Below, piece by piece: positions 1 through 64,000 of a stretch of 64,000 bases of DNA. The position numbers and the translations under genes are program-made. The notes beneath the pieces were generated by a model. That model worked only from the letters and a program-made list of their open reading frames with translations, made no database searches and was not told the origin of the DNA. The number at the start of each line of letters is the position of its first letter. The first letter of the stretch is position 1. Origin of the DNA: a virus; the IMG/VR virus record IMGVR_UViG_3300012005_000003, positions 13,041 to 77,040 of that record; one strand, written 5' to 3'.

Positions 1-369
1 GGCAATATATATGGTATAAATCTCATCGAGGTTAATCCAGCATATTCAAGCTTTATAGGAAATTTAACATATTCATATTTCGATCCATTGTCTGCATCTC
101 TAGAGATTTGTAGACGTGGTATAACGAAATATGATAAAAACAACAAACAATTTGGAAGTGTTGATTCAATTAATCTAGAGAAAGTTAGAAATTATCTACT
201 AGGTAAGAATGTTCAATTTGGAGATGGAGATTTTTCTTCAATTCCTAAACTATTCAAGTTGTTTATCGGGAATAAACTAAAATACCGAAATGAACTAGAT
301 TCTAGTTCATTCTTAGAGAATCATCTGATATCAGATAAATCAAAAGTGAAGTGTTATAGCTTTGCATAG
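1..369 (+). CDS. TnpB/RuvC-like nuclease, C-terminal part (5' end outside window)
   Basis: The frame is open from the first base and stops at 367-369, so at least 122 residues of a longer protein are present. The segment IEVNPAYSSFIGNL, followed by FDPLSASLEICRRG, matches the C-terminal RuvC region of TnpB/OrfB-like proteins, where a VxPAYTSxIG block precedes an Asp in a helix ending in RRG. The Asp of FDPLSA would be the last RuvC catalytic residue. Phages and IS605-type elements carry such RNA-guided or homing-like nucleases. It lies directly against a DUF932-like gene that lacks its front half, suggesting that the nuclease element sits inside that gene. The family call is motif-based. The missing N-terminus prevents telling a TnpB, a Cas12-like protein and an intron-borne nuclease apart. 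Confidence 0.6.
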   Translation, partial: GNIYGINLIEVNPAYSSFIGNLTYSYFDPLSASLEICRRGITKYDKNNKQFGSVDSINLEKVRNYLLGKNVQFGDGDFSSIPKLFKLFIGNKLKYRNELDSSSFLENHLISDKSKVKCYSFA

Positions 370-374
370 ATTGT

Positions 375-929
375 TTGAATTATTATCATGTGGTTTTTAT
401 TTTATGGTTAACAAATTCTTCCAACGGAACAAGAAGTTTAAGTGTTCGATACGGTTTGATGAGACAGATTTGTTCCAATGGTGCAGTCTCAACAAAGAAC
501 GGAGCTTCTTTCAAAGTTACACATCTAACTTCGAATAATGTGAACGAGGAAATGAAGAAGTTCATGACTGAACTTCCTAAATTGGATGTTGCACCTCAAA
601 TCAAAATTTTAAAAACATTAGGTAAGAAAGAAATCACTATTGGAAATCTTTCTGATGCTCTGATCAACAAACTAGGAACAAAAGGAAACGATACCGCTTG
701 GAAACTGTTGGTTCAGAAACTGACTTCCAGTAAAACTGATAGATTGGGCGATAAATTCGATGCTGCAATCAAAGGGATAAATGTTCCTTTCAAGGAGATG
801 ACCAAAGAAACTCTGGATATGCCAATTCCTGCATGGTCAGTCTTTAATTGTTACACTGAATTATTCAGAAGTTTGGATTATGGTAACATCGAACTTGAAA
901 CAAATAAGATCTTAGATATCTTAGTTTAA
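375..929 (+). pseudogene. DUF932-like phage protein, headless C-terminal fragment
   Basis: The first usable codon is a TTG at 375, with stops in frame just upstream at 336 and 357. Recognisable sequence starts abruptly at LTNSSNGTRSLSV (about 405) and continues with YGLMRQICSNGAV. This is the NSxDGS...G.fRxVCxNG signature of DUF932 phage/plasmid proteins, which normally lies in the middle of a 250-350 residue protein. The N-terminal half is missing, and the TnpB-like frame ends only about 30 bases before. The simplest reading is a gene interrupted by a nuclease element whose right end lies near 370-400. An intron that splices the two halves together is possible and would make the gene functional. 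A good terminator follows. Confidence 0.6.
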
Positions 930-951
930 ATCAACCTGAACCTATATGAAA

Positions 952-981
952 GCCTCATCGTTATTTGATGAGGCTTTTTTT
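952..981 (+). terminator. Rho-independent terminator
   Basis: GCCTCATC at 952-959 pairs perfectly with GATGAGGC at 967-974, with a 7-base loop and a run of seven T. It ends the transcript of the DUF932-like fragment, 23 bases after its stop. Confidence 0.85.
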
Positions 982-992
982 ATATATAAAAC

Positions 993-2036
993 ATGATAAC
1001 CAGCTTAAATGAATTTTATTTTTCTAAACATTATTTCTACGATAATGACAACAGATTCAAATTAAGAGTCTTGGATGCTAAGATCATGAACAATCTTTCT
1101 GATATGACCAAGGCTAAAGCCAGGTTCAAACAAGCCATGGCGTATTTTTGTTTGGAAAAGTTGGATAAATTATCAACAACTTACAACAATGTAGGCTTAG
1201 TGATAGGAAACGTTTTCTTTAGAGAGAATGGTAAAATACAAGCGGCAGATCTAGTAGTTGATAAATCTGAAGGAAACACCTATATCGCAATCATTGGAAA
1301 CGATACAGTCGTGACTTTGATGCTGGTATCTGGAAACATGAGCAACGGAGACATCTTTGCAAAGCATGACAACGAGAAGGATCATTCAAAACTGGACAAG
1401 TTGATCGATATCAACGGTAAGGATCTGGATCTCAATTCAAAGAAACGTGAAACTATAATCATTGACCTCGATATGGATTATGCTGAATTCAACAAGCTTT
1501 ATCCTGTAGCTAAATTGAAAAACAATAAATGGTCTACAGCAAACTTTTCCAAAGAGGAGATTTCTGATATAGAGGAACATAACAAGAAGAGAGAAAAGGA
1601 TGAAATTGCAAACAAGGAACATTTTTCACCCAGTGCAATCCCTGAAGATCTTAAAGCTCAGGTTCCAGATAAGGAATTTGTTATATACGAAGGAATGAAA
1701 ATATTAGTATTTGTCAATAATGAGATTAAATGGAAGACTATAAAGAAATTGATCATAAATGAAAAAGGAGAGAAAAGAGAATTTTCATTAGAATTTGAAA
1801 ACACTCTGAAACCAATGCCACTGGAAATTGGATCAGCTTTCGTCATAACTCCTGAAATGAAAAATGAAGAATACTCTAAATTGTTAAAAGCTTTTAATAT
1901 AGATGATTATTCAAAATTATCATTCATCGGCAAGATCACAAAGTTCAATTTCTACAAAAAAGGAAAAAGCAATTCTAAAGTTGATAAATTAGGAGTTCTG
2001 ATAAACTCAAGACAATATATCAAGACTCCAAATTAA
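993..2036 (+). CDS. Unknown phage protein, 347 aa
   Basis: The ATG at 993 follows a TATATATA block at 981-988, the arrangement seen before many genes here. No family was recognised. The protein is charged and mixed alpha/beta, with no membrane segment. Residues about 95-130 (YIAIIGNDTVVTLMLVSGNM) look like beta strands, and a Lys/Glu-rich helix follows near residue 190. The N-terminus MITSLNEFYF contains an LNE that faintly resembles the capsid-targeting leaders found elsewhere, but the spacing is different and it is not counted among them. The reading frame is long and uninterrupted, so the gene is surely real. The convergent gene on the minus strand overlaps its end by four bases. Confidence 0.8.
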   Translation: MITSLNEFYFSKHYFYDNDNRFKLRVLDAKIMNNLSDMTKAKARFKQAMAYFCLEKLDKLSTTYNNVGLVIGNVFFRENGKIQAADLVVDKSEGNTYIAIIGNDTVVTLMLVSGNMSNGDIFAKHDNEKDHSKLDKLIDINGKDLDLNSKKRETIIIDLDMDYAEFNKLYPVAKLKNNKWSTANFSKEEISDIEEHNKKREKDEIANKEHFSPSAIPEDLKAQVPDKEFVIYEGMKILVFVNNEIKWKTIKKLIINEKGEKREFSLEFENTLKPMPLEIGSAFVITPEMKNEEYSKLLKAFNIDDYSKLSFIGKITKFNFYKKGKSNSKVDKLGVLINSRQYIKTPN

Positions 2037-2233
2037 GCTCTTTTACGAGCTTCTATATATGAAAGTATATCAGCAATTAAAAAACCAGCTGTACCAAACC
2101 AATTAGATTTCATTAAACAGTAAATCCACATTATTTTAGTACTCCAATAAATCAAACTATACACTAAATATCCTTCTTGGTAACTGTTGATCAAAACATC
2201 CTTCTTTCTTAAAAGTTCTTCTTTGGTGATCAT
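2033..2233 (-). CDS. Small unknown protein with a hydrophobic middle, 66 aa
   Basis: A short charged N-terminus (MITKEELLRKKDV) is followed by an aromatic, hydrophobic region (YLVYSLIYWSTKIMWIYCLM) and a second apolar stretch (GTAGFLIADIL). It may be a small membrane protein with one or two spans. It is the last gene of the minus-strand block reaching back to 8.4 kb and overlaps the end of the convergent plus-strand gene by four bases. No family recognised. Confidence 0.55.
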   Translation of the reverse strand: MITKEELLRKKDVLINSYQEGYLVYSLIYWSTKIMWIYCLMKSNWFGTAGFLIADILSYIEARKRA

Positions 2234-2252
2234 TTATTTAAAAATTTAAAGG

Positions 2253-2717
2253 TTAAAACTCGATATCGTAGTATGCTATTTCAGTTCCGTTTTCCAATTT
2301 AAAAACCAGTTCATCTCTTCTCAAGAGATTGAAATCAAAGTTTTTACTTCTTGTAAAAAGAGTTGTGATCTTTGGATATTTTTCTGAATTTTCTACATCA
2401 TCCAAATTATATAAAAGACTTAACACTTTTTTATCATCTTCTGCAACATACTCAACCAAAGATGGCCCTTTGTCTTGTTCAGATTTCTTTTTGTTGTAAG
2501 ATGTGAACACAAGTTCAAATTCTTCTGAAGTTGGAACATATATCATTTTTACTTTGGCCATTGGATCTATTTCCAATTCGTCATTCATGTAAAGTCTGAT
2601 CCAGTGGTATTGTTTCTGTTCTTCTAGAACTTCGTGCTGTACAGAATTGGCAAATTTTTGTACAAATTCATCGATGAATGACAATTTTGTATTTTCAGTA
2701 TTTTCTAAATTTTCCAT
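2253..2717 (-). CDS. Unknown acidic protein, 154 aa
   Basis: It begins MENLENTENTKLS. Similar low-complexity acidic starts occur in the genes at 4141-4860 and 12255-12602, perhaps flexible tails of related design. The body is soluble and mixed alpha/beta (WIRLYMNDELEIDPMAKVKMIYVP). It lies in a minus-strand run with the MazG-like and kinase genes, 10 bases upstream of which the next start would be read. No function can be assigned. Confidence 0.7.
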   Translation of the reverse strand: MENLENTENTKLSFIDEFVQKFANSVQHEVLEEQKQYHWIRLYMNDELEIDPMAKVKMIYVPTSEEFELVFTSYNKKKSEQDKGPSLVEYVAEDDKKVLSLLYNLDDVENSEKYPKITTLFTRSKNFDFNLLRRDELVFKLENGTEIAYYDIEF

Positions 2718-2726
2718 GTTTTGTTT

Positions 2727-2981
2727 TTATATTTTGTAAGTTGTTATTGATTCTATCAATAGATCATCTAACGAGTTTTCTATATCATCTATATTCAAAT
2801 GTAACCAATTGTTTTGAATATAGTCATGCATGTATGAAGCTAAAACGAGAGACGATTGATTATCACAATCATAAACTCTAGCAGATTTTATGTTTGCTAA
2901 ATTAAAAAACCAAGTTTTTAAACTTGGTTCTAGTTCTTGGGTGATTAATGATTTATTGAATAAAAATTTAAGGTCTTTCAT
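2727..2981 (-). CDS. Small unknown protein, 84 aa
   Basis: A longer frame reaches back to 3035 but would overlap the MazG-like gene. The ATG at 2979-2981 (MKDLKFLFNKSLI) sits immediately after that gene's stop at 2983 and is the better start. The product is soluble, with a likely helical C-terminus rich in Asp and Leu. Residues such as LVLASYMHDYIQNNWLHL suggest a compact helical fold. No family recognised; close spacing suggests co-transcription with the MazG-like gene. Confidence 0.65.
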   Translation of the reverse strand: MKDLKFLFNKSLITQELEPSLKTWFFNLANIKSARVYDCDNQSSLVLASYMHDYIQNNWLHLNIDDIENSLDDLLIESITTYKI

Positions 2982-2982
2982 C

Positions 2983-3492
2983 CTAGTAGCCCCCAGGCTT
3001 ATTTTGGCGTGAAATATTTTCAGCATGCTTAGCACAGTAATAATTAGTAATTATTTCAGCATTTAAATTCAATGCTATTGCTTCATTTAACATAAAAAAA
3101 ATCTTATCTAAAAATTCCATATGTAATTCTTTTAACTCTTCTGGAGTTAATGCTGAAAAAGGTCTAGCCATTGCTTCTTCGTGTTTTGATTTCCACTTTT
3201 TCCAACAATTAGGATATGTATGTATACCAGTTAAAGCTGCTTGCATTTCTCGATCTTCATCCCGTATCGCTTCTTCATTCCAATCTATGAATTTTTTTAA
3301 TTCTCCAATAGAAGATCTTATGTTATCAAAATTATGTCCATATACATCTTCTTGAAGAGATTTCTGCATATTAAAAATTAATGATAAAGCGTCTCCACCA
3401 TTAGCTCTCAATTCTTGATAATTATTCTCAACTTTTAATTGAGCACATTGTTGAAAATTTGTATTTTTTGGTATTATGTTTTCTTGTTCCAT
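2983..3492 (-). CDS. MazG-like all-alpha dUTPase/NTP pyrophosphohydrolase
   Basis: Dimeric all-alpha NTP pyrophosphohydrolases remove pyrophosphate from dUTP or similar nucleotides and keep uracil or damaged bases out of phage DNA. Visible signatures are WNEEAIRDEDREMQ (residues 71-84), giving the EExxE-type metal ligands; ELHMEFLDKIFFMLNEA (about 122-138), the second acidic helix of the family; and the C-terminal YYCAKHAENISRQNKPGGY, matching the Y..K...N..RQ..GY ending of phage dUTPases. The length of 169 residues fits the family. It acts in the cytoplasm and forms a nucleotide-metabolism pair with the adjacent kinase and the deoxyribonucleotidase at 32.9 kb. The exact substrate is inferred from phage relatives. 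Confidence 0.82.
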   Translation of the reverse strand: MEQENIIPKNTNFQQCAQLKVENNYQELRANGGDALSLIFNMQKSLQEDVYGHNFDNIRSSIGELKKFIDWNEEAIRDEDREMQAALTGIHTYPNCWKKWKSKHEEAMARPFSALTPEELKELHMEFLDKIFFMLNEAIALNLNAEIITNYYCAKHAENISRQNKPGGY

Positions 3493-3525
3493 GTTATTTA
3501 TTTGTTTAATTAAATATTATAATTA

Positions 3526-4086
3526 TTACAATAAGTTTAAAACATATTCAGTTCTATCTTCTATAGGAATGAGAGACAAATTAACATAATCTATCTGTTC
3601 CATCTGCATGTATGATTTTATCCACGAATCCATCTTCATGATCTCGTCTTGATTTTGAACCCTAATTCCATCATTAACCAATGATGGATCCTGCATTGGA
3701 TTCACATAGAATATTTTATGCCAGTCGTTGATTGTTGATAATATCTCTTTTTGTATATGGTTGATCGCAGCAACATCCTGAGAACTCAATGGAGATTTAA
3801 ACATGGTTCTGTAGTAGAAATATGTCAAAATTGAACACGAATCACAGATGATAAAATCTTTGCTGTTGATGAAAGCTCTTTCTTTCAACACTTGTTTATA
3901 AAAGATGACCATCTGGTCTATAGGCCTTGAAGGTAAACCATATTCTGCTATATAATTCGTAGATGTCTCAGATATGAAAATTGAGTTCTTGTGGTTCTTC
4001 TTCAGCTCTGTATGAACAGCAGAAGCAAGTGTGCTTTTTCCAGAACAAGGAGCTCCTATGAACCCTATCAATTTCTTGTTTTTCAT
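3526..4086 (-). CDS. NadR-like/AAA_28-type P-loop kinase
   Basis: The N-terminal GFIGAPCSGKSTLA (residues 8-21) is a Walker A loop. FISETSTNYIAEYGLPSRP resembles the substrate-side segment of NadR-type nicotinamide riboside kinases and AAA_28 proteins, and FIICDSCSIL is a Walker B-like strand. The length of 186 residues fits a single kinase domain without the NadR adenylyltransferase domain. Known members phosphorylate nicotinamide riboside or related nucleosides, so a role in NAD salvage is possible; a generic nucleoside or polynucleotide kinase is the alternative. It is transcribed with the MazG-like gene, and the transcript of the upstream gene is ended by a hairpin at 4101-4132. Confidence 0.62.
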   Translation of the reverse strand: MKNKKLIGFIGAPCSGKSTLASAVHTELKKNHKNSIFISETSTNYIAEYGLPSRPIDQMVIFYKQVLKERAFINSKDFIICDSCSILTYFYYRTMFKSPLSSQDVAAINHIQKEILSTINDWHKIFYVNPMQDPSLVNDGIRVQNQDEIMKMDSWIKSYMQMEQIDYVNLSLIPIEDRTEYVLNLL

Positions 4087-4100
4087 TAATTTAAAGATTA

Positions 4101-4132
4101 AAAAAGCCTTATAAGAATTATAAGGCTTTTTA
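4101..4132 (-). terminator. Terminator between 4.1 kb minus-strand genes (bidirectional shape)
   Basis: GCCTTATA at 4106-4113 pairs with TATAAGGC at 4119-4126. On the minus strand it is followed by five T (A4105-4101). It lies just after the gene ending at 4141 and just before the kinase start at 4086, so it probably limits read-through into the kinase gene. Confidence 0.75.
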
Positions 4133-4140
4133 TTATTGTA

Positions 4141-4860
4141 TTAGTTTGCTGAAGTGGTTCCTTCTGTTTCTATTTCAACAGCATCAGACGTGTCGATCAG
4201 ACCTTGCATCCAGTTTCCGATATGTTCTGATAAACGTTTCGTTTCTAAATCCAAAGAATTGTAAACTTTGTTAGTGTCTCCGATTGTTTTCAAAACATTA
4301 GAGAATAAACGTGAGCTCTTGTTCAAACCTTTCTCTTTATGCCCTTCTAACAAATGGTATAATACGATAGTGTCGCGCATCTCAACTTCGAAAGAGATAT
4401 TTTCTTGACGATTCTTTTTAGCATTCGTATACTTATCAAACTCAGATTGTGCATACTCCAAAAATCCATCCTTCACTTTGAAACCAATGAATACATCATT
4501 TACTCCATAAGACATGTTCTGTGTGATCAATTTGTTCAAATAATCAAATTCATCATAGTTGATATAGAAGTTGTAACGAACAGCTTGGACAGCATCACGT
4601 AAAGCATTCCATTGATCAGTCACAAACTTGTAATATTCGTCTTTCTGATCATCAGTTTCTGCAGCTGCTGCATCGTTAGCTTTCATGTAATCATATGCAA
4701 CTTTTGCAATATTTTCGATCTCTTTGATCTTATCATCATCTAACACGATACCTCTGTCGCTTACATTTAATTTGTTTTTTGCTTCAGCAACATCTTGTTG
4801 AGTTGGTTCTGCTACTATTTCAGCAACTTCTGTTTGTACTGTATTTTCTACGTTTTCCAT
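4141..4860 (-). CDS. Unknown acidic helical protein, 239 aa
   Basis: It starts MENVENTVQTEVAEIVAEP, an acidic, probably disordered tail of the same style as the gene at 2253-2717. The rest is mostly helical and Lys/Asp-rich, with a middle segment (NFYINYDEFDYLNKLITQNMSYGVNDVF) that is well ordered in composition. No membrane segment and no known motif. Codon use here is less AT-biased at third positions than in the small accessory genes, which may indicate high expression. It is followed by its own terminator, consistent with a separately controlled, abundant product. Function unknown. Confidence 0.75.
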   Translation of the reverse strand: MENVENTVQTEVAEIVAEPTQQDVAEAKNKLNVSDRGIVLDDDKIKEIENIAKVAYDYMKANDAAAAETDDQKDEYYKFVTDQWNALRDAVQAVRYNFYINYDEFDYLNKLITQNMSYGVNDVFIGFKVKDGFLEYAQSEFDKYTNAKKNRQENISFEVEMRDTIVLYHLLEGHKEKGLNKSSRLFSNVLKTIGDTNKVYNSLDLETKRLSEHIGNWMQGLIDTSDAVEIETEGTTSAN

Positions 4861-4892
4861 ATATGTTTTTTTTTATTTATTTTATTTTTTTT

Positions 4893-5339
4893 TTATATAG
4901 CTTCTAATTCTCTATCGGTTTGTTCTTTAGATTCCAAGATCTCGATTTGTAATTTCTTGGCTCTTTGCACTTTTGGATATGTGAATTTCTCGATCAGTCC
5001 AGTGAAGGTAACACAATCAGGGCGTAACATTTTCACTTTGCCATTGTCGGCATTGACATAAACTTTATCCAATTCTTCTTCGATCAAAATCTGCCGAGCT
5101 TCGTCATCCAATTTATACATGAAGTCTTCGTTGAATGAAACTAAAACATCAGCTTCTAACAAGAATGCGTTAACATCTGATAATTTAGAAATCTGAAGAA
5201 ATTTCTTCTGTTTGCTGTTTCCGATCGTCTTCCATTTGATATCGAATGGTAAAGAAATCGATTTTAGAACTTCTGTAAAAAGTTCATTAACGTCATCTGA
5301 CGTTTCGTAGTACTTTGATTTTTCATCTACAAATCCCAT
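4893..5339 (-). CDS. Unknown protein resembling an inactive phage metallopeptidase
   Basis: The central part (EADVLVSFNEDFMYKLDDEARQILIEEELDKV, residues about 63-94, then RPDCVTFTGLIEKF) follows the layout of putative phage metallopeptidases: a strand with a DVxxxxN pattern, then LxDEQRxALLxHEL, then a HDxxEF helix. Here the zinc-binding His positions read EEEL and PDC, so the active site would be lost. The N-terminus MGFVDEKSKYYETSDDVNELF also fits that family. If the match is right, it is a structural or regulatory relative and not an enzyme. The alternative is an unrelated soluble protein. The C-terminus is a charged helix. Confidence 0.45.
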   Translation of the reverse strand: MGFVDEKSKYYETSDDVNELFTEVLKSISLPFDIKWKTIGNSKQKKFLQISKLSDVNAFLLEADVLVSFNEDFMYKLDDEARQILIEEELDKVYVNADNGKVKMLRPDCVTFTGLIEKFTYPKVQRAKKLQIEILESKEQTDRELEAI

Positions 5340-5395
5340 GTTGTTGCTTGTTTTAAATTGTTTATGAATTTTATAGTTAAATTTTGTTTTAAAGT

Positions 5396-5785
5396 TTAAA
5401 AAATTATCGCTAAAATGATGCCTGTTGCTAATAATAAAGTTGATGCTATGACAATATTTCTTGCAACTTTGGCAGAGTCAAACAACGAATATCCAATCAC
5501 TACTAAATAATCTTCATCTGTGATCCTTTCCACTTTTCTCATTGCTACGAGTTCTCTAAGTCCTTTCGTACTCAAAAAGGCATCAACTTCAGTTGAAAAT
5601 TTTAAAATATAAGGTTTAGAGATATCTTCTGGATAATACTGTTTGACCACTTCATCATCAAGATGTATGACTGTATATAAACGATTGACAAGATCTCTTC
5701 TTAATGAGAATTTATTCTGAAGCTCTTCTTCGTTTTCGCGAATGACTTTTTTGTACTCTTTGTACAATTTTATTTTTTGAAACAT
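5396..5785 (-). CDS. Tail-anchored membrane protein, unknown, 129 aa
   Basis: The first 105 residues are charged and helical, and the last 20 (NIVIASTLLLATGIILAIIF) form a single transmembrane segment at the very C-terminus. The topology would leave the N-terminal domain in the cytoplasm. It lies between the large hydrophobic repeat protein and the metallopeptidase-like gene on the same strand. No family recognised. A role at the host inner membrane, for example in ejection or lysis control, is possible but unproven. Confidence 0.65.
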   Translation of the reverse strand: MFQKIKLYKEYKKVIRENEEELQNKFSLRRDLVNRLYTVIHLDDEVVKQYYPEDISKPYILKFSTEVDAFLSTKGLRELVAMRKVERITDEDYLVVIGYSLFDSAKVARNIVIASTLLLATGIILAIIF

Positions 5786-5840
5786 GACAACTTAAACTTT
5801 TGTTTGTTTCAATTATATTTAAAAAATACAATAAAGTTTT

Positions 5841-6989
5841 CTAATGTGAAATACCTTTTTCTTTCTTCTTGCCAGAGGTGCTCATCAGTTCTACCATCTC
5901 TCCTGTATTAGCAGCAACTTGGCCCATAGTGGATTTCATCTGTTGCAACTCCTTGAGCATGTTTTCTAGAATGACTGTCTGTTTATCTACCTGTGCAGTA
6001 GATCCAGATTTCTTTTGAATAATTGGGGCTTTATTAGCAGTAGGGTTTTTCATAACATCATCTTTGGAAGATTGTTCCATGATGACCTTGAACATATCTG
6101 CTAGAGCTTCAGTATTATCAGTGATGACTTTATTAAGATTGTCTGAATCAGCAAGAGACATGGCCAGGATCGATCCTGACACCATACCCAACGTAGTCAT
6201 GGCTTGTTCTTCCATAGTAGAAAGAGTTTCTGTTAAACCTTTCAACGAATCCGCCAACGTCATATAAGCATTAGCCATTCTCTCTATGCCTGTAGCTGCG
6301 GAGTCTATAAAGCCCATTTTTCCTCCTGTCAATGCTGAAACTCCCATCATCAGTTTGGAGAAATCTATCATTCCTAAAGCCATATTACGCAATTGGAATA
6401 CACCATTATCTATACTGCTAGCATTTTTTCCAGCCTTGATGACTGTTTCAACTAGTTTGTCCATCGATGTTAAATACGTAGAACCTATAGAATTATCATA
6501 TTTCCCTTTGGCAATCCAAGCAGCTACAGTAGGTATAGTTTTAGCAATTATTATCATTTTCATAACACTTTGCCCAACCATTGCCATATCCATATCTTTA
6601 AGATTCAGCATAGCTTGAGAGAATGAAACTATTGATCCACCAGCTCCTTTTGCCCAAGCCTCAGATGGTGATGTTTTCACATCGAATGCCGCTGAGTTAA
6701 GACTTAATTCAGTAGCTACTGCTACCATTGCTGTTACTGCAGCTTTAAGGTTTGCAATTTTCTTTTCTATACTTCCACCGAATACTTTATCAAGTATACT
6801 GTCATCAGTCATAGAAAGTGCTTCTGTGAACATGACTAATGATGTACCCACCCCTAAAGCCCAGCCTATGGACGGTGCTTTCTTCTCATCGAATACTGCT
6901 GAATTTTCATTCAATTCAGTAGCTATTGCTACCATCGCTTTAACTGCTCCTTTAAGATTTTCTATTTTGTCTTCTAGAGAAGTGTTCAT
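5841..6989 (-). CDS. Hydrophobic repeat protein, C-terminal portion (frame-shifted from the gene upstream)
   Basis: The protein continues the repeat pattern of the gene at 6952-8406 but in another frame. Its own first ATG gives MNTSLEDKIENLKGAV. Translating this frame further back gives SGPGVLDYL, which aligns residue for residue with the next repeat (DDSILDKVF before GSIEKKIANLK). Two repeat units (about residues 15-50 and 75-125) carry the ATELxxNSAxFDxxxxPSxxWAxGxGxSxxxF signature. The C-terminal third is charged, with a Lys-rich end and a possible coiled coil (LENMLKELQQMKSTMGQVAAN). It is probably read as one 860-residue product with the upstream part, by a +1 frameshift, or a one-base error separates them. 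Function may be in the tail, see the partner entry. Confidence 0.7.
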   Translation of the reverse strand: MNTSLEDKIENLKGAVKAMVAIATELNENSAVFDEKKAPSIGWALGVGTSLVMFTEALSMTDDSILDKVFGGSIEKKIANLKAAVTAMVAVATELSLNSAAFDVKTSPSEAWAKGAGGSIVSFSQAMLNLKDMDMAMVGQSVMKMIIIAKTIPTVAAWIAKGKYDNSIGSTYLTSMDKLVETVIKAGKNASSIDNGVFQLRNMALGMIDFSKLMMGVSALTGGKMGFIDSAATGIERMANAYMTLADSLKGLTETLSTMEEQAMTTLGMVSGSILAMSLADSDNLNKVITDNTEALADMFKVIMEQSSKDDVMKNPTANKAPIIQKKSGSTAQVDKQTVILENMLKELQQMKSTMGQVAANTGEMVELMSTSGKKKEKGISH

Positions 6990-8406
6990 TAAATAATCTA
7001 GTACTCCAGGACCTGACAGAATTCAACGCTTCTGTAAACATAACCAACGATAAACCTACACCGAATGCCCATTCTGCAGAAGGTCCACCTGAAAAATCTG
7101 CACCATTGAGCGTGTTTGCAACATCTACTATCGTTGCGGCCACTATTGCAAGGGATGCAGCTCCTATTCCTGCCATGATCAAGAAGAGCGGATTTCCCAT
7201 GATCAACATAGCAGGAGCAAATGCAAGAAATGCCAAACCTACACCTGTTGCCCATTCTGTAGTAGGTCCACCAGAATAATCTCCAGCTCCTAAAATATAT
7301 GATGAAGCTAGTATAGTTCCTGCAACAAGTAAAGCTCCAATTGCGCCCATGGCAATCATAGGTAGGAAATTTCCTGTAATCAACATTGCTGGAACAAATG
7401 CAAGCATTGCCATACCTACACCAAGGCCCCAATCAACTGTTGGGAAATTACTATAATCTCCCATAGAAAGAAGTTGTGAAGCTGCGGCTACTGTACCTGC
7501 GATTATGACAACACTGAATGCTCCTTTTACTATATTACCAGAATCCAATTTGCTCAAAACCCATAATGCTATTCCCATGACAATAGTGACTGCTGCAACA
7601 GTGATTGCTGCTATCAAATTGGTCATAAATGGAATATCTTGGGTTTCTTGTAGAATGTAAGATGACAACATAACAGCTGTAGCCATAGCAACTAGAGTTA
7701 TAGGCAACATTAAAATGCTTTTATCTTTAACACCTTTCAAACTATCCAACATCATCTCCATACCTAAAGATAATACTACGAATATTGCTGAAATCTGTAC
7801 AGCTGATATAAATTCATTAAATCCTATAGGTTGTATATTTTTGAGTATATAAGAAGCTAAAACCATTGCTATAGATCCTGAAACAAGAGCCAACCCAAGT
7901 CCTGTGATATCTTTTAACGACACTTGCCCAGCTTCTTTCATCTGAGCAAACGCTATTGCTATCATTGGCAAAGCTATCGATAAAGCAACGACGCTTGCAA
8001 AATCAACATCTCCTATAATCTTGAATGCTAACCCTATTGCCATCACAGCTCCGGCTATCAACACGACAGATTTTATTCCATCGATCATTCCTTTTTTATT
8101 ATCAGTTCCTGAAATTTTATCGAATATACCGGTTTCTTTAGAATCTTTTAGATCCTTTACATGTTGTAAGATCTCATCTTGCTTCTTTGCATTCTTCTTG
8201 TTGTACTTCTTCTGATCCTTGATAGATTCAACTATGTTTTCTGTGAATTTGAACCACTGTGAGTTCTCACCAAAGAAATCTTCCATGGTTTTGCCACCAT
8301 CTTCATCATCGTCCTTCTTTGCTTGGTTTTTAAGAGATTCTACGACTGCTTCCAACGACTTTGTGAAATCATTCAACGCATCAATATATTCTCTGTTGTT
8401 TGCCAT
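6952..8406 (-). CDS. Large hydrophobic repeat protein, N-terminal portion; possible tape-measure or membrane-active virion protein
   Basis: About 105 charged residues are followed by a chain of hydrophobic helices (GVMAIGLAFKIIG, IALPMIAIAFAQM, AMVLASYILKNI and more). At least three units near the end repeat the pattern GDYSxxPTxxWxxGVGxxxLxFxPAMLIxGN, about 60-65 residues apart, and two more lie in the frame-shifted part. Long, internally repeated hydrophobic proteins in phage tails are often tape measures or membrane-penetrating proteins, but no specific T4 counterpart was recognised. Translation in the zero frame ends in 25 residues of unrelated sequence (SVRSWSTRLFNEHF) just where homology jumps to the +1 frame. 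The overlap with the downstream part is 38 bases. Confidence 0.75.
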   Translation of the reverse strand: MANNREYIDALNDFTKSLEAVVESLKNQAKKDDDEDGGKTMEDFFGENSQWFKFTENIVESIKDQKKYNKKNAKKQDEILQHVKDLKDSKETGIFDKISGTDNKKGMIDGIKSVVLIAGAVMAIGLAFKIIGDVDFASVVALSIALPMIAIAFAQMKEAGQVSLKDITGLGLALVSGSIAMVLASYILKNIQPIGFNEFISAVQISAIFVVLSLGMEMMLDSLKGVKDKSILMLPITLVAMATAVMLSSYILQETQDIPFMTNLIAAITVAAVTIVMGIALWVLSKLDSGNIVKGAFSVVIIAGTVAAASQLLSMGDYSNFPTVDWGLGVGMAMLAFVPAMLITGNFLPMIAMGAIGALLVAGTILASSYILGAGDYSGGPTTEWATGVGLAFLAFAPAMLIMGNPLFLIMAGIGAASLAIVAATIVDVANTLNGADFSGGPSAEWAFGVGLSLVMFTEALNSVRSWSTRLFNEHFSRRQNRKS

Positions 8407-8612
8407 ATCACGTAGGATCTGATTTTATGTATATATTGAAAAATATCAAATCCGAGCGTGTTTTTACAACATAGTTAGAAAAATATATACTTTGTAAACA
8501 GTTGACAATCCTAGGCTTTTCAAAAATATTGTAAAAAAGTTTAAAATAAATTTTTTTATTTGAGAGAAAAGTTGTAATTTTGTCATGTAAACACCAACTA
8601 AAATATAATATC
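8407..8612. promoter_or_regulatory. Divergent intergenic promoter region
   Basis: This 206-base gap separates the minus-strand repeat protein from a plus-strand gene. On the plus side TAATTTTG at 8575-8582 fits the Bacteroidetes -7 box TAnnTTTG, 30 bases before the ATG at 8613. A TTGACA at 8502-8507 and TATTGT at 8527-8532 lie 19 bases apart, wide for a sigma-70 pair. On the minus side a TATATAC lies about 25 bases before the start. No RNA gene was seen. Confidence 0.45.
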
Positions 8613-9026
8613 ATGAGATTATACACTATAGAGGAAAGTTTAAATGAAGCGGAAGCTCGTCTTAGATTAGATATAATGCCTGAATGGTATAAGAAAGAAA
8701 TATATGATTTCAATAAAAAAATGAATTCTATACAAATAGAACACGATGGACGAGATATAGCTTTTGCCATAATGGATGAATACCAAGTTGTTAAATGCTT
8801 AGAATTAGCTAATGTTATTGATATGGTAGTACTAATTACTGACATCACAAAAAAGGCGATCGATGGAAAGCTTGAACAATATATATTGGATGATGAATAC
8901 ATAATGGAGAAAATCATCAACAGATTTATTTTAGAAAATGTTGACAAAGACACTATATTCGATAAGATCAACGAATTTGGTATTGAAAGTTTGACAAAAA
9001 TAGATTATGTTTTATTAAATTCATAA
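8613..9026 (+). CDS. Unknown protein, 137 aa, possible weak capsid-targeting leader
   Basis: A TTG start 11 codons earlier is possible, but the ATG at 8613 has an A-rich start region and the TAnnTTTG box at proper distance. The start MRLYTIEESLNEAEAR recalls the T4 leader MKTYQEFIAEAR in placing Tyr, then L/I-x-E-A. It deviates at the Phe position, so it is listed only as a weak leader candidate. The body is soluble and helical (QVVKCLELANVIDMVVLITDITKKAIDG). It stands alone on the plus strand between two minus-strand blocks. No family recognised. Confidence 0.65.
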   Translation: MRLYTIEESLNEAEARLRLDIMPEWYKKEIYDFNKKMNSIQIEHDGRDIAFAIMDEYQVVKCLELANVIDMVVLITDITKKAIDGKLEQYILDDEYIMEKIINRFILENVDKDTIFDKINEFGIESLTKIDYVLLNS

Positions 9027-9044
9027 AAAATAACTACAAACAAG

Positions 9045-9074
9045 AAAACCTCGATATATTTATATCGAGGTTTT
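9045..9074. terminator. Bidirectional terminator between convergent genes
   Basis: AAAACCTCGATATA at 9045-9058 is the inverse of TATATCGAGGTTTT at 9061-9074. The T-run works on both strands, and the hairpin lies between the convergent genes ending at 9026 and 9094. Confidence 0.85.
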
Positions 9075-9093
9075 GTTTTATAAAGAATTTTTT

Positions 9094-9450
9094 TTAGCCC
9101 ATTATAGGTGAACCATTAAATAAGCCTTTTCCGTTAGGATTCACTTCCATAGTCTTGGTTGCAGCATCGTAAGTCAAAGTATACTTGTTCAACAAAGGAA
9201 CTCCATTTCCAAAATCGTAGATAGCAGCAACAGCCTTTTTGATAGTTTCTGCATCCATTCCATGTTTAGTTAAAACATCAGAGTACACTTTCATACTTTT
9301 AGCTCGTGCTGGATTTGTTACAAAATCTAAAGCTTCTTTAGAAGATTTTAATGTATCATTCAATACATACTTTTTGTTACCAAAAAGACCTTCATTTATT
9401 TCTTCTGGTGTAGCAGAATACTGTTCGAATGTTTTAAGATGTTTCATCAT
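9094..9450 (-). CDS. Leader-bearing unknown protein, 118 aa
   Basis: The start MMKHLKTFEQY matches the shared leader of this phage, and a later EEINEG gives an I-x-E site about 20 residues in. After that site follow GLFGNKKYVLNDTLKSS and a compact domain with a hydrophobic C-terminal part (YTLTYDAATKTMEVNPNGKGLF). If the leader works as in T4, the protein enters the prohead and loses its first 20 residues or so. It is the last of four leader-bearing or adjacent genes read from 12.6 kb downwards. Body function unknown. Confidence 0.72.
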   Translation of the reverse strand: MMKHLKTFEQYSATPEEINEGLFGNKKYVLNDTLKSSKEALDFVTNPARAKSMKVYSDVLTKHGMDAETIKKAVAAIYDFGNGVPLLNKYTLTYDAATKTMEVNPNGKGLFNGSPIMG

Positions 9451-9505
9451 TTTTGTTTATTTTATGTTTTATATATTAATTTTTTCTGGCTGCTTTTTCA
9501 ACTAA

Positions 9506-9991
9506 TTAAGCTTGACTGATATCGCCTTTCAGTATTTTTATTTTATCATTTAGATCTTTCTGAAGATCTTTATAAATCTTGTCCAAGTTCTGTTTCTGTT
9601 TGTTTGCATCGCTTATATCTTGTTGAAGATTTTTTATCTTTTCCGCTGCTCCGGCTTTAGAATCAGGATCTGACATCTTTGCTTGTTCGGCTTGTATCTG
9701 AGCTTTAAGTTCTTCAGCTTTCGTTATTTGTTTTTCTCCTGCTCTTTCATTTTTTATTATCTGCCAGTATGTACTCAAAAGTCCATTTCCGTTTATGATT
9801 GGTACTACTTTTTTTTCCATATCATCTTTTCCAGCTTTCAATAGTGAAAGCAATTGTCCTTTCTTAGAATTGAAATAGTTCAATTTTGCTTGTAGGTCTT
9901 TTTTACGAACCATAGAAGCTTCCCTTTCAACATCTGTTTCAACATCTGCATCCTCAAATAGGAATTTTTCGTATGTTTTTAAGTGTTTCAT
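9506..9991 (-). CDS. Leader-bearing coiled-coil protein, 161 aa
   Basis: MKHLKTYEKFLFED has the leader form with FLFE in place of FLNE. The rest is almost entirely helical and highly charged, with heptad-like stretches (AEKIKNLQQDISDANKQKQNL), so a coiled coil is likely. Such rod-like, Lys/Glu-rich proteins resemble T4 internal or core proteins. It ends 55 bases before the leader-bearing gene at 9094-9450 and starts two bases after the stop of the 573-residue gene, so the three are one transcript. Confidence 0.72.
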   Translation of the reverse strand: MKHLKTYEKFLFEDADVETDVEREASMVRKKDLQAKLNYFNSKKGQLLSLLKAGKDDMEKKVVPIINGNGLLSTYWQIIKNERAGEKQITKAEELKAQIQAEQAKMSDPDSKAGAAEKIKNLQQDISDANKQKQNLDKIYKDLQKDLNDKIKILKGDISQA

Positions 9992-9992
9992 A

Positions 9993-11714
9993 TTATATAT
10001 TTAAAATTCCTGAAGAGTAGTGTTTTTCTAATTCCTTATAGTTTGCAGTATTTATATCAAACGTAGATGCCATATCTACTGGTGTAATACTAACTATTTT
10101 GCTATCTTCGCTTGTCAATACATTGATTTTAGATATATCAGCTCTGAATAAAAAATCTTTATCTTTTACATTTACTACATCTTTTATCTTGGATGAAGGA
10201 TTGTATATTTTACCTGAGATTGTATGACCTTTTGTTAAAATCTTTCCTTCTATTGCTATATAATAGAATGAATTGTTTATAGTCTTCAAACTTCCTTGTA
10301 TGAATGAACTCTTGATAGAATCTAACAAATCTGCGTCAAACATTTTTCTATTTGCTGTATTCGTAGTCAGATCAACTAATCCAGATTCGTTAAACAAAAG
10401 AACACTTATGAATAAACCAGTCTTAAAAGTCACAGGTATCAAAGCTATTGCAACGTTGCTCACTGTTTCGTTATTCATTCTGAATTCTCTAGATTGCATT
10501 TTAACAGTACTACATTCCAGAACTACAACTGAATTCATATAGTCTTTATGTATTATATTAATATTATCAACTTCTCTGAAATGCATTTTATCAGAATTTG
10601 GTTTTCCAGAATTAAATAAATCTACATTCGTATTTTTTCTAGTTGTTCTTACTAAAGCTTTAGTTTTATTGATAGCAGTATCGATATCAGCAAGTTCGTC
10701 CAATATTGATTGATCTCTATCAGAACCTTTATATTTTACAAAATTTGAAGTCAGAGAACTGTTGATATACTTCTGTATAGGTTTTGGTATGACAGTTCCT
10801 TTTTTTGCCAAAATGTCAAGTATTCCTTTTTCCCAGATCTTGAACAATCTTTTATTTATATCGTTTTTAGATTTTGAATATTTATCATCTTCTTCATCTT
10901 TTTCTTCAGTTGTAAAAATATCAACAGCTCTGTTTGTGATAGCTATGATCTCATATACACTTCTCGTTGCACCTTTCACATTATGAGAATCTGAATCAGC
11001 AGGCATATTCGAACGATCTCTGCTAGATTTTACAATATTTGAAAATTTAAGTTTTAGTGTTTCTAAATTTTTATTTACGTCATAACGAATATTTTTATCA
11101 TTCAGATAATTCTTGGTTTCTATATTGATCACACCGTTGATATCTACACCTTTATCGTTCTCAGCATCATCTATAAGTTCCTTTGTTGATCTTGTGAATT
11201 CCTCTAAAGTTTTCAAAAAGTTTTTTGCTTCTTCTGTATTAGAAACAATGCTTTTTGAAATATCCTGATATGATATTATATACTCATTAAGCTTCGATAT
11301 AAATTCAGTCTTTTTATAAACATCTTCCTTTGCTATGAAATCTGTCATCGCTTTTAAATCGGTATAAAAATCAAGCATCAAAGAAACGTTATTAACTTCT
11401 TCATTCTTTTCTATGTATTCTTCAGGAAGTTTTTCAATAGCTTGGTCCAATTTGACTAATAGATTTTTTAGGATGTTACTCTTTATACCAATAACATCTT
11501 TTATCTTATCCGTTAATGGAGATAATAAACTTACAGCTGATTTACCAAGAAAACCGAATACGGATTTGACAGCTCTTCCTAACAAAGAACTTTCGTCATC
11601 ACTATATCCTCTTCCTCTTTCAAGCAACATGACATCTTCATTCAAAAGATTATCAATACTTTCATTTAAGTTTTTTTCCAATAAGTGGAAATCTCTATCT
11701 TTTAAATATTTCAT
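9993..11714 (-). CDS. Leader-bearing putative internal virion protein, 573 aa
   Basis: The start MKYLKDRDFHLLEKNLNES is followed by NLLNEDVMLLERGRG, so there are three to four possible L-x-E sites within the first 40 residues, as expected for a pro-head protein cut by a gp21-like protease. Residues 40-80 carry Gly/Ala-rich hydrophobic stretches (LLGRAVKSVFGFLGKSAVSLL) that could be amphipathic. The middle is helical. The C-terminal 200 residues appear beta-rich (VVVLECSTVKMQSREFRMNNE). It is the longest leader-bearing protein here and could be a major injected protein. No T4 homologue recognised. Confidence 0.75.
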   Translation of the reverse strand: MKYLKDRDFHLLEKNLNESIDNLLNEDVMLLERGRGYSDDESSLLGRAVKSVFGFLGKSAVSLLSPLTDKIKDVIGIKSNILKNLLVKLDQAIEKLPEEYIEKNEEVNNVSLMLDFYTDLKAMTDFIAKEDVYKKTEFISKLNEYIISYQDISKSIVSNTEEAKNFLKTLEEFTRSTKELIDDAENDKGVDINGVINIETKNYLNDKNIRYDVNKNLETLKLKFSNIVKSSRDRSNMPADSDSHNVKGATRSVYEIIAITNRAVDIFTTEEKDEEDDKYSKSKNDINKRLFKIWEKGILDILAKKGTVIPKPIQKYINSSLTSNFVKYKGSDRDQSILDELADIDTAINKTKALVRTTRKNTNVDLFNSGKPNSDKMHFREVDNINIIHKDYMNSVVVLECSTVKMQSREFRMNNETVSNVAIALIPVTFKTGLFISVLLFNESGLVDLTTNTANRKMFDADLLDSIKSSFIQGSLKTINNSFYYIAIEGKILTKGHTISGKIYNPSSKIKDVVNVKDKDFLFRADISKINVLTSEDSKIVSITPVDMASTFDINTANYKELEKHYSSGILNI

Positions 11715-11722
11715 GTTTTTAC

Positions 11723-12253
11723 TTAATTATTTACAAATTCACCTTTCAGTTTCACATAATCAGGAAGTTCTAATATAGATTTATTATTTTCACACCAAAA
11801 ATCTCCTCCTACAAATTCAGGACATCCTTGCAGAGACTTTAATAAATTACTATAACAATAAAAATTTTTCCATACGTTTCCAGGGCATCCTTCTAATGAA
11901 ATCAACTGATTATTTGAACAAGAAAAATATCCTTCTATCTTCTGTGGGCAGTTTTTCAATGTCATTAATTCATTACCAGAGCAATCGAAAGATCCATCTA
12001 TTTCTACATTTTTCAACCATTCAGGTATTTCTGTCCATAGTCCTCCACTTAAACTCATATAGCCATTAACTTTCTTCAGTTTAACAAACTTTGCATCAAT
12101 ATCCATGAAAGATTCATCTAAAACAAGATCTCCATCGATTACTTCCTGAGAAAGCAACTTGATGTTCATCTGTTTCAGTTTCTCCTTTCGGCCTTCTAGG
12201 TTACGTGGAACCAATAAATTTTCGTTTATGAATGTCTTGAAATTTATTATCAT
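11723..12253 (-). CDS. Leader-bearing leucine-rich-repeat-like protein, 176 aa
   Basis: MIINFKTFINEN is a clear leader with an I-x-E site at residues 9-11. After NLLVPRNLEGR come short repeats of the form SLxGCPxxVxGxFxCxxNxL (for example LMTLKNCPQKIEGYFSC and LISLEGCPGNVWKNFYC), a repeat common in Bacteroidetes and phage proteins and thought to form a solenoid. It is a close relative of the protein at 28621-29082, with near-identical first 35 residues. A binding role inside the virion or the infected cell is plausible. The target is unknown. Confidence 0.8.
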   Translation of the reverse strand: MIINFKTFINENLLVPRNLEGRKEKLKQMNIKLLSQEVIDGDLVLDESFMDIDAKFVKLKKVNGYMSLSGGLWTEIPEWLKNVEIDGSFDCSGNELMTLKNCPQKIEGYFSCSNNQLISLEGCPGNVWKNFYCYSNLLKSLQGCPEFVGGDFWCENNKSILELPDYVKLKGEFVNN

Positions 12254-12254
12254 T

Positions 12255-12602
12255 TTACTTAAGTCTTAATGTTAATCCAGAATATGGTATCATAGTTCTT
12301 TCTATCAAAACGCCACCTTCTTCAAAAGAGATATTTCCTTTTGATTTACTATCATAAACTTTTGAACCTTTGACACTGATTTCGTAGTTTTTTCCTTCTA
12401 CCAATGCAATATATTTCTCCTTCATGCTAACTTGAATAGGTTCTCTTGCAACATCTTTGATCACTTCTAGTTTTTCAAAGGGTTTTGTATTGAAAACTTC
12501 ATTCAAGTTTTCTTCAACTTTATTATTGGCTTCAACATTGATATTTTCAATGTTTTCTGTGCCTTCTACAGGTTTGTCGTTAGTATTATTATTTTCAGCC
12601 AT
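12255..12602 (-). CDS. Unknown protein with disordered acidic N-terminus, 115 aa
   Basis: Residues 1-40 are Asn/Glu-rich (MAENNNTNDKPVEGTENIEN) and probably disordered. Residues 55-115 look like a small beta domain (YIALVEGKNYEISVKGSKVYD...GGVLIERTMIPYSGLTLRL). A small virion decoration or accessory protein is one possibility given its position at the head of the 9-12.6 kb transcript. A TATATA lies about 20 bases before the start. Confidence 0.65.
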   Translation of the reverse strand: MAENNNTNDKPVEGTENIENINVEANNKVEENLNEVFNTKPFEKLEVIKDVAREPIQVSMKEKYIALVEGKNYEISVKGSKVYDSKSKGNISFEEGGVLIERTMIPYSGLTLRLK

Positions 12603-12672
12603 TTTTAAATTTGGTTTATGTACTATATATTGATAAGTAAAGGATCTGTTTTCTAAAACTTAATATGTAAAA

Positions 12673-13611
12673 ATGTATAAAATATCAATGAAATATTGCA
12701 TAGTCGGCCCTCCTTTGTTTGGTAAAACTTTGTCCAAGAGCGAATCATGGACAAAACAGTTTGAATACTTTGAAAAAGTGTTAATACCGGCATACAAAGA
12801 AAGAGAATGTACTAATATGATCATAGCAGGTCCTATGTTTGAAACTAAACAGAAGATAGAGTGGTCAATGTTGACCAGATTTAAAAAGCTCTTAGAAGGA
12901 ATAGAAGTGTGGTATCTACCAAGATATTCAAAAGAGCCTTTCTTGGAATTGTTTAACATTATTAATATTTATACAGAACCTTTAAAAGTCGATAATATGG
13001 TATTAGTACCGTATATGAATAATGAAAAATTCATTACGTTTTTTAACAACTTGGATAATTATGAAAAGATGATCACTAATGCCGATGTATCAGGGGTATC
13101 TATGACAGAAAAGGATATATGTATATCCAATACTGATAAACATTACAGCAATGGCATAGTATTGAACAGTCCGTATATGTTAGATCCTGAATTCAATCAA
13201 AACAGAATCTTGTTTTATGATTCTGTTACAAAACAGGAAGAAATCATATTAAATATTTTTAATAAAAAGATCGTAAGAATGAAAATTGAAACTTTGGAGC
13301 AGATCGAAGAACTTGAAAACATGAATGATCTAACTATAGATTTCGAACTGGAAGTAAATGCTGAACTTGTTAAAGATCAGAAAATAAAAAAGAAAGTCAA
13401 AGCCCTGATGTTGAAACAGGGTATAAAAAGATTAGTGATAGAACAATATACAGATATCAAAAATGAAGAAATTGTTTTAGATCTTTCGAATCTGTTTGAT
13501 GTTTCTAAGATGAAAACAGATATCATTAATCAAATAACCAACAAAACAAAATCTGATTCAACTAAAGTTTCAGAAACGTTGAATCAGATTTTTGATGCTG
13601 CAATAAAATAG
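12673..13611 (+). CDS. gp47/SbcD/Mre11-like protein with all metal ligands replaced
   Basis: T4 gp47 pairs with gp46 as the recombination nuclease. This 312-residue protein follows the gp47 plan: MKYCIVGPPLFG (from residue 6) at the place of MKILNLGDWHLG; TNMIIAGPMFETKQKI (48-62) at the place of the GDIFDxR block; then a YLPRY where the GNHD motif is expected; later VLNSPYMLDP and FYDSVTKQ, like IGTPWTL and FDTETE of gp47; and a helical C-terminus. The Asp, His and Asn that bind the two metals are Pro, Leu, Pro and Arg here, so catalysis should be lost. It could serve as a structural partner of gp46 or as a regulator. An ATG at 12688 may be the true start. The alignment was made by eye. Confidence 0.6.
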   Translation: MYKISMKYCIVGPPLFGKTLSKSESWTKQFEYFEKVLIPAYKERECTNMIIAGPMFETKQKIEWSMLTRFKKLLEGIEVWYLPRYSKEPFLELFNIINIYTEPLKVDNMVLVPYMNNEKFITFFNNLDNYEKMITNADVSGVSMTEKDICISNTDKHYSNGIVLNSPYMLDPEFNQNRILFYDSVTKQEEIILNIFNKKIVRMKIETLEQIEELENMNDLTIDFELEVNAELVKDQKIKKKVKALMLKQGIKRLVIEQYTDIKNEEIVLDLSNLFDVSKMKTDIINQITNKTKSDSTKVSETLNQIFDAAIK

Positions 13612-13614
13612 AAT

Positions 13615-14085
13615 TTAGTGATTGTTATATTCGTTAGGTGCATCAAAAGGCATAGTTATAAGTGTCATATTGATCACATTAACAATCATATCTTTACCAA
13701 AATCGATTTCAGTATCTAATGGAGCTACAATAGTTCCTCCTATACTCAATCCACTAGATGTAGCTTTTACCTTTTTGGAATACCAACCTACAGAAAATTC
13801 AGGAACAGCGGCCTTATCAATAACATAAGTATCTACAGTTGGAGGAATCGCATTTGGATCTCCTGGTACTATATGTCCTACTTCCATTAGATCTTTAACG
13901 GTGTACCATTTAGTTACTTGTTGTAATTTAGATGTACCGCTTTCCAACCACTCTTTATAATATACTTTAATATACTCTTGTTCTAAACTACCTTCAAATG
14001 TTATGAACTGTCTAAACATTGGTAATTGACTGTTAGGTTCTACTGCTGTAGTACTACCTACTCTTACTGGACTTTTATCTATCAT
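13615..14085 (-). CDS. Probable virion-associated protein, 156 aa
   Basis: A soluble, beta-rich protein (FRQFITFEGSLEQEYIKVYYKEWLE, WYTVKDLMEVGHIVPGDPNA, VKATSSGLSIGGTIVAPLDTEIDFG). It is the last gene of the tail-fibre transcript (28.3 to 13.6 kb), suggesting a virion or fibre accessory role. No family recognised. Four bases separate its end from the convergent gp47-like gene, and no terminator is visible between them. Confidence 0.65.
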   Translation of the reverse strand: MIDKSPVRVGSTTAVEPNSQLPMFRQFITFEGSLEQEYIKVYYKEWLESGTSKLQQVTKWYTVKDLMEVGHIVPGDPNAIPPTVDTYVIDKAAVPEFSVGWYSKKVKATSSGLSIGGTIVAPLDTEIDFGKDMIVNVINMTLITMPFDAPNEYNNH

Positions 14086-14102
14086 TTTAATTTATTTTTT
14101 TT

Positions 14103-14462
14103 TTAATTATGTTGATCAGTATTTGCTGCATTCTCTACATGGTCTTTTTGTGCTGTATCTAAACAGTGTGCTACGAAATATCCGCACATGGTCAGTGTTT
14201 CAGATTTATAGTTTACGCCTGTAACGTAACTTATAGTTTCATCAGGGTCTCCGTATAATTTAGTAGCTCCTTTTTTAAGTAAACATGTGTTCATCATTGG
14301 ACCACCTACAGTATTACCAAATTGGTCTAAGCTAAATGCACATTGTGCAAAATAATCACTAATACCATTAAATGACATCAGCTTTACAATTGCAAATAAC
14401 ATAAATAATGGTATTAAAATAACACCTAATATTAAAGCCACTATGAACAATATAATTCCCAT
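14103..14462 (-). CDS. Membrane-anchored phage protein with DETIS motif, 119 aa
   Basis: Residues 1-29 (MGIILFIVALILGVILIPLF...) form a transmembrane segment. The rest contains LDQFGNTVGG and GDPDETISYVTG. Short phage proteins with DPDETISS near a hydrophobic N-terminus commonly sit beside tail-fibre and lysis genes. Their role is not established; a holin-like or superinfection role has been considered for such proteins. The context here, just after the fibre genes, agrees. No endolysin was found in this window. Confidence 0.6.
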   Translation of the reverse strand: MGIILFIVALILGVILIPLFMLFAIVKLMSFNGISDYFAQCAFSLDQFGNTVGGPMMNTCLLKKGATKLYGDPDETISYVTGVNYKSETLTMCGYFVAHCLDTAQKDHVENAANTDQHN

Positions 14463-14491
14463 TTTATTTATTTTTTTTTATTTATTTTTTT

Positions 14492-14866
14492 TTACAAACT
14501 GTTCTGTATCGTTACGAGATCAGCTATTGTTGTTGCATTAAACACTTGTTGTTTCTTGACTGTACCTGCTTGGAGTGCATCGTTTTTTGTACTCACGCAT
14601 GTTAAGTAGAAATTTACCTTGTTTGCCAATGTTAGTGAATAAGTTGTTTCATCCTTACAACTTATTGTTATTGGATAAATAGAATCAGGAAGTTGTAATA
14701 AGTTACTCCAATTTATTTGTGCTGAGATGCTAAGTGAAAATGGTTTGGTATCGAACGTGAATCCATTGAATATAGTATTAGAACTTATACCATCTATGAC
14801 AGTGTATAGATAATCTTTGTAATCTTGTAAGTTATCAAAATCATATCTTCTTTCTAATTGTTCCAT
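14492..14866 (-). CDS. Tail-fibre-locus protein, DUF4376-like ending, 124 aa
   Basis: The C-terminal half (LTLANKVNFYLTCVSTKNDALQAG, then QVFNATTIADLVTIQ) follows the pattern of small phage proteins in which a helix near aDVxxFY is followed by a helix ending in AATTxxxLxxI. These lie beside tail fibres and may help assembly or cap them. The N-terminus is MEQLERRYDFDNLQDYKDYL. It is co-directional with the fibre genes, 19 bases after the spike-like gene. The match is a pattern only. Confidence 0.5.
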   Translation of the reverse strand: MEQLERRYDFDNLQDYKDYLYTVIDGISSNTIFNGFTFDTKPFSLSISAQINWSNLLQLPDSIYPITISCKDETTYSLTLANKVNFYLTCVSTKNDALQAGTVKKQQVFNATTIADLVTIQNSL

Positions 14867-14885
14867 ATTTTTATATATTTATTTT

Positions 14886-16256
14886 TTAATTATGCGAACC
14901 GTCAAGTCTTGAAAAATCGAGCACTCTGGCGCCAGAAGTGGTATTAACTGTGCCACAAGTAAATCCTAGTGAAGAACCCGATAATGGAATCGCATTGACT
15001 GTTACCCATGTACCGCCATTTACTCTAAAATATGTAGCACTGTTTGCAAAATCTATTCGTATTTCAAATTTATAAACTGTTGATACTGCAACTGTTCCTA
15101 TATTGGTACTGACTGTCTGAGTTGTTCCATTGCTAACGATAGCTCTCCAGCCAGTATCTCCGGCTACAGTACTGTACCTAAATGCTGCGTATGAACCTGC
15201 TTGATTATCAGCATTCGTCATAGTAGCGGATACAAATCCTATCCAATATCTACATGAAGCTATAGATGTGTCGGTCTTCATAACAACACCAAGTTCTGGT
15301 GAATAATCAGGACGCATCTCAGTGAAAGATGTTGATTCTAAAGATGCAAAACTTCCTGACGCATTTCCTGATGTAATTGCATAATAGTTAGTCGTATTAT
15401 CATTTACAGACACACCTGTTGAGCCAAATGCTGTTGTTGTAATACCAGAACTGATACGAGTGTTATCTGTAGCCCTTACAAAAAATGTACTTCTATCTAC
15501 AGCTCTAGGAAGACTTAGTATAGTGTTCATAACACCTCTATTTGCTTTTAGCACCCAATTTGGTGATAAAAAATTTACATTAACTATGTTGGTGCCAACA
15601 CCATTGAAATCACAGTTTGATATTACACCATAATTAAGTGTGAGACCAAGTGATATATTTAATGCGGTCTGTGTAGCCACGATATCAAATATACATCTGA
15701 GTAATGAAATTTCAATAAATGTTCCTGAGGATATTGTTATACATGTTATTGTACTAGAGTTACTCAAAAATATGCAATCACTTATTCCTAGATAACCAGA
15801 ATTACCAATTATCGATAAACCTCCAGAACAACTTGTTATAAGATTGTTTCTAAGAGATAATATATTTCCAGAAGTAATAGTTCCTAAAGAATTACAACCT
15901 CCAAAAATACAATCCCTGATCTCGCAGTTATAAGTAGTTCCTGATATACTAAATACAGAACCTCCTACAGCAGAAGCTACTATAGTTAAAATTGCAAAAG
16001 TTATATCCTGATTGGTCCCACTGGTGCCATCTATAAACATGGCTGATGTACCTGTATAAATCAATTTATCATTAGATTTATCTTCTCCTAATATAATATT
16101 AGATGCACCTCTTTCAATTTGATTAGTACCTATATTGACTGATCCATTAATAAAGTAAGTTAAATTATCTTCTAGTTTGATTACACCTGCTGAAGGTGCT
16201 GGAAAATCAGATAATTTCTGAATTATTACTACGTTAGTTAGTGATTGTAAACTCAT
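14886..16256 (-). CDS. Tail spike or fibre with beta-helix, 456 aa
   Basis: Residues about 60-230 contain strings of short strands with Asn/Cys/Gly turns (CEIRDCIFGGCNSLG, LGISDCIFLSNSSTITC, ISLLRCIFDIV), typical of a right-handed parallel beta-helix of spike or pectate-lyase type. The C-terminal 200 residues (STSFTEMRPDYSPELGVVMKT, TVYKFEIRIDFANSATYFRVNGG) look like a lectin- or sialidase-type jelly roll. It probably binds or trims surface glycans of the host. Start ATG 16254-16256 follows an AATATATAAAAC block. The identity of the sugar cannot be seen. Confidence 0.7.
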   Translation of the reverse strand: MSLQSLTNVVIIQKLSDFPAPSAGVIKLEDNLTYFINGSVNIGTNQIERGASNIILGEDKSNDKLIYTGTSAMFIDGTSGTNQDITFAILTIVASAVGGSVFSISGTTYNCEIRDCIFGGCNSLGTITSGNILSLRNNLITSCSGGLSIIGNSGYLGISDCIFLSNSSTITCITISSGTFIEISLLRCIFDIVATQTALNISLGLTLNYGVISNCDFNGVGTNIVNVNFLSPNWVLKANRGVMNTILSLPRAVDRSTFFVRATDNTRISSGITTTAFGSTGVSVNDNTTNYYAITSGNASGSFASLESTSFTEMRPDYSPELGVVMKTDTSIASCRYWIGFVSATMTNADNQAGSYAAFRYSTVAGDTGWRAIVSNGTTQTVSTNIGTVAVSTVYKFEIRIDFANSATYFRVNGGTWVTVNAIPLSGSSLGFTCGTVNTTSGARVLDFSRLDGSHN

Positions 16257-16273
16257 GTTTTATATATTGAATT

Positions 16274-19200
16274 TTATCCTATTATTATCCAATTAGATCC
16301 GTTACTTTTAACTACTATCCAATTTTTACCTACAACACTAACTGTTAAATTTCCATCAATCGTTTGTGAAGAAGTTGTATTTACTGTTTTACTACTGCCA
16401 CTTGTATTTTTTATTATGTATTCTCGTCCTGTGCACGTTGTAGCATCAGGTAATGTTACATTATATGAACTACCTGTCATTTCAATTACACTGTCCGTAC
16501 TAGATAAGGTAGTAGAAGCTGTAACCAATCTATAAGTTCTTGAGAAACTACCATTAACTTGCAATGTAGAAGTAGGTGTTAAATTTGAATTTATCGATAA
16601 TCCACTACTAGGTATTATTATACTAGTACCTAAATTATAAATATCACCTGCATTTGGTGAAGTAGGAGCTACTCCACTTCTAATTCTTAATGATGCAGCC
16701 GTTGTTGATGATGCTGCTATATCAACGATGGCTGTTGGTTGATCGCCTGTATTAAAGGCAACATATCCGTTGGTAGCAAAACGTACTTTTTCAACACCAA
16801 TCCTAGATATAATTAAGCCATACGAACTTCTATCATCTATAAAGGAATATCCAGCCGCTAAAAAAGCTGGATTCATGCCGATATACAACATAGAACTAGA
16901 TGAACCTATCGCTATGTCTAGTTGAGTAGCGTTAGTTTTAGTGAAGTTTATTCTACTTAAATCAGTTCTTGACGAACTGATATTTATAGGATAGTTTGTG
17001 TTTGAACTTGTGTTTAAAATGTCCAATTGATTTGATGAAACGGTAGAAAGTCCAATAGCTAAGCTTTTAGCTGTATTATTCCACACTAAATTAGAATCGC
17101 TTGTAACTGTATCTAATACTCCATTACTGAAAGCAATTAATCCAGCAGTTGCTGGCAAAGTACCTTTAATTTTTGCATCGGTGTATATTGTAGAAACAGA
17201 AGATCCATTCCATATTCCAGTAGTGATTGTACCTAAAGTTATAATACTAGACTGACCAACATAAGTCGCTGCTATATCGATTACAGGTGTTGCACCTCCT
17301 GTAGAAGTAATTCTATTGAGAGTTCCACTGACACTTGAAACTCCTGTAACCAATGCTGAAATATTGCCATCTAATTTTTGAATACCTTGTAAAATAGTAT
17401 CTGTTGCTGAAACAGTTCCAGCTCCACTAATATATCCTGTTAATGTAGAACCTATACCTCTTGCATTAGTATAATATAAATTAGTTCCTTCAGTAACAAG
17501 ACTAGTTGTATAATCTCCAGATACAGCTACAACAGCTCCAGCTCTACCGAATACAGAACTAACTCCTGTAACCAATGCTGAAATGTTGCCATCTAATTTT
17601 TGAATACCTTGTAAAATAGTATCAGTTGCTGAAACAGTACCTGCTCCACTTATGTAACCTGTTAATGTAGAACCTATTGCTCTGGCATTTGTAAAATATA
17701 AATTTGTATTTTCAGTAACTGCCAATGTGTCTAATGTTTGAAAAGTTTTATCTCCTCTGTAATATTGAGAAGTGGTTCCTGCTGTAATGAATGGTTGATA
17801 CATACTTCCTAACAATGTAGTGATATCGCTTGCTACAACAGCAGTATTTCCTATCACCCGACCTTTTGTATCTAAATCGATTTTGATAAAACTTCCAGTT
17901 GAACCTTGAGTAATAGTACTTAAAGTTAATACACCAGCATTAGAAATACTGGCATCGCCACTCATAGTTACAGAAGATGCTATATTGCTAGCGTTACCTA
18001 CAAATATATTTGATGAATTTAAAACATTTGATAATGGAACATATCCTATATCGTGTGAAACAATATTCCAATTTGCTGCTACTTGCAATGGGTTATCTAC
18101 CAGTGCTACTAATTCGTCACCTATGCTTACTGTTTGTCCACCTAATGTACCTGCTACAGTAACATTCCATATCATTCCTTGTTTTATCGTAGCAGATACA
18201 GGATTTGTAGTATTTACTGAACTTGGAAATAAATTACTACTAGCGTCGTATCCTCCTTGTAATTTATATACACCAACAATAGCATTATTAAATTGTTGAT
18301 ATGTTACAGCTTGTAATCCTGTAGTAGCATCAGCATTCAATATAAGTGATCCTGTCATAGTACCACCTGATAAATTTAATTTACTATCTAATTGTGTTTG
18401 TATAGGAGAAGTTACTCCATTTACATACGATAATTCAGTATTCGTAGTAATTGATGCAACAGGTATACCACTTATATTGCTTATAAGAGCAAAATTGGCA
18501 GCGACAGCAGAAGCTTCAACAATTGAACCTGCTGAGCTGATCATGATTCTGTTATTATTCAATACTGTTGAACTATTTGTGCCACCTCTTGAAACGGATA
18601 AAACACCAGTCCAACCTAATGTCAAGGATGCTGGATTTAGTAAAGCTGTACTAAAAGAACCTCCAAGAGATAACGTTACATTAGTATCATTAGTTTTAGT
18701 GATAGCTGCTCCTGTTATTGCATGGCTGTGATCAGATCTAGAAAATGAATTTTGAATACCTATACTGTTAGTAGTCGTTCCACTTAAATTTGCAGTTGGC
18801 GCAGATGTTGTTAGAGGATCTGCTCCATTCGGTAAATGACGTGATGAATGAGCTTCAATAACAACAGTATTAAATGTTCCTGCATTATAGATATTGTTAG
18901 TGCCCATATTCATATTACCTACCATTGCTTTAGAACCGTTAATAGTATATAGATTTGTATGACCGCCGTCACCGTTAATACCGCCATTTAAATTTATTAA
19001 AGATAAATGGTCTGAAGCAGCCGTCGTTTGAGATTGACTAAATCCTATTCTTGGTCGCAAGTCTTGAATTTGTGCTATAGCAGTAACTCCTTGTTGTATT
19101 ATAATTGCTGCGATTAAAACAACAGAATCTTTAAAATAATCAGGAGGCATAGGAACATCTCCTAATTGTGCAAGCAATAATGTAGAATATTCTGTCTGCG

Positions 19201-21241
19201 AAATTACTAAAAAATTTTGTTCATCAGAACCATCACCTACAGAATATAAAGAATGTTTAGCATAGTATGATGTTGTTAATGGTGTCAATATTCCACCAGT
19301 ATTATAATCAGTATTGTTTACAATATTAGTAGTTGAAATATTAAAATTAGAACTTCCTGTATTATAGAATTGTTTAAATGATATGTTTGTACCACCTGTA
19401 GGTTTAAATACATTTTCTCCATAATAATATACTCCTGATGTTATATCAATATGAAATGGTGTCACATTTTCTGTAACAGTACTACCACTGGCATATACAG
19501 AACCTATAGCATTCTTTAAATTGTTTGAAATCAAATTGCCGGTATGTTCAGCATCTGATGATGAGTTATCTATGAATTCTATACCTGTTGCATTAGTAAC
19601 AACTCTACCTAATAAAATATTGTAGCGTGTATCAGGTCTTGCACTATTGGATGTTAAAACAGCATTACTATTAAAATAAATATAATCATCTGTATTAGCT
19701 GATAAAACAATAGAAGTACTAACAGTCAAAGTATTTGCAGTAGCTAAGCTGGTTCCTCCTGTGATTGTTTCACCTACAATAAAGGATTTAATCCCGTTCG
19801 GAGTATATCTTAATGTTGAACCATTATCTGTTAATAATACACCAGTAGCTCCACTGATAGAACCTGTTATCGTTTCTCCGATAGTAAATATAGAAACTAA
19901 AGTATTATATGTTATTGTATTATTATAATTGTAATAACTATTTTTTGAAATCCACCCGCCCCAATCAATTCTTTGTATGACATCGTTGTCAGGAAATTGT
20001 TCAAAATAACCAAATCCAGCACCTATGTTTACAACAAATCCACCACCGTCAAATAAACCTCCACCTTCTTCAATTCCACAAGTTGAACTCTCTACTATTA
20101 ATGTAGAAATATCAGTCTTTGTTCCATTTTTAAAAATAACACTTAATGGTTCTGTTAGAGACATACTTCCATTAACAATATCCTGAATTGATAATCCAAC
20201 TTTAGATACATTAACAATAGAAGTATCATCAAATACTCCACCAATAGTACCTATTGCAAGTGGATGTTCTATTTGTATAGAGTAATTAATAATATTTTTT
20301 GATACAATTCCATTTGCTAATATAATTGATCCAACGCCAGCATTTCCTATGTGTATTCCTTTAATAAAATTATCAACATTAGTAGATGTAATTTCTAAAT
20401 TAGCTCCATCCTGAATATAAAAAGCTGTACCTAAACCATAAGCAATTTGCCCAGATGCCAAAACATGTAATTCAGAGCCTGTACCAGTTACATAATTTGC
20501 TGTAATAGAAACTCCTGGATCTGGTAAATTATAATAATTTTCTACATTGGCAAATGCTACGAATCCATTATTTGCTTCTACTTTCACTCCGTAAGAGTAG
20601 ATTCCATTAAAATCGATATATTCTCCATAAAAATATGTATCTTGTGTAATTGATTTTATGTAAATATTGACATCACAATTCACGAATGTTATTTTATGGG
20701 CCTGTCCAAAATTACCACTATCATTCATTGTAATAGCTGAATATCCAGAACCCAATGTACCTACATTATAAATTCCGAAGAATGATATTTCGTTATAAAT
20801 ACCCAAATTTATACAATCGTGATTGTTTGCATCAGGTTGTATAATAGTATCTTGTATGGAAGTTCCTACTATAGAAACATATGGCTTTGTAGATAAATCT
20901 AAAAACGGTTCTAAAAATGTACCAACGCCAACAGAAATAACATATCTATTTGTAGAACTACTAGTGGCGATACTATTTAATGCATCATTAATAGTAGAGT
21001 ATTGTCCTATACTTGCATTTTTTCTAACTAATAAAACGTTAGTACCTAAAATGTTACCTGATGTTATTCCTTCTGACCAATCAGTAGTTAATATTCCATG
21101 TTTGTAAAAAAATCCACTTCCGTCACCAGCAATAACAAAACTGCCTATAGGAGCATCTACTCCACCTGTTAAAGTGGGATCAGTATCTGTATTTACTATC
21201 CATATGTTATTTATGGTTTGTGTTCCTATTATATTTGCCAT
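16274..21241 (-). CDS. Giant tail fibre protein, 1655 aa
   Basis: Residues 1-330 resemble an attachment module plus beta-helix (IGSFVIAGDGSGFFYKHG, then repeated short strands). A middle portion carries VDGSxAMxGNMNMGTNNI-like fibre joints (GSKAMVGNMNMGTNNIYN). From about residue 1000 the protein has the fibre motifs SGGTMTGSLILNADATTGLQA and VFGRAGAVVAVSGDYT, and tandem TEGTNLYYTNARGIGSTL units. The end (SVIEMTGSSYNVTLPD...GKNWIVVKSNGSNWIIIG) is the small C-terminal domain found on many fibres and likely the receptor-facing tip. It shares motifs with the neighbouring 893-residue fibre, so the two may exchange segments. Confidence 0.85.
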   Translation of the reverse strand: MANIIGTQTINNIWIVNTDTDPTLTGGVDAPIGSFVIAGDGSGFFYKHGILTTDWSEGITSGNILGTNVLLVRKNASIGQYSTINDALNSIATSSSTNRYVISVGVGTFLEPFLDLSTKPYVSIVGTSIQDTIIQPDANNHDCINLGIYNEISFFGIYNVGTLGSGYSAITMNDSGNFGQAHKITFVNCDVNIYIKSITQDTYFYGEYIDFNGIYSYGVKVEANNGFVAFANVENYYNLPDPGVSITANYVTGTGSELHVLASGQIAYGLGTAFYIQDGANLEITSTNVDNFIKGIHIGNAGVGSIILANGIVSKNIINYSIQIEHPLAIGTIGGVFDDTSIVNVSKVGLSIQDIVNGSMSLTEPLSVIFKNGTKTDISTLIVESSTCGIEEGGGLFDGGGFVVNIGAGFGYFEQFPDNDVIQRIDWGGWISKNSYYNYNNTITYNTLVSIFTIGETITGSISGATGVLLTDNGSTLRYTPNGIKSFIVGETITGGTSLATANTLTVSTSIVLSANTDDYIYFNSNAVLTSNSARPDTRYNILLGRVVTNATGIEFIDNSSSDAEHTGNLISNNLKNAIGSVYASGSTVTENVTPFHIDITSGVYYYGENVFKPTGGTNISFKQFYNTGSSNFNISTTNIVNNTDYNTGGILTPLTTSYYAKHSLYSVGDGSDEQNFLVISQTEYSTLLLAQLGDVPMPPDYFKDSVVLIAAIIIQQGVTAIAQIQDLRPRIGFSQSQTTAASDHLSLINLNGGINGDGGHTNLYTINGSKAMVGNMNMGTNNIYNAGTFNTVVIEAHSSRHLPNGADPLTTSAPTANLSGTTTNSIGIQNSFSRSDHSHAITGAAITKTNDTNVTLSLGGSFSTALLNPASLTLGWTGVLSVSRGGTNSSTVLNNNRIMISSAGSIVEASAVAANFALISNISGIPVASITTNTELSYVNGVTSPIQTQLDSKLNLSGGTMTGSLILNADATTGLQAVTYQQFNNAIVGVYKLQGGYDASSNLFPSSVNTTNPVSATIKQGMIWNVTVAGTLGGQTVSIGDELVALVDNPLQVAANWNIVSHDIGYVPLSNVLNSSNIFVGNASNIASSVTMSGDASISNAGVLTLSTITQGSTGSFIKIDLDTKGRVIGNTAVVASDITTLLGSMYQPFITAGTTSQYYRGDKTFQTLDTLAVTENTNLYFTNARAIGSTLTGYISGAGTVSATDTILQGIQKLDGNISALVTGVSSVFGRAGAVVAVSGDYTTSLVTEGTNLYYTNARGIGSTLTGYISGAGTVSATDTILQGIQKLDGNISALVTGVSSVSGTLNRITSTGGATPVIDIAATYVGQSSIITLGTITTGIWNGSSVSTIYTDAKIKGTLPATAGLIAFSNGVLDTVTSDSNLVWNNTAKSLAIGLSTVSSNQLDILNTSSNTNYPINISSSRTDLSRINFTKTNATQLDIAIGSSSSMLYIGMNPAFLAAGYSFIDDRSSYGLIISRIGVEKVRFATNGYVAFNTGDQPTAIVDIAASSTTAASLRIRSGVAPTSPNAGDIYNLGTSIIIPSSGLSINSNLTPTSTLQVNGSFSRTYRLVTASTTLSSTDSVIEMTGSSYNVTLPDATTCTGREYIIKNTSGSSKTVNTTSSQTIDGNLTVSVVGKNWIVVKSNGSNWIIIG
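17341..17722. repeat. Direct repeat inside the giant fibre gene
   Basis: Segments of about 158 bases starting at 17341 and 17563 are nearly identical apart from scattered third-position changes. They encode the GYISGAGTVSATDTILQG unit and its TEGTNLYYTNAR-type flank. Such repeats allow fibre length change by recombination. Confidence 0.85.
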
Positions 21242-21261
21242 ATCTTATTGTTATTTCATTT

Positions 21262-23943
21262 TTAGTATGTTCTTGTTACACAAGTCCATGTTATGTTATC
21301 GTTTACAACTCCTGTCACTGTTATTAAAACATTAGTGCCACTTATAATTAAAGTGCTATCTAAACCAGATATTGATAAACTTGTATATGATGTTTGTACG
21401 ACACCTGCTATAGTTACGACACCTGCTATATTTTGATATGTTGCAATCCTTTCAAATGCACAACATTGTCCAACTGTGCCACTTCCTGTCCCTGATGTTT
21501 TAATAGCTTTGATTATAGTTTTAATAATTATAGATGTATTTAAAGGTACTGCTATAGTCTGTAATGTTACATTCGAAGTGGCGTCAGTTGTATTTACGGT
21601 AGCCCCTGTTACATCTTCAGTGATACCTGAAATAGGTTCTAATCTTTGGTTGATTGTACCACCAGATATATGAAATTTAGCAGCAGGTGACGTTGTGCCA
21701 ATTCCTACATATGTACCATTATCGAATATTATGCTATCAGTAATTGAATATGCAGAATTAAATTTTGCTATATAATTTGTAGTACCTGATACATTGCCAC
21801 TTGATTTCTGTAGAGCTGATAATATACTATCAGCTGATGTGATTAAACCTGCGCCTGAAATATATCCAGTTAAAGTAGATGATATTGCTCTAGCATTTGT
21901 AAAATATAAATTAGTACCTTCTGATAAATTAGTTGTTGATTTTGCACTGAATGCAGTATCAAATCTCGCTTGAGTATAATATAAATTTGTTCCTTCTGTA
22001 ACCAGAGTTGTAGTGTAATCTCCTGATACAGCTACAACAGCTCCTGTTCTACCAAATACACTTGATACTCCTGTAACTAATGCCGCAGTATTTCCATTTA
22101 ATTTTTGTATTGCACTTAATATAGAATCAGCAGCTGATATTATACCCGAACTACTCACATATCCTGTCAGTACTGAACTTATAGCTCTTGAATTTGTAAA
22201 ATATAAATTTGTTCCTTCAGTTAAATCGGTTGTTGTTTTTAATGTAAAAGCAGTATCAAATCTTGCTTGAGTATAATAAAGATTTGTTCCTTCTGTTAAA
22301 TCTGTAGTTGTTTTTAATGTAAAAGCTGTATCAAATCTTGTCTGCGTGTAATAAAGATTTATTCCTTCTGTTAAATTAGTTGTTGATTTTGCACTGAATG
22401 CAGTATCGAATCTTGCATTAGTATAATATAAATTAGTTCCTTCTATAATATTTGCAGTACTGAATGTTGTAAAATCAATATCAAAAACATTTCCAGTTAA
22501 TTTTAAATACAATCCATTAGTATAAGTTCCAACACCTGAAATCAATGCAAATGTAATATTAGTTGTACCTAATGTAATTGGATTCACATTAACAGCATAA
22601 ACTCTATTCTTTTCAATAGAACCATCTAACACATAAACTGTTGCACCTAATAATTCAGTAGAAGTGTCGGCATCGGTCGTTCTAGTCCAAGCTGCTGCAT
22701 TTGGATTATAAAGGCCATTTTGTGAACCTGTTGTTTGATTCTTAACTAAAATTCTATCAGTATTTGATAAAGTTCTTGATGTTCCATCTATTGTTGCTGT
22801 TAAACCTGTTAAAGGTAAATTTTCACCAGATGTTGTTGAATATAAAACTGAACGTTTCCAATTTAAACCGTTTAGATTCTGATCTACATAATTTTTATTG
22901 ACAGCCATATTAGCAGATGTAGGGTCTCCATTTAATATAAGTGATCCTGTCATTGTAGCTCCAGCTAAAGGTACATAAGCGCTAACTACTGACGTCAATT
23001 GTTGAACTGTAACAGCTTCTAGCGCTCCTACACCATTTTGAGATAGTGTAATTATAGGTGCGTTTATTTGTACTTTAGTCGTGTGCCTAATTTCTGAATA
23101 CAATGTTCGTATCTGAAATTTACCATAGTTGTACAATAAATTGATATCAGAAACTAAAAATGCGCCATCGTTATTTCCAATCGCTGCAAATGCTTCATGC
23201 ATTTGTAAAAATCCTTTATTAGAAATTCCAGACTCTGCATAAAAATCTGTGTCATTTATTTGTAAGTAATTTAATCCACTTGGACTCGTAATCGGTAAAT
23301 TGCCAGTGTTCGTATTTATAGATAAGACATCTGCTAAACCATTAATTAAAGAGGTTTGATATATAGTTGAATCTACAGAACCATCTGCTTTTAAAAATTG
23401 AGTAGATAATCCACCAGATCTAATAAATGATGTAGATGTGATACCAGTTGTACCGCTAATAGTTGTTGATGCAATGCCAGAGGCATCGTATACTATAATG
23501 CTACCACCGTTATTATCTATCGGTAGTAAAGAGATTTTGTTTAAACCATCAGTTGCACCTTTTAAAACTATAGAAATCGTAGTAGTATTTCCATTATATG
23601 TAACATCCTGAAGTGTCTCTGTTCCTGAGCCTGTTCCAGAACTTGTATTGTTCATATATTTGGACCACAAACCATTGAAATCTGATTGTACCAATGAAAG
23701 AATCTCTGTAGGAGAATTCAAAAATGCTATAAAATTATAAGTGCTGTTGAAGGTTGTTGTAAAACCTGTACCTACAGAATCTAGTGCATATGCTATATAA
23801 AGATAAGGGCCGAGCACTCCTGTAGCTTCCATGTCGTGATACATAGTGACAACAACATCGCGCATGTCTTGAGCAGAAATATCTCCTGTATTGTTATTAG
23901 ATAATAATGCAAGGAGAGCAGCTTTGTTTCTTATAGTATCCAT
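21262..23943 (-). CDS. Tail fibre protein, 893 aa
   Basis: The N-terminus MDTIRNKAALLALLSNNNTGDISAQDMRDVV is an attachment head seen on many fibres. Next come beta-rich joints, an AGATMTGSLILNGDPTSANMA joint near residue 330, and at about residues 500-590 a row of tandem 26-residue units (TEGTNLYYTQARFDTAFTLK-type). VFGRTGAVVAVSGDYTT follows. The C-terminus (ITGVVNDNITWTCVTRTY) matches a common terminal domain with a final TWxxxxRTY. It probably forms a trimer. Start ATG 23941-23943 follows a TAATATATAATAC block. It likely forms the distal fibre together with the giant fibre. Confidence 0.85.
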   Translation of the reverse strand: MDTIRNKAALLALLSNNNTGDISAQDMRDVVVTMYHDMEATGVLGPYLYIAYALDSVGTGFTTTFNSTYNFIAFLNSPTEILSLVQSDFNGLWSKYMNNTSSGTGSGTETLQDVTYNGNTTTISIVLKGATDGLNKISLLPIDNNGGSIIVYDASGIASTTISGTTGITSTSFIRSGGLSTQFLKADGSVDSTIYQTSLINGLADVLSINTNTGNLPITSPSGLNYLQINDTDFYAESGISNKGFLQMHEAFAAIGNNDGAFLVSDINLLYNYGKFQIRTLYSEIRHTTKVQINAPIITLSQNGVGALEAVTVQQLTSVVSAYVPLAGATMTGSLILNGDPTSANMAVNKNYVDQNLNGLNWKRSVLYSTTSGENLPLTGLTATIDGTSRTLSNTDRILVKNQTTGSQNGLYNPNAAAWTRTTDADTSTELLGATVYVLDGSIEKNRVYAVNVNPITLGTTNITFALISGVGTYTNGLYLKLTGNVFDIDFTTFSTANIIEGTNLYYTNARFDTAFSAKSTTNLTEGINLYYTQTRFDTAFTLKTTTDLTEGTNLYYTQARFDTAFTLKTTTDLTEGTNLYFTNSRAISSVLTGYVSSSGIISAADSILSAIQKLNGNTAALVTGVSSVFGRTGAVVAVSGDYTTTLVTEGTNLYYTQARFDTAFSAKSTTNLSEGTNLYFTNARAISSTLTGYISGAGLITSADSILSALQKSSGNVSGTTNYIAKFNSAYSITDSIIFDNGTYVGIGTTSPAAKFHISGGTINQRLEPISGITEDVTGATVNTTDATSNVTLQTIAVPLNTSIIIKTIIKAIKTSGTGSGTVGQCCAFERIATYQNIAGVVTIAGVVQTSYTSLSISGLDSTLIISGTNVLITVTGVVNDNITWTCVTRTY
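22195..22440. repeat. Tandem 78-bp repeats in the 893-aa fibre gene
   Basis: Three to four copies of a 78-base unit encode TTDLTEGTNLYYTQARFDTA-type segments. The copies differ by few bases, mostly synonymous, implying recent expansion. Confidence 0.85.
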
Positions 23944-23968
23944 GTATTATATATTAGAAACTCAAAAC

Positions 23969-26900
23969 TTAATTGTAAGAATTGTCGAATCCTGCATCAA
24001 ATGCACCGACACCCATACTAGCACTCAATCCTTTATCGGTCAATAGAAATACTCCATCCAATGAATAATATTTTTTATATGCAAAACTCGCGCCTCTGTT
24101 GTTGTAAGAAGTAGCAGTGATCACAACGAAAGGGTCTACATTCTTATCAGCTCCGAAATTATATGATGCCAGATCTGTTTTCAATTCATCTATGCTCTGT
24201 ATAGGTTGAAAAGGTACTTCTTTCCAATCGTTTGTAAATCTGGTTGGTTCTAAAGAGATATTTATGCTCTGTGATTGATAAATTCTTCCAAGAAATATGA
24301 TCTTGTCTCCTATGATATATGGATTATTGACAGACCAATATGGATAAGTTTCGTATGTTCGTATGTTCAATTGCCAAACATCAGGAGATAGACCAGACAT
24401 TGTTGAAAAATCCAAATTTATATTATACAATCCTGACGGATTGATAGGTTGCAGATATCCTTCTGCTGTGAATGTCACAGGATCCAATATTTCATTATCT
24501 TTGATACATCTATCATAAATACCACTGTGCATCACATTTATATTGACTGATGTATCAGCTCTACCTGTGATATCCAAGATCTTTGTAGATTGTGGAATGA
24601 CATTCTCCTGTATCCATTTTTTCAAACCTGATAATTTTACAATGGCTTCATCCAAACTGTAAGCTTGTATATTATTGCCATCTACATCTGTTATCCTGTA
24701 AGTGAGATTGAACAGTTTAGTTTTTTCAAAATTCTTGTTTGGAAGAGTGTTCTTGATATAATCCTTTTCGTTCCAACCAGGAATACTATTGTCGAAAATA
24801 TCAGGAATTTCCATCTTCTGTAATTTTTTATAATTTGCAGAATTTGGATTTATATTTCTGTAATATTCATATAATTCTAAATCGTTGTATCCAAAATAAT
24901 TGATCGCGTTCACTAAAGCTCTGTAAGCTCCGACATAGTTGAAAATCTCAGGCTGTACCTGTAACATCTCTTTTCTTTTTCTGTTCAGATATATCCAATC
25001 TATACCATTCTCGATTATATCATACTGTTTGAATATGTAAACATCTCTGTGTTTTATATTATGCCCAACATTATCTAACTGGATTCTAAATCTGGCATCT
25101 TCTATCTCAGTCTGTCCATAAAGATTAACTCTGATGAACTCTTTTGGTTCTACTTTTATTGTCACTGTCATACCAGTAGGTATAGTATTGAACGGTGGTA
25201 ACGGATTGGTTATACTTGTTAAACTTGATTCTGTAGATAACACAGACTCATCAAAGAAATCTAATATTATCGCATTTGTATATACATTCTTTATCAAGAA
25301 TTTCTTACCATTGTTCAAAAATTTGGCCTGGTTTGTAGAATTAGTGTTATCGTAACCATACAAACTGATTATTTGTCCAGCTCTAAAATTATAATTTGTG
25401 AAAAATATAGTACTGCTGATTATGTTTATGCTCATATCCTCAGCATTGAAATTTATAATGTCTGCTGGTGAAGATGGATTAGTAGTTATAGTTAATGAAA
25501 TATCTTCTATCATTTCTCCTATCACAACATTATTTTTTACACCTTCATCCTGGGCATTGAAACCCAAAAATGTCTGAAAAGGTTCTGGTTCGAATGTTAA
25601 ATCTGTCGTAGAATCTACTTTATCAAGATTATAAATAAGTTCTGGAAATACAGTCTGTTGGTATTTAGGTATACTCACTCTGGATAAATCAGTATTTGGA
25701 ATTTTATTTAAAACAAGCCTGTTGTTTGCATCATTTTCATTCGTTACATCCATCAAAGGTAACATGCCAGTATAAGCAAAAGGTCCACTTGTTGCCAGAT
25801 TCTTACCTGAGAAATCATAAAAGAATATTTCAGGTGTAGTATCATCCAACCATCTAAATCTGTATTTTGTAGTTGTGTCTAAATCGAAACCAAATCTTGG
25901 TTGTCGTATGAATTCTCTCGTCTGTAAAACAAGCACAGAAGTGAGATCTTGCCAAAAAGGTCCTTGGTAAGACAATGTCAAATTAGTAGGATCTAATCCG
26001 ATTATGTTATACTCTTGATTATTTAACGGAAATGTAGAACCTTTGATATGTGTAATCATAGCAGTTGCAAAACCTTTAGTTTGAAGATCTACTGATAGAT
26101 TAGTATTAGATATTTGATTAGAAGCGATGATTATACCAGTGTTGCCATATTTTTTATAGTTGACTGAATAGTTATCATTTCTATCGTATGTAAATTGGTG
26201 TCCTGTATAAACATTGTAACGAAGTCCATCCAGTATAGTTTGATTTATAGTGCTGAATGATAATGTAGATCCAGAAGATTTCACTATAATTCCAGAAGAT
26301 AGAAGCTCATACATATAAGTGTTTTTCCAATTCAAAACGGTGTTTGATATAGATGTATCAAAAGGAACACTATACGTAATATCGTTTATCACCATACTGA
26401 GAACTGTAAATAAAGGATTAGTATTAAAAGTGATCACAGAATGTTCAAACTCGTAAGCTGCTGTAGATCCTAACAATATTTCTACATCTATCAACATGTT
26501 AGGATATGAACTTTTTACAGTCAATGTATTAGTTACAGATGTAACAACGATACCCAATTTCAACAATGTTGTTGCATGAGTAGTGATCCAATCAGCCAAT
26601 GTTATAGTATCGTTTGTATCGAATGGTATACCATATTGTAAGCCATTTATAGTGATATGCAATCCGAAAGAATCTATACCGGTGAACAGTATATTATATT
26701 CAAAATTCTCAGAAATATAATTCGAATCATGTTTTATGTTGAATAACGGAGATTCATATGGAGTATAAAATGATGCAAATTCTGTATTAATCTGTTCTGA
26801 TACATTCATCATATACACAGGAATAGGCATATTTGTTCCATCTATAACAGTTACAATGTTTCCAACATTCGCAGTCCAAAACAAATCTATAGCATTGTGA

Positions 26901-28312
26901 GTATGTCTGCTTCTGCATACAATTGTAGAAAGAGCTTCTGAATATTCTAATAATAGATTCAGTTTATAGAAAGCATTGTAATTATTTCTAACGAAAGCTA
27001 CCATCGTATTTACATCAGATATGCTCCAGAATTGTTTGAACAGAAATTCTGTAGTCGTCAAAAACATAGATCCATTTCCAGAAGTTGTCTCTGAAATAGG
27101 TGTTTGTGTTATGTAAACAGACGTCAATGTTTTTGTCCAATCTGTAGTAGAACTATCTGGTAATATTCCTGTATTAGTGGTCAAAGATCTATAGTATGTT
27201 CCTCTGTACAATATTATATTATCAGGTCTGTATATTACATTTGAATCATAATCTTTATTATACACTTGCCAATAGCCAGGACTATTTGATGGTTGTTTGC
27301 CGGTGTTTCCGGCAAACATACTGATGTATAATACATTAAAATATTCAACAACTTCATATTGTGCATATATCGCAGCAGCGTTATAATATGGATATGCTAA
27401 AGATGTTACTTCAAATGTTATATTGTAGTTTAAACTTGTCTGATCATCTATCACAAATTGGCTTCCTACTGTTAATACATCAGGTGCAGATGTGAATTTT
27501 ATACTCTTTCTATCAGAATCTATGATCACTGATTCACTACTGACGAATATTCTATCCATTCGAAATACAACCTTGGCTTGTATGTAATGTTGGCTATTTG
27601 ACATACCAGCAGTAGTCAGTAAAGATGGATCCAGATCATGTGTTTCCAGAGTTTTTCCAGAAATGAGTTTATCTATTGTGTAAACACCATCATTCTTAGC
27701 ACTGTTTATTATTGTTATCTTTCTGCCTGTGTATAGACTTGATTCGAATCCAGGTTGAGAGTAAACAGGAAGATTGTAATGATCGTTCACTTGAATTATG
27801 TTCAAAGATGTGATGGTTCCTGTTACAGGAACATCGACATACGTTTGATTATCAGTAATAGTGATGATCATGATTGCATTATTCTTCACTGATGCAACCG
27901 TAAATGTACTGATAGGGCTTATAGTAGGTTCAAATTCTGTATTTCCAGTTCCGGTGAAATATATTTCAGTTCCTACGGGGTATAAAGTGTTGATCTTGTC
28001 TCCGTATACCCATTTAGAGTAGAAATTTGGAGCATTGTTCACTTTTGAAATACTAGCAAAACCAGAAGTTCTTGTATAGGCTTTAAATTCTAAACCTTTA
28101 TCATTGAATAGTTGAAATTTTACTAGATCTAGATCGTTAGCTTGCGAGTATTCAAAAGCTGGAATTCTTTCAAAGGTGTTGATAACCAACGTTTTGAAAG
28201 TGTCACTGGAGTTCTGATCAAAGAACATCTTGCCTTCATATCTATCTTCTATATCGTTATGTTTAAAATTGAGAGCATAGCCCTCTTTATCAAAGAAAAT
28301 AAGATTTTTCAC
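23969..28312 (-). CDS. Large baseplate/tail structural protein, 1447 aa
   Basis: A long soluble protein with many beta-rich segments and a distinctive helical C-terminal part (YRALVNAINYFGYNDLELYEYY, then LDEAIVKLSGLKKWIQENVIP). It stands first in the minus-strand fibre transcript (28.3 to 13.6 kb). Size and location next to the fibres suggest the baseplate wedge or the platform to which fibres attach, but no T4 baseplate protein could be matched by eye. The N-terminus MKNLIFFDKEGYALNFKHND is not a leader. The frame is intact throughout. Confidence 0.7.
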   Translation of the reverse strand: MKNLIFFDKEGYALNFKHNDIEDRYEGKMFFDQNSSDTFKTLVINTFERIPAFEYSQANDLDLVKFQLFNDKGLEFKAYTRTSGFASISKVNNAPNFYSKWVYGDKINTLYPVGTEIYFTGTGNTEFEPTISPISTFTVASVKNNAIMIITITDNQTYVDVPVTGTITSLNIIQVNDHYNLPVYSQPGFESSLYTGRKITIINSAKNDGVYTIDKLISGKTLETHDLDPSLLTTAGMSNSQHYIQAKVVFRMDRIFVSSESVIIDSDRKSIKFTSAPDVLTVGSQFVIDDQTSLNYNITFEVTSLAYPYYNAAAIYAQYEVVEYFNVLYISMFAGNTGKQPSNSPGYWQVYNKDYDSNVIYRPDNIILYRGTYYRSLTTNTGILPDSSTTDWTKTLTSVYITQTPISETTSGNGSMFLTTTEFLFKQFWSISDVNTMVAFVRNNYNAFYKLNLLLEYSEALSTIVCRSRHTHNAIDLFWTANVGNIVTVIDGTNMPIPVYMMNVSEQINTEFASFYTPYESPLFNIKHDSNYISENFEYNILFTGIDSFGLHITINGLQYGIPFDTNDTITLADWITTHATTLLKLGIVVTSVTNTLTVKSSYPNMLIDVEILLGSTAAYEFEHSVITFNTNPLFTVLSMVINDITYSVPFDTSISNTVLNWKNTYMYELLSSGIIVKSSGSTLSFSTINQTILDGLRYNVYTGHQFTYDRNDNYSVNYKKYGNTGIIIASNQISNTNLSVDLQTKGFATAMITHIKGSTFPLNNQEYNIIGLDPTNLTLSYQGPFWQDLTSVLVLQTREFIRQPRFGFDLDTTTKYRFRWLDDTTPEIFFYDFSGKNLATSGPFAYTGMLPLMDVTNENDANNRLVLNKIPNTDLSRVSIPKYQQTVFPELIYNLDKVDSTTDLTFEPEPFQTFLGFNAQDEGVKNNVVIGEMIEDISLTITTNPSSPADIINFNAEDMSINIISSTIFFTNYNFRAGQIISLYGYDNTNSTNQAKFLNNGKKFLIKNVYTNAIILDFFDESVLSTESSLTSITNPLPPFNTIPTGMTVTIKVEPKEFIRVNLYGQTEIEDARFRIQLDNVGHNIKHRDVYIFKQYDIIENGIDWIYLNRKRKEMLQVQPEIFNYVGAYRALVNAINYFGYNDLELYEYYRNINPNSANYKKLQKMEIPDIFDNSIPGWNEKDYIKNTLPNKNFEKTKLFNLTYRITDVDGNNIQAYSLDEAIVKLSGLKKWIQENVIPQSTKILDITGRADTSVNINVMHSGIYDRCIKDNEILDPVTFTAEGYLQPINPSGLYNINLDFSTMSGLSPDVWQLNIRTYETYPYWSVNNPYIIGDKIIFLGRIYQSQSINISLEPTRFTNDWKEVPFQPIQSIDELKTDLASYNFGADKNVDPFVVITATSYNNRGASFAYKKYYSLDGVFLLTDKGLSASMGVGAFDAGFDNSYN

Positions 28313-28359
28313 CCAGTGTCAATTGTTTATTGAACTATATATTGGAAAACTGCCGAACA

Positions 28360-28575
28360 CTAGCAGTCGTAAACATACCTCTTGCTGATTATCAAAGTCT
28401 TGGATTGAAAGTTTTTTATTTCAATATCTCCGTCATTGTCAACTTTAAATTGATTTGTTTCCAATTTTTTACCTGCCAAGGATTTAACAAAAGCTTTATC
28501 TTCTTTTGATAGTTTTCCATACCATTCCGACTTAACGATATTGCTGGCTATGAGTTTTTTGATTTCTTGTTCCAT
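28360..28575 (-). CDS. Small unknown protein, 71 aa
   Basis: The start MEQEIKKLIASNIVKSEWYG has an A-rich start region. It is soluble, Lys-rich, with a beta-type C-terminal half (DGDIEIKNFQSKTLIISKRYVYDC). It is the first gene upstream of the baseplate-like gene. No family recognised. Confidence 0.6.
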   Translation of the reverse strand: MEQEIKKLIASNIVKSEWYGKLSKEDKAFVKSLAGKKLETNQFKVDNDGDIEIKNFQSKTLIISKRYVYDC

Positions 28576-28620
28576 GCTGTTTATATGATATTTTGTTCAA
28601 TATGTTTAAATATATAGATC

Positions 28621-29082
28621 ATGATAACAAACTTTAAACAATTTAATGAAAATCTGTTGGTTCCACGCAACCTGGAAGGGCGCAATGAGAAGCTCAAGCA
28701 GATTAACATCAAGCTGCTTTCTCAGGAAGTGATAGATGATAATTTAGAACTTGATGAGTCATTCATGGACATAGATCCTAAATTCGTGAAACTGAAAAAA
28801 ATAAATGGCACTGTTACATTAACAGGAAATCATTGGACCGAAATTCCTGAATGGTTAAAAGATGTGAAAATAAGTGGAATTTTTGATTGTTCAGATAATA
28901 AGTTAACAACTTTAAAAAATTGTCCTCAGGATATAGGAGGAAGTTTTTGGTGTGCGTTCAACAAATTAACATCTCTTGAAGGATGTCCTAAAATATTAAA
29001 AAAATCTATCCATTGTTTTGACAATAAAGTTAAATTAAAACTTCCAGATTATGTTGATTTAAGAGGTAATATTTACAATTAA
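28621..29082 (+). CDS. Leader-bearing leucine-rich-repeat-like protein, 153 aa
   Basis: A paralogue of the protein at 11723-12253. The leader MITNFKQFNENLLVPRNLEG is one residue shorter around the cleavage site (FNEN instead of FINEN), so the L/I-x-E motif is imperfect. It carries the same repeats (LTTLKNCPQDIGGSFWC, LTSLEGCPKILKKSIHC). The ATG follows AAATATATAGATC. The two copies are on opposite strands 16 kb apart, indicating duplication by gene transfer inside the genome and not tandem doubling. Confidence 0.78.
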   Translation: MITNFKQFNENLLVPRNLEGRNEKLKQINIKLLSQEVIDDNLELDESFMDIDPKFVKLKKINGTVTLTGNHWTEIPEWLKDVKISGIFDCSDNKLTTLKNCPQDIGGSFWCAFNKLTSLEGCPKILKKSIHCFDNKVKLKLPDYVDLRGNIYN

Positions 29083-29085
29083 AAT

Positions 29086-29808
29086 TTAATCTTCATCTGA
29101 AGATTCTCCGTTTTCCATTTCTTCTTCACTCTGAACTGGTTCTATGAAATCTCCTTGCTCTCTTTGTAACATCTCGGCTTTATCAGAAGCGTCTTCTTTC
29201 TCTTGTTGTCTTTTAATATTTCTATCTTTGACAAATTCATCCAACATATTATTCATTTCTTTCATGTTCAAGATGTTAGTCTTGTCTTGTTCTGTTACAT
29301 CTTCAGGAGTCATGATGGCCATGAACATCTCTTTCATAGATCTGTAGTTATTCTCTATTTCCTTAAATTTTATAGATAGAGATTTTATATTATCTCGCAT
29401 ATCCTTCTGCAGATTTCCTACAACTTCTATCATACGAGCACTATCATCACCATTATCGAGTTTAGTCATTCCTGATACGTATAATCTTTTGGATTGTTCA
29501 ACCATGAATTTCAAATATGCATAACCTTCGATGTCTTCTTCCATCTTATCGATCACCAATTGGTTTTTCAATGCCTCTTCACCCAGATGCATCTTCACTA
29601 CTTCGACTATCATAGATCTTGATTTTCCTATGTATTTTTCAAGATCACTTTCGTAATCGTAAACTTGAACATTGTCGCCCAATCCTGGTATATCATCAGC
29701 AGTAGGAAAAAACTCTTTAGGATCAGTTTTCACTGAATTTATGACTAGTTCATAGTCGTCCATGAGATCTTTTTTCTTCTTTTGGTTTTCTGTTGGTTCT
29801 TTTGGCAT
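29086..29808 (-). CDS. Unknown helical acidic-tailed protein, 240 aa
   Basis: The protein is nearly all helix, rich in Met, Glu and Lys (IKSLSIKFKEIENNYRSMKEMF), and ends in an acidic tail (EEEMENGESSDED). It likely forms a coiled-coil oligomer. A small terminase subunit (T4 gp16-like) or a structural scaffold protein is a possible identity from shape and size alone, without sequence proof. A TATATA lies about 10 bases before the start. Confidence 0.6.
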   Translation of the reverse strand: MPKEPTENQKKKKDLMDDYELVINSVKTDPKEFFPTADDIPGLGDNVQVYDYESDLEKYIGKSRSMIVEVVKMHLGEEALKNQLVIDKMEEDIEGYAYLKFMVEQSKRLYVSGMTKLDNGDDSARMIEVVGNLQKDMRDNIKSLSIKFKEIENNYRSMKEMFMAIMTPEDVTEQDKTNILNMKEMNNMLDEFVKDRNIKRQQEKEDASDKAEMLQREQGDFIEPVQSEEEMENGESSDED

Positions 29809-29830
29809 ATTGCTATATATCTAGTTTGAT

Positions 29831-30160
29831 CTAAACAGGCTGATAGTCGAAAGAAGAGTCCATCTTCTTGAGCATTGCAAATTTCTTGATTAGTTCTTTC
29901 TTTATGTTTGGAAGTTTCAATCTTTCAATAAAAGACAAATCCCATTTGATATTACCGTTATCGCCAAATCTACAAATAGATTTTCCAAAAGTTCTTCCTG
30001 GATCTTTTTCTTCCGAATCATAAACTGTTACAGATCCAAGGTGTCCAACACACTTCATGCCGTGTTTCGATAGCTCTGAAGCGAGTTCTATCAATCTCTG
30101 AGCCATGAAATCATTTCTTCTTTCATTGATAAATGTTTCATAGGTCTTAATAGTTTTCAT
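29831..30160 (-). CDS. Leader-bearing unknown protein, 109 aa
   Basis: MKTIKTYETFINER is the leader here closest to T4 MKTYQEFIAEA, and FINE fits the I-x-E site. The body has a segment HGMKCVGHLGSVTVYD that resembles LLKCVGRLCLLIHD in the leader-bearing protein at 46836-47237, so the two may be distant relatives. It is divergent from the leader-bearing gene at 30194, with 33 bases between their starts, and the TATATA there may serve this gene. Confidence 0.7.
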   Translation of the reverse strand: MKTIKTYETFINERRNDFMAQRLIELASELSKHGMKCVGHLGSVTVYDSEEKDPGRTFGKSICRFGDNGNIKWDLSFIERLKLPNIKKELIKKFAMLKKMDSSFDYQPV

Positions 30161-30193
30161 ATGCTTATATATAATTCAAATAGGTTTATCATC

Positions 30194-30805
30194 ATGATCC
30201 ATAATTTCAAACAGTTTCTTAACAAAATATACGAAGGCTACCAAGTTCCAAACGATGGTAGAAAATATAAATCTCTTTCTAGCGATGATATGAAAAAGAT
30301 TGCAAGTAGAAGATTATCAGATTCTGATATGAAACATCCTAGTCATGATATTGAAACAGCAGAAGTTGAAAAGGCTCCAAAGCTTAAAACAATGCCAGGA
30401 TTCAGAAGACTCATGTATAAGGATGCGGATCCTAAAAATATCAATGCAATCGCTTATGGTCCACTTGATATAGTTTTTGAACTAGATTTGGAAAACATAC
30501 CAGTTTATTCTGAATATCTAGAATCAAAACATAAAAACAAAAATGGATATGGCATAGGAAAGGCTTTATATTATGGATGGTCAGCAGATCAATACAGTGA
30601 TCAGCCTTATTTCTTTGTGACTTTATCTATAAACGATTCTAATGACAAACCAGCAGCAAACTTCATTCCTGATGTTCCTGTAGACGAACATGAAATGTAT
30701 GATCTTGTCTGGCAATTACTGGATGCGATAGATGATGTTAAAAGTGACAAAGAAGAATTACTCAATCCTATATATGTTACTAGCGGTAGACTAACCGATA
30801 AATAG
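30194..30805 (+). CDS. Leader-bearing unknown protein, 203 aa
   Basis: The start at 30194 (MIHNFKQFLNKIYEG) is preferred over an ATG at 30161, which would put 11 extra residues before the leader. The site reads FLNK or KIYE, so cleavage may be shifted. The body (VFELDLENIPVYSEYLESKH, ALYYGWSADQYSDQPYFFVTL) is mixed alpha/beta with no known motif. Divergent from another leader-bearing gene. Confidence 0.68.
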   Translation: MIHNFKQFLNKIYEGYQVPNDGRKYKSLSSDDMKKIASRRLSDSDMKHPSHDIETAEVEKAPKLKTMPGFRRLMYKDADPKNINAIAYGPLDIVFELDLENIPVYSEYLESKHKNKNGYGIGKALYYGWSADQYSDQPYFFVTLSINDSNDKPAANFIPDVPVDEHEMYDLVWQLLDAIDDVKSDKEELLNPIYVTSGRLTDK

Positions 30806-30847
30806 AACATCAAGAGAGAACAATTTTTAATTGATGAATGTTTTTAG

Positions 30848-30855
30848 TATTTTTG
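30848..30855 (+). promoter_or_regulatory. TAnnTTTG promoter box five bases from an ATG
   Basis: TATTTTTG fits the Bacteroidetes -7 consensus. It ends four bases before the ATG at 30860, so the transcript would start at or next to the start codon. The same arrangement, TTTAGTATTTTTGnTAnATGA, recurs at 42719. Confidence 0.5.
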
Positions 30856-30859
30856 CTAC

Positions 30860-31213
30860 ATGAAAAATAAAACAGAATTTAATGCTGAGCTTTCAACTCT
30901 GATGGAAAAATACAACATAGGATTAAGTGTAATGGTGACTGAGTTTAAAGAAGGAAACAATACAGTCATGTCAACTTCAGTATTCGATACAGTAAAAAAT
31001 AAATCTCGCAGGAACAAACTACTAAAAGAAGTTTCGGATCTTTTCCAGAAAACTGGTTTGGATTATTCTAAAATCAAGAATATTAATGATGTTTTAGAAT
31101 CTGCAAAATTAGAATTAGAGATGTTAACACTAATCAGAGATATTAAAGAAGTTGCAATATCAGAAAATGTTAAGAAGAAACTGAAATCTATAAGATCAAA
31201 CAAAAAGATATAA
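30860..31213 (+). CDS. Unknown protein, 117 aa, perhaps leaderless mRNA
   Basis: MKNKTEFNAELSTLMEKYNIGL is followed by a beta segment (SVMVTEFKEGNNTVMSTSVFD) and a Lys-rich helical half ending in KLKSIRSNKKI. It could bind nucleic acid by charge, but no motif is clear. The TAnnTTTG box almost touches the start codon, implying early expression by the host polymerase from a leaderless mRNA. No clear terminator follows. Confidence 0.65.
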   Translation: MKNKTEFNAELSTLMEKYNIGLSVMVTEFKEGNNTVMSTSVFDTVKNKSRRNKLLKEVSDLFQKTGLDYSKIKNINDVLESAKLELEMLTLIRDIKEVAISENVKKKLKSIRSNKKI

Positions 31214-31296
31214 AATTAAATTCAGTTATGAAGCTATAATCAGTTACTTAATATTATACTCGATATTTTGAAAGTTAAAAAACTTAAATCAATTGA

Positions 31297-31506
31297 ATAA
31301 TAGAAAAATATTTAGTAGTAACAGGAAATGAACAAGGTGTAGAATTGGATGATATTATTCCTTTTGAATGGTTAGATAAAGCTGAAGATTTATTTACAAT
31401 ATATCTAGGTGAATATGGATGTACTGCAATGTATAAAATTTGTCTTGATAAAATGATTTTAGTTAAAAACAACATAATTTTTAAAAAACATGATCTGGAA
31501 TATTAA
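31297..31506 (+). pseudogene. Degraded small gene in a 325-base gap
   Basis: Between 31214 and 31538 no frame has a normal start. From 31297 a frame reads IEKYLVVTGNEQGVELDD and on to KKHDLEY before TAA at 31504. It looks coding in composition. Just upstream, in another frame, LKVKKLKSIE runs into TAA TAG at the point where IEKYLV begins, so a small insertion or deletion seems to have broken an older gene. The rest of the gap holds only AT-rich sequence. Confidence 0.45.
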
Positions 31507-31538
31507 AATAAAAGAATATTACACTAAAACTGTAAGTA

Positions 31539-31850
31539 ATGAAAAATAAATGCATAGAAGGATATGATTATCCAAAAAAGATCATTTTAGAACTAATCAG
31601 AACCTTTGGTTTTTATGTCGATGTAGACAAATGGGAAGATAAAGATAAAGAATATCTGAGGATTAAATCTAAGGAATATGAAGAAGTTAATATAATTCTT
31701 TATAGAGATTCTCTTGAGGTGCAAGTTCATCAAGAAAGAGAATATCTTGAAGATTTGTTCAGAAAATCTTTAATGAGCATTGGAGAAATCGAATTTAAAA
31801 AGAAGCTTCAGAACCTAATGTCAATGGAATTCATGAGACATGAAGACTAA
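31539..31850 (+). CDS. Unknown protein, 103 aa
   Basis: The start MKNKCIEGYDYPKKIIL leads to a charged, mixed alpha/beta protein with many Glu and Lys (REYLEDLFRKSLMSIGEIEFKKK). No family recognised. It follows the degraded gene by about 30 bases and precedes the H1-like gene, whose own promoter-like box lies between them. Confidence 0.62.
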   Translation: MKNKCIEGYDYPKKIILELIRTFGFYVDVDKWEDKDKEYLRIKSKEYEEVNIILYRDSLEVQVHQEREYLEDLFRKSLMSIGEIEFKKKLQNLMSMEFMRHED

Positions 31851-31928
31851 AACCAATAATGATCTTGTTTAATTTTTTTAAACAAGTTTTAATTTTTGTC
31901 ATATAATAATCAAACAAATAACTCAAAC

Positions 31929-32102
31929 ATGACAAAATCAGAAATTTTCGATCAATTAGCAACACAATGGGAAGCTTTTACAGCAGCTCACAACAGTACA
32001 AAGAAGAAAGATGCAGCAGAAGCTCGTAAGGCTTTAGGAGAAATCAAAAAATTAGTTACTCCGTATCGTGCTGCTTCAGTAGAAGAGGCTAAAAAGGCTT
32101 AA
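31929..32102 (+). CDS. Histone H1-like small basic DNA-binding protein, 57 aa
   Basis: The ATG at 31929 (MTKSEIFDQLATQWEAF) is chosen over a TTG at 31896 because a TAATTTTTG promoter box ends at 31898. The segment ARKALGEIKKLVTPYR resembles the AxGTRxRKxxQELKxLAQExR core of Bacteroidetes H1-like proteins, two helices that coat DNA. KKKDAAEARKA is strongly basic and the tail VEEAKKA is short. An abundant nucleoid-type protein on phage DNA would fit. A strong terminator follows 20 bases downstream, supporting a single-gene transcript. The similarity is modest. Confidence 0.55.
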   Translation: MTKSEIFDQLATQWEAFTAAHNSTKKKDAAEARKALGEIKKLVTPYRAASVEEAKKA

Positions 32103-32121
32103 TTCTTTATATAAAATATGC

Positions 32122-32154
32122 AAAAGCTCGTAGTTTGAAACTACGAGCTTTTTT
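32122..32154 (+). terminator. Rho-independent terminator after the H1-like gene
   Basis: AGCTCGTAGTTT at 32125-32136 pairs with AAACTACGAGCT at 32138-32149 and six T follow. One of the strongest hairpins in the window. Confidence 0.9.
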
Positions 32155-32166
32155 AATATATACAAT

Positions 32167-32712
32167 ATGAAACATATGAAACATATTAAACTTTTTGAAA
32201 CATTCATTGCTGAATCCAAACAGTCATTTCCTGATATCCAGAAAGAGAAGAAGGAACTTGACAAATTAGGAAGATATGAGATATTTGTTGGTAAACCTGA
32301 ACAAGTGTCTAATTTTTTGAAAGAATGTGATCCTGACATGTTGAAATGGATCCAGGAGATGTCTGATACACAAGTCAAAGTATATCTTTCGCCGAACAAT
32401 AGATATCTTATGAGACCTATCGGAATCTTATCTTTAGAAAAAGGTTTATTGAAAGTTGATTTAAATAAAGCAAGATTGTTAGAATCCATCAACTGGATGA
32501 GCATGGAAATACCCGCAGAATCAGAATGGGAAATAACAGATGGTAAATTCAAAGATTCCAAAGTGTATAAAATCAAGAAATTTGATAATTCTTACATTAT
32601 ACCTTCAGATAGAGTAAATTGGTTTAAAGAACATATTGGAACAACAGTTAGATTCAAATACGATCCATCTGAAATGTTGATGACCAATATTCATATCAGT
32701 AAAAGAGCTTAA
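32167..32712 (+). CDS. Leader-bearing unknown protein, 181 aa
   Basis: The start reads MKHMKHIKLFETFIAES: the first three codons ATGAAACAT are duplicated, so translation may begin at 32167 or 32176. FIAES matches the T4 site FIAEA very well. The body is soluble (GRYEIFVGKPEQVSNFLKEC, VKVYLSPNNRYLMRPIGIL) and mixed alpha/beta with no known motif. TATATA lies nine bases before the first ATG and directly follows the terminator, giving a compact transcription unit. Confidence 0.75.
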   Translation: MKHMKHIKLFETFIAESKQSFPDIQKEKKELDKLGRYEIFVGKPEQVSNFLKECDPDMLKWIQEMSDTQVKVYLSPNNRYLMRPIGILSLEKGLLKVDLNKARLLESINWMSMEIPAESEWEITDGKFKDSKVYKIKKFDNSYIIPSDRVNWFKEHIGTTVRFKYDPSEMLMTNIHISKRA

Positions 32713-32714
32713 AA

Positions 32715-32909
32715 TTATATTTTATTTAGTATCTTTTCGTATTCTTCAAATCTATGTTCTCTGATAGGTTTTATTTTTGGTTCAGTTGAAAAATGTAATA
32801 GCAGGCAAGGACTTATGTTTTTATAAGTGTCAACATATTCATAATGTTCAAGTTCTCTGTTGTTTATGCGCTGTTTTATTTTGCAGTGATAAGGATACAT
32901 GTGTTGCAA
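32715..32909 (-). CDS. Small unknown protein, 64 aa
   Basis: MQHMYPYHCKIKQRINNRELEHYEYVD is His- and Tyr-rich, with the end KPIREHRFEEYEKILNKI probably helical. Convergent with the leader-bearing gene, with two bases between the stops. No family recognised, and the coding status is less certain than for its neighbours. Confidence 0.45.
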   Translation of the reverse strand: MQHMYPYHCKIKQRINNRELEHYEYVDTYKNISPCLLLHFSTEPKIKPIREHRFEEYEKILNKI

Positions 32910-32960
32910 ATATACTAAAAATATTCAAAACTTAAACATTTTATTTGAATATTAAATACC

Positions 32961-33641
32961 ATGGACCCTATCATTTACATAGACATGGACGATACTATTG
33001 CAGATTTTAAAACTGCAAGCAGATCCAGATCCCAAAATGCCACAATGCATATTGAGAAATTATACCCTCAGTCCAAAGTTGGTTTCTTTAAAAACCTAGA
33101 ACCAATACCAGGAGCAATAGAAGGCGTAGAGAGACTCATATCAAAGGATTACGATGTTAATTTCTTAACAAGGCCAAGTATTCATAACACACATTGTTAC
33201 ACCGAAAAAGCCGAATGGATCAAAAAATATTTTGGACATGATATGTTGAAAAATCTATATTTCAGTTGTGACAAGAGCAGATTGATAGGAGATTATCTGA
33301 TCGATGATCATATCAGCAACAATGATTTCAAAGGGACTTTTATCCAGTATGGAACAAAACCTTTCTTGGATTGGAAAATAGTTACAGATTTCATCATATA
33401 TCAAGAGGAAGAGATCATAGATAATGATTTCATCAGGCCTATGTACAATTCTAAAATAGAACATCTGATCAATACAGATAATGATCATATAAGATCTTTA
33501 TATAAATCATGGGGTAAAGGTGATTGTAGCACTGTGGGTTTATTGAAAATTTTATTAAAGCAACAGATCATGTTTGAAGAAACTGATTTTCATTACAATG
33601 GAGATTATAATGATATAAAAAACTTTTTAGATGGAAAATAG
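32961..33641 (+). CDS. 5'(3')-deoxyribonucleotidase (NT5C/HAD family)
   Basis: The enzyme dephosphorylates deoxynucleoside monophosphates and would tune the dNTP pool during phage replication. The HAD motifs are present: IYIDMDDTIADF (residues 5-16, nucleophile Asp8 and acid Asp10), VNFLTRP for motif II, DKSRLIGDYLIDDH with the motif III Lys and the two acidic residues of motif IV. The HAD domain ends near residue 150. A C-terminal stretch of about 70 residues (IRSLYKSWGKGDCSTVGLLKI) is extra compared with the usual 180-200 residue family and its role is unknown. The next gene overlaps its end by 11 bases. Confidence 0.85.
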   Translation: MDPIIYIDMDDTIADFKTASRSRSQNATMHIEKLYPQSKVGFFKNLEPIPGAIEGVERLISKDYDVNFLTRPSIHNTHCYTEKAEWIKKYFGHDMLKNLYFSCDKSRLIGDYLIDDHISNNDFKGTFIQYGTKPFLDWKIVTDFIIYQEEEIIDNDFIRPMYNSKIEHLINTDNDHIRSLYKSWGKGDCSTVGLLKILLKQQIMFEETDFHYNGDYNDIKNFLDGK

Positions 33642-33999
33642 ATTTTTAGAAACAAATATAGAGATTGCAGAGTTTGCTTATGTTGATAAATATAATCACA
33701 ACGGAACTAAATTTTATAAATTTGATTTTACACCTGATGCTTTATTTAGAACAGCAGAAGATTTAAAGTTTCATTGCTCATGGGATTGGATCATGCCGGT
33801 TTTAGAAAAAGCTCAACTGACTTTAATGAAAATGGGTTTAGACTGTAATGTAGTTTTAGACAGACATGGAGCAGCAGTAAACGTTTTAGGTATCACCATT
33901 GATATAGAATATGTAGGATTAGAAAATACCAAAATAGAAACAATGTACAAATCTGTTTTAACATTGATAAGATATATCAAGAATATAGATCAATTATAA
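33631..33999 (+). CDS. Conserved phage-type protein, unknown, 122 aa
   Basis: The start overlaps the nucleotidase gene, indicating translational coupling. The segment LKFHCSWDWIMPVLEKAQ is typical of small proteins found repeatedly in Bacteroidetes phages and prophages, always without known role. The rest is mixed alpha/beta (VVLDRHGAAVNVLGITIDIEYV). No catalytic motif seen. Confidence 0.7.
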   Translation: MENRFLETNIEIAEFAYVDKYNHNGTKFYKFDFTPDALFRTAEDLKFHCSWDWIMPVLEKAQLTLMKMGLDCNVVLDRHGAAVNVLGITIDIEYVGLENTKIETMYKSVLTLIRYIKNIDQL

Positions 34000-34003
34000 A
34001 TTT

Positions 34004-34432
34004 TTATTTAATTATTTCTAACAAAGTCACAGGATGTATTTCTAACAGATTGTGAGTTTTGTCTACCATTAAAGAACCTGTTACTTTTATTGTATCGTTG
34101 ATCTTGGGTATTATTATTTTATTGACATAGCCTTTACAGCTACATGACATTGGAAATATTGCTTTATGAGCACAGACAATTTCCAATATCAGACAACTAT
34201 CCTGTTTAGAATAATTATTAGGCAATAATGTAAAATTAGTATCATTCAACTTCAATCTGATATGATAATCTCCATCAAGTTCAGAATGTACATAAGTTAC
34301 AGTTCCTGTGAATGTTGTATCTTTTATTGTGATCAATCTATCAGAATTGAATATATGATTTTTTGGAACATTTTGAGCTTTAACAACCAAAATACAAAAC
34401 GTAATAATGATTATTAAAAATACTCTTTTCAT
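34004..34432 (-). CDS. Secreted OB-fold-like protein with signal peptide, 142 aa
   Basis: Residues 1-19 (MKRVFLIIIITFCILVVKA) form a signal peptide, with cleavage likely before QNVPK. The mature part looks like a small beta barrel (TFTGTVTYVHSELDGDYHIRL, KVTGSLMVDK) ending in LLEIHPVTLLEI, the EIHPV ending common in bacterial secreted OB-like proteins, usually as HxWxEIHPV. CSCK and other Cys could be oxidised outside the cytoplasm. A periplasmic phage protein might block superinfection or modify the envelope, but no evidence is seen. The ATG follows CATATATAAAAT. Confidence 0.68.
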   Translation of the reverse strand: MKRVFLIIIITFCILVVKAQNVPKNHIFNSDRLITIKDTTFTGTVTYVHSELDGDYHIRLKLNDTNFTLLPNNYSKQDSCLILEIVCAHKAIFPMSCSCKGYVNKIIIPKINDTIKVTGSLMVDKTHNLLEIHPVTLLEIIK

Positions 34433-34540
34433 ATTTTATATATGATGAGTATTTTATTTTTTACTACAAATTATGTGTAATGAACATATTGTTAATGATA
34501 AATTAACTTTAATTTAAAGTTTCAATTTTTAAAACAAAAT

Positions 34541-34996
34541 TTATTTAAACAAAGGGTTAAATTTTGGAGTGTTATCTCCGAATATCAATTTGCTAAAATC
34601 TTCTTCGAAGACTATATTCGTTGGAACATTTCTAGCTTTGAACATATCGGCCATTTCTAAATCTGTGTAACCGTTCAAATTTTCAGTATTGGCTCTGTAA
34701 ACAATCCAGAATTCATTATCAGGATGAGCTTCAGCGTACTTATAAAGATCTTTAATTTGACGCTTGATATAAGATATACTTACGCTGGGATGTTTTTTCT
34801 TTGTTAGATCTTTTGTCACTATGGCATATGATTGTCCTTGAGGACCTTCTGCTTGACCGTATATCGCACCATGTTTCATTCTAGCCACAAGAGCACTCCC
34901 TTTTGAATGTCTTCCTTCTGTGTTCGATCCATACACGTAAATCTGATGAGATTTCAGAGATCTTATCAAGCCTTGATATGTTTTTCTTTTATTCAT
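34541..34996 (-). CDS. Conserved phage/bacterial protein with YGSNxxGRH motif, 151 aa
   Basis: YVYGSNTEGRHSKGSALVAR, then GAIYGQAEGPQGQSYAIVTKD, matches a widespread family in which GSNLxGxHGxGAA and GxGEGxxGNSYALPTK are conserved. The second half (IKDLYKYAEAHPDNEFWIVY, GYTDLEMADMF) is also typical. A fold related to macro domains has been suspected from the Gly-rich loops, but I cannot confirm it. If so, it may bind ADP-ribose, which would be notable beside the ADP-ribosyltransferase-like proteins. Its ATG overlaps the stop of the gene ending at 34993. Confidence 0.7.
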   Translation of the reverse strand: MNKRKTYQGLIRSLKSHQIYVYGSNTEGRHSKGSALVARMKHGAIYGQAEGPQGQSYAIVTKDLTKKKHPSVSISYIKRQIKDLYKYAEAHPDNEFWIVYRANTENLNGYTDLEMADMFKARNVPTNIVFEEDFSKLIFGDNTPKFNPLFK

Positions 34997-35277
34997 TTTT
35001 TGGATATAAGATAATCATCGATATGCTTTTCAACAATAAGTCTATGTTCACACATAGCTTTCATAGTTGATGCATCTGTGTAAAAACGACAAGTTCCAAA
35101 TTTCAACTTAATTTGAGAATATTTAAAATTTGGAATTAAGATAAAATCTTGGAATTTAGTGTCCAAATATCGCATAACATATTCATCATCAATATCTAAA
35201 CCGTAAGATCCTTCTACTAGGAATTCTTTATATTTTTCATTGAATTCTTTAGCTGTTTTTATTTGATTGTTTTTCAT
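34993..35277 (-). CDS. Unknown protein, 94 aa
   Basis: MKNNQIKTAKEFNEKYKEFLVEGSYGLDI begins with a Lys-rich helix. The middle (DEYVMRYLDTKFQDFILIP) and end (EHRLIVEKHIDDYLISKK) are also helical. Proteins with a start of the type KTAKEFNEKYKDFLEEGHYGL are common in Bacteroidetes phages, without a known role. Four-base overlap with the next gene supports an operon. Confidence 0.65.
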   Translation of the reverse strand: MKNNQIKTAKEFNEKYKEFLVEGSYGLDIDDEYVMRYLDTKFQDFILIPNFKYSQIKLKFGTCRFYTDASTMKAMCEHRLIVEKHIDDYLISKK

Positions 35278-35280
35278 ATT

Positions 35281-35541
35281 TTATTCAATTTTGAAATCAT
35301 CCAAATCATAAATCTGTCTATAGACATAATCTCCACATTGTTCACAATATCCTCCATCTTCACCTTCGTAATCAATATTATCCAATAGTAGATTTATTGT
35401 TGAATCTAATCCTTGCATGTTACATATTTTGATGAGTCTTGCCAATAAAGATTCTTTTTCTTCTTTAGACAATTCGTTTAATTCTCTACCATCTATGTCT
35501 GTATAGAATGCTGTACATCCTTGTGATTTAATTATTTTCAT
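35281..35541 (-). CDS. Small protein with one CxxC, 86 aa
   Basis: Contains GYCEQCGDYVYRQIYDLDDF near the C-terminus: one CxxC pair, so at most half of a zinc site in the monomer. The N-terminal part (FYTDIDGRELNELSKEEKES) is charged and helical. No family recognised. Four bases overlap the cupin-like gene upstream. Confidence 0.62.
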   Translation of the reverse strand: MKIIKSQGCTAFYTDIDGRELNELSKEEKESLLARLIKICNMQGLDSTINLLLDNIDYEGEDGGYCEQCGDYVYRQIYDLDDFKIE

Positions 35542-35936
35542 ATTTCTTTTCTATGCCATGTTAAAGTTGTTTCTTTTCCATCTTTATATTCCATCCATGT
35601 TTTTCTCCATGGACCTTGTATCAATAATGTTAAACAACCTTCAGAATTATTTATAGAATGATAACAGTCTCTTTGGAAATATTTGAATATTTTATCTCTA
35701 TTTGCATATGATATTTTGAAATCCTTATCTAATATTCCTTCGATGTAATTTCCAAATATTTTGAAAGATATAACACTAAACGCATGGGTGTGAAATCTAT
35801 CTTGAAATCCACCTTTAAAATAGAAGAATAGGATACCAAATAATCTTTTGTGTTCAAACAATACAAACTGTTTAGCAACAAGATCACCAAACACTATTGG
35901 TTTATAACTGAATATTTCACAACCTAATATTCTCAT
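35538..35936 (-). CDS. Cupin-like (RmlC fold) protein, 132 aa
   Basis: FHTHAFSVISFKIFGNYIEG (from residue 48) has the HxH of cupin motif 1. RDCYHSINNSEGCLTLLIQGP supplies the motif 2 His, and the ending RKTWMEY...TWHRKEI matches phage and bacterial cupins with HSHxFxxxSxILxGxYxE and GPRRRxWGF. Such proteins bind a metal and may act on sugars or small molecules. No partner enzyme is adjacent. The substrate cannot be inferred. Confidence 0.68.
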   Translation of the reverse strand: MRILGCEIFSYKPIVFGDLVAKQFVLFEHKRLFGILFFYFKGGFQDRFHTHAFSVISFKIFGNYIEGILDKDFKISYANRDKIFKYFQRDCYHSINNSEGCLTLLIQGPWRKTWMEYKDGKETTLTWHRKEI

Positions 35937-36271
35937 TTTGCTATTTTGTAAAATTTGGTAGGGTTTGAAAGTCTGTAATCTAATTCTACAGGTTTGTCAA
36001 CATCATCTCTATATCCCATATAGCCTTTGTAGTAAGGCGTGACTCTTGCTTGAAAACCTATATCATCTCCAACTACCAATTCTAATTCTTTTATCTGTTT
36101 GCCAACTGTCATCCACAGATGATCACATAGATCTTTTCCTTCTTCGTCTTTCAGATTTACGATACATAGCGTTTCTTTGACATAACCATATGAAGATTTG
36201 GTTCCAAAGCGACTGACTTCTGCAGTCACTTTGATCCTTATATCATTCAATTTCTGTAAATTTTTACGCAT
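35933..36271 (-). CDS. OB-fold-like protein, 112 aa
   Basis: The pattern DHLWMTVGKQIKELELVVGDDIGFQARVTPYYKGYMG matches small bacterial/phage proteins built as OB barrels, where DHxW, GDxIxFxARV and Y.KGY are conserved and the sequence ends in LSNPTK. The basic N-terminus MRKNLQKLNDIRIKV and aromatic residues could bind nucleic acid. Overlaps the cupin gene by four bases. Confidence 0.6.
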   Translation of the reverse strand: MRKNLQKLNDIRIKVTAEVSRFGTKSSYGYVKETLCIVNLKDEEGKDLCDHLWMTVGKQIKELELVVGDDIGFQARVTPYYKGYMGYRDDVDKPVELDYRLSNPTKFYKIAK

Positions 36272-36290
36272 TTACTAAATAGCCAAATGT

Positions 36291-37004
36291 TTAATTATCG
36301 TTTGTAACGATTTTGATCTTGTTGATAACATTATCATCTTCGGCTTCTTCTCCCCAGGCTGTAACTATTTGATACATGATGCCATTGTTGTAACCTCTTG
36401 GATTATACAAAGGAGCAAGAATAATAGGATCCAAATTAAAAGATGGTTTCTGAAACTCGAATTTGAGTTTAGGTTTCTCTACGTTTAAGATTAATCTATC
36501 GGCTTCTACCAGATTTTCTTTGAACATATATCTAGGTGCAACTATTGCATAACAGACACCGTCATATTTAATATCTATTGCTGATGTAGATGCAAAACGA
36601 CAGAATTCTTTAGAATTTAAAACCTTATTTTTATGATTATTAAGATCTTGCAGGTTACTATATGGAATACTTCCTATGAATTGATTAATGAGTCCTAAGT
36701 ACAAATCATACTTCTCGCAAAGATTTAAGATATTTTTGATTCCTATCAAACGATAATTAGTGTATTTTATGCTGATCTTGTTGTAAAGTTCGCGATCTTT
36801 GTTAAGACCATCTATATCCTTATTAATGCCTATATTTTCAGATAATTCTTCATATGTTTTAGAATTACTAAGTCCTAATTTAATTAGGTTGTCTTGTAAT
36901 TCATTTGCGTCAACCAAATCTATACTTGGATTACTTACACTGTTGAATGAATTAAGATCTAAAGATTTCTTAAAATCTGCATGTATTTCTGCTGCTGTTA
37001 CCAT
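36291..37004 (-). CDS. Unknown protein, 237 aa
   Basis: The first half is helical (ELQDNLIKLGLSNSKTYEELSENIGI). The second half has strands and a Pro-rich part (DPIILAPLYNPRGYNNGIMYQI). A central segment (FCRFASTSAIDIKYDGVCYAIVAPRYMF) might form a beta sheet. It ends with AWGEEAEDDNVINKIKIV. No family recognised. Seven bases overlap the membrane protein gene upstream. Confidence 0.65.
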   Translation of the reverse strand: MVTAAEIHADFKKSLDLNSFNSVSNPSIDLVDANELQDNLIKLGLSNSKTYEELSENIGINKDIDGLNKDRELYNKISIKYTNYRLIGIKNILNLCEKYDLYLGLINQFIGSIPYSNLQDLNNHKNKVLNSKEFCRFASTSAIDIKYDGVCYAIVAPRYMFKENLVEADRLILNVEKPKLKFEFQKPSFNLDPIILAPLYNPRGYNNGIMYQIVTAWGEEAEDDNVINKIKIVTNDN

Positions 37005-37519
37005 GTTGTATTTTTATATTGTTCTATTCTTAATTTATATAAAGTTTTACTTTGTTCTATGTACATTATGGCATTAATGTGGTTATAAAAACTCTGTCCT
37101 ATGGAAAACAAACTTCTATACTTACCGTCATTGAATACACTTATTTTAGCTATATGAAAAATGATAATAATTATAGCTAAAATAAGAAAACATATATCAT
37201 AATTATGAACAGCTAATATCTTTAAAGAATAAACAAGAGATCCTTCTATAATAAAATTTGTAAAATAAATACAGAACTTATAAAATAAAACTTTTGAAAA
37301 TATAGAAGTTTCTATTACTTCAAATTTAAAATCATTTGCTTCATATATATAATTTATTAGCTGTGTTAAAATACAAAAAAACAAAGCACTGTTTGTAATA
37401 AGAAATATACCATTTTTTTCAACATTATGAATAACATTAATTTGAAATGTAATCAACATCAATACACACAATATTGCAAAAGTTGTAATATTTAAAATTT
37501 TAACACTTACTATTTTCAT
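36998..37519 (-). CDS. Multi-pass membrane protein, 173 aa
   Basis: Four hydrophobic segments are visible: residues about 9-28 (ILNITTFAILCVLMLITFQI), 37-56 (IFLITNSALFFCILTQLINY), 80-100 (FYKFCIYFTNFIIEGSLVYSL) and 107-125 (YDICFLILAIIIIIFHIA). The C-terminal 45 residues are polar. The base composition is very AT-rich. No family recognised. Possibly an inner-membrane exclusion or lysis-control protein. Confidence 0.65.
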   Translation of the reverse strand: MKIVSVKILNITTFAILCVLMLITFQINVIHNVEKNGIFLITNSALFFCILTQLINYIYEANDFKFEVIETSIFSKVLFYKFCIYFTNFIIEGSLVYSLKILAVHNYDICFLILAIIIIIFHIAKISVFNDGKYRSLFSIGQSFYNHINAIMYIEQSKTLYKLRIEQYKNTTW

Positions 37520-37562
37520 ATATCTAAATTAATATTTTTATTTGATTAATGTATATTTTTAC

Positions 37563-38501
37563 TCAAATATATTGTTGTTCAACAAAATCTATCAGCATAT
37601 TCAGATTTTCAGAATTATCTGGATATTTCAAAACCATCTTTTTCAAAAATTCAATTCTTGCTCGTTTATAGATATTATTTCCGCATGGCTTGTATTCATT
37701 ATAAATCCCTTCTTCCCATTTCAACAAACTTGCATAATCTCTTTCAACTATCTTCATATCGAATTCATTGAAGATCTTAGAGAGATAATCCTCTGAAGTG
37801 TGTTTCTTTGTATGAAGTATAGCATACATGATATCATTCGCATCAGAACTTACAGCTGAAAAATGAGATAAGAAAAAATCTGCACTGTCTTCTTCATTTA
37901 TAGAACTTAAAGGATTATATATAATATCATGGAACAACGCAACTAATATCAATTTCTCATATGTATGTGTATCATATTCTTTCTTATCTAATCCATTCTT
38001 TATTTGTCTAAAAAGATCATTTAAGTGTTCCCTGTTGTGATAGAAGCGATGAGGTTCGTTCCATCTAGCAAATATATCTTTAAGCTTGATATTCATTTGC
38101 CATTTATCTAACAAAACTTGCAATCCTTTGATATCATAGAATGATGAATCATTTAAACCATCATCTTGTTCATATTTCAATTTCAATCTCAGATACGTTT
38201 GAACTTCAAATTCTTCTTGTTTAGCTTTCTCTTTAATTTCTCTTTCTTTAGCTATTCTCTCTAGTTCAATCTTAGCATCCGATTCTTTTTGATGATGTCT
38301 TTTTATCACATCTTCTACAGGATCTTCAAGATCTTCAGGTGACAGATATACGCTCCATTGATCGCTATCACCTCTTTCATATGCTATAAAACTGACATAA
38401 ATTCTACCATCCTCTTCTATACAAATGTTATCCAAATATCGTTCAGATGATTTTGATATTCTACAACCTAGTAATTTACATTTTTGATATAGTTCTTTCA
38501 T
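37563..38501 (-). CDS. HD-domain hydrolase with N-terminal extension, 312 aa
   Basis: Residues 140-312 form an HD domain: RWNEPHRFYHNREHL (146-160) supplies the first His, LVALFHDIIY (186-195) the HD pair, NEEDSADFF a further acidic site, and HTKKH later His ligands. This is the pattern of small (p)ppGpp-hydrolase-like or nucleotide-phosphohydrolase proteins of the YHNxxHI type. Residues 1-70 form a separate beta-rich part (YVSFIAYERGDSDQWSVYLSPED), followed by a Glu/Lys coiled coil (78-100). The substrate cannot be deduced; a signalling nucleotide is possible. Confidence 0.75.
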   Translation of the reverse strand: MKELYQKCKLLGCRISKSSERYLDNICIEEDGRIYVSFIAYERGDSDQWSVYLSPEDLEDPVEDVIKRHHQKESDAKIELERIAKEREIKEKAKQEEFEVQTYLRLKLKYEQDDGLNDSSFYDIKGLQVLLDKWQMNIKLKDIFARWNEPHRFYHNREHLNDLFRQIKNGLDKKEYDTHTYEKLILVALFHDIIYNPLSSINEEDSADFFLSHFSAVSSDANDIMYAILHTKKHTSEDYLSKIFNEFDMKIVERDYASLLKWEEGIYNEYKPCGNNIYKRARIEFLKKMVLKYPDNSENLNMLIDFVEQQYI

Positions 38502-38527
38502 TTTTAATTTATGATTTTATTAAATAT

Positions 38528-38731
38528 TCAAAATGTTTGTAGCTCATCACATACTTCATCTAACTTTACAGCTTTAGTTTTGTCATTAATATCTATTCCA
38601 ATTACTGTACATCTATTTTTATAAGGTGTTACGGCAAAGAAATTACGGCAATTCTCACATTTTTTATTTCTGTTTTCGTATTCGTCGTTTTGAGTTCGGT
38701 AATTAATTTCTTTTTTAGTCTTCATAAACAT
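38528..38731 (-). CDS. Small zinc-ribbon-like protein, 67 aa
   Basis: CENCRNFFAVTPYKNRCTVIGIDI...VCDEL shows CxxC plus two more Cys, suited to one zinc ion. The first 25 residues are polar. Small Cys-rich proteins of this kind are frequent in phage accessory regions. The start overlaps the preceding gene by 17 bases. Confidence 0.6.
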   Translation of the reverse strand: MFMKTKKEINYRTQNDEYENRNKKCENCRNFFAVTPYKNRCTVIGIDINDKTKAVKLDEVCDELQTF

Positions 38732-38948
38732 ATTCTGTTACAATTCCAAATTTTTTATTTGCTAGTTTCGGTATTCCTTTTTCATCAACTAGCAACTTAA
38801 CCTTATATGGATCTTTAAATCCTTCAGCATAAGGTATTATCACAACAGTTCCAATTTCAATATCCTCAATAGCTTGTTCTGTTATCACTAATAAATGACT
38901 ATATCCTCTTCCATTTGTCATTTTCTTTAATTCAAATTCTTTTTCCAT
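38715..38948 (-). CDS. Unknown protein, 77 aa
   Basis: A longer frame runs back to 39008 and would overlap the tRNA. The ATG at 38946-38948 (MEKEFELKKMTNGRGYSHLLV) is preferred. It is a small beta-rich protein (ITEQAIEDIEIGTVVIIPY). No family recognised. Confidence 0.62.
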   Translation of the reverse strand: MEKEFELKKMTNGRGYSHLLVITEQAIEDIEIGTVVIIPYAEGFKDPYKVKLLVDEKGIPKLANKKFGIVTEYVYED

Positions 38949-39003
38949 ATTTAATATTTTAAATTGTTTATTAAGTAAAATTAAACGTAATATCAATTTT
39001 TTG

Positions 39004-39075
39004 TGCACCCAGACGGGAACGATCCGCCAACCTTAACATTATGAGTGTTCTGCTCCACCATTGAGCTATGGGTGC
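39004..39075 (-). tRNA. tRNA with anticodon CAU (Met or lysidine-type Ile)
   Basis: The acceptor arms are TGGGTGC at 39069-39075 and GCACCCA at 39005-39011, read on the minus strand as GCACCCA...TGGGTGC with discriminator A. The D arm is GCTC/GAGC. The anticodon loop is CTCATAA with anticodon CAU and four good stem pairs plus one G-A mismatch at its base. The T arm is GGCGG/CCGTC with loop ATCGTTC. CCA is not encoded. The T loop departs from TTCRANY: bases 54 and 58 are A and T instead of T and A, an exchange that could preserve a pair. It lies between protein genes and needs covariance scoring. Confidence 0.75.
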
Positions 39076-39100
39076 TTTGTTTTTATCAAAAATACAAATA

Positions 39101-39415
39101 TTAGATCAATCCTAGCTCTCTAGCATGAGAGATTTTTACGTCAAATATACATCTATCATTAGGATTATATCCTTCATTGATGGCATAGTGATTTCCTCCT
39201 GTTACATCACAATATTCTGACCATCCACACTTAGTTTTTATTGCATAGAATGTGACAGGAACTGTTTCTTCTTTCTCTTGAACAGGTTTAGTAAAAATAT
39301 CTATAAATTCATTTTCTAATCGTTCAGCTGTTTCATCAGTGATGCCTCTGTATGAATCATTCCTAGAAGCTCTATAAGCTTTTCTTAAATCTTCTTCTGT
39401 ATATAATTTTTTCAT
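39101..39415 (-). CDS. Unknown protein, 104 aa
   Basis: MKKLYTEEDLRKAYRASRNDSYRG is a charged helix start of a type common in Bacteroidetes phages. The second half (VPVTFYAIKTKCGWSEYCDVTGG) has Cys and aromatic residues and perhaps a small beta fold. No family recognised. Confidence 0.6.
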   Translation of the reverse strand: MKKLYTEEDLRKAYRASRNDSYRGITDETAERLENEFIDIFTKPVQEKEETVPVTFYAIKTKCGWSEYCDVTGGNHYAINEGYNPNDRCIFDVKISHARELGLI

Positions 39416-39432
39416 TTTTGTTATTTTTTATA

Positions 39433-40122
39433 TTAATACTTAAAACCTTTCTGAAAATCATTTGTTGCTATTCCCAAAGTTTTTAATATCTGCATGATTT
39501 CTGCATCATTCAGTTTCATCTCAACTCCATTCTTTTCTAAATAGAGAGTTTTATCTTGCATGATGTGTTTATACACACCATTTTTAGAATCGACCTTTTG
39601 AGAAGACCAAGCTTTAAAAAAATGTTTTTCTTCAATATATTCATCAATTAAAGAACTGTTAATCATATCTTCATTCATGACAATGTAATCAAAACCAACT
39701 ATTTTGGCGTATTCATTACACGCTTTAAACTTACTGATATTTTTATCATAAATTTTCCATTGCTCAGCATTTGTTTTCATCTGTTTCAAACTCATATGTA
39801 CTGATATATCATCAGGAGGAAGCAAAGATGATTTCATACTTATGTCAGAAATAATTTTCCTGATATTTCCTGCACCATTTTCTATCTCAAAATAAAAATC
39901 AGGTGTATGTGTGCTAAATTTTCCATTGTGAGCATAACTGATATCATAAATTCTAAAACCGTATTTTTTAATATGATCGTTCATATCCAACAATTGTAAA
40001 ACTTTTAATTCCAAAGAGCTTCTATAGTTGATAATTTTTTCAGTATTTATCAATTTATCAGGATTCTTAGGTGTATAATATCCTTGTTTAAAATTGGTTC
40101 CTTTTGATTTTACTTTTTCCAT
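39433..40122 (-). CDS. T4 gp4-like head completion protein, 229 aa
   Basis: T4 gp4 acts late in head assembly before tail joining and has a nuclease-like fold. The pattern here agrees: YYTPKNPDKL (15-24), IINYRSSLELKVLQLLD (30-46), as in the RSSWEL block, then YDISYAHNGKFSTHTPDFYFEI (59-80) for the PDF strand and DISMKSSLLPP for the E-x-K strand region, and FKACNEYAKIVGFDYIVMNED for the later K-A-x-x-YA-x-x-G segment. The E-x-K is altered to D-I-S-M-K, so activity is open. T4 gp4 has 150 residues; the 60 extra C-terminal residues are unexplained. It is surrounded by accessory genes. Confidence 0.72.
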   Translation of the reverse strand: MEKVKSKGTNFKQGYYTPKNPDKLINTEKIINYRSSLELKVLQLLDMNDHIKKYGFRIYDISYAHNGKFSTHTPDFYFEIENGAGNIRKIISDISMKSSLLPPDDISVHMSLKQMKTNAEQWKIYDKNISKFKACNEYAKIVGFDYIVMNEDMINSSLIDEYIEEKHFFKAWSSQKVDSKNGVYKHIMQDKTLYLEKNGVEMKLNDAEIMQILKTLGIATNDFQKGFKY

Positions 40123-40127
40123 ATTTC

Positions 40128-40736
40128 TTATTTTATCAATTTTTTAATAAATGAATCTTTCAATTTTATACAACCTATATCATGAGCGTGATGTTGTTTT
40201 GTCGAATCTAAATAATAATCAACATTCTTTTTTTCAACATCTATGATCATTTCTTGCTGTACGGTATTATCTACATGTCCGAAACCGTGATACGAGGTTC
40301 CACAATATTTATATACCAATTGTCCTTTATCATTAATGCTACAATAATCAAATTCTATACTGCTTCTAGATGTTGATTTCATGTTAAATTTCTTGAGAGT
40401 AAAAAATCTACTATCATATTTATTCAAAAATAATTTTTCTTTATTTTTTAAAATCTTTTTAACGAATATTTCAAAATCTTTTTGAATTTCTTCATTTGAA
40501 GTCCATGCAAAATAATCAGTTCCTTCTCTCTGATTAAATGTTTCTGCAAAAAGATTAGTGATGCTTTCGTTAAAATGAGCAAAACTTATATCTTTTGACC
40601 ATTCCTTGACAGTCTTTTGCATATCATTCATTATAGATGACACTATCTGATTTTTTCTTATTTCAATATTTTTAATCTCTTCATATAGGGATATAAGTTC
40701 AGAATTATCTGATATTGTAGATTTTTCTTTTATCAT
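40128..40736 (-). CDS. Unknown protein, 202 aa
   Basis: Soluble, with an N-terminal coiled-coil-like segment (LISLYEEIKNIEIRKNQIVS) and a beta-rich second half with a His cluster (TSYHGFGHVDNTVQQEMIID and QHHAHDIG). The His-rich part might bind a metal. No family recognised. Five bases separate it from the gp4-like gene downstream. Confidence 0.65.
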   Translation of the reverse strand: MIKEKSTISDNSELISLYEEIKNIEIRKNQIVSSIMNDMQKTVKEWSKDISFAHFNESITNLFAETFNQREGTDYFAWTSNEEIQKDFEIFVKKILKNKEKLFLNKYDSRFFTLKKFNMKSTSRSSIEFDYCSINDKGQLVYKYCGTSYHGFGHVDNTVQQEMIIDVEKKNVDYYLDSTKQHHAHDIGCIKLKDSFIKKLIK

Positions 40737-40749
40737 TATTGTACAAATT

Positions 40750-40980
40750 TTAAGAAATTACATCGTTAATTATTTTTTGTTTTTCGTAGTATTCATCAAA
40801 ACCATTCATGAATGCTCTGACGTCGTCTTCGTAACCCATATCTGGATCATAATACTCAAATCTGACTTTACATGAAATATCATCAGAGAATATCAGATCA
40901 TATTTGGTTTGCCAATCAAGATCCGACTCGTAAATTTTATGAGCCTTTTGATAAATTGTTCTTAGTTCTTTGAATTCCAT
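40750..40980 (-). CDS. Unknown acidic protein, 76 aa
   Basis: MEFKELRTIYQKAHKIYESDLDWQTKYDLIFSDDIS is helical and charged, and the middle (FEYYDPDMGYEDDVRAFMNGF) is acidic and aromatic. Upstream lies a 300-base non-coding region with repeated motifs. No family recognised. Confidence 0.62.
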   Translation of the reverse strand: MEFKELRTIYQKAHKIYESDLDWQTKYDLIFSDDISCKVRFEYYDPDMGYEDDVRAFMNGFDEYYEKQKIINDVIS

Positions 40981-41088
40981 GATGATTTAATTTTGATAAT
41001 AGCAAAAGTAAACAATTAAATTGAACCATGAAAATTATTTATGGTTATTGATAAAAAAAAGTTATTAACAGTGAGCGTCTCTACAATA

Positions 41089-41191
41089 AAAACATACGAC
41101 GTCAAGCGAAATATTTTTTCTTATAAAGTCGTATGTTTTCAAAAACCGCGTATATGTTGCTGGTTGACTTCACTCCAGAAAAACATACGAC
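41089..41191. repeat. AAAACATACGAC repeat element in non-coding gap
   Basis: The gap 40981-41283 has no convincing gene. AAAACATACGAC occurs at 41089-41100 and 41180-41191, with the exact inverse GTCGTATGTTTT at 41128-41139, so copies one and two form a 12-bp stem with a 27-base loop. Shorter GTCAA/TTGAC and CTGG/CCAG pairs lie between. An 11-base copy precedes the ATG of the gene starting at 42138. It could be a protein-binding site array, a structured RNA or a replication element. Confidence 0.65.
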
Positions 41192-41227
41192 ATTATGTAT
41201 ATAAAATAAATAATATTAATTTTTAGC

Positions 41228-41262
41228 TAAAAACAGGGCTAGAGCTCAAAGACCACCCTGTT
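41228..41262 (-). terminator. Terminator after the CHC2 gene
   Basis: Read on the minus strand, AACAGGG (41262-41256) pairs with CCCTGTT (41238-41232), followed by further T. The loop is long at 17 bases. It lies 22 bases after the stop of the CHC2 zinc-finger gene. Confidence 0.65.
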
Positions 41263-41283
41263 CTTTTTGTGACTACCGACTTA

Positions 41284-41724
41284 TCAGAAAGGAAGATCTT
41301 CGTCGTTATTCTCAGTCTTTTTAGCTCTTGGAATTTTTTCTATATCGGTTTCTGAAAAATATTTTCTTGCTTTAGCTCCATTCATCAATCTATCTGAAAA
41401 AAACAACGCATCGGTGAAATTTATATCGAACAAAGTTTTTACGAATCCTATCGAAGTCAATCCTCCTGTTCCACATTCGAAGCATTTAAACCTTCCTTTC
41501 CTATCTGAAACCCTAAAGTGTTTATCATTCAAAGTTTTCGGTGTGCAGAAAGGACATCTTCCAACACAGTCTCCGGATTTCAATCTTTTTAAAATAACAA
41601 ATTTTGATATCAGATCACTCATTTTGAAAGAATAGATGATCTCATTGATCACATGTTGTTTTATCACTATATCTGTTTTTCTCCTCTTTTTAGGGAACAG
41701 ATCTCTGCGTTTTCTTTTAAACAT
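41284..41724 (-). CDS. CHC2-type primase zinc-finger domain, stand-alone, 146 aa
   Basis: DnaG-type primases begin with a CHC2 zinc domain that recognises the template. Here VIKQHVINEIIYSFKMSDLIS leads into CVGRCPFC (Cys57, Cys60), DKHFRVSDRKGRFKCFECG (His69, Cys81, Cys84), then GLTSIGFVKTLFDINFTDAL. These are the conserved features of the domain. The Toprim catalytic part is absent; the protein stops after a short Lys-rich linker ending NNDEDLPF. That ending resembles the acidic tails of single-stranded DNA-binding proteins. It may work with a separately encoded primase/helicase elsewhere. The first 16 residues are very basic (KRKRRDLFPKKRRK). Confidence 0.8.
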   Translation of the reverse strand: MFKRKRRDLFPKKRRKTDIVIKQHVINEIIYSFKMSDLISKFVILKRLKSGDCVGRCPFCTPKTLNDKHFRVSDRKGRFKCFECGTGGLTSIGFVKTLFDINFTDALFFSDRLMNGAKARKYFSETDIEKIPRAKKTENNDEDLPF

Positions 41725-42138
41725 TTAACAAATATTTTTACCGAACAATCTCAATACAACAGAATATTTTCCAATTATCATTCCTCTATATCCCAATCTT
41801 CTACTGAACAGACATTTATCCAATTTTTTGATCGATAAAAAGAATTTTATTTCATTATTAATATGAGCTCCGTTGATATGATCCAAAAAATTCAAAAATT
41901 CCCTTTCTACCATGATCTTTGCATTTTCAAAAGTGTCTGCTTTTGCAATAAAATCAGGCATATCATTTCCACTGACAGGAAAATGTCCATTTATAGAAAA
42001 TATTCTTTTTCCATCATGGTTTATCATATTGACCCAAGCAATGTTCAGATCTTTGTAATGACATATTCTGGCCCATCTTCCTTGCTTATCCGGTTCTTCT
42101 GTAGAACTATACCTTGTTGACCAATTAAAATTTTTCAT
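41725..42138 (-). CDS. Unknown protein, 137 aa
   Basis: MKNFNWSTRYSSTEEPDKQGRW, then ARICHYKDLNIAWVNMINHDG and FSINGHFPVSGNDMP, suggest a beta-rich fold. A basic C-terminus (FSRRLGYRGMIIGKYSVVLRLFG) follows. An AAAACATACGA copy lies just before the ATG. Stop and start with the CHC2 gene are directly adjacent, so the two are co-translated. No family recognised. Confidence 0.65.
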   Translation of the reverse strand: MKNFNWSTRYSSTEEPDKQGRWARICHYKDLNIAWVNMINHDGKRIFSINGHFPVSGNDMPDFIAKADTFENAKIMVEREFLNFLDHINGAHINNEIKFFLSIKKLDKCLFSRRLGYRGMIIGKYSVVLRLFGKNIC

Positions 42139-42158
42139 TTAAGTTCGTATGTTTTTTT

Positions 42159-42431
42159 TTATTTATGGCTGCTGTTTTTAATAAATTTTCCTGTTGGTTC
42201 TATTTTAAGATCTAAAAAATAATTAGTTTCGTCACAATAGGAGCTCGCTGATAGATTTATTTCAATATCTTTATAGTTCTCTTTCAAAAATATTTTAAGC
42301 TTTTCTATGTATGACATATGCGCAATTGGCATACACCAAGTTTTTCCTTCTTCTAGATTTTTTGAAATGTTATCTTCATTGAATTTGTGATCTTGATAAG
42401 AGAATATTGTAGCGGTCGACTGATTCATCAT
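42159..42431 (-). CDS. Unknown protein, 90 aa
   Basis: MMNQSTATIFSYQDHKFNEDNISKN is followed by MSYIEKLKIFLKENYKDIEINLSAS and a strand near the end (NYFLDLKIEPTGK). Mixed alpha/beta, soluble. The ATG overlaps the preceding gene by four bases. No family recognised. Confidence 0.58.
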   Translation of the reverse strand: MMNQSTATIFSYQDHKFNEDNISKNLEEGKTWCMPIAHMSYIEKLKIFLKENYKDIEINLSASSYCDETNYFLDLKIEPTGKFIKNSSHK

Positions 42432-42634
42432 AAAGTGTAACCTGTTAAAGATGCCGGCATTTTACTAATAATGTCAATATGATGATCATTTGATATCATG
42501 ATTTTAGTTAATGATATTTCTGAATCATTTGTCACACAGCCATATTCATCAAGATCTGTTATCATTATCTTGTATTTTGTTTTGGGATCTTTTAAGGATT
42601 TTTCATCCAGGTTAAACAGCTCTTTGATTTTCAT
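42428..42634 (-). CDS. Small unknown protein, 68 aa
   Basis: A longer frame to 42682 would add a hydrophobic stretch (CLLSLCLFYIFVF), but the ATG at 42632-42634 (MKIKELFNLDEKSLKDPKTKY) gives a normal soluble start with the A-rich region typical here. IMITDLDEYGCVTNDSEISL is beta-like. If the longer start is used, the product would be membrane-anchored. Confidence 0.55.
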   Translation of the reverse strand: MKIKELFNLDEKSLKDPKTKYKIMITDLDEYGCVTNDSEISLTKIMISNDHHIDIISKMPASLTGYTL

Positions 42635-42718
42635 AAAAACAAAAATATAAAATAAACATAAACTTAATAAACATTTACTCATTTAGAGAATAAGATAGTT
42701 TTATTTAAACATATTTAG

Positions 42719-42726
42719 TATTTTTG
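42719..42726 (+). promoter_or_regulatory. TAnnTTTG promoter box close to an ATG
   Basis: TATTTTTG ends four bases before the ATG at 42731, in the same TTTAGTATTTTTGnTAnATGA setting as at 30848-30862. It would drive the plus-strand run from 42.7 to 45.2 kb. Confidence 0.5.
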
Positions 42727-42730
42727 ATAA

Positions 42731-42955
42731 ATGAACAAAGAAGAATTTTTATTGCCTAACATTCCTATAGTCGATGCAACAAAGTTGCCAGATGATATTT
42801 TGCAAGCACTTTATAAATTTGATAAAGATTATGAACTACATGATTATTATGTATTTTATCTTCATGGAGATAGTGAAAATAAACATGAAGATAAAATAAT
42901 AAGATTTTTTAGAAATTCTGGTATTTTATCGAACAAGATTTTAATAACTAATTAA
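42731..42955 (+). CDS. Unknown protein, 74 aa, perhaps leaderless mRNA
   Basis: MNKEEFLLPNIPIVDATKLPDDILQALYKF leads to a charged end (GDSENKHEDKIIRFFRNSG). Helical and soluble. Its ATG lies where transcription from the TAnnTTTG box should start. First gene of a plus-strand cluster with dephospho-CoA kinase further along. No family recognised. Confidence 0.6.
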   Translation: MNKEEFLLPNIPIVDATKLPDDILQALYKFDKDYELHDYYVFYLHGDSENKHEDKIIRFFRNSGILSNKILITN

Positions 42956-42961
42956 AACAAT

Positions 42962-43153
42962 ATGCAAAAAAGAGTCATAAAAGTAGATTATATGTTTAAT
43001 AATGAAAAAATGAGTGAACAAGAATACAGTGAACAAAATGATAAAATCTTTTACGTCACTAAAGAAATGATCTATGATTTAGTGAGAGAAAAAGTTAAAA
43101 CACCTGAAGGTTTCGAAATTTGTACTAATAATTTTTACATCAATAAAATTTAA
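42962..43153 (+). CDS. Unknown protein, 63 aa
   Basis: MQKRVIKVDYMFNNEKMSEQEYSE has a basic, beta-like start and a charged middle; the end (EGFEICTNNFYINKI) is mixed. Seven bases follow the previous stop, so it is in one transcript with it. No family recognised. Confidence 0.55.
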   Translation: MQKRVIKVDYMFNNEKMSEQEYSEQNDKIFYVTKEMIYDLVREKVKTPEGFEICTNNFYINKI

Positions 43154-43160
43154 TTAAACC

Positions 43161-43445
43161 ATGGCAACAAGAAAATTTTATCAAGTTGGTTTTCAACTAG
43201 ATGTAGTAGGAGATTATTTCGGAGAAATTCATAAGAATTACGAAGGAGATCCAAAATGCGAAGTTCAGGAATTTAATAATTCTGAGACGAGATTATCTTT
43301 ATTGAAAATTGATAATAGAACTCAAGCATTCGTGATCGAGACAAGATCTGAGTTTAATGATCTTGAGTTCATCCTTGGTGATGTTGAATTTAAAACTATC
43401 GAAAGCAATGATGCAAGATTATTCAAGATGATGTTCAAACAATGA
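43161..43445 (+). CDS. Unknown protein, 94 aa, possibly frameshift-joined to the KH frame
   Basis: MATRKFYQVGFQLDVVGDYFGEIH, then CEVQEFNNSETRLSLLKIDNRTQAF, form a beta-rich small domain ending IESNDARLFKMMFKQ. Its TGA stop (43443-43445) is directly followed, in the +1 frame, by a KH domain that has no ATG. A +1 shift at CAA-TGA would give a single protein of about 160 residues. Without a shift it is a free-standing unknown protein. Confidence 0.6.
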   Translation: MATRKFYQVGFQLDVVGDYFGEIHKNYEGDPKCEVQEFNNSETRLSLLKIDNRTQAFVIETRSEFNDLEFILGDVEFKTIESNDARLFKMMFKQ

Positions 43446-43641
43446 TTATGAGCATCAAATACATAAAATAGAAGTAGTGTTGACTATAGTCAATGAAATC
43501 GAAGCAACTATAACTCTCGGAAGACCAGGTTTATTGATCGGTAAAGCTGGTAGAACCATTCAGGAACTAACAGAATTTATGGATAAAGTGATGGATAAAA
43601 AGGTTGTTATAAAAATTAAAGAATACGACCCATGGAACTAA
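43432..43641 (+). CDS. KH-domain (RNA-binding) frame without a normal start codon
   Basis: This open frame reads HKIEVVLTIVNEIEATITLG and then RPGLLIGKAGRTIQELTEFM, DKKVVIKIKEYDPWN. RPGLLIGKAGRTI is the GxxG loop of a KH fold (as in ribosomal protein S3), and the order of strands and helices agrees with a small KH domain that binds single-stranded RNA or DNA. No ATG precedes the domain in this frame after the TGA at 43429-43431. It may be reached by a +1 shift from the gene before (CAA-TGA), from a GTG/TTG start near 43474, or be a damaged gene. The final codons overlap the next gene's ATG at 43632. Confidence 0.65.
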   Translation, partial: CSNNDYEHQIHKIEVVLTIVNEIEATITLGRPGLLIGKAGRTIQELTEFMDKVMDKKVVIKIKEYDPWN

Positions 43642-43826
43642 AAGAATTAAAAAATAAATTAAGTGAGATTATGTTAAATGGAGCTGATGAAAGAGCCATT
43701 ATATTTATGTGTAAGGAGTTCGCTATTTCTAATTTGGAATTAGTCAGAAATAAAATTTACATGAATGATTGTGTTGAATCATATTCTACAGAAGTGATCG
43801 ATGAACAGATAACTAAAATAGAATAA
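43632..43826 (+). CDS. Unknown protein, 64 aa
   Basis: MELKELKNKLSEIMLNGADERAIIF is helical. The rest, including FAISNLELVRNKIYMNDCVE, is also helical. The start overlaps the KH frame by ten bases, and the dephospho-CoA kinase gene begins eight bases after its stop. Likely translationally coupled. No family recognised. Confidence 0.6.
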   Translation: MELKELKNKLSEIMLNGADERAIIFMCKEFAISNLELVRNKIYMNDCVESYSTEVIDEQITKIE

Positions 43827-43833
43827 CATATAG

Positions 43834-44418
43834 ATGTTAACAGTAGGATTGACTGGAGGCATCGGTAGTGGCAAAACCACGATATCCAAGATATTTGAAA
43901 AATTTGGTTGTATATTATACAATTCTGATGAAAGAGCTAAAAGATTATATTTTTATCCTGAAATCAAAGTACAGGTCATAGAATTGTTAGGAACACAAGT
44001 CTATATTTCAGAAACTGAGATTGGCAAGGATCTTGTATTCGATATCATTTTCAATGATCAATCTAAATTAAATAAACTTAATAGTATTTTCATCCCTTTC
44101 ATAAAAGAAGATTTCAAAAAATTTGTAAAATCTTGTTTGAATAATCATATAGTCATATTAGAATCTGCAACTCTTTTTGAATCTGGTATTTATCAAGATC
44201 TTGATTTTAATATTTTGGTTACTGCTCCAGAATATATCAGAATAGAAAGAGTGATCGAGAGAAATAAAATACCAAGAGAAAAGGTTGAACAATGCATCAT
44301 GAATCAATGGACCGATGATAAGAAATTAGATTTTGCCGATTTTGTGATATCCAATATCGATATTGCTGATTCTGAGCAAGAAGTGCTGAAAATCATGAAT
44401 GTTTTTAGCAATATATAG
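43834..44418 (+). CDS. coaE: Dephospho-CoA kinase
   Basis: The enzyme phosphorylates the ribose of dephospho-CoA, the last step of coenzyme A synthesis, in the cytoplasm. MLTVGLTGGIGSGKTTISKIF (residues 1-21) has the P-loop GGIGSGKTT. CILYNSDERAKRL replaces the usual D(A/S)D of the CoA-binding site with NSD, keeping the last Asp. HIVILESATLFESGIYQDLD matches the vPLLfE block, and ILVTAPEYIRIERVIERNK the lid with its R..R..R pattern. The length of 194 residues fits bacterial CoaE. Phage-borne CoaE is unusual. Codon use matches its neighbours. No other CoA gene is in the window. Confidence 0.9.
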   Translation: MLTVGLTGGIGSGKTTISKIFEKFGCILYNSDERAKRLYFYPEIKVQVIELLGTQVYISETEIGKDLVFDIIFNDQSKLNKLNSIFIPFIKEDFKKFVKSCLNNHIVILESATLFESGIYQDLDFNILVTAPEYIRIERVIERNKIPREKVEQCIMNQWTDDKKLDFADFVISNIDIADSEQEVLKIMNVFSNI

Positions 44419-44421
44419 TTT

Positions 44422-45231
44422 ATGATTATCAACTTTGAAAAATGGAAGTCTATAAATGAAAACAGAATTGTAGAAACTGATCATTTAATAGCATATTTAG
44501 AATCCATCAAAAAGATGGAACCGAGTAAATATAAATCTCATTCTGATCCAAATAAAGAAATCGACAAAGTGAAAGATGAAGCTTTTCAAATGCTTTTATC
44601 CGAAGAAACAGAATATGATATGAAGGATATCATGATGGATTTTGCAACCTATGATTCACCTGAAAATGACGAAAATATGGAAGATGCAATATGGAATAAA
44701 AATTTTGTAGAATCTCTAGATGAAGATTTTGACCCTGAGAATGTTTACAGACAAGCTTCTTTCAAAGATCTCAAGTCTAATTTCTCTGAAGATGGATATC
44801 AAATGTTTTTAAAACACGCTAGAAATGTATTCGATTCTGAATCAGATGAGATGATTTCAAAAGTTGAAGAAAGTTATTCAGAAGATGGCTATATTGATAT
44901 ATGGAGAGCTGTAGTGTACAAAACAGAAGAGTTATCAAAGATCAAAAGTAAATATGCTGGAGTTGGAGTCTATTGGTCGTGGGAAGAAAATACAGCAGAA
45001 TCTTACCATGCTGAATTCATAGGACATGATATCGTTTTGCATGGAAAGGCTACCACAGAAAGTATAGATTGGAAGAACACTCTATATAAAAATGTTTATA
45101 TTCTGAAATATGAAAAAGAAATACTATTGAAAGACTATAGTTCTGTAATGATTGTAGGTTTTCATGATAGCAAAACAAACAAATACGTAAAATTAGACGA
45201 ACCTATAGTTGTGAATACTGGAATATCTTAA
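44422..45231 (+). CDS. Leader-bearing ADP-ribosyltransferase-like protein, 269 aa
   Basis: The leader is MIINFEKWKSINEN, with an I-x-E site at 11-13. Residues 20-150 form an acidic helical part. The last 110 residues follow the R-S-E order of ADP-ribosyltransferases: IDIWRAVVYKTEEL (Arg162), GVGVYWSWEENTAESYHAE (Ser186), and YEKEILLKDYSSVMIVGF (Glu231 and Glu233, an ExE pair as in Arg-specific enzymes). T4 Alt, an ADP-ribosyltransferase carrying such a leader, is packaged and injected to modify host RNA polymerase. The same logic would apply here. Three bases follow the coaE stop. The fold call is motif-based. Confidence 0.62.
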   Translation: MIINFEKWKSINENRIVETDHLIAYLESIKKMEPSKYKSHSDPNKEIDKVKDEAFQMLLSEETEYDMKDIMMDFATYDSPENDENMEDAIWNKNFVESLDEDFDPENVYRQASFKDLKSNFSEDGYQMFLKHARNVFDSESDEMISKVEESYSEDGYIDIWRAVVYKTEELSKIKSKYAGVGVYWSWEENTAESYHAEFIGHDIVLHGKATTESIDWKNTLYKNVYILKYEKEILLKDYSSVMIVGFHDSKTNKYVKLDEPIVVNTGIS

Positions 45232-45236
45232 TTTTT

Positions 45237-45449
45237 TTAATATAGAGTAAATCTACAGAAACCATCAACACTTTCATACCATTGATCCAAAGGTCTGGCA
45301 TAGACAGTTCCAAAATGAACAGATTTATATATTACTAACACTTCACCAGTTTCACTATGTGTGGAAAGAGTTAACACTTCGTATCTACCACCTTTATAAT
45401 GTTGGTAAAAAGCTCCTACTGTAGGATATTTTATAAAATTTTTATTCAT
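45237..45449 (-). CDS. DUF1653 protein, 70 aa
   Basis: GAFYQHYKGGRYEVLTLSTHSETGEVLVIYKS matches the conserved block of DUF1653 (GxYxHYKGxxYxVxxxAxHxETxExxVVYxxLY). ARPLDQWYESVDGFCRF matches its ending. The small all-beta domain is frequent in bacteria and phages, with no established role. Overlaps the next gene upstream by eight bases. Confidence 0.82.
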   Translation of the reverse strand: MNKNFIKYPTVGAFYQHYKGGRYEVLTLSTHSETGEVLVIYKSVHFGTVYARPLDQWYESVDGFCRFTLY

Positions 45450-45894
45450 TGTTTTTAGAAATTTCGTAATTATATTTTATTGAGTTCTCTATGCCTGTTT
45501 TTATGAAATCTAGATCTTCATTTCTGTTTATGGCCATGATGATCTGATCCAATTTAAAAAACATGTGAGAGTTTGGAATAACATGATTGTAATTTGTAGA
45601 TGTTACATTTTTGATAATTTCAACAGCTTCATCTTCAGTAATAACAGCATTATCAAAAATATTTGTCTCTTTGAATATGGCATCAGCTTCATGGCTATTT
45701 AAAAATGAATATAACGCTATGTCTTTAAATGAATCATTATATTCAATGATATTGAAAGTTATGATATAGCTATGATCATCTCTTTTAAAACTGAATAGAT
45801 CTTTATCCAATTTTTGTAAATACTCAAAATACTTATTATAACCTTTTGATCTTTTGTTAGTTATTTTTTCCAATAAAGTTCTATCGTTATCCAT
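45442..45894 (-). CDS. Unknown protein, 150 aa
   Basis: MDNDRTLLEKITNKRSKGYNKYFEYLQKLD is followed by a beta-type segment (SYIITFNIIEYNDSFKDIALYSF) and helices with many Asp and Glu (EAVEIIKNVTS). The C-terminus has NRNEDLDFIKTGIENS. No family recognised. Precedes the DUF1653 gene and overlaps it. Confidence 0.62.
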   Translation of the reverse strand: MDNDRTLLEKITNKRSKGYNKYFEYLQKLDKDLFSFKRDDHSYIITFNIIEYNDSFKDIALYSFLNSHEADAIFKETNIFDNAVITEDEAVEIIKNVTSTNYNHVIPNSHMFFKLDQIIMAINRNEDLDFIKTGIENSIKYNYEISKNNE

Positions 45895-45954
45895 AAATAT
45901 AGAATATTGATATAATCACTAAAAATATATAAATATATTCCTAGCTTTGTAATT

Positions 45955-45974
45955 AAAAACATCTAAATAGATGT
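45955..45974 (-). terminator. Small hairpin with T-run, possible end of a minus-strand RNA
   Basis: ACATCTA at 45959-45965 pairs with TAGATGT at 45968-45974. On the minus strand it is followed by TTTT. No protein gene lies just upstream on that strand, so it may end a short untranslated RNA from the 46.0 kb island. Confidence 0.45.
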
Positions 45975-46203
45975 TAGAAACGTACTGGACTGATTATAGA
46001 GCCCACTATCATGTCAGATTACTCTTTCATGAATACATTTATTTCATTAAAATATTTTTACTTTTAATGATCTTACATTTGTTTTACATATGAATTTGTA
46101 AATTTCATACAACCAACACATCAATGAACATTTATCAATTAAATCTATAGTTAAAGTGGCTTTTTATTTCCTACCAGACATTTATATCGGTCCTATAAAT
46201 TTT

Positions 46204-46223
46204 ATATTTTGCTAGCAAAATAT
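46204..46223. repeat. 20-bp perfect palindrome
   Basis: ATATTTTGCTAGCAAAATAT is its own reverse complement. Symmetric sites of this length in non-coding phage DNA often bind a dimeric regulator or an initiator. Confidence 0.6.
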
Positions 46224-46317
46224 CTTAATTGATATAGTATATATGATATAAAAATTGTTTAGTTTAAATATTTTTACATATATTTGTATAAATTGATATA
46301 AATCTAGTTACTTAATA

Positions 46318-46503
46318 TTATACTGAAATATTCTTTTTTAAAACAAATGTTATCAAAAAACAATTATTAAGATCATATTTAGTTTTTATATCATTAATTG
46401 AAAATGCATTATACCATTTAAAATCATTATGGCTTACATGTTCTGATTTATTGAATAGTTCCAATAGAAATTGGTTGTCAGACATGTGTGTTATTTTTTT
46501 CAT
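46318..46503 (-). CDS. Small unknown protein, 61 aa
   Basis: MKKITHMSDNQFLLELFNKSEHV is helical and the end (NNCFLITFVLKKNISV) may be a strand. The coding appearance is moderate; it follows the gene at 46534-46821 on the same strand with a 30-base gap. No family recognised. Confidence 0.48.
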   Translation of the reverse strand: MKKITHMSDNQFLLELFNKSEHVSHNDFKWYNAFSINDIKTKYDLNNCFLITFVLKKNISV

Positions 46504-46533
46504 AAATAAATATACAAATAATAAACATATTAT

Positions 46534-46821
46534 TTATATTTTTACTCTCATTCTTTCTTTTTTTACATTTTTCATCGATTCTGATAAATATGCACCAAAC
46601 ATATTTTCTATATCTTGCAAATTAGGAAAATCTTCTAAAGTTTTGGTATAGATCGAATCTATTTTAGCAGTATATCCATCTATTCCTTTGATAAGATCTT
46701 TTAATGACTCTATGTAAAAAAGATACAATGTTGAATTGGATCTAACATCATCCAAATTTGCTAAACACCAATCTAGATCTTTTTTAAGCTCTTCTGTTGT
46801 TGATTTTTTAATTGGTTGCAT
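46534..46821 (-). CDS. Unknown helical protein, 95 aa
   Basis: The start MQPIKKSTTEELKKDLDWCLANLDD and the remainder (ESLKDLIKGIDGYTAKIDSIYTKTLEDF) are almost entirely helical, ending in a basic tail (MKNVKKERMRVKI). Possible coiled-coil adaptor. No family recognised. Confidence 0.62.
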   Translation of the reverse strand: MQPIKKSTTEELKKDLDWCLANLDDVRSNSTLYLFYIESLKDLIKGIDGYTAKIDSIYTKTLEDFPNLQDIENMFGAYLSESMKNVKKERMRVKI

Positions 46822-46835
46822 TCAAAAAATATAGA

Positions 46836-47237
46836 TTAAACATTTTTACAAAATTCTATAAATTCATTATCAAAATTTCCTTGTTCGTCAAATACTCTAT
46901 GATCTAGATATTCTTCATCCTGAACAAAGAATGGATAGTTTGATTTGTTGTTATATCTAGCAACAAACATGTATTCTTTATCATTGATAAAGAACTTAAT
47001 ATTCGAAATAGTTAAATCACCATCAGTTGTCATTCCTATTTCAAATGCTTCAGAATTATGTTCAACTTTAACTCCATCAGGAGCTTTATCATCATGAATC
47101 AGTAAACATAAACGACCTACACATTTCAATAGCTTAGCTTCGTTAAATAGATCTCTTGGAAGCACCCTATCGTAATTCAGATTGATCTTATTTTCGGAAT
47201 AAGATTCAAACTGTTTGAATGTTTTGATAGGTTTCAT
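46836..47237 (-). CDS. Leader-bearing unknown protein, 133 aa
   Basis: An upstream ATG at 47273 would add 12 residues and overlap the gene before; the ATG at 47235-47237 gives MKPIKTFKQFESYSENK, a leader without a clean L/I-x-E site near residue 13. Further on, RDLFNEAKLLKC offers L-F-N-E. The segment LLKCVGRLCLLIHD resembles one in the leader-bearing protein at 29831-30160. The rest is beta-rich (LTISNIKFFINDKEYMFVARY). Possibly an injected protein. Confidence 0.65.
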   Translation of the reverse strand: MKPIKTFKQFESYSENKINLNYDRVLPRDLFNEAKLLKCVGRLCLLIHDDKAPDGVKVEHNSEAFEIGMTTDGDLTISNIKFFINDKEYMFVARYNNKSNYPFFVQDEEYLDHRVFDEQGNFDNEFIEFCKNV

Positions 47238-47241
47238 ATTG

Positions 47242-47580
47242 TTATTTAAAATATTCGCTAAATCTAGTAGCAAATTTATCTTTTTGATGAGGTTTGAATT
47301 TTTCTAAACCTGCTAAAATCGCAGTTTTATATTTAGTGTTCCATTCTGAAGGATTTTTACAATTATCTCTTCCTACAGGTTTCAACCACATCTCAGGATT
47401 GTCTTCATGCCATTCGTTAAAGGTGTCTGTCATCCACATATACATATCAGGAAGTTCATCTGTAGCATATTGCCAAGATTTAGCATCATTTGGAAATTTA
47501 TCCAAAAATTTATTAAATTTATCAATATTGAATTTATTAGATTCGTTTAAAAATTGTTCGAATAAGTTTATATGTTTCAT
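47242..47580 (-). CDS. Leader-bearing unknown protein, 112 aa
   Basis: MKHINLFEQFLNES is among the best leaders, with cleavage predicted after Glu13. The body is helical and Trp-rich (SWQYATDELPDMYMWMTDTFNEWH), with a basic ending (KFKPHQKDKFATRFSEYFK). The ATG follows TTTAATATATAATGC. It is read just before the leader-bearing gene at 46836-47237, so the pair could be packaged together. Confidence 0.75.
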   Translation of the reverse strand: MKHINLFEQFLNESNKFNIDKFNKFLDKFPNDAKSWQYATDELPDMYMWMTDTFNEWHEDNPEMWLKPVGRDNCKNPSEWNTKYKTAILAGLEKFKPHQKDKFATRFSEYFK

Positions 47581-47590
47581 GCATTATATA

Positions 47591-47977
47591 TTAAACTTCT
47601 TCACTATATTCTTCTTTTCTGAATGCTAAAGTTTCGATTAAACACCTAGCATTATCACATTCTTTCTCCAATTTTTCTAATTTAGCTTTTATATCTTCGA
47701 AAATTGATAATTTTAGCATGTTTTCAGGTGTATATTCTGCCAATACCCATGGATAGTTAGTGTGACATTGTTCTCCGGTGTCTAACATCTCGAAGTCGTA
47801 ACCCAGGTGCATATTCTCACCTTGATCAGTTCTTATTTTGACATCTTTGACAATAGTTCCCTTTGCAACAAAGGGTAATTCGTATAATGATGAAGCTGGA
47901 AGATCCATCATTACGATATAGTTGATATCAGTTTTGGGTTCTTTACCCTTCTCAATCATGTGATCAAATAGTCCCAT
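47591..47977 (-). CDS. Unknown protein, 128 aa
   Basis: MGLFDHMIEKGKEPKTDINYIVMMDL, then VAKGTIVKDVKIRTDQGEN and YPWVLAEYTPENMLKLSIFEDIKAK, suggest a beta-rich domain followed by a helix rich in Glu and Lys (LEKLEKECDNARCLIETLAF). No family recognised. Overlaps the upstream gene by 14 bases. Confidence 0.62.
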   Translation of the reverse strand: MGLFDHMIEKGKEPKTDINYIVMMDLPASSLYELPFVAKGTIVKDVKIRTDQGENMHLGYDFEMLDTGEQCHTNYPWVLAEYTPENMLKLSIFEDIKAKLEKLEKECDNARCLIETLAFRKEEYSEEV

Positions 47978-48368
47978 TTTTATTTATTTTATTTAGTATT
48001 TCGTTATAAGCGATTTCAATATCAGTATTGATCTTATCCATTCCAAGTTTAACTGCAGCTTTCATCAACTGATCCCAACTCTTATGATAATTGAGTTCAC
48101 TTAGATAACCATGTTCTGAATAGAATCCTAATTCAATGATGATCAAATCTTTTGGTCGTTTAAAAATTTCTTCTCCTCTGCCATCATCGTGAATAAAATC
48201 AAAATATAAAGGTTCTTTTGAATAGTATATGATATCAGAATAGACTCCTCCTATATCAGAGAAATCTTCATATGCTCCATATTTATATTTATATCCAAGA
48301 AATTCTGCAATGATCTCATTGTATGTTTCAGGAAAAAGTAATCTTTTTGCTTCTAATCTTTCAGCCAT
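47964..48368 (-). CDS. Unknown protein, 134 aa
   Basis: MAERLEAKRLLFPETYNEIIAEFLGYKYKYG, with EPLYFDFIHDDGRGEEIFKRPKD and FYSEHGYLSELNYHKSWDQLM, resembles conserved phage proteins with an N-terminal helix and HKSWDxLMxAxxKL ending; these are frequent in Bacteroidetes phages. Function unknown. Confidence 0.65.
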   Translation of the reverse strand: MAERLEAKRLLFPETYNEIIAEFLGYKYKYGAYEDFSDIGGVYSDIIYYSKEPLYFDFIHDDGRGEEIFKRPKDLIIIELGFYSEHGYLSELNYHKSWDQLMKAAVKLGMDKINTDIEIAYNEILNKINKNGTI

Positions 48369-48374
48369 TTTTCT

Positions 48375-48737
48375 TTAGTATTTTAAAAAATCATATACAA
48401 GTTTTTCAAAAGTTCCTTCTCCTTCATATACAAAATATAAAATACATTTCTCGTTATTTGATACTGGAATATAAGAAAATGCAGTGTCGAACCCATCAGT
48501 ATTAATGATTATATTTGTCAACCTCTTTTCAGATCTTTTGAATAATAATAAATCTCCATCAACATTAATTGAATAATTAAAAGGTTCATATATCGTAAAA
48601 TTTGATTTATATAAAGCTTTGAAAAATTCATCATAAATAATATTGATCACTTTTTTCTGATCTTCTGTAAGATCTTTTAAGTTCAATATAGAATTGAATT
48701 CATTCTGTAAATAAAATAAGAATTCTTTATTGTTCAT
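48375..48737 (-). CDS. Unknown protein, 120 aa
   Basis: A longer frame reaches 48839 but would overlap the membrane-protein gene; the ATG at 48735-48737 (MNNKEFLFYLQNEFNSILN) directly follows that gene's stop. The body has YSINVDGDLLLFKRSEKRLTN and KCILYFVYEGEGTFEKLV, mixed alpha/beta and soluble. No family recognised. Confidence 0.62.
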   Translation of the reverse strand: MNNKEFLFYLQNEFNSILNLKDLTEDQKKVINIIYDEFFKALYKSNFTIYEPFNYSINVDGDLLLFKRSEKRLTNIIINTDGFDTAFSYIPVSNNEKCILYFVYEGEGTFEKLVYDFLKY

Positions 48738-48739
48738 TT

Positions 48740-48931
48740 TTAACCTAATAATATTGCCATGATAGCAATTATGATAAATATTGCTAAAATTAAAGCTGCT
48801 CCACCCCATAAAGGCATTGTTACGTACCACCAACTCCAATCTATGTAGTGTGTCAATTTCAATATCATGAATATTAAAAATAATAACATCCCTAGTCCTA
48901 TTCCTCCTGATTGTGTCGATTTGTTTCCCAT
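48740..48931 (-). CDS. Small two-span membrane protein, 63 aa
   Basis: Segments GLGMLLFLIFMILKLTHYI and PLWGGAALILAIFIIIAIMA are two transmembrane helices joined by DWSWWYVTMPLWG. The motif WSWWxVxxPLWxxxA is found in small phage and bacterial membrane proteins with no known role, some annotated as Fragile-X-F-like. It is a candidate for a holin-like or antiholin-like protein from size and topology alone. Confidence 0.78.
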   Translation of the reverse strand: MGNKSTQSGGIGLGMLLFLIFMILKLTHYIDWSWWYVTMPLWGGAALILAIFIIIAIMAILLG

Positions 48932-48941
48932 TTTTATTTTA

Positions 48942-49559
48942 TTAAAAAACTCCTGTTTTGTTTAATAATTCTATTATTTGATCCATCGATTCAGGTTTGA
49001 TATAAAGTCCTTCTCCATTTTCATAGTTCAGATTTGTAGTTGAGTAACAATAAGGAATGTATTTTGGATCACTTTTGCCTTCAAATACTAACCATGCACA
49101 AATTTTATCTTTCTCTACTGAGACTGTGTGTATCTCATCAGCTTTCATGAAAAGCTCATCTCCTTTATCCAATATTTTTCTATCGATGTATTTCATATCA
49201 GTTCTTCCTATATGATCAAATCTCATTTCGCCTTTTGAGATCTTGCTCTTGTAGAGGTATTTATCGATTTCGAAATCTGAATCTATATCATCAGTTTCTT
49301 CAACTGTGATATTCGTCAAAGTTCCTTCAACAATTTTCAACGTCAGATCACAATGATGAGGATGATACCCAACATTTATAACTCTGTTCATGAAAGGATT
49401 AAGTTCGTGGTCTACATCTGTTATATAAAGTCTGATAGTTTTTCCTGGACTATCAAGCAACATAATAGAATATACACCTTTTACATGACAGTTGAACAAA
49501 GATTTTTCCAAAACCTCTTTGGAATTATTTTCTATGAAATGTTTGATTAATGTTTTCAT
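48942..49559 (-). CDS. Cysteine-dioxygenase-like cupin, 205 aa
   Basis: Residues 45-75 have YITDVDHELNPFMNRVINVGYHPHHCDLTL, where HPHHCDLTL suits cupin motif 1; ELFMKADEIHTVSVEKDKICAWLVFEGK gives motif 2 His. The ending PYCYSTTNLNYENGEGLYIKPE is well conserved-looking. It starts MKTLIKHFIENNS, which resembles the leader family only faintly and is not counted. Metal-binding oxygenase-like fold, with substrate unknown. The start overlaps the previous gene's stop. Confidence 0.6.
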   Translation of the reverse strand: MKTLIKHFIENNSKEVLEKSLFNCHVKGVYSIMLLDSPGKTIRLYITDVDHELNPFMNRVINVGYHPHHCDLTLKIVEGTLTNITVEETDDIDSDFEIDKYLYKSKISKGEMRFDHIGRTDMKYIDRKILDKGDELFMKADEIHTVSVEKDKICAWLVFEGKSDPKYIPYCYSTTNLNYENGEGLYIKPESMDQIIELLNKTGVF

Positions 49560-49756
49560 CTTCTAATGTCTGTTTCCAATAAATCTTTAACTTTAATCCA
49601 ATCTTCTGCTAGGTCTAATGCTGTTTCTAATGTCAACCAATATTTTACTCTGTATGATCTGTAATCAGTTATGATGAGTTCACATGCTTTGATTGCAAGT
49701 CTAGTATTTCCAAAAGTGTCTATAAGCTTATCTGCTTGTTCTTGATGATTTGTCAT
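49556..49756 (-). CDS. Unknown protein, 66 aa
   Basis: MTNHQEQADKLIDTFGNTRLAIKACELI is helical, with the second helix ALDLAEDWIKVKDLLETDIRR. Small helical proteins with DKLIxxFGxxxLAxxxCxxII are found in phages and bacteria. Overlaps by four bases at both ends with neighbours. Confidence 0.65.
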   Translation of the reverse strand: MTNHQEQADKLIDTFGNTRLAIKACELIITDYRSYRVKYWLTLETALDLAEDWIKVKDLLETDIRR

Positions 49757-50151
49757 GCCGTTATGCTAATTTTGTTTTTATTTTTCCATTCTAGAAACTC
49801 TTCTTCTGTAGCAGGTTCCAATTTATTAATATTGTATTCTTCATTTTTGTATCCTTTTAATATAAACCCTTTGATAAAAGGGTTTGTTGTTTCAGTTTCA
49901 CAAATATATCCAACTACTGGTAAAATATCACCATTTTGCCAATATCCATTACTGTTGATAATTCTACAATACTTGATTGTGAATATGGCATTAAAATCAG
50001 ATAATCTTCCTTGGTACCATTTCAAAGGTTTGAATACATCTGTATATTTATCAAAAGATCCTTTAGTTTCGTCAACAACATCATTGACTTTATATTCTGA
50101 ACCAGGATATAAACTTAACACCAGGTATCTTTTTGTTTTCCAATTTATCAT
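49753..50151 (-). CDS. Unknown protein, 132 aa
   Basis: MINWKTKRYLVLSLYPGSEYKVNDVVDET starts with strands; later NGYWQNGDILPVVGYICETET and ATEEEFLEWKNKNK. A mixed alpha/beta small protein. No family recognised. Confidence 0.6.
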   Translation of the reverse strand: MINWKTKRYLVLSLYPGSEYKVNDVVDETKGSFDKYTDVFKPLKWYQGRLSDFNAIFTIKYCRIINSNGYWQNGDILPVVGYICETETTNPFIKGFILKGYKNEEYNINKLEPATEEEFLEWKNKNKISITA

Positions 50152-50153
50152 AT

Positions 50154-50591
50154 TTAATAACCGTGATATAGATTTAACATTAATGCAGGTTTCAAATCTC
50201 CGATATGTTTTCTGAATTTTTTCTCAAATTTATTTTTAGCTATTTCTAGTTTTTTTTCTGAAATGACGCTATAATCATTGTTTGCATATTCGTCATGACA
50301 AGCTACATGAATACCTATCACCTGATCGATGATTGGTCCATCTTGTGTCATATTAAACAAAAAAACTTCGTTTTTTAATTCAGGAAAGAGATTACAATAT
50401 TCATCTTTTAAATTGAATATTTCATTTGTGAATATATTCTGAACTTGTTTTATAACATCAAATCCTTTTTTACCGGTTTTTAATCCAGATTTAAGATCAT
50501 GTAGATCATATTCTTGTCTAGTTTCTATAGTTTTGAAAACTTGATCATATCTGACACCGTAGTATAAATTTGCTGTTGATGATAAACACAT
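50154..50591 (-). CDS. Unknown protein, 145 aa
   Basis: Begins MCLSSTANLYYGVRYDQVFK and continues with helices and strands (EVFLFNMTQDGPIIDQVIGIH). HVACHDEY has a His-Cys-His triplet of unclear meaning. First gene of the minus-strand block 50.6 to 46.3 kb; the 80-base gap to the divergent leader-bearing gene at 50674 holds both promoters. Confidence 0.62.
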   Translation of the reverse strand: MCLSSTANLYYGVRYDQVFKTIETRQEYDLHDLKSGLKTGKKGFDVIKQVQNIFTNEIFNLKDEYCNLFPELKNEVFLFNMTQDGPIIDQVIGIHVACHDEYANNDYSVISEKKLEIAKNKFEKKFRKHIGDLKPALMLNLYHGY

Positions 50592-50673
50592 GAATTTGAT
50601 AAATTATCGTTAATTGACCAAAATTAAGCAATATTTCATTAATAATTTAGCCATATTCTCTAATATATAATAA

Positions 50674-51147
50674 ATGATTTACAAATTTAAAGAATTCTTA
50701 AATGAATCGAAAAAACCAGAGCCAGATCTGAAGGCTCTTGAAGCTCTGTTGGAAGAATACAGATCCGAAATGGAAGAGGAGGAAGAATGGTCCGATAACA
50801 AGGAATGTTTTAAGGGATCTTGTCAGGATGTTACCAATAGATTAGAAACATTTTTGGAAGATGCTGGTTATGACGCAGTTCGCACCCGAGGATACTACAC
50901 TAATGCTGGAGATGATTACTATCCAGATATGGATAATTGGGATCTGGACGATATAGAATGGTTTCAGAAGAAGTATGATAAAAATGATGGAAGTTCTAAT
51001 GGATTGAAATTTCCTCACTGGTGGATAGAAGTTTTCAATTCAAAATATATCATAGATCTAACAGAAGATCAGTTTCATCCAGGTGAAGAAGATGATTACA
51101 GAATAGGAATTTATAAAAAACCAGTAAAATATTACAAGAAAGGATAA
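50674..51147 (+). CDS. Leader-bearing papain/transglutaminase-like protein, 157 aa
   Basis: MIYKFKEFLNES is a strong leader with cleavage after Glu11. The rest resembles a small cysteine-protease/transglutaminase-like family: CFKGSCQDVTNRLETFLEDAG (Cys50) as in GxCxxxSxxLxxxLxxxG, PHWWIEVFNSKYIIDLTEDQF with His115 and Asp128 as the remaining triad. Some relatives act on peptides or isopeptide bonds. The insertion of about 45 acidic residues between Cys and His is longer than usual. If packaged, it would be delivered into the host as an enzyme. Start preceded by CTAATATATAATAA. Confidence 0.62.
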   Translation: MIYKFKEFLNESKKPEPDLKALEALLEEYRSEMEEEEEWSDNKECFKGSCQDVTNRLETFLEDAGYDAVRTRGYYTNAGDDYYPDMDNWDLDDIEWFQKKYDKNDGSSNGLKFPHWWIEVFNSKYIIDLTEDQFHPGEEDDYRIGIYKKPVKYYKKG

Positions 51148-51447
51148 ATGAAACATATCAAATCATACATAAACACTGATATCAGATTATTTGAGAGTTT
51201 TGAAAATAAATTTGTAGGAATACACTGCAGTCCTAAATCTTTGAATCATGATGATTTCTATGGCAAGATCTTGAATGAATATTACATGATGTTCAAACAG
51301 ATCTTAGAACTTGTGCAATATGATTATAAGCAAGCTAAAGAATTATTAACAAAAATAGAATCATTTGCAGATGGAATAAGTCTTGCAGATGACAGTATAG
51401 ATCTAGTTTTTGAAATTGAGGAATTCTTTGCTGATAACAATCTATAA
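51148..51447 (+). CDS. Leader-bearing unknown protein, 99 aa
   Basis: The ATG at 51148 follows the stop of the papain-like gene with no gap. MKHIKSYINTDIRLFES matches the leader at the front and has a later L-F-E-S, so the site is shifted by a few residues. The body is helical (MMFKQILELVQYDYKQAKELL). Immediately beyond the stop the same frame stays open (WIFVSKGDTMTKYGDN) and leads into the small gene at 51475, so a stop-codon change could have split one gene in two. Confidence 0.65.
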   Translation: MKHIKSYINTDIRLFESFENKFVGIHCSPKSLNHDDFYGKILNEYYMMFKQILELVQYDYKQAKELLTKIESFADGISLADDSIDLVFEIEEFFADNNL

Positions 51448-51474
51448 TGGATATTCGTTTCTAAAGGTGACACA

Positions 51475-51633
51475 ATGACAAAATATGGTGATAATTGCTA
51501 CAATGTTTATTTTAAAGACTTACGTAATATATATTCTATGCAAGATGAACTGACTGATGATGCTATGATCTATATATACAATTCAAAAACTGATAAACCG
51601 ATACTTAAAAACCTAAACGATGAAACATATTAA
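51475..51633 (+). CDS. Small unknown protein, 52 aa
   Basis: Too short for simple gene finders but coding in character: MTKYGDNCYNVYFKDLRNI, then DELTDDAMIYIYNSKTDKP. The same frame reads in from the preceding gene's TAA (51445-51447), so it may be the downstream half of one split gene. Its end overlaps the ATG of the next leader-bearing gene by 14 bases. No family recognised. Confidence 0.5.
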   Translation: MTKYGDNCYNVYFKDLRNIYSMQDELTDDAMIYIYNSKTDKPILKNLNDETY

Positions 51634-52510
51634 ACTTTTTGAACAATTCATTAATGATCATAAATTGGATATTAATAGCGATATCCAATGTTATAATATA
51701 CTCAAAGAAACAGAAAAATCTTATATAAAAACAGATGTAACAATAATAGACAATGATTTTGATCATGATGATATAGAATACAAAAGAACTAAAGCTTACA
51801 AACTGGAATATTTTGTCAATTGGATGGATTTGGAAACATCATCAGATCCAGATACTGATAAATTTGATAACATTATTGAAGCTTATGAAAATGCTCAGTT
51901 AGAAGGTAATTGGTTGAATGGACATACAGAACATGTGAAAACAATAGATCTTATGTTTAAAGAAGTTTGGTTGAATTCTGATGATTCAGAATATGATGAA
52001 ACTGGAAAAATATTAAATATAGAAGAAGCAAAAAATATAAAGGTTTTAAATCAATTTATAACATCTCTTGAGCTTGGAACAAACGACGTCATCTATATAA
52101 AATCTTTTGGAAAAAGAGATGATAATGCAAAAGATTTAGAAGCTGAAGTTTATGTTCATATAGGTAAAGATCTAGAAAGATTATTCACTGCTGAAAATGG
52201 TCAAAAATATAAAATAGTTCATGCAGGAAGAGGAAAATATTCTAAATTGATCATAGAAGATAGTGAAGGTGAAGAAATTGATAGCATCAAATTAAGAATT
52301 TCAGATCATACATACAATCCATCTAATAACGATGATGAATCAAGAAGTGGAAAATTCATATCAATAGAGATAGCGAATGTTAATCCTACTAAAAATAGAT
52401 TCAGAACAGCTTATTCGTTAAGTTTTGATGGAGAAAATACATATTCAGAAGTTCTAGATTGTGTGAATGACAGGATTGATGACATAATAAAAAATATAAT
52501 TAAATTGTAA
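51620..52510 (+). CDS. Leader-bearing unknown protein, 296 aa
   Basis: MKHIKLFEQFINDH has the leader with IND in place of INE. The body is large: an acidic first half (IEAYENAQLEGNWLNGH, NSDDSEYDETGKI) and a beta-rich second half in which LRISDHTYNPSNNDDE may be a functional loop. It ends with FRTAYSLSFDGENTYSEVL. No enzyme family recognised. The next gene starts directly after its stop (52511), implying coupled translation of consecutive cargo genes. Confidence 0.7.
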   Translation: MKHIKLFEQFINDHKLDINSDIQCYNILKETEKSYIKTDVTIIDNDFDHDDIEYKRTKAYKLEYFVNWMDLETSSDPDTDKFDNIIEAYENAQLEGNWLNGHTEHVKTIDLMFKEVWLNSDDSEYDETGKILNIEEAKNIKVLNQFITSLELGTNDVIYIKSFGKRDDNAKDLEAEVYVHIGKDLERLFTAENGQKYKIVHAGRGKYSKLIIEDSEGEEIDSIKLRISDHTYNPSNNDDESRSGKFISIEIANVNPTKNRFRTAYSLSFDGENTYSEVLDCVNDRIDDIIKNIIKL

Positions 52511-53113
52511 ATGAAACATATCAAACTATACGAACAATTCGTAAATGAATCATTAACATATAATGATGTTCAACAATATTTAAAAAAAATAGATCCTAAA
52601 TTGACCGATCTTTTTAATGTCCTCACAACATTGATGACATGGTCTGGTAGTAACACTGTAGGTGGATATGACCAAGAACAAATGACCTCAACTATTAAAA
52701 ATGTAAAAATGTTAAAAAAATATTTTAAAGTTAATGATATTCCAAAAGTTTTATATAGAGTGACATCTGAAGAGCGAGATTTTAGATTTAAACCAGGCTT
52801 TATTATAGATAGTCCTGTTTTTAATTCTGGGCCAGGTTGGAGTTCAGGCTTACATGTTATGAATACTAAAGACGATAGCCAAATAGCAATTAAAATAATA
52901 AATCCTGAAAAATGTTTGGGTGTTTCTTATAAAGAATTAATAAAATTATTAGAAATACTTAAAAAAAATATGGGCCAAGAATACAAAAAATGGTTTTCAG
53001 GAAGTACTATGGAATATTTTAAAGATGACAAAGAATGTTATATACTTAATGGAACAAAATTAGAAATTATCAGCATTAGTAACGATAATATATTAACTTG
53101 TAAAGCTATATGA
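52511..53113 (+). CDS. Leader-bearing, possible ADP-ribosyltransferase-fold protein, 200 aa
   Basis: MKHIKLYEQFVNES is a good leader with V in place of I/L before the Glu. After a helical part, KVLYRVTSEERDF (Arg83) could be motif R, NSGPGWSSGLHVMN motif S, and KECYILNGTKLEIISIS (Glu175) resembles the ExEVLLxxGTKFxVxxI strand of many toxins with this fold. Only one Glu is found where ExE is usual. Alternatively it may be an unrelated protein, as motif S is weak. Cotranscribed with its neighbours. Confidence 0.5.
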   Translation: MKHIKLYEQFVNESLTYNDVQQYLKKIDPKLTDLFNVLTTLMTWSGSNTVGGYDQEQMTSTIKNVKMLKKYFKVNDIPKVLYRVTSEERDFRFKPGFIIDSPVFNSGPGWSSGLHVMNTKDDSQIAIKIINPEKCLGVSYKELIKLLEILKKNMGQEYKKWFSGSTMEYFKDDKECYILNGTKLEIISISNDNILTCKAI

Positions 53114-53139
53114 TTGTTATAAAAATATTAAAGAAATAA

Positions 53140-53685
53140 ATGAAACATATCAAACTATTCGAAGATTTCAACAAAGAATCTGAAAAAATATACAGAAATA
53201 CTAATATACAATGGTTATTGAAATTCCTCAAAAAAGGAGAAATAGACAGATATAAAGAAAACAGGTTTATATCTTTCTCGTTTGAGCCAGACAGTGGAGG
53301 ACAGGACAATTTCGGAGATACTCATATAGAATTCGATTCTAACGAAGTGTTCAAACAGGGTGCTGTAGCTATAGAATATGATGAAGATTTCTTTGAAGAA
53401 AATCCTGACATATCAGCTTATGTGACAGGTTTTAAAAATGAAGATGATTATTATAAAAGTAATGATTACAAAGACAAAGAAGACTTTGAACAGAATGGTC
53501 ATGATGATGCAAATACTCTCATGTGGTCATCCAATATAGAAGGCTATGAAGGTGAAGCCGAAATAGTCATCAAGAAACTTGAATATATACCTGGTATGAT
53601 CACCAAAGTAGTTTTAGACAAACCTATCAGTAAAAAGGATATGGAATTTATAGAATCTTTTGACATACCAGTAGAACTAAAATAG
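53140..53685 (+). CDS. Leader-bearing ADP-ribosyltransferase-like protein, 181 aa
   Basis: MKHIKLFEDFNKES is a leader with NKE in the site. The rest matches the R-S-E plan: EKIYRNTNIQWLLKFL (Arg19), NRFISFSFEPD (Ser45/Ser47), and EGEAEIVIKKLEYIPGMITK (Glu139 and Glu141, ExE). The distance between motifs and the closing strand MITKVVLDKP agree with small phage ADP-ribosyltransferase folds. Arg19 lies near the predicted cleavage point, so cutting at Glu13 would leave it just inside the mature protein. Of the three candidates this is the best one. The substrate is unknown. Confidence 0.6.
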   Translation: MKHIKLFEDFNKESEKIYRNTNIQWLLKFLKKGEIDRYKENRFISFSFEPDSGGQDNFGDTHIEFDSNEVFKQGAVAIEYDEDFFEENPDISAYVTGFKNEDDYYKSNDYKDKEDFEQNGHDDANTLMWSSNIEGYEGEAEIVIKKLEYIPGMITKVVLDKPISKKDMEFIESFDIPVELK

Positions 53686-53689
53686 AAAC

Positions 53690-54190
53690 ATGAAACATAT
53701 CAAATTATACGAAGAATTCTCTAAAACCAATGAAACGGTTTTAAGAAACGACCTTCCAAAGATAAAATCTTTCATAGACAAATTATTGGCTATGGTAAAG
53801 GACTCAGAACTTGTAAAAGACATCAAGAATTTTGTGTCCAACCACGAGATAGATCCTTATCCGTACACGTTCGAAACTTTCATAAAAGATCTTAAAGCTC
53901 AGTTCAGCAGCAAGGTTGATTTTTCAAGCATAGTCGAAAGTGTCAACGAATCTAAACAGAAAGTGAAATCTGATAAGGAAGATAAACTACTTTACAATAA
54001 CGATTCTAATCATATTGATTTCGATGTATATAAACCATCAAAAGAAGGAGTTTATAAAGTTTACATGACATCCAAGAATGGCAGAAATACACGTCATGAC
54101 AAAGCTCACTGGAATGGTTCTGAATTTGAAACAAGTAAAACATTTGGCTTGAGAAATGACCAGATAACACATTTCGAAAATAAAATATAA
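53690..54190 (+). CDS. Leader-bearing unknown protein, 166 aa
   Basis: MKHIKLYEEFSKTNE keeps the leader front, with the site drifting to KTNE. The first 90 residues are helical, and a second L/V-x-E-like stretch occurs at FSSIVESVNESKQK. The C-terminal 60 residues (VYKVYMTSKNGRNTRHDKAHWNGSEFE) are beta-rich and basic. Its last codons (FENKI) and the hairpin behind them are duplicated around 55100. Function unknown. Confidence 0.68.
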   Translation: MKHIKLYEEFSKTNETVLRNDLPKIKSFIDKLLAMVKDSELVKDIKNFVSNHEIDPYPYTFETFIKDLKAQFSSKVDFSSIVESVNESKQKVKSDKEDKLLYNNDSNHIDFDVYKPSKEGVYKVYMTSKNGRNTRHDKAHWNGSEFETSKTFGLRNDQITHFENKI

Positions 54191-54195
54191 AAACG

Positions 54196-54242
54196 GAGCT
54201 TATGTGTTTAAATTCATATTATATATTTAAACACATAAGCTC
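54196..54242. repeat. Long hairpin, copy 1 (47 bases)
   Basis: GAGCTTATGTGTTTAAAT pairs with ATTTAAACACATAAGCTC over 18 bp. It follows the gene ending at 54190 and has a T-run only on the minus strand. An equal hairpin with one compensated pair difference is at 55122-55168. Confidence 0.85.
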
Positions 54243-54277
54243 TAAAAAACAAAACAAAACAAAAAAAATGATAAAAA

Positions 54278-54919
54278 ATGATAAAAAATTTCAAACAATT
54301 CTTAAATGAATCATCAAAAAAATCTGATGATGAAGCTATGAAAATGATAATTGATTATTTTTCTGATAATGGAATAGAATTATCAGATCATAATGAGATT
54401 GGTCTAGATTATAATGATGATAAAGTTATAAAAAGACATGTAGTAAGCCACCCAGAAACTTACATAAATGTTTTACCGGATGGTTCATTTTGCGTCACAA
54501 GTGGTAATGAAAAATCGTTATCTATGTATTCATATACTAGAAATTTAAAAACAACATTAAAAAATGCTAAAGAATGTTTCTTTAGCTATAAAGATTCTAA
54601 ATCTTATAAAGAATTTTCTGCTGTTTTAGACTATATGGAAAATATTGGTTATAAAATACTTTATAACACAAAATTGTATGCAGATGGTAATGTCGAAAAT
54701 AAAAAAGGTGTAATTTTTAAACTTTCTTATCTATCATTTCACGATAGGGCTCCAGAATATGTATTAGTACCTAAATTTATACTTGATATTTTTATTAAAA
54801 GTCAACGTAGTATTTCTGCGTTTATTCCTAGTTATGCGCCTTTAGATCTTGGAAGTTTGAAAGAAAGAGCTAAATTATGGCTTAATATTGAGGAAAAAGA
54901 TCTTCCTGTAGAGGAGTAA
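54278..54919 (+). CDS. Leader-bearing unknown protein, 213 aa
   Basis: MIKNFKQFLNES is a strong leader with cleavage after Glu11. An identical ATGATAAAAA ten bases upstream (54268) is out of frame, indicating local duplication at the start. The body has helices and strands (YINVLPDGSFCVTSGNEKSL, GVIFKLSYLSFHDRAPEYVLVP). No family recognised. A strong terminator follows at 54984. Confidence 0.72.
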   Translation: MIKNFKQFLNESSKKSDDEAMKMIIDYFSDNGIELSDHNEIGLDYNDDKVIKRHVVSHPETYINVLPDGSFCVTSGNEKSLSMYSYTRNLKTTLKNAKECFFSYKDSKSYKEFSAVLDYMENIGYKILYNTKLYADGNVENKKGVIFKLSYLSFHDRAPEYVLVPKFILDIFIKSQRSISAFIPSYAPLDLGSLKERAKLWLNIEEKDLPVEE

Positions 54920-54983
54920 TCTAAAAACTAGAAAGCCTATATGAAAGGATGATCAGATCATACATACTGTTTCTACGGAAAAA

Positions 54984-55010
54984 GGCTCTACCAAAATAGA
55001 GCCTTTTTTT
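54984..55010 (+). terminator. Rho-independent terminator
   Basis: GGCTCTA at 54984-54990 pairs with TAGAGCC at 54997-55003, with seven T. An A-run before it lets it work on the minus strand as well. Confidence 0.9.
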
Positions 55011-55023
55011 GAATATATAGTTC

Positions 55024-55116
55024 ATGATAACAATCAAAGAAAAATGCTCAGATCTTGTAATACAACCACTGACAATGGACCAAGTGTTAAGTTTATCTTT
55101 CGAAAATAAAATATAA
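55024..55116 (+). CDS. 30-residue remnant frame before hairpin copy 2
   Basis: ATG at 55024 follows TATATAG and gives MITIKEKCSDLVIQPLTMDQ, ending SLSFENKI. The final codons and next 50 bases equal the end of the gene at 53690-54190. Either a new small gene or the scar of a duplication that placed a start next to an old gene end. Confidence 0.35.
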   Translation: MITIKEKCSDLVIQPLTMDQVLSLSFENKI

Positions 55117-55121
55117 AAACA

Positions 55122-55168
55122 GAGCTTATATGTTTAAATTCATATTATATATTTAAACATATAAGCTC
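55122..55168. repeat. Long hairpin, copy 2 (47 bases)
   Basis: GAGCTTATATGTTTAAAT pairs with ATTTAAACATATAAGCTC. Compared with copy 1, one G-C pair has become A-T on both arms, so pairing is preserved. The next gene starts 19 bases later. Confidence 0.85.
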
Positions 55169-55186
55169 TAAAAAAACAAAAAAAAC

Positions 55187-55498
55187 ATGAAACACATGAA
55201 ACACATCAAATTATTTAAAGATTTCTTAAATGAGTCATTCAATATTACATCTGAAAAAGATGATAATTATGAAAAAACAGACATTGTTATAGATATAATA
55301 GCAGGAAATTCAGGATTCGTAGGAACTGTAAAAGGGACCTATGATAATAAAAAAGTTGATGCAACTATTTTTTATGGATATGAAAAAGGCTCTCAATTTT
55401 TATCAATAGAAGACGATAATCTTACTAACGATGATATTGAAATGCTTACTGATATTATTGAAAATGATGAAAATTTTATAAAATCTACCAATGAATAA
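55187..55498 (+). CDS. Leader-bearing unknown protein, 103 aa
   Basis: MKHMKHIKLFKDFLNES repeats ATGAAACAT at its start, so translation may begin at 55187 or 55196. The FLNES site is complete. The small body is acidic and beta-rich (IVIDIIAGNSGFVGTVKGTYD, KVDATIFYGYEKGSQFL). Last of the plus-strand leader-bearing run. Function unknown. Confidence 0.72.
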   Translation: MKHMKHIKLFKDFLNESFNITSEKDDNYEKTDIVIDIIAGNSGFVGTVKGTYDNKKVDATIFYGYEKGSQFLSIEDDNLTNDDIEMLTDIIENDENFIKSTNE

Positions 55499-55534
55499 AA
55501 AATTACAGAATCTAAACAAAGTTTAACTTTGAAA

Positions 55535-55681
55535 ATGATTGTAGATACTTTAATAGAAGGAATCAATGAAATGATTTATGAAAGAGTTGGAGAATTAGAA
55601 TCAATTCCAGAATTCAAAGATGTACCAGATGTTGAAAATATCATACGGAAAGAAGTCATTAATAAATTACAAAAATTTTAA
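55535..55681 (+). CDS. Small helical protein, 48 aa
   Basis: MIVDTLIEGINEMIYERVG leads to IIRKEVINKLQKF, charged and amphipathic helices. It ends five bases before a terminator at 55686, which supports a real transcript end. It lies 36 bases after the preceding gene. No family recognised. Confidence 0.5.
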   Translation: MIVDTLIEGINEMIYERVGELESIPEFKDVPDVENIIRKEVINKLQKF

Positions 55682-55685
55682 AACT

Positions 55686-55715
55686 AAAAAGCCTCTAAAT
55701 TTAGAGGCTTTTTAG
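55686..55715. terminator. Rho-independent terminator
   Basis: GCCTCTAAA at 55691-55699 pairs with TTTAGAGGC ending at 55708, flanked by A5 and T5, so it can work on both strands. It closes the leader-bearing run. Confidence 0.85.
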
Positions 55716-55770
55716 TTTTTAAACTATTCCTAAATTCTGTAATAAAAATAAACAATACAAAAATCAAACA

Positions 55771-56166
55771 ATGTTAAAAGTAAAAACTAAATTAGGCCAA
55801 AGCAAAATTGCAGGTACAGGATTATTTGCAGATCAGTTCATTCCAAAAGATGCAATCATCTGGCAGTATGATTCAGATCATGATAAATCATATACTCAAG
55901 AACAATTAGATAAAACAGAAGGCTTGGATAGAGATTTTCTGAACACTTACTGTTTCAGATTTGATGGCTTATATTATCTGTGTATCGATAATTCAAGATT
56001 TTTCAATCATTCGGATAATCCTAATTGTTATTCATCTGAATTCAGTTCTGGTAATCTTGGTTACACAAAAGCCTTGAGAGATATAGAAATAGGAGAAGAA
56101 CTGACAGATGATTATCTTGGTTTTGGTTTGACTGATGAAGACAAAGAATGGAACAAACAATACTAA
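55771..56166 (+). CDS. SET-domain protein, 131 aa
   Basis: SET proteins transfer methyl groups from S-adenosylmethionine to lysines. Core motifs: IAGTGLFADQFIPKDAIIW (13-31), RFFNHSDNPNCYSS (76-89), and ALRDIEIGEELTDDY (101-115), all in order. The length of 131 residues is a minimal SET domain without a post-SET Cys cluster. Phages rarely carry one; a target on host or phage proteins is unknown. It lies alone after a terminator and overlaps a possible small gene at its end by 19 bases. Confidence 0.85.
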   Translation: MLKVKTKLGQSKIAGTGLFADQFIPKDAIIWQYDSDHDKSYTQEQLDKTEGLDRDFLNTYCFRFDGLYYLCIDNSRFFNHSDNPNCYSSEFSSGNLGYTKALRDIEIGEELTDDYLGFGLTDEDKEWNKQY

Positions 56167-56309
56167 ACATAAAGATAGAAAAATATAATATATTCGAAAA
56201 AGTACCAGTTCATGGATATACAGAAAATAATATGATATTAGGTCCTTATTCTTGTAAAGAAGATGCAGAAAAAGCTTCAGCTTTTTCTGCAAATATTTAT
56301 TTTCTATAA
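56148..56309 (+). CDS. Possible small protein, 53 aa
   Basis: ATG at 56148 lies inside the end of the SET gene. MEQTILNIKIEKYNIFEKVP, then MILGPYSCKEDAEKASAFS, has the look of a real protein (GPYxxKExAEKA is frequent in small bacterial proteins). It overlaps the end of the convergent synthetase gene by 13 bases and contains a 12-bp inverted repeat (about 56267-56292) that may act as a terminator. Confidence 0.42.
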   Translation: MEQTILNIKIEKYNIFEKVPVHGYTENNMILGPYSCKEDAEKASAFSANIYFL

Positions 56310-57634
56310 AACATATTCATAATAGGAATCATATCATCATATATCTCTTTCAAAGTAATAGATATAGATTTCTTTTTAGATTCTTCTATCCATTTAGAAC
56401 AAAACATGTCCCAAAAGAATTTATAAAACCTGTCATTCGCCTTATCTATTTCATAATTATCTAAATGTTCATATATTTCATTTTTGATGTTCAACCATAT
56501 AGATCCATATTCTTCTTTCTTTCCAATCCATTCGTTATCTATCTGCATGTCTATGAACAGTTTTGCATTTTTAAATTTATTTATGATCTTCCAACCCATC
56601 TTCATCTTCTGCTCATCAATTTTAGTGTCAGTTCCTAACGTATTAGAAAATGCCCAGTATCTTATACCAGATTGCCCATATTTTTCAAGCATTGGTTCAC
56701 ATGCTGTTGCATTGCCTGATGATTTACTAAACTTGTCACCTTTGCCATCAAGGGTGTGTCCAGTGATCATCAAAGTCTTCCAAGGTATTTGATTATTGAT
56801 AAAGTAAGACATAGCTATAGTATAGAATGCCCAAGTTCTGATGATGTCATGAGACTGGAATCTCATATCGAATATTGGACATTCCAACATATCATTATAT
56901 CCTCTATCTGCAGACCAAGCAATCTGAGGCGTTAATGCAGAAATGAACCAAGTATCAAAAGTGTATGTTTCATCTCCTGGTATATTTATACCGAAATTTC
57001 TTTCTCTTGAAATGGACCAATCCCACTGGATATTATCGCACCAATCATCAAACCTCTTTTTGTATTTTTCGGGTTTCCAATTAATCTTACTACCCATCTC
57101 TTTTATCTGAGAAATATGATCCTTGATATTGATGAACCAACCTTCTCCGGTTTTGATAATTGGAGTTTCACCAGTTCTTTCTATGAGTCCTTTATCGTCA
57201 AGTTCAGATTGTGATATAGATGTTTTTAATTGCTCAGACCATAAATATTCAGTAGTCTTTTTGTAAGCTATGCCTTTCTCTTTCAATATTTCAAAAGCTT
57301 GATATGCAATATCTATAGCAGTTTTATCATAAGTGTGATATTGATGATTCGAGAATTCTATACCACTGTTTTTGAATTCTTTTTTATAGTCTTCTGATTT
57401 ATCTATAGCAAAGCTTATTATATTCTCTTTACCCATTATGCCATTTTTAGATGCGAGTTTTCCTGTAGGGATGCCATTACAGTCGAAACAGAAAGGATAT
57501 AGAAGCTCTCTACCTTTTAATTTCTGATACTGCGCAATAAGATCTCCTTGAGTGTAAGAGAATATATGACCTATGTGTAATTTTCCTGATATAGTAGGAG
57601 GTGGAGTGTCGATTAAGAATTTATTTGTTTTCAT
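56297..57634 (-). CDS. Miniature valyl-tRNA synthetase-like protein without editing domain
   Basis: The ATG at 57632-57634 is chosen because MKTNKFLIDTPPPTISGKLH begins at the normal class I start; a longer frame to 57718 reads through a terminator hairpin. HIGH is at 20-23, KFSKS (for KMSKS) at 301-305. NGIPT, WDWSISRERNFG (204-215), DTWFISALTPQIAW (227-240) and SHDIIRTWAFYTI are valyl-type. Between SELDDK (143) and GWFINI (165) the usual editing domain of about 200 residues is gone. The chain ends at 445 residues inside the anticodon-binding part. It may charge tRNA without proofreading, or act on another amino acid acceptor. Confidence 0.75.
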   Translation of the reverse strand: MKTNKFLIDTPPPTISGKLHIGHIFSYTQGDLIAQYQKLKGRELLYPFCFDCNGIPTGKLASKNGIMGKENIISFAIDKSEDYKKEFKNSGIEFSNHQYHTYDKTAIDIAYQAFEILKEKGIAYKKTTEYLWSEQLKTSISQSELDDKGLIERTGETPIIKTGEGWFINIKDHISQIKEMGSKINWKPEKYKKRFDDWCDNIQWDWSISRERNFGINIPGDETYTFDTWFISALTPQIAWSADRGYNDMLECPIFDMRFQSHDIIRTWAFYTIAMSYFINNQIPWKTLMITGHTLDGKGDKFSKSSGNATACEPMLEKYGQSGIRYWAFSNTLGTDTKIDEQKMKMGWKIINKFKNAKLFIDMQIDNEWIGKKEEYGSIWLNIKNEIYEHLDNYEIDKANDRFYKFFWDMFCSKWIEESKKKSISITLKEIYDDMIPIMNMFYRK

Positions 57635-57662
57635 GATTTTTGGTTTTAGTTTTTTGTTTAAT

Positions 57663-57691
57663 AAAAAAGTCCAACATTTATAATGTTGGAC
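57663..57691 (-). terminator. Terminator between homing endonuclease and synthetase genes
   Basis: On the minus strand GTCCAACATT pairs with AATGTTGGAC and six T follow (complement of 57663-57668). It lies 29 bases before the synthetase ATG, so that gene needs its own promoter or read-through. Confidence 0.85.
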
Positions 57692-57801
57692 TCTATATAA
57701 TAGATATGTGCACAACATCAGACTCGAGTTGTGACAATGACAGTATTTAAAGCAAAAATAGATTTCATTTTACAAATATACAACTATATATTCAGATTAT
57801 T

Positions 57802-59607
57802 TCAATTGTTAATAACTTTATTTTCATAAATATACAAGTTACTTCCTGTGTCATAACACCTTTCGTATCCATTATCTGCCATGATCTCAAATTCAGTCTG
57901 ATCAATCGTACCCAATCCTTTATCAACTAATGAACTTTTGGTGAAACCAAAACGATGATACCTAATACCATTTTTCACATACCAGTAGTTTGGAACAGTC
58001 GTCTTCGAATAAGAAAATCCGATCTTCTCATAGACATTGTCTGATAAACTCGACCAATCTAGTGAAGCATAGCTGAACACCGATATAGGATTTATTTCCT
58101 TTAGAAAATGTCTGAATAATCTGCTAGCACCTCCGATCACATTAAGATCTATCTTGTTACAGAACCTTAATAATTCATAAACACCTTCTTCTACAATTCT
58201 ACCTGTAACTCTCCTTCCATGCCCGAATGACATCATCGATACAGGTTCATCATTATACACAAGAGTATATACTATTTTAGAACCAACGAAACCTTGAATA
58301 TGGTTGTCTTCCATGAACTCTTTGTAGATAGAATAATCTTCCACTTTCACGATCTTGCATTTCCTGGCATATATCTTTTCTGATATCAAGCCTAACATGT
58401 TCCTGATCCTTGATTTGACTATCGATTTCCTTTCCATCCAATCGTCTTCCCATATATGAACTAGATTGATGCCTTTGTCATGAGCCAATTTCTTCTTATC
58501 TATGTGGTAGTTCTTGTCTTTGAATTTATCTGAATGCCAGTAGACTCCGTTGTATTCGAATGCAACATTTTTAGAAGGGATAAAACAATCAAGCTCTAAG
58601 CCTATCTGGGCTCTATCGTTGGATATACAATCTTGATTTAAAGATCTAACATAATCTGTAAGTTCTTTTTCACATATAGAGCCAATGTTTACAGGATTGC
58701 ATATAATACAAGGATTTTCAATTTTGTTAACTTTAACCCTTTGTGAAAAGAAAGCTGCATTGATTTCGTAAATGTGATTATGTATACAACAAACAGTCAT
58801 TATTCCGTTTTCACATTTTTTAATATCATGATTTGGGAATTTTATTAAATAATTTTCGTATTCAATTTTATTCCTTGTTTCAGCAGTTTTTATTTTTACT
58901 TCTTTGTTCTGAGCAGTACTTTTAGCTCCATATCTTTCCAGATTTGTTTTTTCCGCTTTATCTTTAATGCTTTCATGTTTAGCAGCATTAGTGACTCCAT
59001 ACCTTTCTAGATTCGTTTCAACAATCTTATTTTTGACAATATCTGAACTGAATGTATGATCAACTCCGTATCTCTCCTGATTAGTTGAAATCATTTTATC
59101 CATCACCTCTTTGTTTCCTGCAGGAGTATCAGAACCATATCGCTCTTGATTGGTAGTTTTAACCTTGTCCTTTTTGGATTGTAATTTAGCTGTATTGGTT
59201 ACACCGTATTTCTTTAGGTTATTCTTTTTGATTGTATCCTGAACCTCTTTGGACTGCGATGGATTCAGAACACCATAAGTATCCATCATTGTTTGTTCGC
59301 GCTTTCTGATCGTCTCTGGATGACTCTGGCTGCATTTAGAAGAACATGTTTTACTGTAACCTGTATTTGTAGATAAAAATGTTACTTTTTTAATTTTACA
59401 CACTTCACATAAAACATCATCAGGTAATTTGTGATAATAATGGTAAAGCCTTTCTGAAAATGATGAATATGGATCTAAATTTTTTGTATAGTCTAATATA
59501 GCATCATAAAATTCAGGAAAATTAGTAGATATAAAGCTTTGTCTTGCTTTAGAATTGAAGGTTCCGTCTTCTTTGGTTATGATTGAAAGCTCTTGTTGGA
59601 ATTGCAT
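57802..59607 (-). CDS. Homing endonuclease with YG repeats and Vsr-like nuclease domain, 601 aa
   Basis: Residues 80-110 include Cys pairs (CEVCKIKKV and CSSKCSQSHPE). Residues about 105-230 hold six repeats of about 20 residues (TNLERYGVTNAAKHESIKDK), each with ERYG or KKYG, which likely contact DNA. A further zinc-like segment (NPCIICNP) precedes ELDCFIPSKNVAFEYNGVYWHS, the nuclease core of the type seen in Vsr repair enzymes, and IWEDDW. A GNAT-like or novel domain follows (about 430-560). Free-standing homing enzymes of this type are common in T4-like phages and cut genomes lacking the element. It lies downstream of the capsid gene, beside a paralogue. Confidence 0.75.
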   Translation of the reverse strand: MQFQQELSIITKEDGTFNSKARQSFISTNFPEFYDAILDYTKNLDPYSSFSERLYHYYHKLPDDVLCEVCKIKKVTFLSTNTGYSKTCSSKCSQSHPETIRKREQTMMDTYGVLNPSQSKEVQDTIKKNNLKKYGVTNTAKLQSKKDKVKTTNQERYGSDTPAGNKEVMDKMISTNQERYGVDHTFSSDIVKNKIVETNLERYGVTNAAKHESIKDKAEKTNLERYGAKSTAQNKEVKIKTAETRNKIEYENYLIKFPNHDIKKCENGIMTVCCIHNHIYEINAAFFSQRVKVNKIENPCIICNPVNIGSICEKELTDYVRSLNQDCISNDRAQIGLELDCFIPSKNVAFEYNGVYWHSDKFKDKNYHIDKKKLAHDKGINLVHIWEDDWMERKSIVKSRIRNMLGLISEKIYARKCKIVKVEDYSIYKEFMEDNHIQGFVGSKIVYTLVYNDEPVSMMSFGHGRRVTGRIVEEGVYELLRFCNKIDLNVIGGASRLFRHFLKEINPISVFSYASLDWSSLSDNVYEKIGFSYSKTTVPNYWYVKNGIRYHRFGFTKSSLVDKGLGTIDQTEFEIMADNGYERCYDTGSNLYIYENKVINN

Positions 59608-59637
59608 GTATAAATTTACTAATTATTTTTGAGTAAA

Positions 59638-61329
59638 TTAAATTTTTACTCTATGATTATAGGTGTAAAGGTTGGATCCAGAATCGTATATCATGTTACA
59701 ATCATTATCATTTATGGTATTTTTATCTATACCAAGACGATGGTAACGAATTCTATTTTTGATATACCAATTACTGGGAACTGTTGTTTTGAAATATTCA
59801 AAACCCAATTTTTCATATACTGTATCATTTAAATTTGACCAATCTAGTGAAGCATAACTGAATACTGATATAGGGTTTATTTCCTTTAGAAAATGTTTAA
59901 ATAGTTTACTTGCGCCACCTACAATATTTGTATCAATCTTATTACAAAACCTTAAAAGCTCATAAACATCTTCCTCTTTTTTCTTGCCTGTTATCATTCT
60001 AGCATGACCAAAAGACATCATTGAAACAATAATACCATTATACACAAGAGCATAAACAATCTTTGAATTGACAAATCCCTGTATATGATTCTCCTCCATA
60101 AAATCTTTATATACTGTTAAATCTTCAACTTTAACAATTTTACATTTTCTGGCATAGATACGTTCTGAAGTGTAACCTAGTATATTTTTAATCCTGGATT
60201 TAACTATATGCTTCTTCAATATCCAGATATCTTCCCATACATGTATAAGATTTATGCCTTTTTCATAAGCCTTTTTCTTTTTGTCTATATGGTAGTTTCT
60301 GCCTTTGAATTTATCAGAATGCCAGTAAATTCCATTATATTCTATAGCAATATTTTTTGAAGGAATATAACAATCTAATTCTCTTCCTATCTGTTCTCTG
60401 TCATTTATTATACATTCATCTCCGAATGATTTTATATAATCTATGAGTTCTTTTTCAGCAATAGATCCAACATCAATTGGATTACATATAACACATGGAT
60501 TTTCTACACCATATCTTCTGGTTCTCTGTCTAAAATCTCCTGTGTATATTTGATAATCATGTCCATTTATACATGTAATAGTTAGTATGCTTTTATTAGT
60601 AGCTTTTATTTTAAATTCAGGATATTTAAGTATATATTTTTCAAGTTCTTTTTTATTATTTTTTATAGAAGCTTTATTTTTTACTATATCACTTTTTGCA
60701 GCATTTTCATGACCGTATTTTTCTAGATTTGTTTTGGCCATTTTGTCTTTGACCACTTGATTCTGAGCTACATTTTCGTGACCATATTTTTCTAAGTTGG
60801 TTTTCTTAGCTTTATCTCTAACTTCTTTACTACCTGTAGGAGAATTTGAACCGTATCTCTCTTGGTTTGTCGCATTAGTTTTATCTCTTACTGTTTTCAG
60901 TTTTGCTGTATGAGTCACTCCGTATTTTGCAAGATTATTCTTCTTTATGGTTTCTTGGACCTCTTTGGATTGTGATGGACTTGTCACTCCGTATTTTTCC
61001 ATGAAAGAATTTTGTAAATTCTTTTTTGTTTCTGGATGATTCATGCTGCATTTAGGTCCGCAAGTTCTTGTATATCCTTTATTGATACTTAGAAATGCAC
61101 ATAGATCTTTTTTGCATACTGGGCAAACAACGGTATCAGGTATTTTGTAAATATAGTGGTATATCTTTTGTGAAAATTTATCTCCTACTGTTATATCTTT
61201 GGTATATTCTAATATAGCTTTATGGAATTCTGGATATAATGAAGATATGCGAGGTTCTCTGATCTTTCCGTTTGAGAAATCTTCAGAGTCTTCCTTTTTT
61301 AGTTCGTTTATTATTTCTTTAAAATCCAT
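59638..61329 (-). CDS. Second homing endonuclease, paralogue, 563 aa
   Basis: Shares the whole plan of the gene next to it: Cys pairs (CPVCKK, CGPKC), YG repeats (TNLEKYGHENVAQNQVVKDK), NPCVICNP, ELDCYIPSKNIAIEYNGIYWHS, and VWEDIW. The repeats are fewer (five). The C-terminal region is about 75 percent identical by eye, whereas the repeat region differs more, so the two may have different cutting sites. Their codon use is more AT-rich than the capsid gene. They sit between gp23 and the synthetase gene, an essential-gene location typical for homing. Confidence 0.75.
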   Translation of the reverse strand: MDFKEIINELKKEDSEDFSNGKIREPRISSLYPEFHKAILEYTKDITVGDKFSQKIYHYIYKIPDTVVCPVCKKDLCAFLSINKGYTRTCGPKCSMNHPETKKNLQNSFMEKYGVTSPSQSKEVQETIKKNNLAKYGVTHTAKLKTVRDKTNATNQERYGSNSPTGSKEVRDKAKKTNLEKYGHENVAQNQVVKDKMAKTNLEKYGHENAAKSDIVKNKASIKNNKKELEKYILKYPEFKIKATNKSILTITCINGHDYQIYTGDFRQRTRRYGVENPCVICNPIDVGSIAEKELIDYIKSFGDECIINDREQIGRELDCYIPSKNIAIEYNGIYWHSDKFKGRNYHIDKKKKAYEKGINLIHVWEDIWILKKHIVKSRIKNILGYTSERIYARKCKIVKVEDLTVYKDFMEENHIQGFVNSKIVYALVYNGIIVSMMSFGHARMITGKKKEEDVYELLRFCNKIDTNIVGGASKLFKHFLKEINPISVFSYASLDWSNLNDTVYEKLGFEYFKTTVPSNWYIKNRIRYHRLGIDKNTINDNDCNMIYDSGSNLYTYNHRVKI

Positions 61330-61387
61330 ATTGCAATATAAGTATATTCTGAGTATTTATATTCATATTTACTCTAATTGATTAAAC

Positions 61388-61419
61388 AAAAAACCCTGAC
61401 ATGAATGCCAGGGTTTTTA
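61388..61419 (-). terminator. Terminator after the major capsid gene
   Basis: On the minus strand CCCTG (with flanking pairs) forms a stem with CAGGG around a GCATTCATGT loop, flanked by A and T runs. It lies about 20 bases after the gp23 stop and isolates the abundant capsid message from the homing genes. Confidence 0.85.
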
Positions 61420-61438
61420 TTATTTGTTTAGTAAAAGA

Positions 61439-63121
61439 TTACACTAAGTAAGATAAAGGATCAGTTACTTTAATTGTTAAGTATTGTTTTTGAGGGAAGA
61501 ATCCGCCTTCAACAACAGCGTAACGAGAACGTAAAAATAATCTTGGTGCTCTAGTTGCTTCAGAAATTAAACTGATTGATTGTGCCATTAAGTAAGGTAC
61601 GAATACGATACCTGGTTGATCAACTTCGTTACGACGGCCTAACACAACACGATTATCATCATACTTCATGTATGGATCAACGTAAACTTGAATACCTGCA
61701 ATTTGTCCTACTGGATATAATTGACCGTTAGTGTTCATGTTTCCTTTAACAGGACTGATTGTGTAAGCAGCAGCATCAGATAAAGCAGCAGCGATACGGC
61801 CGTTAGTTACTAAATAAGTAGCAGGCCCGATTCGTCCTTCAGAAGCAATAAAGTTGCTACCAGCAAATATTTTAGAACATAACTTACGCTGTATAGCATG
61901 AGTAGTTTCACCTTGAGGTCCACCAGCAGCTAAGTAAGCAGTATCTAAGTCGAAAATTGTACCTGTGCCCATAACTGGAGCAGCAGCTCTGTTTAATTCT
62001 CCCATTTGGAAAATCTTCTCAACAATTTGACGAGAGATAGTTTGAGATAATTCATTAACTAAAACTGATTCTAATTTCTGAACGATGTCGATTCCTGTTT
62101 GAGATTTGATATCTTCCATCTCTGTACGCTTTAAAGCAGAAGAGATTTCGATAGTACCAACAGTTACACGCTTAGTAGAAACGTTTGGAGCGATAATTCC
62201 TGGGTAGTTCATATCATCTTCTTGACGAGACATTGGGTAAGACTTGTTCCAGTTAGAAACGAAACCTGGGATATGGTCTTCCATAGCTGAAATTAATTCA
62301 ACAGATGCTGTAGTAAAAGCACCAGTAGGAACAGCAGTTGTAGCAACACCGTTAACTGTTGTTGGAGCAGCAAAACCTAAATTAATAACATCAGAAACTA
62401 CTTCTGTTATTGTAAATGTGTTTTTACTACCATCGAATGTATAACTACCAGCAGAAGCTGTGTTATTCTGACGATATGATCTTAACATTGGCAAACCATC
62501 GATACGAGAGTATCCTAAGAACTCTAATACATGTGTTTTAGAAACTGAAGGCTCAATTAAAGCATCAGCTAAAGTAATACCAGTTATTGAAACAAATATA
62601 CGTTTGTTTAATCCACCTTGAGATAATACAGCGCCAGCATTAGCAATTAAAGCATTTAAGAAAGTTTTAGCAGTTGCCATGTCAGCAGTACCGAAACGAA
62701 TTTTGAACACTTGAGGTCTTTCGTCTGTTCCATCTGGAGTATCATCGTAACGATAGTCTACGTAGAATAAGTCTATAACTGGTCCTGGAGTTGGTTTAAC
62801 AGGAACTAAGTCTAAACCGATTGTTTGTGCAGCAACTTTCATTGAAGCAGCTAACAATTGTTGACCTAAGTCACCTGAACCTACTGCACCACTTGCTGTA
62901 TAAGCAGCACCTGGGATTGTACCTGCGGTTGGAGAAATAACTGCGCCCATACCTGAAACGTTAGCGTTGTTCGCGTAAGCGATGTTCTCATTTAATTGGT
63001 GATATTCTGCATACTCAGCCATCCATGACTTTTTGTAACTGTCAGTTCCAACACCTAAGCTCTCGATAATCGGAGCCCATTTTTTTTCGATTTTTTTCTT
63101 GTCGATTTGAACGTGGTTCAT
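61439..63121 (-). CDS. 23: gp23-type major capsid protein, 560 aa
   Basis: The capsid shell protein with HK97-type fold. The N-terminal part MNHVQIDKKKIEKKWAPIIE is a propeptide like that of T4 gp23 (MTIKTKAELLNKWKPLLE). The end YHQLNENIAYANN provides an L-N-E cleavage point after Glu45, near the T4 site at residue 65. VSTKRVTVGTIEISSALKRTEMEDIKSQTG (about 290-320), then VLVNELSQTISRQIVEKIFQMG, is the gp23 core. A segment with ILGPASYLVTNG-like sequence and the ending FFPQKQYLTIKVTDPLSYLV follow. Length near T4's 521. Third-position base use is less AT-rich than in accessory genes, fitting high expression. Confidence 0.95.
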   Translation of the reverse strand: MNHVQIDKKKIEKKWAPIIESLGVGTDSYKKSWMAEYAEYHQLNENIAYANNANVSGMGAVISPTAGTIPGAAYTASGAVGSGDLGQQLLAASMKVAAQTIGLDLVPVKPTPGPVIDLFYVDYRYDDTPDGTDERPQVFKIRFGTADMATAKTFLNALIANAGAVLSQGGLNKRIFVSITGITLADALIEPSVSKTHVLEFLGYSRIDGLPMLRSYRQNNTASAGSYTFDGSKNTFTITEVVSDVINLGFAAPTTVNGVATTAVPTGAFTTASVELISAMEDHIPGFVSNWNKSYPMSRQEDDMNYPGIIAPNVSTKRVTVGTIEISSALKRTEMEDIKSQTGIDIVQKLESVLVNELSQTISRQIVEKIFQMGELNRAAAPVMGTGTIFDLDTAYLAAGGPQGETTHAIQRKLCSKIFAGSNFIASEGRIGPATYLVTNGRIAAALSDAAAYTISPVKGNMNTNGQLYPVGQIAGIQVYVDPYMKYDDNRVVLGRRNEVDQPGIVFVPYLMAQSISLISEATRAPRLFLRSRYAVVEGGFFPQKQYLTIKVTDPLSYLV

Positions 63122-63206
63122 TTTCGTGTTTTTTTGTTTTTGGTTGTTTTGTGTTAGTATATATGCGAGCTAAAAAAGTGTCTTTTTTCCACTTTTTTGC
63201 CGTATA

Positions 63207-64000
63207 TTACTTTAGCCTATCGAACTTGTTTAACATTGATTGGATTTGGCTTTCGTTTAATAGATCATTGTCTATTAAATTAGTTCCTAATACTTTCTTT
63301 GATTCAACAATCGGTTCAGCTGTGTTGAACTTACGTGTTGCCCAGAAATGTTCCATTTTGTCTTGAGTGTCTATAGAATAGAACTTAGATTGTGCGATAA
63401 CAGATCTTTGTGCATTTACGTCCAACGATTCCCATAACGGTTTAATGCTAGATGGGATGTTTTTGATCAATCTTTCTTCTTGAGTTTCAGCTTCAACAGA
63501 TAATGCTTTGTGCATGATTTTCAAAACGTCAGTCTTAGAGAAGTATCCGTTGCTTTCTTTTATTGCAACAATAACTGTTTCTTGTTCTTCGTTTGATAAC
63601 TGTTTGAAGTTTTTGATCTCGCTTTCGTTTAAGAAAGTGAAGAAATGTGGCTCTTCTTGTTTGGAGGCTTCTCGTTTTTTAGTCTCCAGGATAAGCGCCT
63701 GTATGCTTTCGGTCAAATTTTTAGATTCGATAACTTCTTCCTCTGCAGGAACAAGTTCATTCTCTTGTTTTAATACTTGTTCACCTGAGTTTGTTAACTC
63801 GATAGTGATACCTTCTTCTCCGATGTTGATAACTTTACCAACTTCAGTAGTTCCGTCGATCTTAACTACCATGTCCATGCAGATTCCACATATTGGCTCG
63901 ATAGCTGCAACAACTGGAGCTTCTTCACCTTCTTTAGAAACAACTGGCTCAGTTGCAGGTTCAGAGATGATTTTAGTTAAAGTAACTTCTGCTTCAGGAG
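63207..64000 (-). CDS. gp22-like prohead scaffold protein (5' end outside window)
   Basis: The frame is open to the window edge, past the first internal ATG at 63878; upstream it reads an acidic, Pro/Glu-rich stretch (SEPATEPVVSKEGEEAP), so at least 264 residues. Its place, directly upstream of gp23 in transcription order, and its acidic helical nature fit T4 gp22, the core scaffold that is destroyed by the gp21 protease. L-x-E-S sites occur at about 63716 (NLTES), 63632 (FLNES) and 63263 (LLNES), the same signature as in the leaders. A gp21-gp22 fusion or another core protein is possible because the N-terminus is missing. Confidence 0.72.
   Translation of the reverse strand, partial: PEAEVTLTKIISEPATEPVVSKEGEEAPVVAAIEPICGICMDMVVKIDGTTEVGKVINIGEEGITIELTNSGEQVLKQENELVPAEEEVIESKNLTESIQALILETKKREASKQEEPHFFTFLNESEIKNFKQLSNEEQETVIVAIKESNGYFSKTDVLKIMHKALSVEAETQEERLIKNIPSSIKPLWESLDVNAQRSVIAQSKFYSIDTQDKMEHFWATRKFNTAEPIVESKKVLGTNLIDNDLLNESQIQSMLNKFDRLK

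Follow-up and report, generated by a model that had tools for sequence, protein, structure and literature searches.

We find that a short N-terminal leader, shared by proteins with different bodies, is very probably a T4-like capsid-targeting propeptide, which would bring about prohead targeting and then be cleaved, with many of the bodies probably injected. The window (the whole 64,000-nucleotide stretch analysed) is part of a 101.4-kb virus record, itself a fragment, to which four public phage genomes of 635-735 kb are related; the five genomes compared are this record and those four relatives. The full leader motif is Ar-x-x-Ar-[LIV]-x-E, searched as [FYW]xx[FYW][LIV]xE, and a partial class comprises leaders with the aromatic pair alone. 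The spacing is that of positions 4, 7, 8 and 10 of T4 IPIII, among which, according to a review (PMC9026906), mutational data assign positions 4 and 7 to targeting and positions 8 and 10 to processing. T4 and this clade alike place a short leader at the N-terminus of varied bodies, with two aromatic residues three apart and then L/I-x-E. The propeptides of T4 internal proteins have 10-19 residues (PMC9026906), and the predicted cut in the nine full window leaders falls after residue 11-16. The sequence-only reading had taken MKTYQEFIAEA as the start of the T4 internal proteins and of Alt, which is right for IPII and IPIII and wrong for IPI (MKTFKEFTSTTT) and Alt (MELITELFDED). Because the tag resembles the T4 head-loading tag, it probably marks proteins carried within the particle, which may be delivered into the cell.

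A common leader had been proposed for 19 proteins in the window. The full motif is present in nine of these and the aromatic pair alone in eight (the degenerate leader of ORF 28621-29082 among them), while two (9993 and 51148) have neither half; three candidates offered as weaker (8613, 48942 and 993) all lack both the full motif and the aromatic pair. Seventeen of the 19 ORFs lie where they had been placed, and the leaders of the other two start at a Met codon inside the ORF: one at 30194, within ORF 30161-30805, and one at window position 47237, the 13th residue of an ORF ending at 46836 that was listed with a TTG start. For minus-strand ORFs, the positions originally listed are the stop ends. 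The distance from the start Met to the leader core varies, and V is accepted besides L and I. The leaders with a full or partial motif are as follows (↓, predicted cut):

9418..9450, minus strand: leader of ORF 9094-9450, MMKHLKTFEQY, aromatic pair; INE↓G a few residues later
9953..9991, minus strand: full leader MKHLKTYEKFLFE↓D, ORF 9506-9991
12221..12253, minus strand: full leader MIINFKTFINE↓N, ORF 11723-12253 (paralogue of 28621)
28621..28644, plus strand: degenerate leader MITNFKQF then NEN, without the aliphatic residue, ORF 28621-29082
30122..30160, minus strand: full leader MKTIKTYETFINE↓R, ORF 29831-30160
30194..30217, plus strand: aromatic-pair leader MIHNFKQF then LNKIYE↓G, from Met 30194 within ORF 30161-30805
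32167..32214, plus strand: full leader MKHMKHIKLFETFIAE↓S, ORF 32167-32712
44422..44445, plus strand: aromatic-pair leader MIINFEKW then KSINE↓N, ORF 44422-45231
47208..47237, minus strand: aromatic-pair leader MKPIKTFKQF, ORF ending 46836; [LIV]xE absent from the first 30 residues
47542..47580, minus strand: full leader MKHINLFEQFLNE↓S, ORF 47242-47580
50674..50706, plus strand: full leader MIYKFKEFLNE↓S, ORF 50674-51147
51620..51649, plus strand: aromatic-pair leader MKHIKLFEQF then IND, ORF 51620-52510; Asp at the expected Glu
52511..52549, plus strand: full leader MKHIKLYEQFVNE↓S, ORF 52511-53113
53140..53169, plus strand: aromatic-pair leader MKHIKLFEDF then NKE, ORF 53140-53685
53690..53719, plus strand: aromatic-pair leader MKHIKLYEEF, ORF 53690-54190
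54278..54310, plus strand: full leader MIKNFKQFLNE↓S, ORF 54278-54919
55187..55234, plus strand: full leader MKHMKHIKLFKDFLNE↓S, ORF 55187-55498

The body of 50674 has a relative, W04_142126 (LR756504), that bears a leader of its own. In T4, Asp at the Glu position blocks cutting and leaves targeting intact (PMC9026906). The protein of ORF 51620-52510 is predicted to enter the head and stay uncut. The natural set of leaders, with its loss variants, is material for studying cargo choice.

The motif and its enrichment are directly observed. Among called genes of at least 80 aa, with the motif required at offset 2-11, 18 of 123 in the 101.4-kb record carry it; the record's three internal control windows give 0, 0 and 0 motifs, and 200 shuffles give a mean of 0.24 and a maximum of 2. 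The relatives have 23-49 motif genes each; over the genomes, internal control windows give 0-6 per genome. The rest of the record, which the sequence-only reading had suggested searching, holds 12 further strict leaders outside the window. A leader profile trained on the four relatives alone and used with a cut-off of 8 bits likewise retrieves 18 of the 123 record genes, with 0.7 expected from decoys. Strong leader candidates number 26-64 per genome in the four complete relatives, some with bodies longer than 400 aa, and this count, like the five-genome total of 204 candidates, retains three known false entries (DegT aminotransferase W04_214366, W02_181747 and W02_480100). W04_214366 is an aminotransferase and not a leader protein; W02_181747 and W02_480100 begin within longer proteins. 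Peptidase-like starts of the YYFF type are retained in the strict-leader and motif-enrichment counts and excluded by rule from profile training, the codon and upstream-box analysis, body-family clustering and the environmental loci. In 151 matched strong leaders the P3 residue is I in 75, L in 50, V in 23 and M in 3, the match itself having required L/I/V/M.

If the N-termini were a by-product of promoter and start-region copying, they would have no protein-level role. A TATATA box does lie 10-30 nt before many leader-gene starts, as would suit such copying, and in each of the five genomes a longer TATATA-type box more often precedes leader genes. However, leader codons differ synonymously while the residues stay, so it is the residues that are kept and not a DNA cassette that is copied; the leaders also vary at most positions outside the core. 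Moreover, the leader is kept by most partners between W02 and W03: among 35 candidates of either genome with a partner of at least 40% identity in the other, the partner scores at least 8 in 28, and of the seven lower cases four have a core-like start and two have queries that are false starts. We consider copying highly improbable as an explanation of the leaders. Adjacent leader genes show no significant excess in any of the four complete relatives (p 0.11, 1, 1 and 0.22) and a weak excess in the 101.4-kb fragment (p 0.045).

The bodies had been called unrelated, and this nearly holds: among the 17 window proteins with a full or partial motif, the sole paralogue pair is 11723 and 28621 (57% identity). 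Further copies lie outside the window. Together with an 18-member body family that spans the four relatives, they are what could be cited for descent of all the proteins from one large, diverged family. Against such descent, the 204 candidates that score at least 8 bits in the five genomes, which include a few false starts, fall into 153 body families (BLAST at 1e-4, first 22 residues removed), a family count that, like the Fisher tests, takes related genes as independent, and the bodies match differing Pfam families; a single diverged family is scarcely credible. In five body families a leaderless homologue aligns just behind the leader, a directly observed modular use; these families include a Glu/Gln-type tRNA synthetase and a T4 Rnl1-type RNA ligase.

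It is conceivable, if unlikely, that the leaders target the prohead and are cut, and that most of the proteins are undelivered core or structural head parts, like T4 gp67 and gp68. Consistent with this, a W03 ORF of 83 aa and a W01 ORF of 207 aa each carry three scaffold repeats, five window leader ORFs scanned singly give no Pfam match above cut-off, and 16 of 30 candidates scanned singly give no Pfam family at E 0.01. By contrast, recognisable enzymes without an evident structural role occur among the bodies (tRNA synthetase, RNA ligase, PPK2, Sa_NUDIX and radical SAM), and the cargo set differs between phages, 126 of the 153 body families being met once. The set of 159 representatives omits two families whose representatives lie across piece borders; when 79 of the set were scanned with PADLOC, 8 families came up, with one member each.

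The proposed targeting and cleavage also draw on the capsid protein, the protease and the scaffold, each of which is encoded in or across the end of the window:

61439..63121, minus strand: major capsid protein, T4 gp23 family (PF07068)
62987..62989, minus strand: capsid Glu45, predicted P1 of the cut site QLNE↓N
63207..64000, minus strand: C-terminal part of the prohead protease-scaffold fusion (743 aa), whose ORF begins outside the window (record 76247-78478)

The capsid protein matches PF07068 at 105.1 bits (cut-off 24.4). Its site is directly observed: Glu-Asn is invariant in an alignment of 11, and P3 is I/L/V and P1' is N in 83 of 83 environmental loci, which were located via the peptide just upstream of the site with a search pattern that itself fixed Glu. 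The W01 capsid protein has Met instead of L/I/V before x-E↓N. The protease, whose presence is likewise observed, matches phrog_207 (PHROGs, E 1.2e-26), and a profile of its relatives matches T4 gene 21 (E 4.7e-5). As the whole-fusion model was poor, a separate model was made of the protease part; the predicted fold of a relative's protease matches T4 gp21 (5JBL, E 1.3e-6). The structure models have pLDDT 58.7 and 68.6, a low to moderate confidence. Pfam-A gave a sub-threshold S80 match only, searching solved structures by sequence yielded no match, and PF03420 (peptidase S77) had no match in the record and was equally silent in 14 control genomes, so that it is uninformative. Sequence matches and predicted fold identify a gp21-type protease, which this phage makes as one protein with a repeat scaffold. 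The gp21-type protease and a capsid protein with a like predicted cut site are common to T4 and this clade; the fusion to a repeat scaffold is unlike T4.

The 14-residue scaffold repeat carries the leader core, as Y-x-x-Y-[IL]-A-E, in 11-14 copies. In every one of the five genomes the called protein richest in internal motif copies is the scaffold, and 82 of the 83 environmental loci encode a protein with at least five motif copies. With a profile built solely from scaffold repeats, hardly any leaders are recovered: 2 of 2445 N-termini reach 10 bits, where 0.7 would be expected. Leader and repeat are therefore alike in the core only, and homology is not claimed. Aromatic and basic residues in a short N-terminus could give it an affinity for membranes, and the leader might accordingly direct proteins to some other place, such as the membrane or a phage compartment, its T4 likeness being convergence. 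For such a role, however, [LIV]-x-E would be pointless, and the scaffold has the same core with a similar next residue (N or S is frequent in both leaders and scaffold), which makes another destination very unlikely. Capsid targeting, already proposed in the sequence-only reading, is backed by the gp21-type protease, the same-core scaffold repeats, the conserved capsid x-E↓N, the 26-64 candidates per relative and the T4 mutational data.

For these phages we infer docking, packaging, cutting and injection as follows. Late in infection, an N-terminus with aromatics three apart would dock on the prohead core, its partner most likely being the helical scaffold. After shell closure, the gp21-type protease would cut leaders, scaffold and capsid protein after [LIV]-x-E, which would free mature bodies within the head, and many bodies would probably enter the next host along with the DNA. 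A bolder version, to which we give slightly less than even chances, is that the leader is a single scaffold-repeat copy, that cargo docks by mimicry, that a gene plus a dozen codons makes head cargo, and that the largest known phages deliver dozens of enzymes by this route. If this were true, infection would start with a preloaded toolkit including a Glu/Gln-type tRNA synthetase, an RNA ligase, polyphosphate kinase 2 and an Acb1-like (anti-CBASS) phosphoesterase. Megaphage proteins known from metagenomes alone are mostly unnamed; a tag readable in sequence would sort out those borne by the particle, narrow the candidates for early action and counter-defence to a short list, and make what the largest phages inject a question directly answerable by virion proteomics.

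What is new is the scale and the leader/scaffold-repeat likeness, the latter restricted to the core. The internal proteins of T4 number three, with at least 10 reported from T-even phages (PMC12373910), whereas this clade has its tens of strong candidates per complete relative, enzymes included. Among the open-licence PubMed Central papers retrieved, no title or abstract opening mentions a leader of this sort in huge phages, and no paper on capsid targeting, metagenomes and phage was found. phiKZ and SPN3US resemble this clade in having many head proteins and a gp21-related protease that cuts after glutamate (PMC9026906, PMC10052503 and PMC5694885). Their motif is S/A-x-E or A-x-E, whereas the leaders here have I/L/V(M) at P3; no short leader common to dozens of proteins appears in the descriptions examined. 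For SPN3US, PMC10052503 gives nine substrates found, with propeptides mostly of 111-254 residues and two short. W05 (LR756500) and Lak-C1 are more distant large phages with the protease type of this clade. Raw leader-pattern matches there are near the reversed-pattern control (W05, 3+3 vs. 0+2; Lak-C1, 5+0 vs. 3+3). The Tenacibaculum phage PTm1 has only 1+1 raw leader-pattern matches, and its protease-scaffold protein has 0 strict core copies. In PTm1 and pT24, as in this clade, protease and scaffold are by annotation one protein, the PTm1 open frame having 597 aa.

Among 50,697 phage records, the nearest to the capsid protein and prohead protease of the window's virus record (101,400 bases, with the window at positions 13041-77040) are four 'uncultured phage' genomes, W01-W04, with capsid identities to the record of 50-56%; a passage of Al-Shayeb et al. 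(PMC7162821) assigns genomes >634 kb to the Mahaphage clade, with Bacteroidetes as predicted hosts. The sequence-only reading had listed 19 window proteins that share an N-terminal leader, and three weak candidates. The full pattern, aromatic-x-x-aromatic-[LIV]-x-Glu, is present in 9 of the 19 and the aromatic pair alone in 8; the other 2 have neither, nor does any of the three weak candidates, which fall away. Sought beyond the window, as that reading had proposed, the leader recurs: a strict scan of the whole record finds 22 ORFs, of which one is the scaffold translated from a start codon inside it, leaving 21 others, 9 inside the window and 12 past its right edge. The motif lies near the start of 18 of the 123 called genes of at least 80 aa in the record, as compared to counts of 0, 0, and 0 in internal control windows of the same proteins and a mean of 0.24 carriers among shuffled N-termini. 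A leader profile trained on W01-W04 only likewise recovers 18 of the 123 genes at ≥8 bits, where 0.7 are expected from decoys beginning at internal methionines. At ≥12 bits the five genomes yield 174 candidates, against a chance of about 2 per complete genome by a decoy rate measured with one start per gene; true chance is somewhat higher, since the candidate counts (204 at ≥8 bits, 174 at ≥12 bits) admit other methionines within 45 residues.

Table. Leader occurrence in five genomes: genome; length; called genes with motif near start; internal controls; candidates ≥12 bits; internal core copies in the protease-scaffold protein.
Window's record; 101,400 bases; 18/123; 0, 0, 0; 17; 12
W01 (LR756501; LR756503 equal in length and match); 735 kb; 49/822; 2, 0, 1; 64; 14
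W02 (LR756502); 642 kb; 27/815; 1, 4, 2; 35; 11
W03 (LR745206); 635 kb; 26/787; 6, 2, 1; 32; 11
W04 (LR756504); 636 kb; 23/754; 1, 1, 2; 26; 11

Among 11 class-A leaders from the record, synonymous codons alternate at the His, Ile, Leu, and Phe/Tyr positions and the residues are constant. We conclude that the leader is conserved as protein, not as DNA. A crude DNA-pattern survey of 16 phages, which includes matches outside genes and is limited to two fixed spacings, gives a clear signal for the window's record and W01 and a weak one for W03 and W04; W02 shows no excess over the reversed control in this survey, and its leaders are visible in the gene-based test (27/815).

Table. Survey with two DNA patterns of fixed spacing, searched on both strands, every place counted: first / second pattern, reversed-pattern controls in parentheses.
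Window's record: 9 (2) / 1 (0)
W01: 30 (1) / 19 (2)
W02: 9 (7) / 4 (6)
W03: 13 (4) / 5 (4)
W04: 8 (3) / 6 (5)
W05: 3 (0) / 3 (2)
Lak-C1: 5 (3) / 0 (3)
T4: 1 (0) / 3 (0)
S-PM2: 1 (0) / 0 (0)
P-SSM2: 0 (2) / 2 (0)
CP81: 1 (1) / 2 (0)
PTm1: 1 (1) / 1 (0)
BF: 4 (2) / 3 (5)
KVP40: 2 (0) / 2 (0)
phiKZ: 1 (1) / 0 (3)
phiM12: 1 (0) / 0 (0)

The bodies behind the leader, claimed to be unrelated, are mostly so: with the first 22 residues removed, the 204 candidates, some of them false starts, fall into 153 families, 126 of which have a single member. Judged by sequence, the leader is a module: in five body families the first residues of a leaderless homologue align directly behind it. Among these families, a Glu/Gln-type tRNA synthetase has the leader in W04 and none in W03 (47% identity across 493 residues), and a T4 Rnl1-type RNA ligase has it in W02 and none in W04. 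Between W02 and W03, 35 candidates have a partner that is ≥40% identical (some pairs entering from both sides), and 28 of these partners score ≥8 bits; of the 7 low-scoring partners, 4 have a core-like start, and in 2 of the 7 cases the query is a false start. Thirty candidates scanned singly against Pfam gave no family at E 0.01 in 16; families over the cut-off include PPK2, Sa_NUDIX, radical SAM, RNase_T, FMN reductase, RNA ligase, tRNA synthetase, and, in two proteins, 2'-5' RNA ligase (one also passing the Acb1 cut-off), with a methyltransferase barely above the cut-off and DHH under it. A scan of 159 representatives gave further families, with one to three members each and not all assigned to a protein. 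An 18-member leader-protein family in W01-W04 (333-623 aa) has leaderless relatives within the same genomes; two of its members, each scanned against Pfam individually, gave no match. A repeated W01-W04 ORF family with YYFF(I/V/L)(G/N)EE near its start, peptidase-like by eye, was excluded from the leader proteins: an internal segment imitates the leader pattern. In a 613-aa ORF (L002 10821-12662; record 87820-89661, outside the window), a leader copy, IITNFKQFVNEN, stands internally, starting at residue 418; it shares its frame with a paralogue of the family of window ORFs 11723 and 28621, and at the paralogues' Met position the ORF has, by eye, Lys; cleavage at this copy would give two products.

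The head genes of the record supply a candidate protease and scaffold. The portal and capsid proteins are of the T4 kind, and upstream of the capsid gene an ORF that extends past the window encodes 743 aa (record 76247-78478), with a head-maturation protease at residues 5-233 (phrog_207, E 1.2e-26) and a long repetitive part behind it. A profile of the protease part, built from 35 environmental relatives, matches inside T4 gene 21 (E 4.7e-5), in every one of 10 other records (the window's record, W01-W04, W05 (LR756500), Lak-C1, KVP40, S-PM2, and P-SSM2), and in 4/4 further phages. The fold predicted for one relative (pLDDT 68.6) matches T4 gp21 (5JBL, E 1.3e-6 to 1.4e-6), the three 5JBL chains being the only PDB matches below E 0.001. 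The repetitive part, predicted as a single long helix in a low-confidence model of one relative, has a 14-residue unit, Y-x-x-Y-[ILV]-A-E, mostly with I at -2 (51 repeats counted), and the protease-scaffold has the highest leader-core count of all called proteins in each of the five genomes. The predicted capsid-protein site, QLNE|N at Glu45, has invariant Glu and Asn in an alignment of 11, with L, I, or Met (W01) two residues before Glu. W01 also has a second, shorter prohead protease relative at 11437-11808 (in ORF 11314-11850; E 4.3e-28), which recalls the diverged protease paralogue of SPN3US in a passage of PMC5694885, and a 1691-aa ORF (21458-26533) with seven motif copies (FVKYIIE and the like) spaced by about 60 residues, which overlaps the region that window ORF 6952-8406 matches in W01.

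Related capsid genes occur at 83 loci, none used in training the leader profile, from two scans of environmental viral contigs (the second represented by its best 80 of 324); L165 and L214 are the same contig and some loci are near-identical, hence not independent events. The capsid site reads I (79), L (3), or V (1) followed by x-E|N in 83/83 loci, the Glu being fixed by the search pattern; 82/83 have a protein with at least five core motifs; and 56 leader genes at ≥10 bits are spread over 40/83 loci (1.50 Mb in total).

According to the sequence-only reading, the leader resembles those of T4 internal proteins and Alt. The likeness holds for IPII and IPIII (MKTYQEFIAE), and IPI and Alt fall outside the strict motif; the strict scan of T4 returns 5 of 409 frames (IPII, IPIII, gp61.1, and ORFs at 114210 and 20112), and the T4 capsid protein contains FGSFLTE|A. 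In a passage of PMC9026906, the first ten residues of IPIII are enough for packaging, positions 4 and 7 serve targeting, positions 8 and 10 serve processing, and Asp at position 10 stops processing, not targeting; these four positions are those conserved in the leaders here. A passage of PMC12373910 reports at least 10 internal proteins in T-even phages and inhibition of type IV restriction enzymes by those of T4. The central idea, a T4-like leader for targeting and cleavage, stands and is extended; we found no earlier report of its use on this scale in the open-licence literature. From the T4 likeness and the shared sites, we infer that the leader would bind the scaffold and be cut and that the bodies would be injected, and some leader proteins may instead be core proteins.

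The leader may be linked to the unit repeated in the scaffold of the same phage. A W03 ORF of 83 aa has three scaffold repeats and, from an internal Met, starts MNYEDYIAES; a W01 ORF of 207 aa has three repeats inside; and W04_145806 has a second core copy exactly 14 residues after its leader, the sole candidate with a strict in-register second copy. The W05 protease-scaffold is a decayed form with two strict core copies, those of Lak-C1 and PTm1 have zero, and leader-pattern matches are few in all three phages. Counting against such a link, a profile built purely from scaffold repeats fails to separate leaders from chance (2/2445 N-termini at 10 bits, 0.7 expected). Mimicry of the scaffold repeat by the cargo leader is a good hypothesis that falls short of a result.

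In 5/5 genomes, leader genes have a longer TATATA-type box in the 60 nt upstream more often than other genes do (p 0.0013 to 6.7e-10); with plain TATATA, the window's record alone lacks a significant enrichment (p 0.055). TATATA is visible by eye upstream of capsid and protease genes (10 stretches, in which the W04 protease start is called too early). The boxes, for which T4 late promoters are an analogue, fit late expression together with the head. At leader genes (e.g., window ORFs 28621, 32167, 44422, 47242, and 50674), TATATA often begins just 10-13 nt ahead of the ATG, and a further group of boxes lies at about 24-33 nt; 5' untranslated stretches might thus be very short or absent. Just downstream of the capsid gene, two homing-endonuclease-like ORFs adjoin (window 57802-59607 and 59638-61329; phrog_3339, E 1.5e-123 and 3.1e-106). 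A 473-aa ORF at window 56297-57718 starts, by eye, like a class I tRNA synthetase.

What the first reader, a model, noticed from the sequence alone, without database searches (positions are those of the whole stretch)
56297..57634. Valyl-tRNA synthetase-like gene lacking the editing domain
The catalytic halves with HIGH, KFSKS, DWSISRERNFG and TPQIAW are well kept and resemble valyl enzymes, yet the insertion that removes mischarged threonine is replaced by about 16 residues, and the C-terminus is cut short (445 against 850-950 residues). Such an enzyme might mischarge tRNA, charge a special phage tRNA or work as a non-canonical aminoacyl transferase. The only tRNA seen here reads AUG, not Val.
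Basis: partly seen in the sequence, partly recalled or inferred. Interest (0 to 1): 0.72.

Follow-up and report, generated by a model that had tools for sequence, protein, structure and literature searches.

The report
Phage valine-tRNA ligase without proofreading domain
A large virus of bacteria carries a half-size enzyme that, by its sequence, should load valine onto transfer RNA but has lost the part that removes wrongly loaded amino acids; related giant phages carry the same stripped-down enzyme beside dozens of their own tRNAs, which suggests they run protein synthesis with less proofreading than their hosts.

Summary
Confirmed: window 56297-57634 (-) encodes an intact 445-aa class Ia synthetase. 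A tree places it, with four relatives, in a 100/100 clade sister to full-length archaeal-type ValRS of bacteria, apart from IleRS, LeuRS and MetRS. All valine-pocket and catalytic residues are kept. The CP1 editing domain (157-197 aa in cellular ValRS) is a 15-aa linker, the second insertion is shed, and the C-terminus is cut to a helical bundle. Four intact homologues from different phage contigs share this layout, so it is not an assembly error or pseudogene. The missing tRNA-Val reflects the 101-kb contig: the nearest relative (634-kb phage, 70% identity) has 59 tRNA predictions including two tRNA-Val, and a 532-kb relative has four tRNA-Val. Two other phages carry a compact ValRS of bacterial type; one common origin is rejected (AU p=1.5e-5). 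CP1-less LeuRS is common in huge phages, and these genomes also hold editing-less AlaRS and ThrRS. No stand-alone editing domain was found. Best explanation: a working ValRS that charges phage and host tRNA-Val without post-transfer proofreading. aaRS in huge phages are known; I found no report of a natural editing-less ValRS.

The parts
56297..57634 (-). Compact valyl-tRNA synthetase gene, 445 aa
   Evidence: ORF; NCBIfam PRK13208 ValRS; tree; AF2 model pLDDT 91.6, best query-normalised TM-score to ValRS 1gax 0.89
57584..57604 (-). PPPTISG, first valine-pocket strand (P11/P12 = Tth P41/P42; ValRS type, IleRS has G at P11)
   Evidence: group-wise residue table; Tth numbering alignment
57566..57577 (-). 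HIGH motif (residues 20-23)
57161..57205 (-). CP1 scar: 15-residue linker ELDDKGLIERTGETP in place of the 157-197 aa editing domain
   Evidence: alignment and CP1 profile
56990..57022 (-). DWSISRERNFG motif
56954..56980 (-). CP2 scar: PGDETYTFD in place of a 37-48 residue loop (zinc knuckle in many cellular ValRS)
56948..56950 (-). W229 = Tth W456, valine pocket
56831..56851 (-). HDIIRTW with I264 (= Tth I491; Gln in all IleRS rows) and W268 (= Tth W495)
56720..56734 (-). KFSKS (KMSKS) motif, residues 301-305
56306..56614 (-). Reduced anticodon-binding helical bundle, four predicted helices (residues 341-443); C-terminal extension absent
   Evidence: AF2 secondary structure; Pfam Anticodon_1 at 384-441, profile 12-77 of 148
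57663..57692 (-). Terminator-like hairpin AGTCCAACAT..ATGTTGGACT-TTTTT just upstream of the start
   Evidence: sequence printed; read by eye, not scored
39003..39075 (-). Only tRNA of the contig, anticodon CAU, A73

Best explanation
It is a phage valyl-tRNA synthetase reduced to its catalytic core and a short anticodon-arm bundle. It should activate valine with ATP at the HIGH/KFSKS site and transfer it to tRNA-Val (phage tRNA-Val where the phage has it, host tRNA-Val otherwise), supporting translation during infection. With the CP1 domain gone it cannot hydrolyse Thr-tRNAVal after transfer, so fidelity rests on the synthetic site and any pre-transfer editing, and some Thr at Val codons is expected. 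Shown: ancestry, intact pocket and motifs, absence of CP1, recurrence in several phages, tRNA-Val genes in relatives. Inferred: aminoacylation activity, tRNA choice, and the rate of mischarging.
For: Tree: compact clade 100/100, sister to archaeal-type ValRS within a 100/99 clade (100/100 in the larger tree), apart from IleRS, LeuRS and MetRS. P11, D51, W229, I264, W268, H20/H23, K301/K304 are kept in all five members; I264 separates Val from Ile. Fold: mean pLDDT 91.6; among listed PDB matches the highest query-normalised TM-score is ValRS-tRNAVal 1gax (0.89), and M. mobile LeuRS, which naturally lacks the editing domain, gives 0.80-0.81 (PMC4267643). Four intact homologues of equal layout in different contigs. 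Relatives encode 2 and 4 tRNA-Val, all with A35, C36 and A73. In the 634-kb relative the gene lies next to MetRS and EF-G, and in G019 about 4 kb from a compact LeuRS. No stand-alone CP1 or tRNA_SAD editing domain in G000, W01 or G001. Substitutions mostly synonymous.
Against: No biochemical test. The missing C-terminal part could weaken anticodon recognition, and specificity for tRNA-Val cannot be shown here. The contig itself has no tRNA-Val, so in this phage the partner tRNA is unknown. The alignment that gave the good model is mostly full-length cellular ValRS; the family alone (3 rows) gave pLDDT 41.7.
Confidence: 0.8

Rival explanations
1. The enzyme has been recruited for something other than translation (amino-acid transfer to another molecule, signalling, or a structural role).
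For: Loss of tRNA-contacting parts (C-terminal half of the anticodon domain) is seen in aaRS paralogues with other jobs (general knowledge); catalytic motifs would be kept in such a case too.
Against: Co-occurs with large tRNA sets, several other aaRS, EF-G, a release-factor-like protein and peptide deformylase in W01; a helical anticodon-type bundle is still there; a second compact ValRS lineage evolved separately in other phages.
Confidence: 0.08
2. It charges tRNA-Val but fidelity is restored in another way, so there is no real mistranslation: a stricter synthetic site, strong pre-transfer editing, or re-editing of released Thr-tRNAVal by host ValRS. (A sub-case of the best explanation, differing in consequence.)
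For: Yeast mitochondrial ThrRS without an editing domain has pre-transfer editing (PMC4267643).
Against: The valine pocket residues are unchanged from editing ValRS. E. coli ValRS edits Thr-tRNAVal mainly in cis (PMC9023258), so rescue in trans by the host enzyme is doubtful. M. mobile LeuRS, also naturally without an editing domain, shows no tRNA-stimulated AMP formation (PMC4267643).
Confidence: 0.25
3. Gene decay or assembly error: the insert was lost by deletion and the gene is a dying copy.
For: One relative (G002/L008) is broken by frameshifts.
Against: Window gene plus four intact homologues with the same junctions, pS far above pN; L008 lies in a contig whose other ORFs also look frameshifted.
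Confidence: 0.02
4. It belongs to a class Ia family that never had a large editing domain (MetRS- or CysRS-like) and resembles ValRS by chance.
For: The top Foldseek E-values are MetRS, as expected for any class Ia core without CP1.
Against: Tree and pocket residues; curated-model scores ValRS 328.8 bits, MetRS 102 bits, CysRS 24 bits.
Confidence: 0.01

Closest known systems
Archaeal-type valyl-tRNA synthetase (NCBIfam PRK13208), as in Rickettsiales, Clostridia, Chloroflexota and others
   Same: Catalytic core about 32-38% identical, IDTPPPTxSGxLHxGHxFSY, DxNGxPT, HxIIRTWAFYTI, KxSKS; sister in the tree
   Different: They have CP1 (157-197 aa), the CP2/zinc loop, a longer anticodon domain and a C-terminal extension
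Valyl-tRNA synthetase of Stenotrophomonas phage RAS14 (WAX21612.1, 449 aa) and of the G017 phage contig (509 aa)
   Same: Also phage, also CP1-less and CP2-less compact ValRS
   Different: Bacterial-type ValRS ancestry (PPPN, DHA); common origin with the window clade rejected, p-AU 1.5e-5
Mycoplasma mobile LeuRS (PDB 3ziu)
   Same: Natural class Ia synthetase without an editing domain (PMC4267643); similar fold, TM 0.80-0.81
   Different: Leucine enzyme of a cellular parasite; LeuRS is a different branch of the tree
Compact LeuRS of huge phages (W01 404831-406099, 422 aa, and 28 IMG/VR contigs)
   Same: Same kind of domain shedding: HIGH to DWxxSR 173-177 residues in 14 intact ORFs, against 366 in E. 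coli LeuRS
   Different: LeuRS ancestry; much more widespread than compact ValRS
Huge-phage aaRS reported by Al-Shayeb et al. 2020 (PMC7162821)
   Same: Phage-encoded aaRS and tRNAs; up to 15 synthetases per genome
   Different: Searches of the main text for 'truncat', 'minimal' and 'domain' gave nothing on loss of editing domains; the supplement could not be read

Membership tests
Valyl-tRNA synthetase (ValRS) | Class I HIGH and KMSKS motifs in a Rossmann core | tested here: met
   H20-H23, K301-S305; model and fold match
Valyl-tRNA synthetase (ValRS) | Phylogenetic position within ValRS, apart from IleRS and LeuRS | tested here: met
   Clade with archaeal-type ValRS 100/99; all ValRS together 98/92, 97/94
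Valyl-tRNA synthetase (ValRS) | Valine pocket residues P41/P42, W456, I491, W495 (Tth numbering) | tested here: met
   Present in all five members; that these line the pocket is established knowledge of the 1gax structure
Valyl-tRNA synthetase (ValRS) | CP1 post-transfer editing domain | tested here: not met
   15-residue linker; CP1 profile finds only the IleRS genes in G000, W01 and G001
Valyl-tRNA synthetase (ValRS) | Curated full-length score of the ValRS equivalog model (738 bits) | tested here: not met
   328.8 bits; expected, because much of the model length has no counterpart
Valyl-tRNA synthetase (ValRS) | Valine-dependent aminoacylation of tRNA-Val | not testable with these tools
   needs biochemistry; tRNA-Val genes present in relatives W01 and G001
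Methionyl-tRNA synthetase (class Ia without CP1 editing domain) | Groups with MetRS in the tree | tested here: not met
   MetRS rows incl. two phage MetRS form a separate 100/99 clade
CP1-less leucyl-tRNA synthetase (M. mobile / huge-phage type) | Groups with LeuRS; PYPSG motif | tested here: not met
   LeuRS clade 100/100 excludes it; it has PPPTISG. The M. mobile protein itself was not a row

The most novel reading that the evidence does not exclude
Huge phages repeatedly strip proofreading from the synthetases they carry (Val twice, plus Leu, Ala, Thr), so that translation in the infected cell runs in an intrinsically error-prone mode, for example with Thr or 2-aminobutyrate at Val codons, and the phage tolerates or profits from the resulting mixed proteins.
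Probability: 0.2. Interest if true: 0.85.

Novelty: new variant of a known kind. Interest (0 to 1): 0.62.

Why it matters
ValRS is one of the textbook double-sieve enzymes, and I found no report of a natural ValRS without the editing domain in the papers searched. Finding it in two separate phage lineages, together with CP1-less LeuRS and editing-less AlaRS and ThrRS in the same kind of genomes, turns the question of whether large viruses need translational fidelity into something that can be tested with purified enzymes and proteomics. Such small natural synthetases (about 205-450 aa) are also useful for the study of minimal aaRS and for orthogonal translation.

Tried and rejected
The weak PF00133 match at G000:C1:77741 lies in a 743-aa protein without HIGH/KMSKS: chance. 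A viral scan with RAS14 found no relatives; a repeat scan with four rows gave the same three loci. A stand-alone CP1 or Ala/Thr editing domain was looked for and not found. dN/dS proper could not be given because dS is saturated. The many contigs filed as 'Listeria phage' or 'Enterococcus phage' in the phage search look like bacterial sequence and were not used. Archaeal, Bacteroidota and CysRS sequences were not in the tree; the label 'archaeal-type' rests on the NCBIfam model and general knowledge.

Full report
What is there. The window is G000:C1:13041-77040 of a 101,400-base virus record. The contig carries a gp23-type major capsid protein (61439-63121), a portal protein and a T4-like DNA polymerase, so it is a tailed phage and, at 101 kb, probably a piece of a larger genome. 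The gene 56297-57634 on the minus strand gives 445 aa from an ATG; a terminator-like hairpin lies just upstream. Its neighbours are a SET-domain protein on one side and two tandem homing endonucleases and the capsid gene on the other.

Identity. Curated models rank ValRS PRK13208 first (328.8 bits), then alt_ValS and valS, with IleRS at 162.7, MetRS at 102 and CysRS at 24 bits. The best sequence match among solved structures is Thermus ValRS 1gax. In a 59-row IQ-TREE of core columns the window protein, its 634-kb-phage homologue, the G001 protein and L067 form a 100/100 clade that joins 24 archaeal-type ValRS of bacteria at 100/99; IleRS, LeuRS, MetRS and bacterial-type ValRS are separate clades. 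Adding two further phage sequences leaves this unchanged. All five members keep P11/P12, D51, W229, I264 and W268, which correspond to P41/P42, D81, W456, I491 and W495 of the Thermus enzyme; IleRS rows have Gly at P11 and Gln at I264.

What is missing. CP1 is 157-197 residues in 28 cellular ValRS and 15 in the window, 634-kb, G001, L067 and G019 proteins. The loop after DWxISRxRxxGxxIP (37-48 residues in the ValRS shown, often a zinc knuckle) is 8-10 residues. The protein ends before the C-terminal part of the anticodon domain, leaving four predicted helices at 341-443. With a 51-row alignment AlphaFold2 gives mean pLDDT 91.6 and pTM 0.91; because most rows are full-length ValRS this supports the fold but is not independent of the homology. 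Foldseek gives the highest query-normalised TM-score among listed matches to ValRS 1gax (0.89); the editing-domain-less Mycoplasma mobile LeuRS scores 0.80-0.81 and MetRS about 0.75-0.84.

Distribution. Relatives: LR745206.1, 634,780 bases (70%, 443 aa); G019, 132 kb (64%, 442 aa); L067, 32 kb (47%); G001, 532,729 bases (46%); and a frameshifted copy in a 146-kb contig. By its length LR745206.1 is probably the 634-kb Mahaphage of Al-Shayeb et al. 2020 (PMC7162821); that is an inference. Two other phages, RAS14 (449 aa, annotated valyl-tRNA synthetase) and G017 (509 aa), have a compact ValRS that branches with bacterial-type ValRS (99/95 as a pair). Forcing all compact ValRS into one clade costs 129 log-likelihood units, p-AU 1.5e-5. 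Long branches are present, so this is strong but model-dependent. Editing-less ValRS therefore most likely arose at least twice in phages.

Context in relatives. The 634-kb phage has 59 tRNA predictions, with tRNA-Val UAC and GAC. It encodes IleRS of 735 aa with CP1, compact LeuRS of 422 aa, MetRS of 457 aa, GluRS of 492 aa and a GluRS-like protein of 285 aa, AsnRS, AspRS, HisRS of 211 aa, GlyRS of 246 aa and AlaRS of 248 aa that is too short to hold the editing part, plus EF-G, a release-factor-like protein, peptide deformylase, RNA-ligase-like proteins and Thg1 (several names by eye). G001 has 56 tRNA predictions with four tRNA-Val and a ThrRS of 408 aa that aligns only to E. coli ThrRS 242-615, so it lacks the N-terminal editing domain. 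All six tRNA-Val have A35, C36 and A73. CP1-less LeuRS was found in 28 IMG/VR contigs of up to 508 kb; the 14 intact ORFs measured have 173-177 residues from HIGH to DWxxSR, against 366 in E. coli. tRNA_SAD editing domains and stand-alone CP1 were not found in G000, W01 or G001; IleRS keeps CP1. The ValRS is the most conserved of the 27 ORFs that G000 shares with the 634-kb phage (67-70% against about 27-56%, leaving aside its antisense ORF), which fits either slow evolution or transfer between phages.

Mechanism. Shown: ancestry, intact synthetic site, absent post-transfer editing domain, purifying pattern of change (pS 0.75, pN 0.20). Inferred: it makes Val-tRNAVal and cannot clear Thr-tRNAVal. 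The biological threat to ValRS is Thr, and E. coli ValRS edits it mainly in cis (PMC9023258). Natural editing-domain-less LeuRS (M. mobile) and yeast mitochondrial ThrRS show that such enzymes can serve translation (PMC4267643). A lytic phage has a short translation phase, so loss of fidelity may be cheap, while smaller genes save space; this selective account is speculation.

Novelty. Phage aaRS and CP1-less LeuRS are known kinds. A natural ValRS without CP1 was not found in nine literature searches of the open library; subscription papers and supplements could not be read. I therefore file it as a new variant of a known kind, a CP1-less lineage next to ValRS: ValRS by descent and pocket, failing the editing-domain criterion.

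Noticed in passing
W01 (LR745206.1) 345425-346060, 367172-367912, 368058-368804; G001 60043-60660, 499480-500247, 30065-31063: Very short class II synthetases in two huge phages: HisRS 211/205 aa, GlyRS 246/255 aa, AlaRS 248/332 aa; the W01 proteins match only the catalytic part of their models.
   Followed up: partly
W01 404831-406099 and L241-L268: CP1-less leucyl-tRNA synthetase is a common gene of huge-phage contigs (28 IMG/VR loci, 61-85% identical).
   Followed up: partly
G001 121393-121540, c491736-491826, 80837-80930: Three tRNA predictions with CUA anticodon and one with UCA in the 532-kb phage, although TAG and TGA are still common stops of its long ORFs.
   Followed up: partly
W01 407364-407437; G001 13184-13278, 55504-55586: tRNA predictions with four-base anticodons (gtag, cttg, aagg); may be prediction artefacts or frameshift-suppressor-like tRNAs.
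   Followed up: no
window 57802-59607 and 59638-61329: Tandem paralogous homing endonucleases (DUF7487, phrog_3339) between the compact ValRS and the gp23 capsid gene.
   Followed up: partly
window 32176 (+), 47579 (-), 50674 (+), 55196 (+) and further ORFs of G000 outside the window: At least nine ORFs of G000 start with a shared MKHIKLFEQFLNE-like stretch, reminiscent of the capsid-targeting sequence of T4 internal head proteins (from memory).
   Followed up: partly
W01 369376-370191 and G001 393590-394396: Thg1-like tRNAHis guanylyltransferase, 63% identical between two otherwise distant huge phages, near the mini-synthetase and tRNA clusters in W01.
   Followed up: no
window 55771-56166: SET-domain protein encoded next to the compact ValRS.
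   Followed up: no
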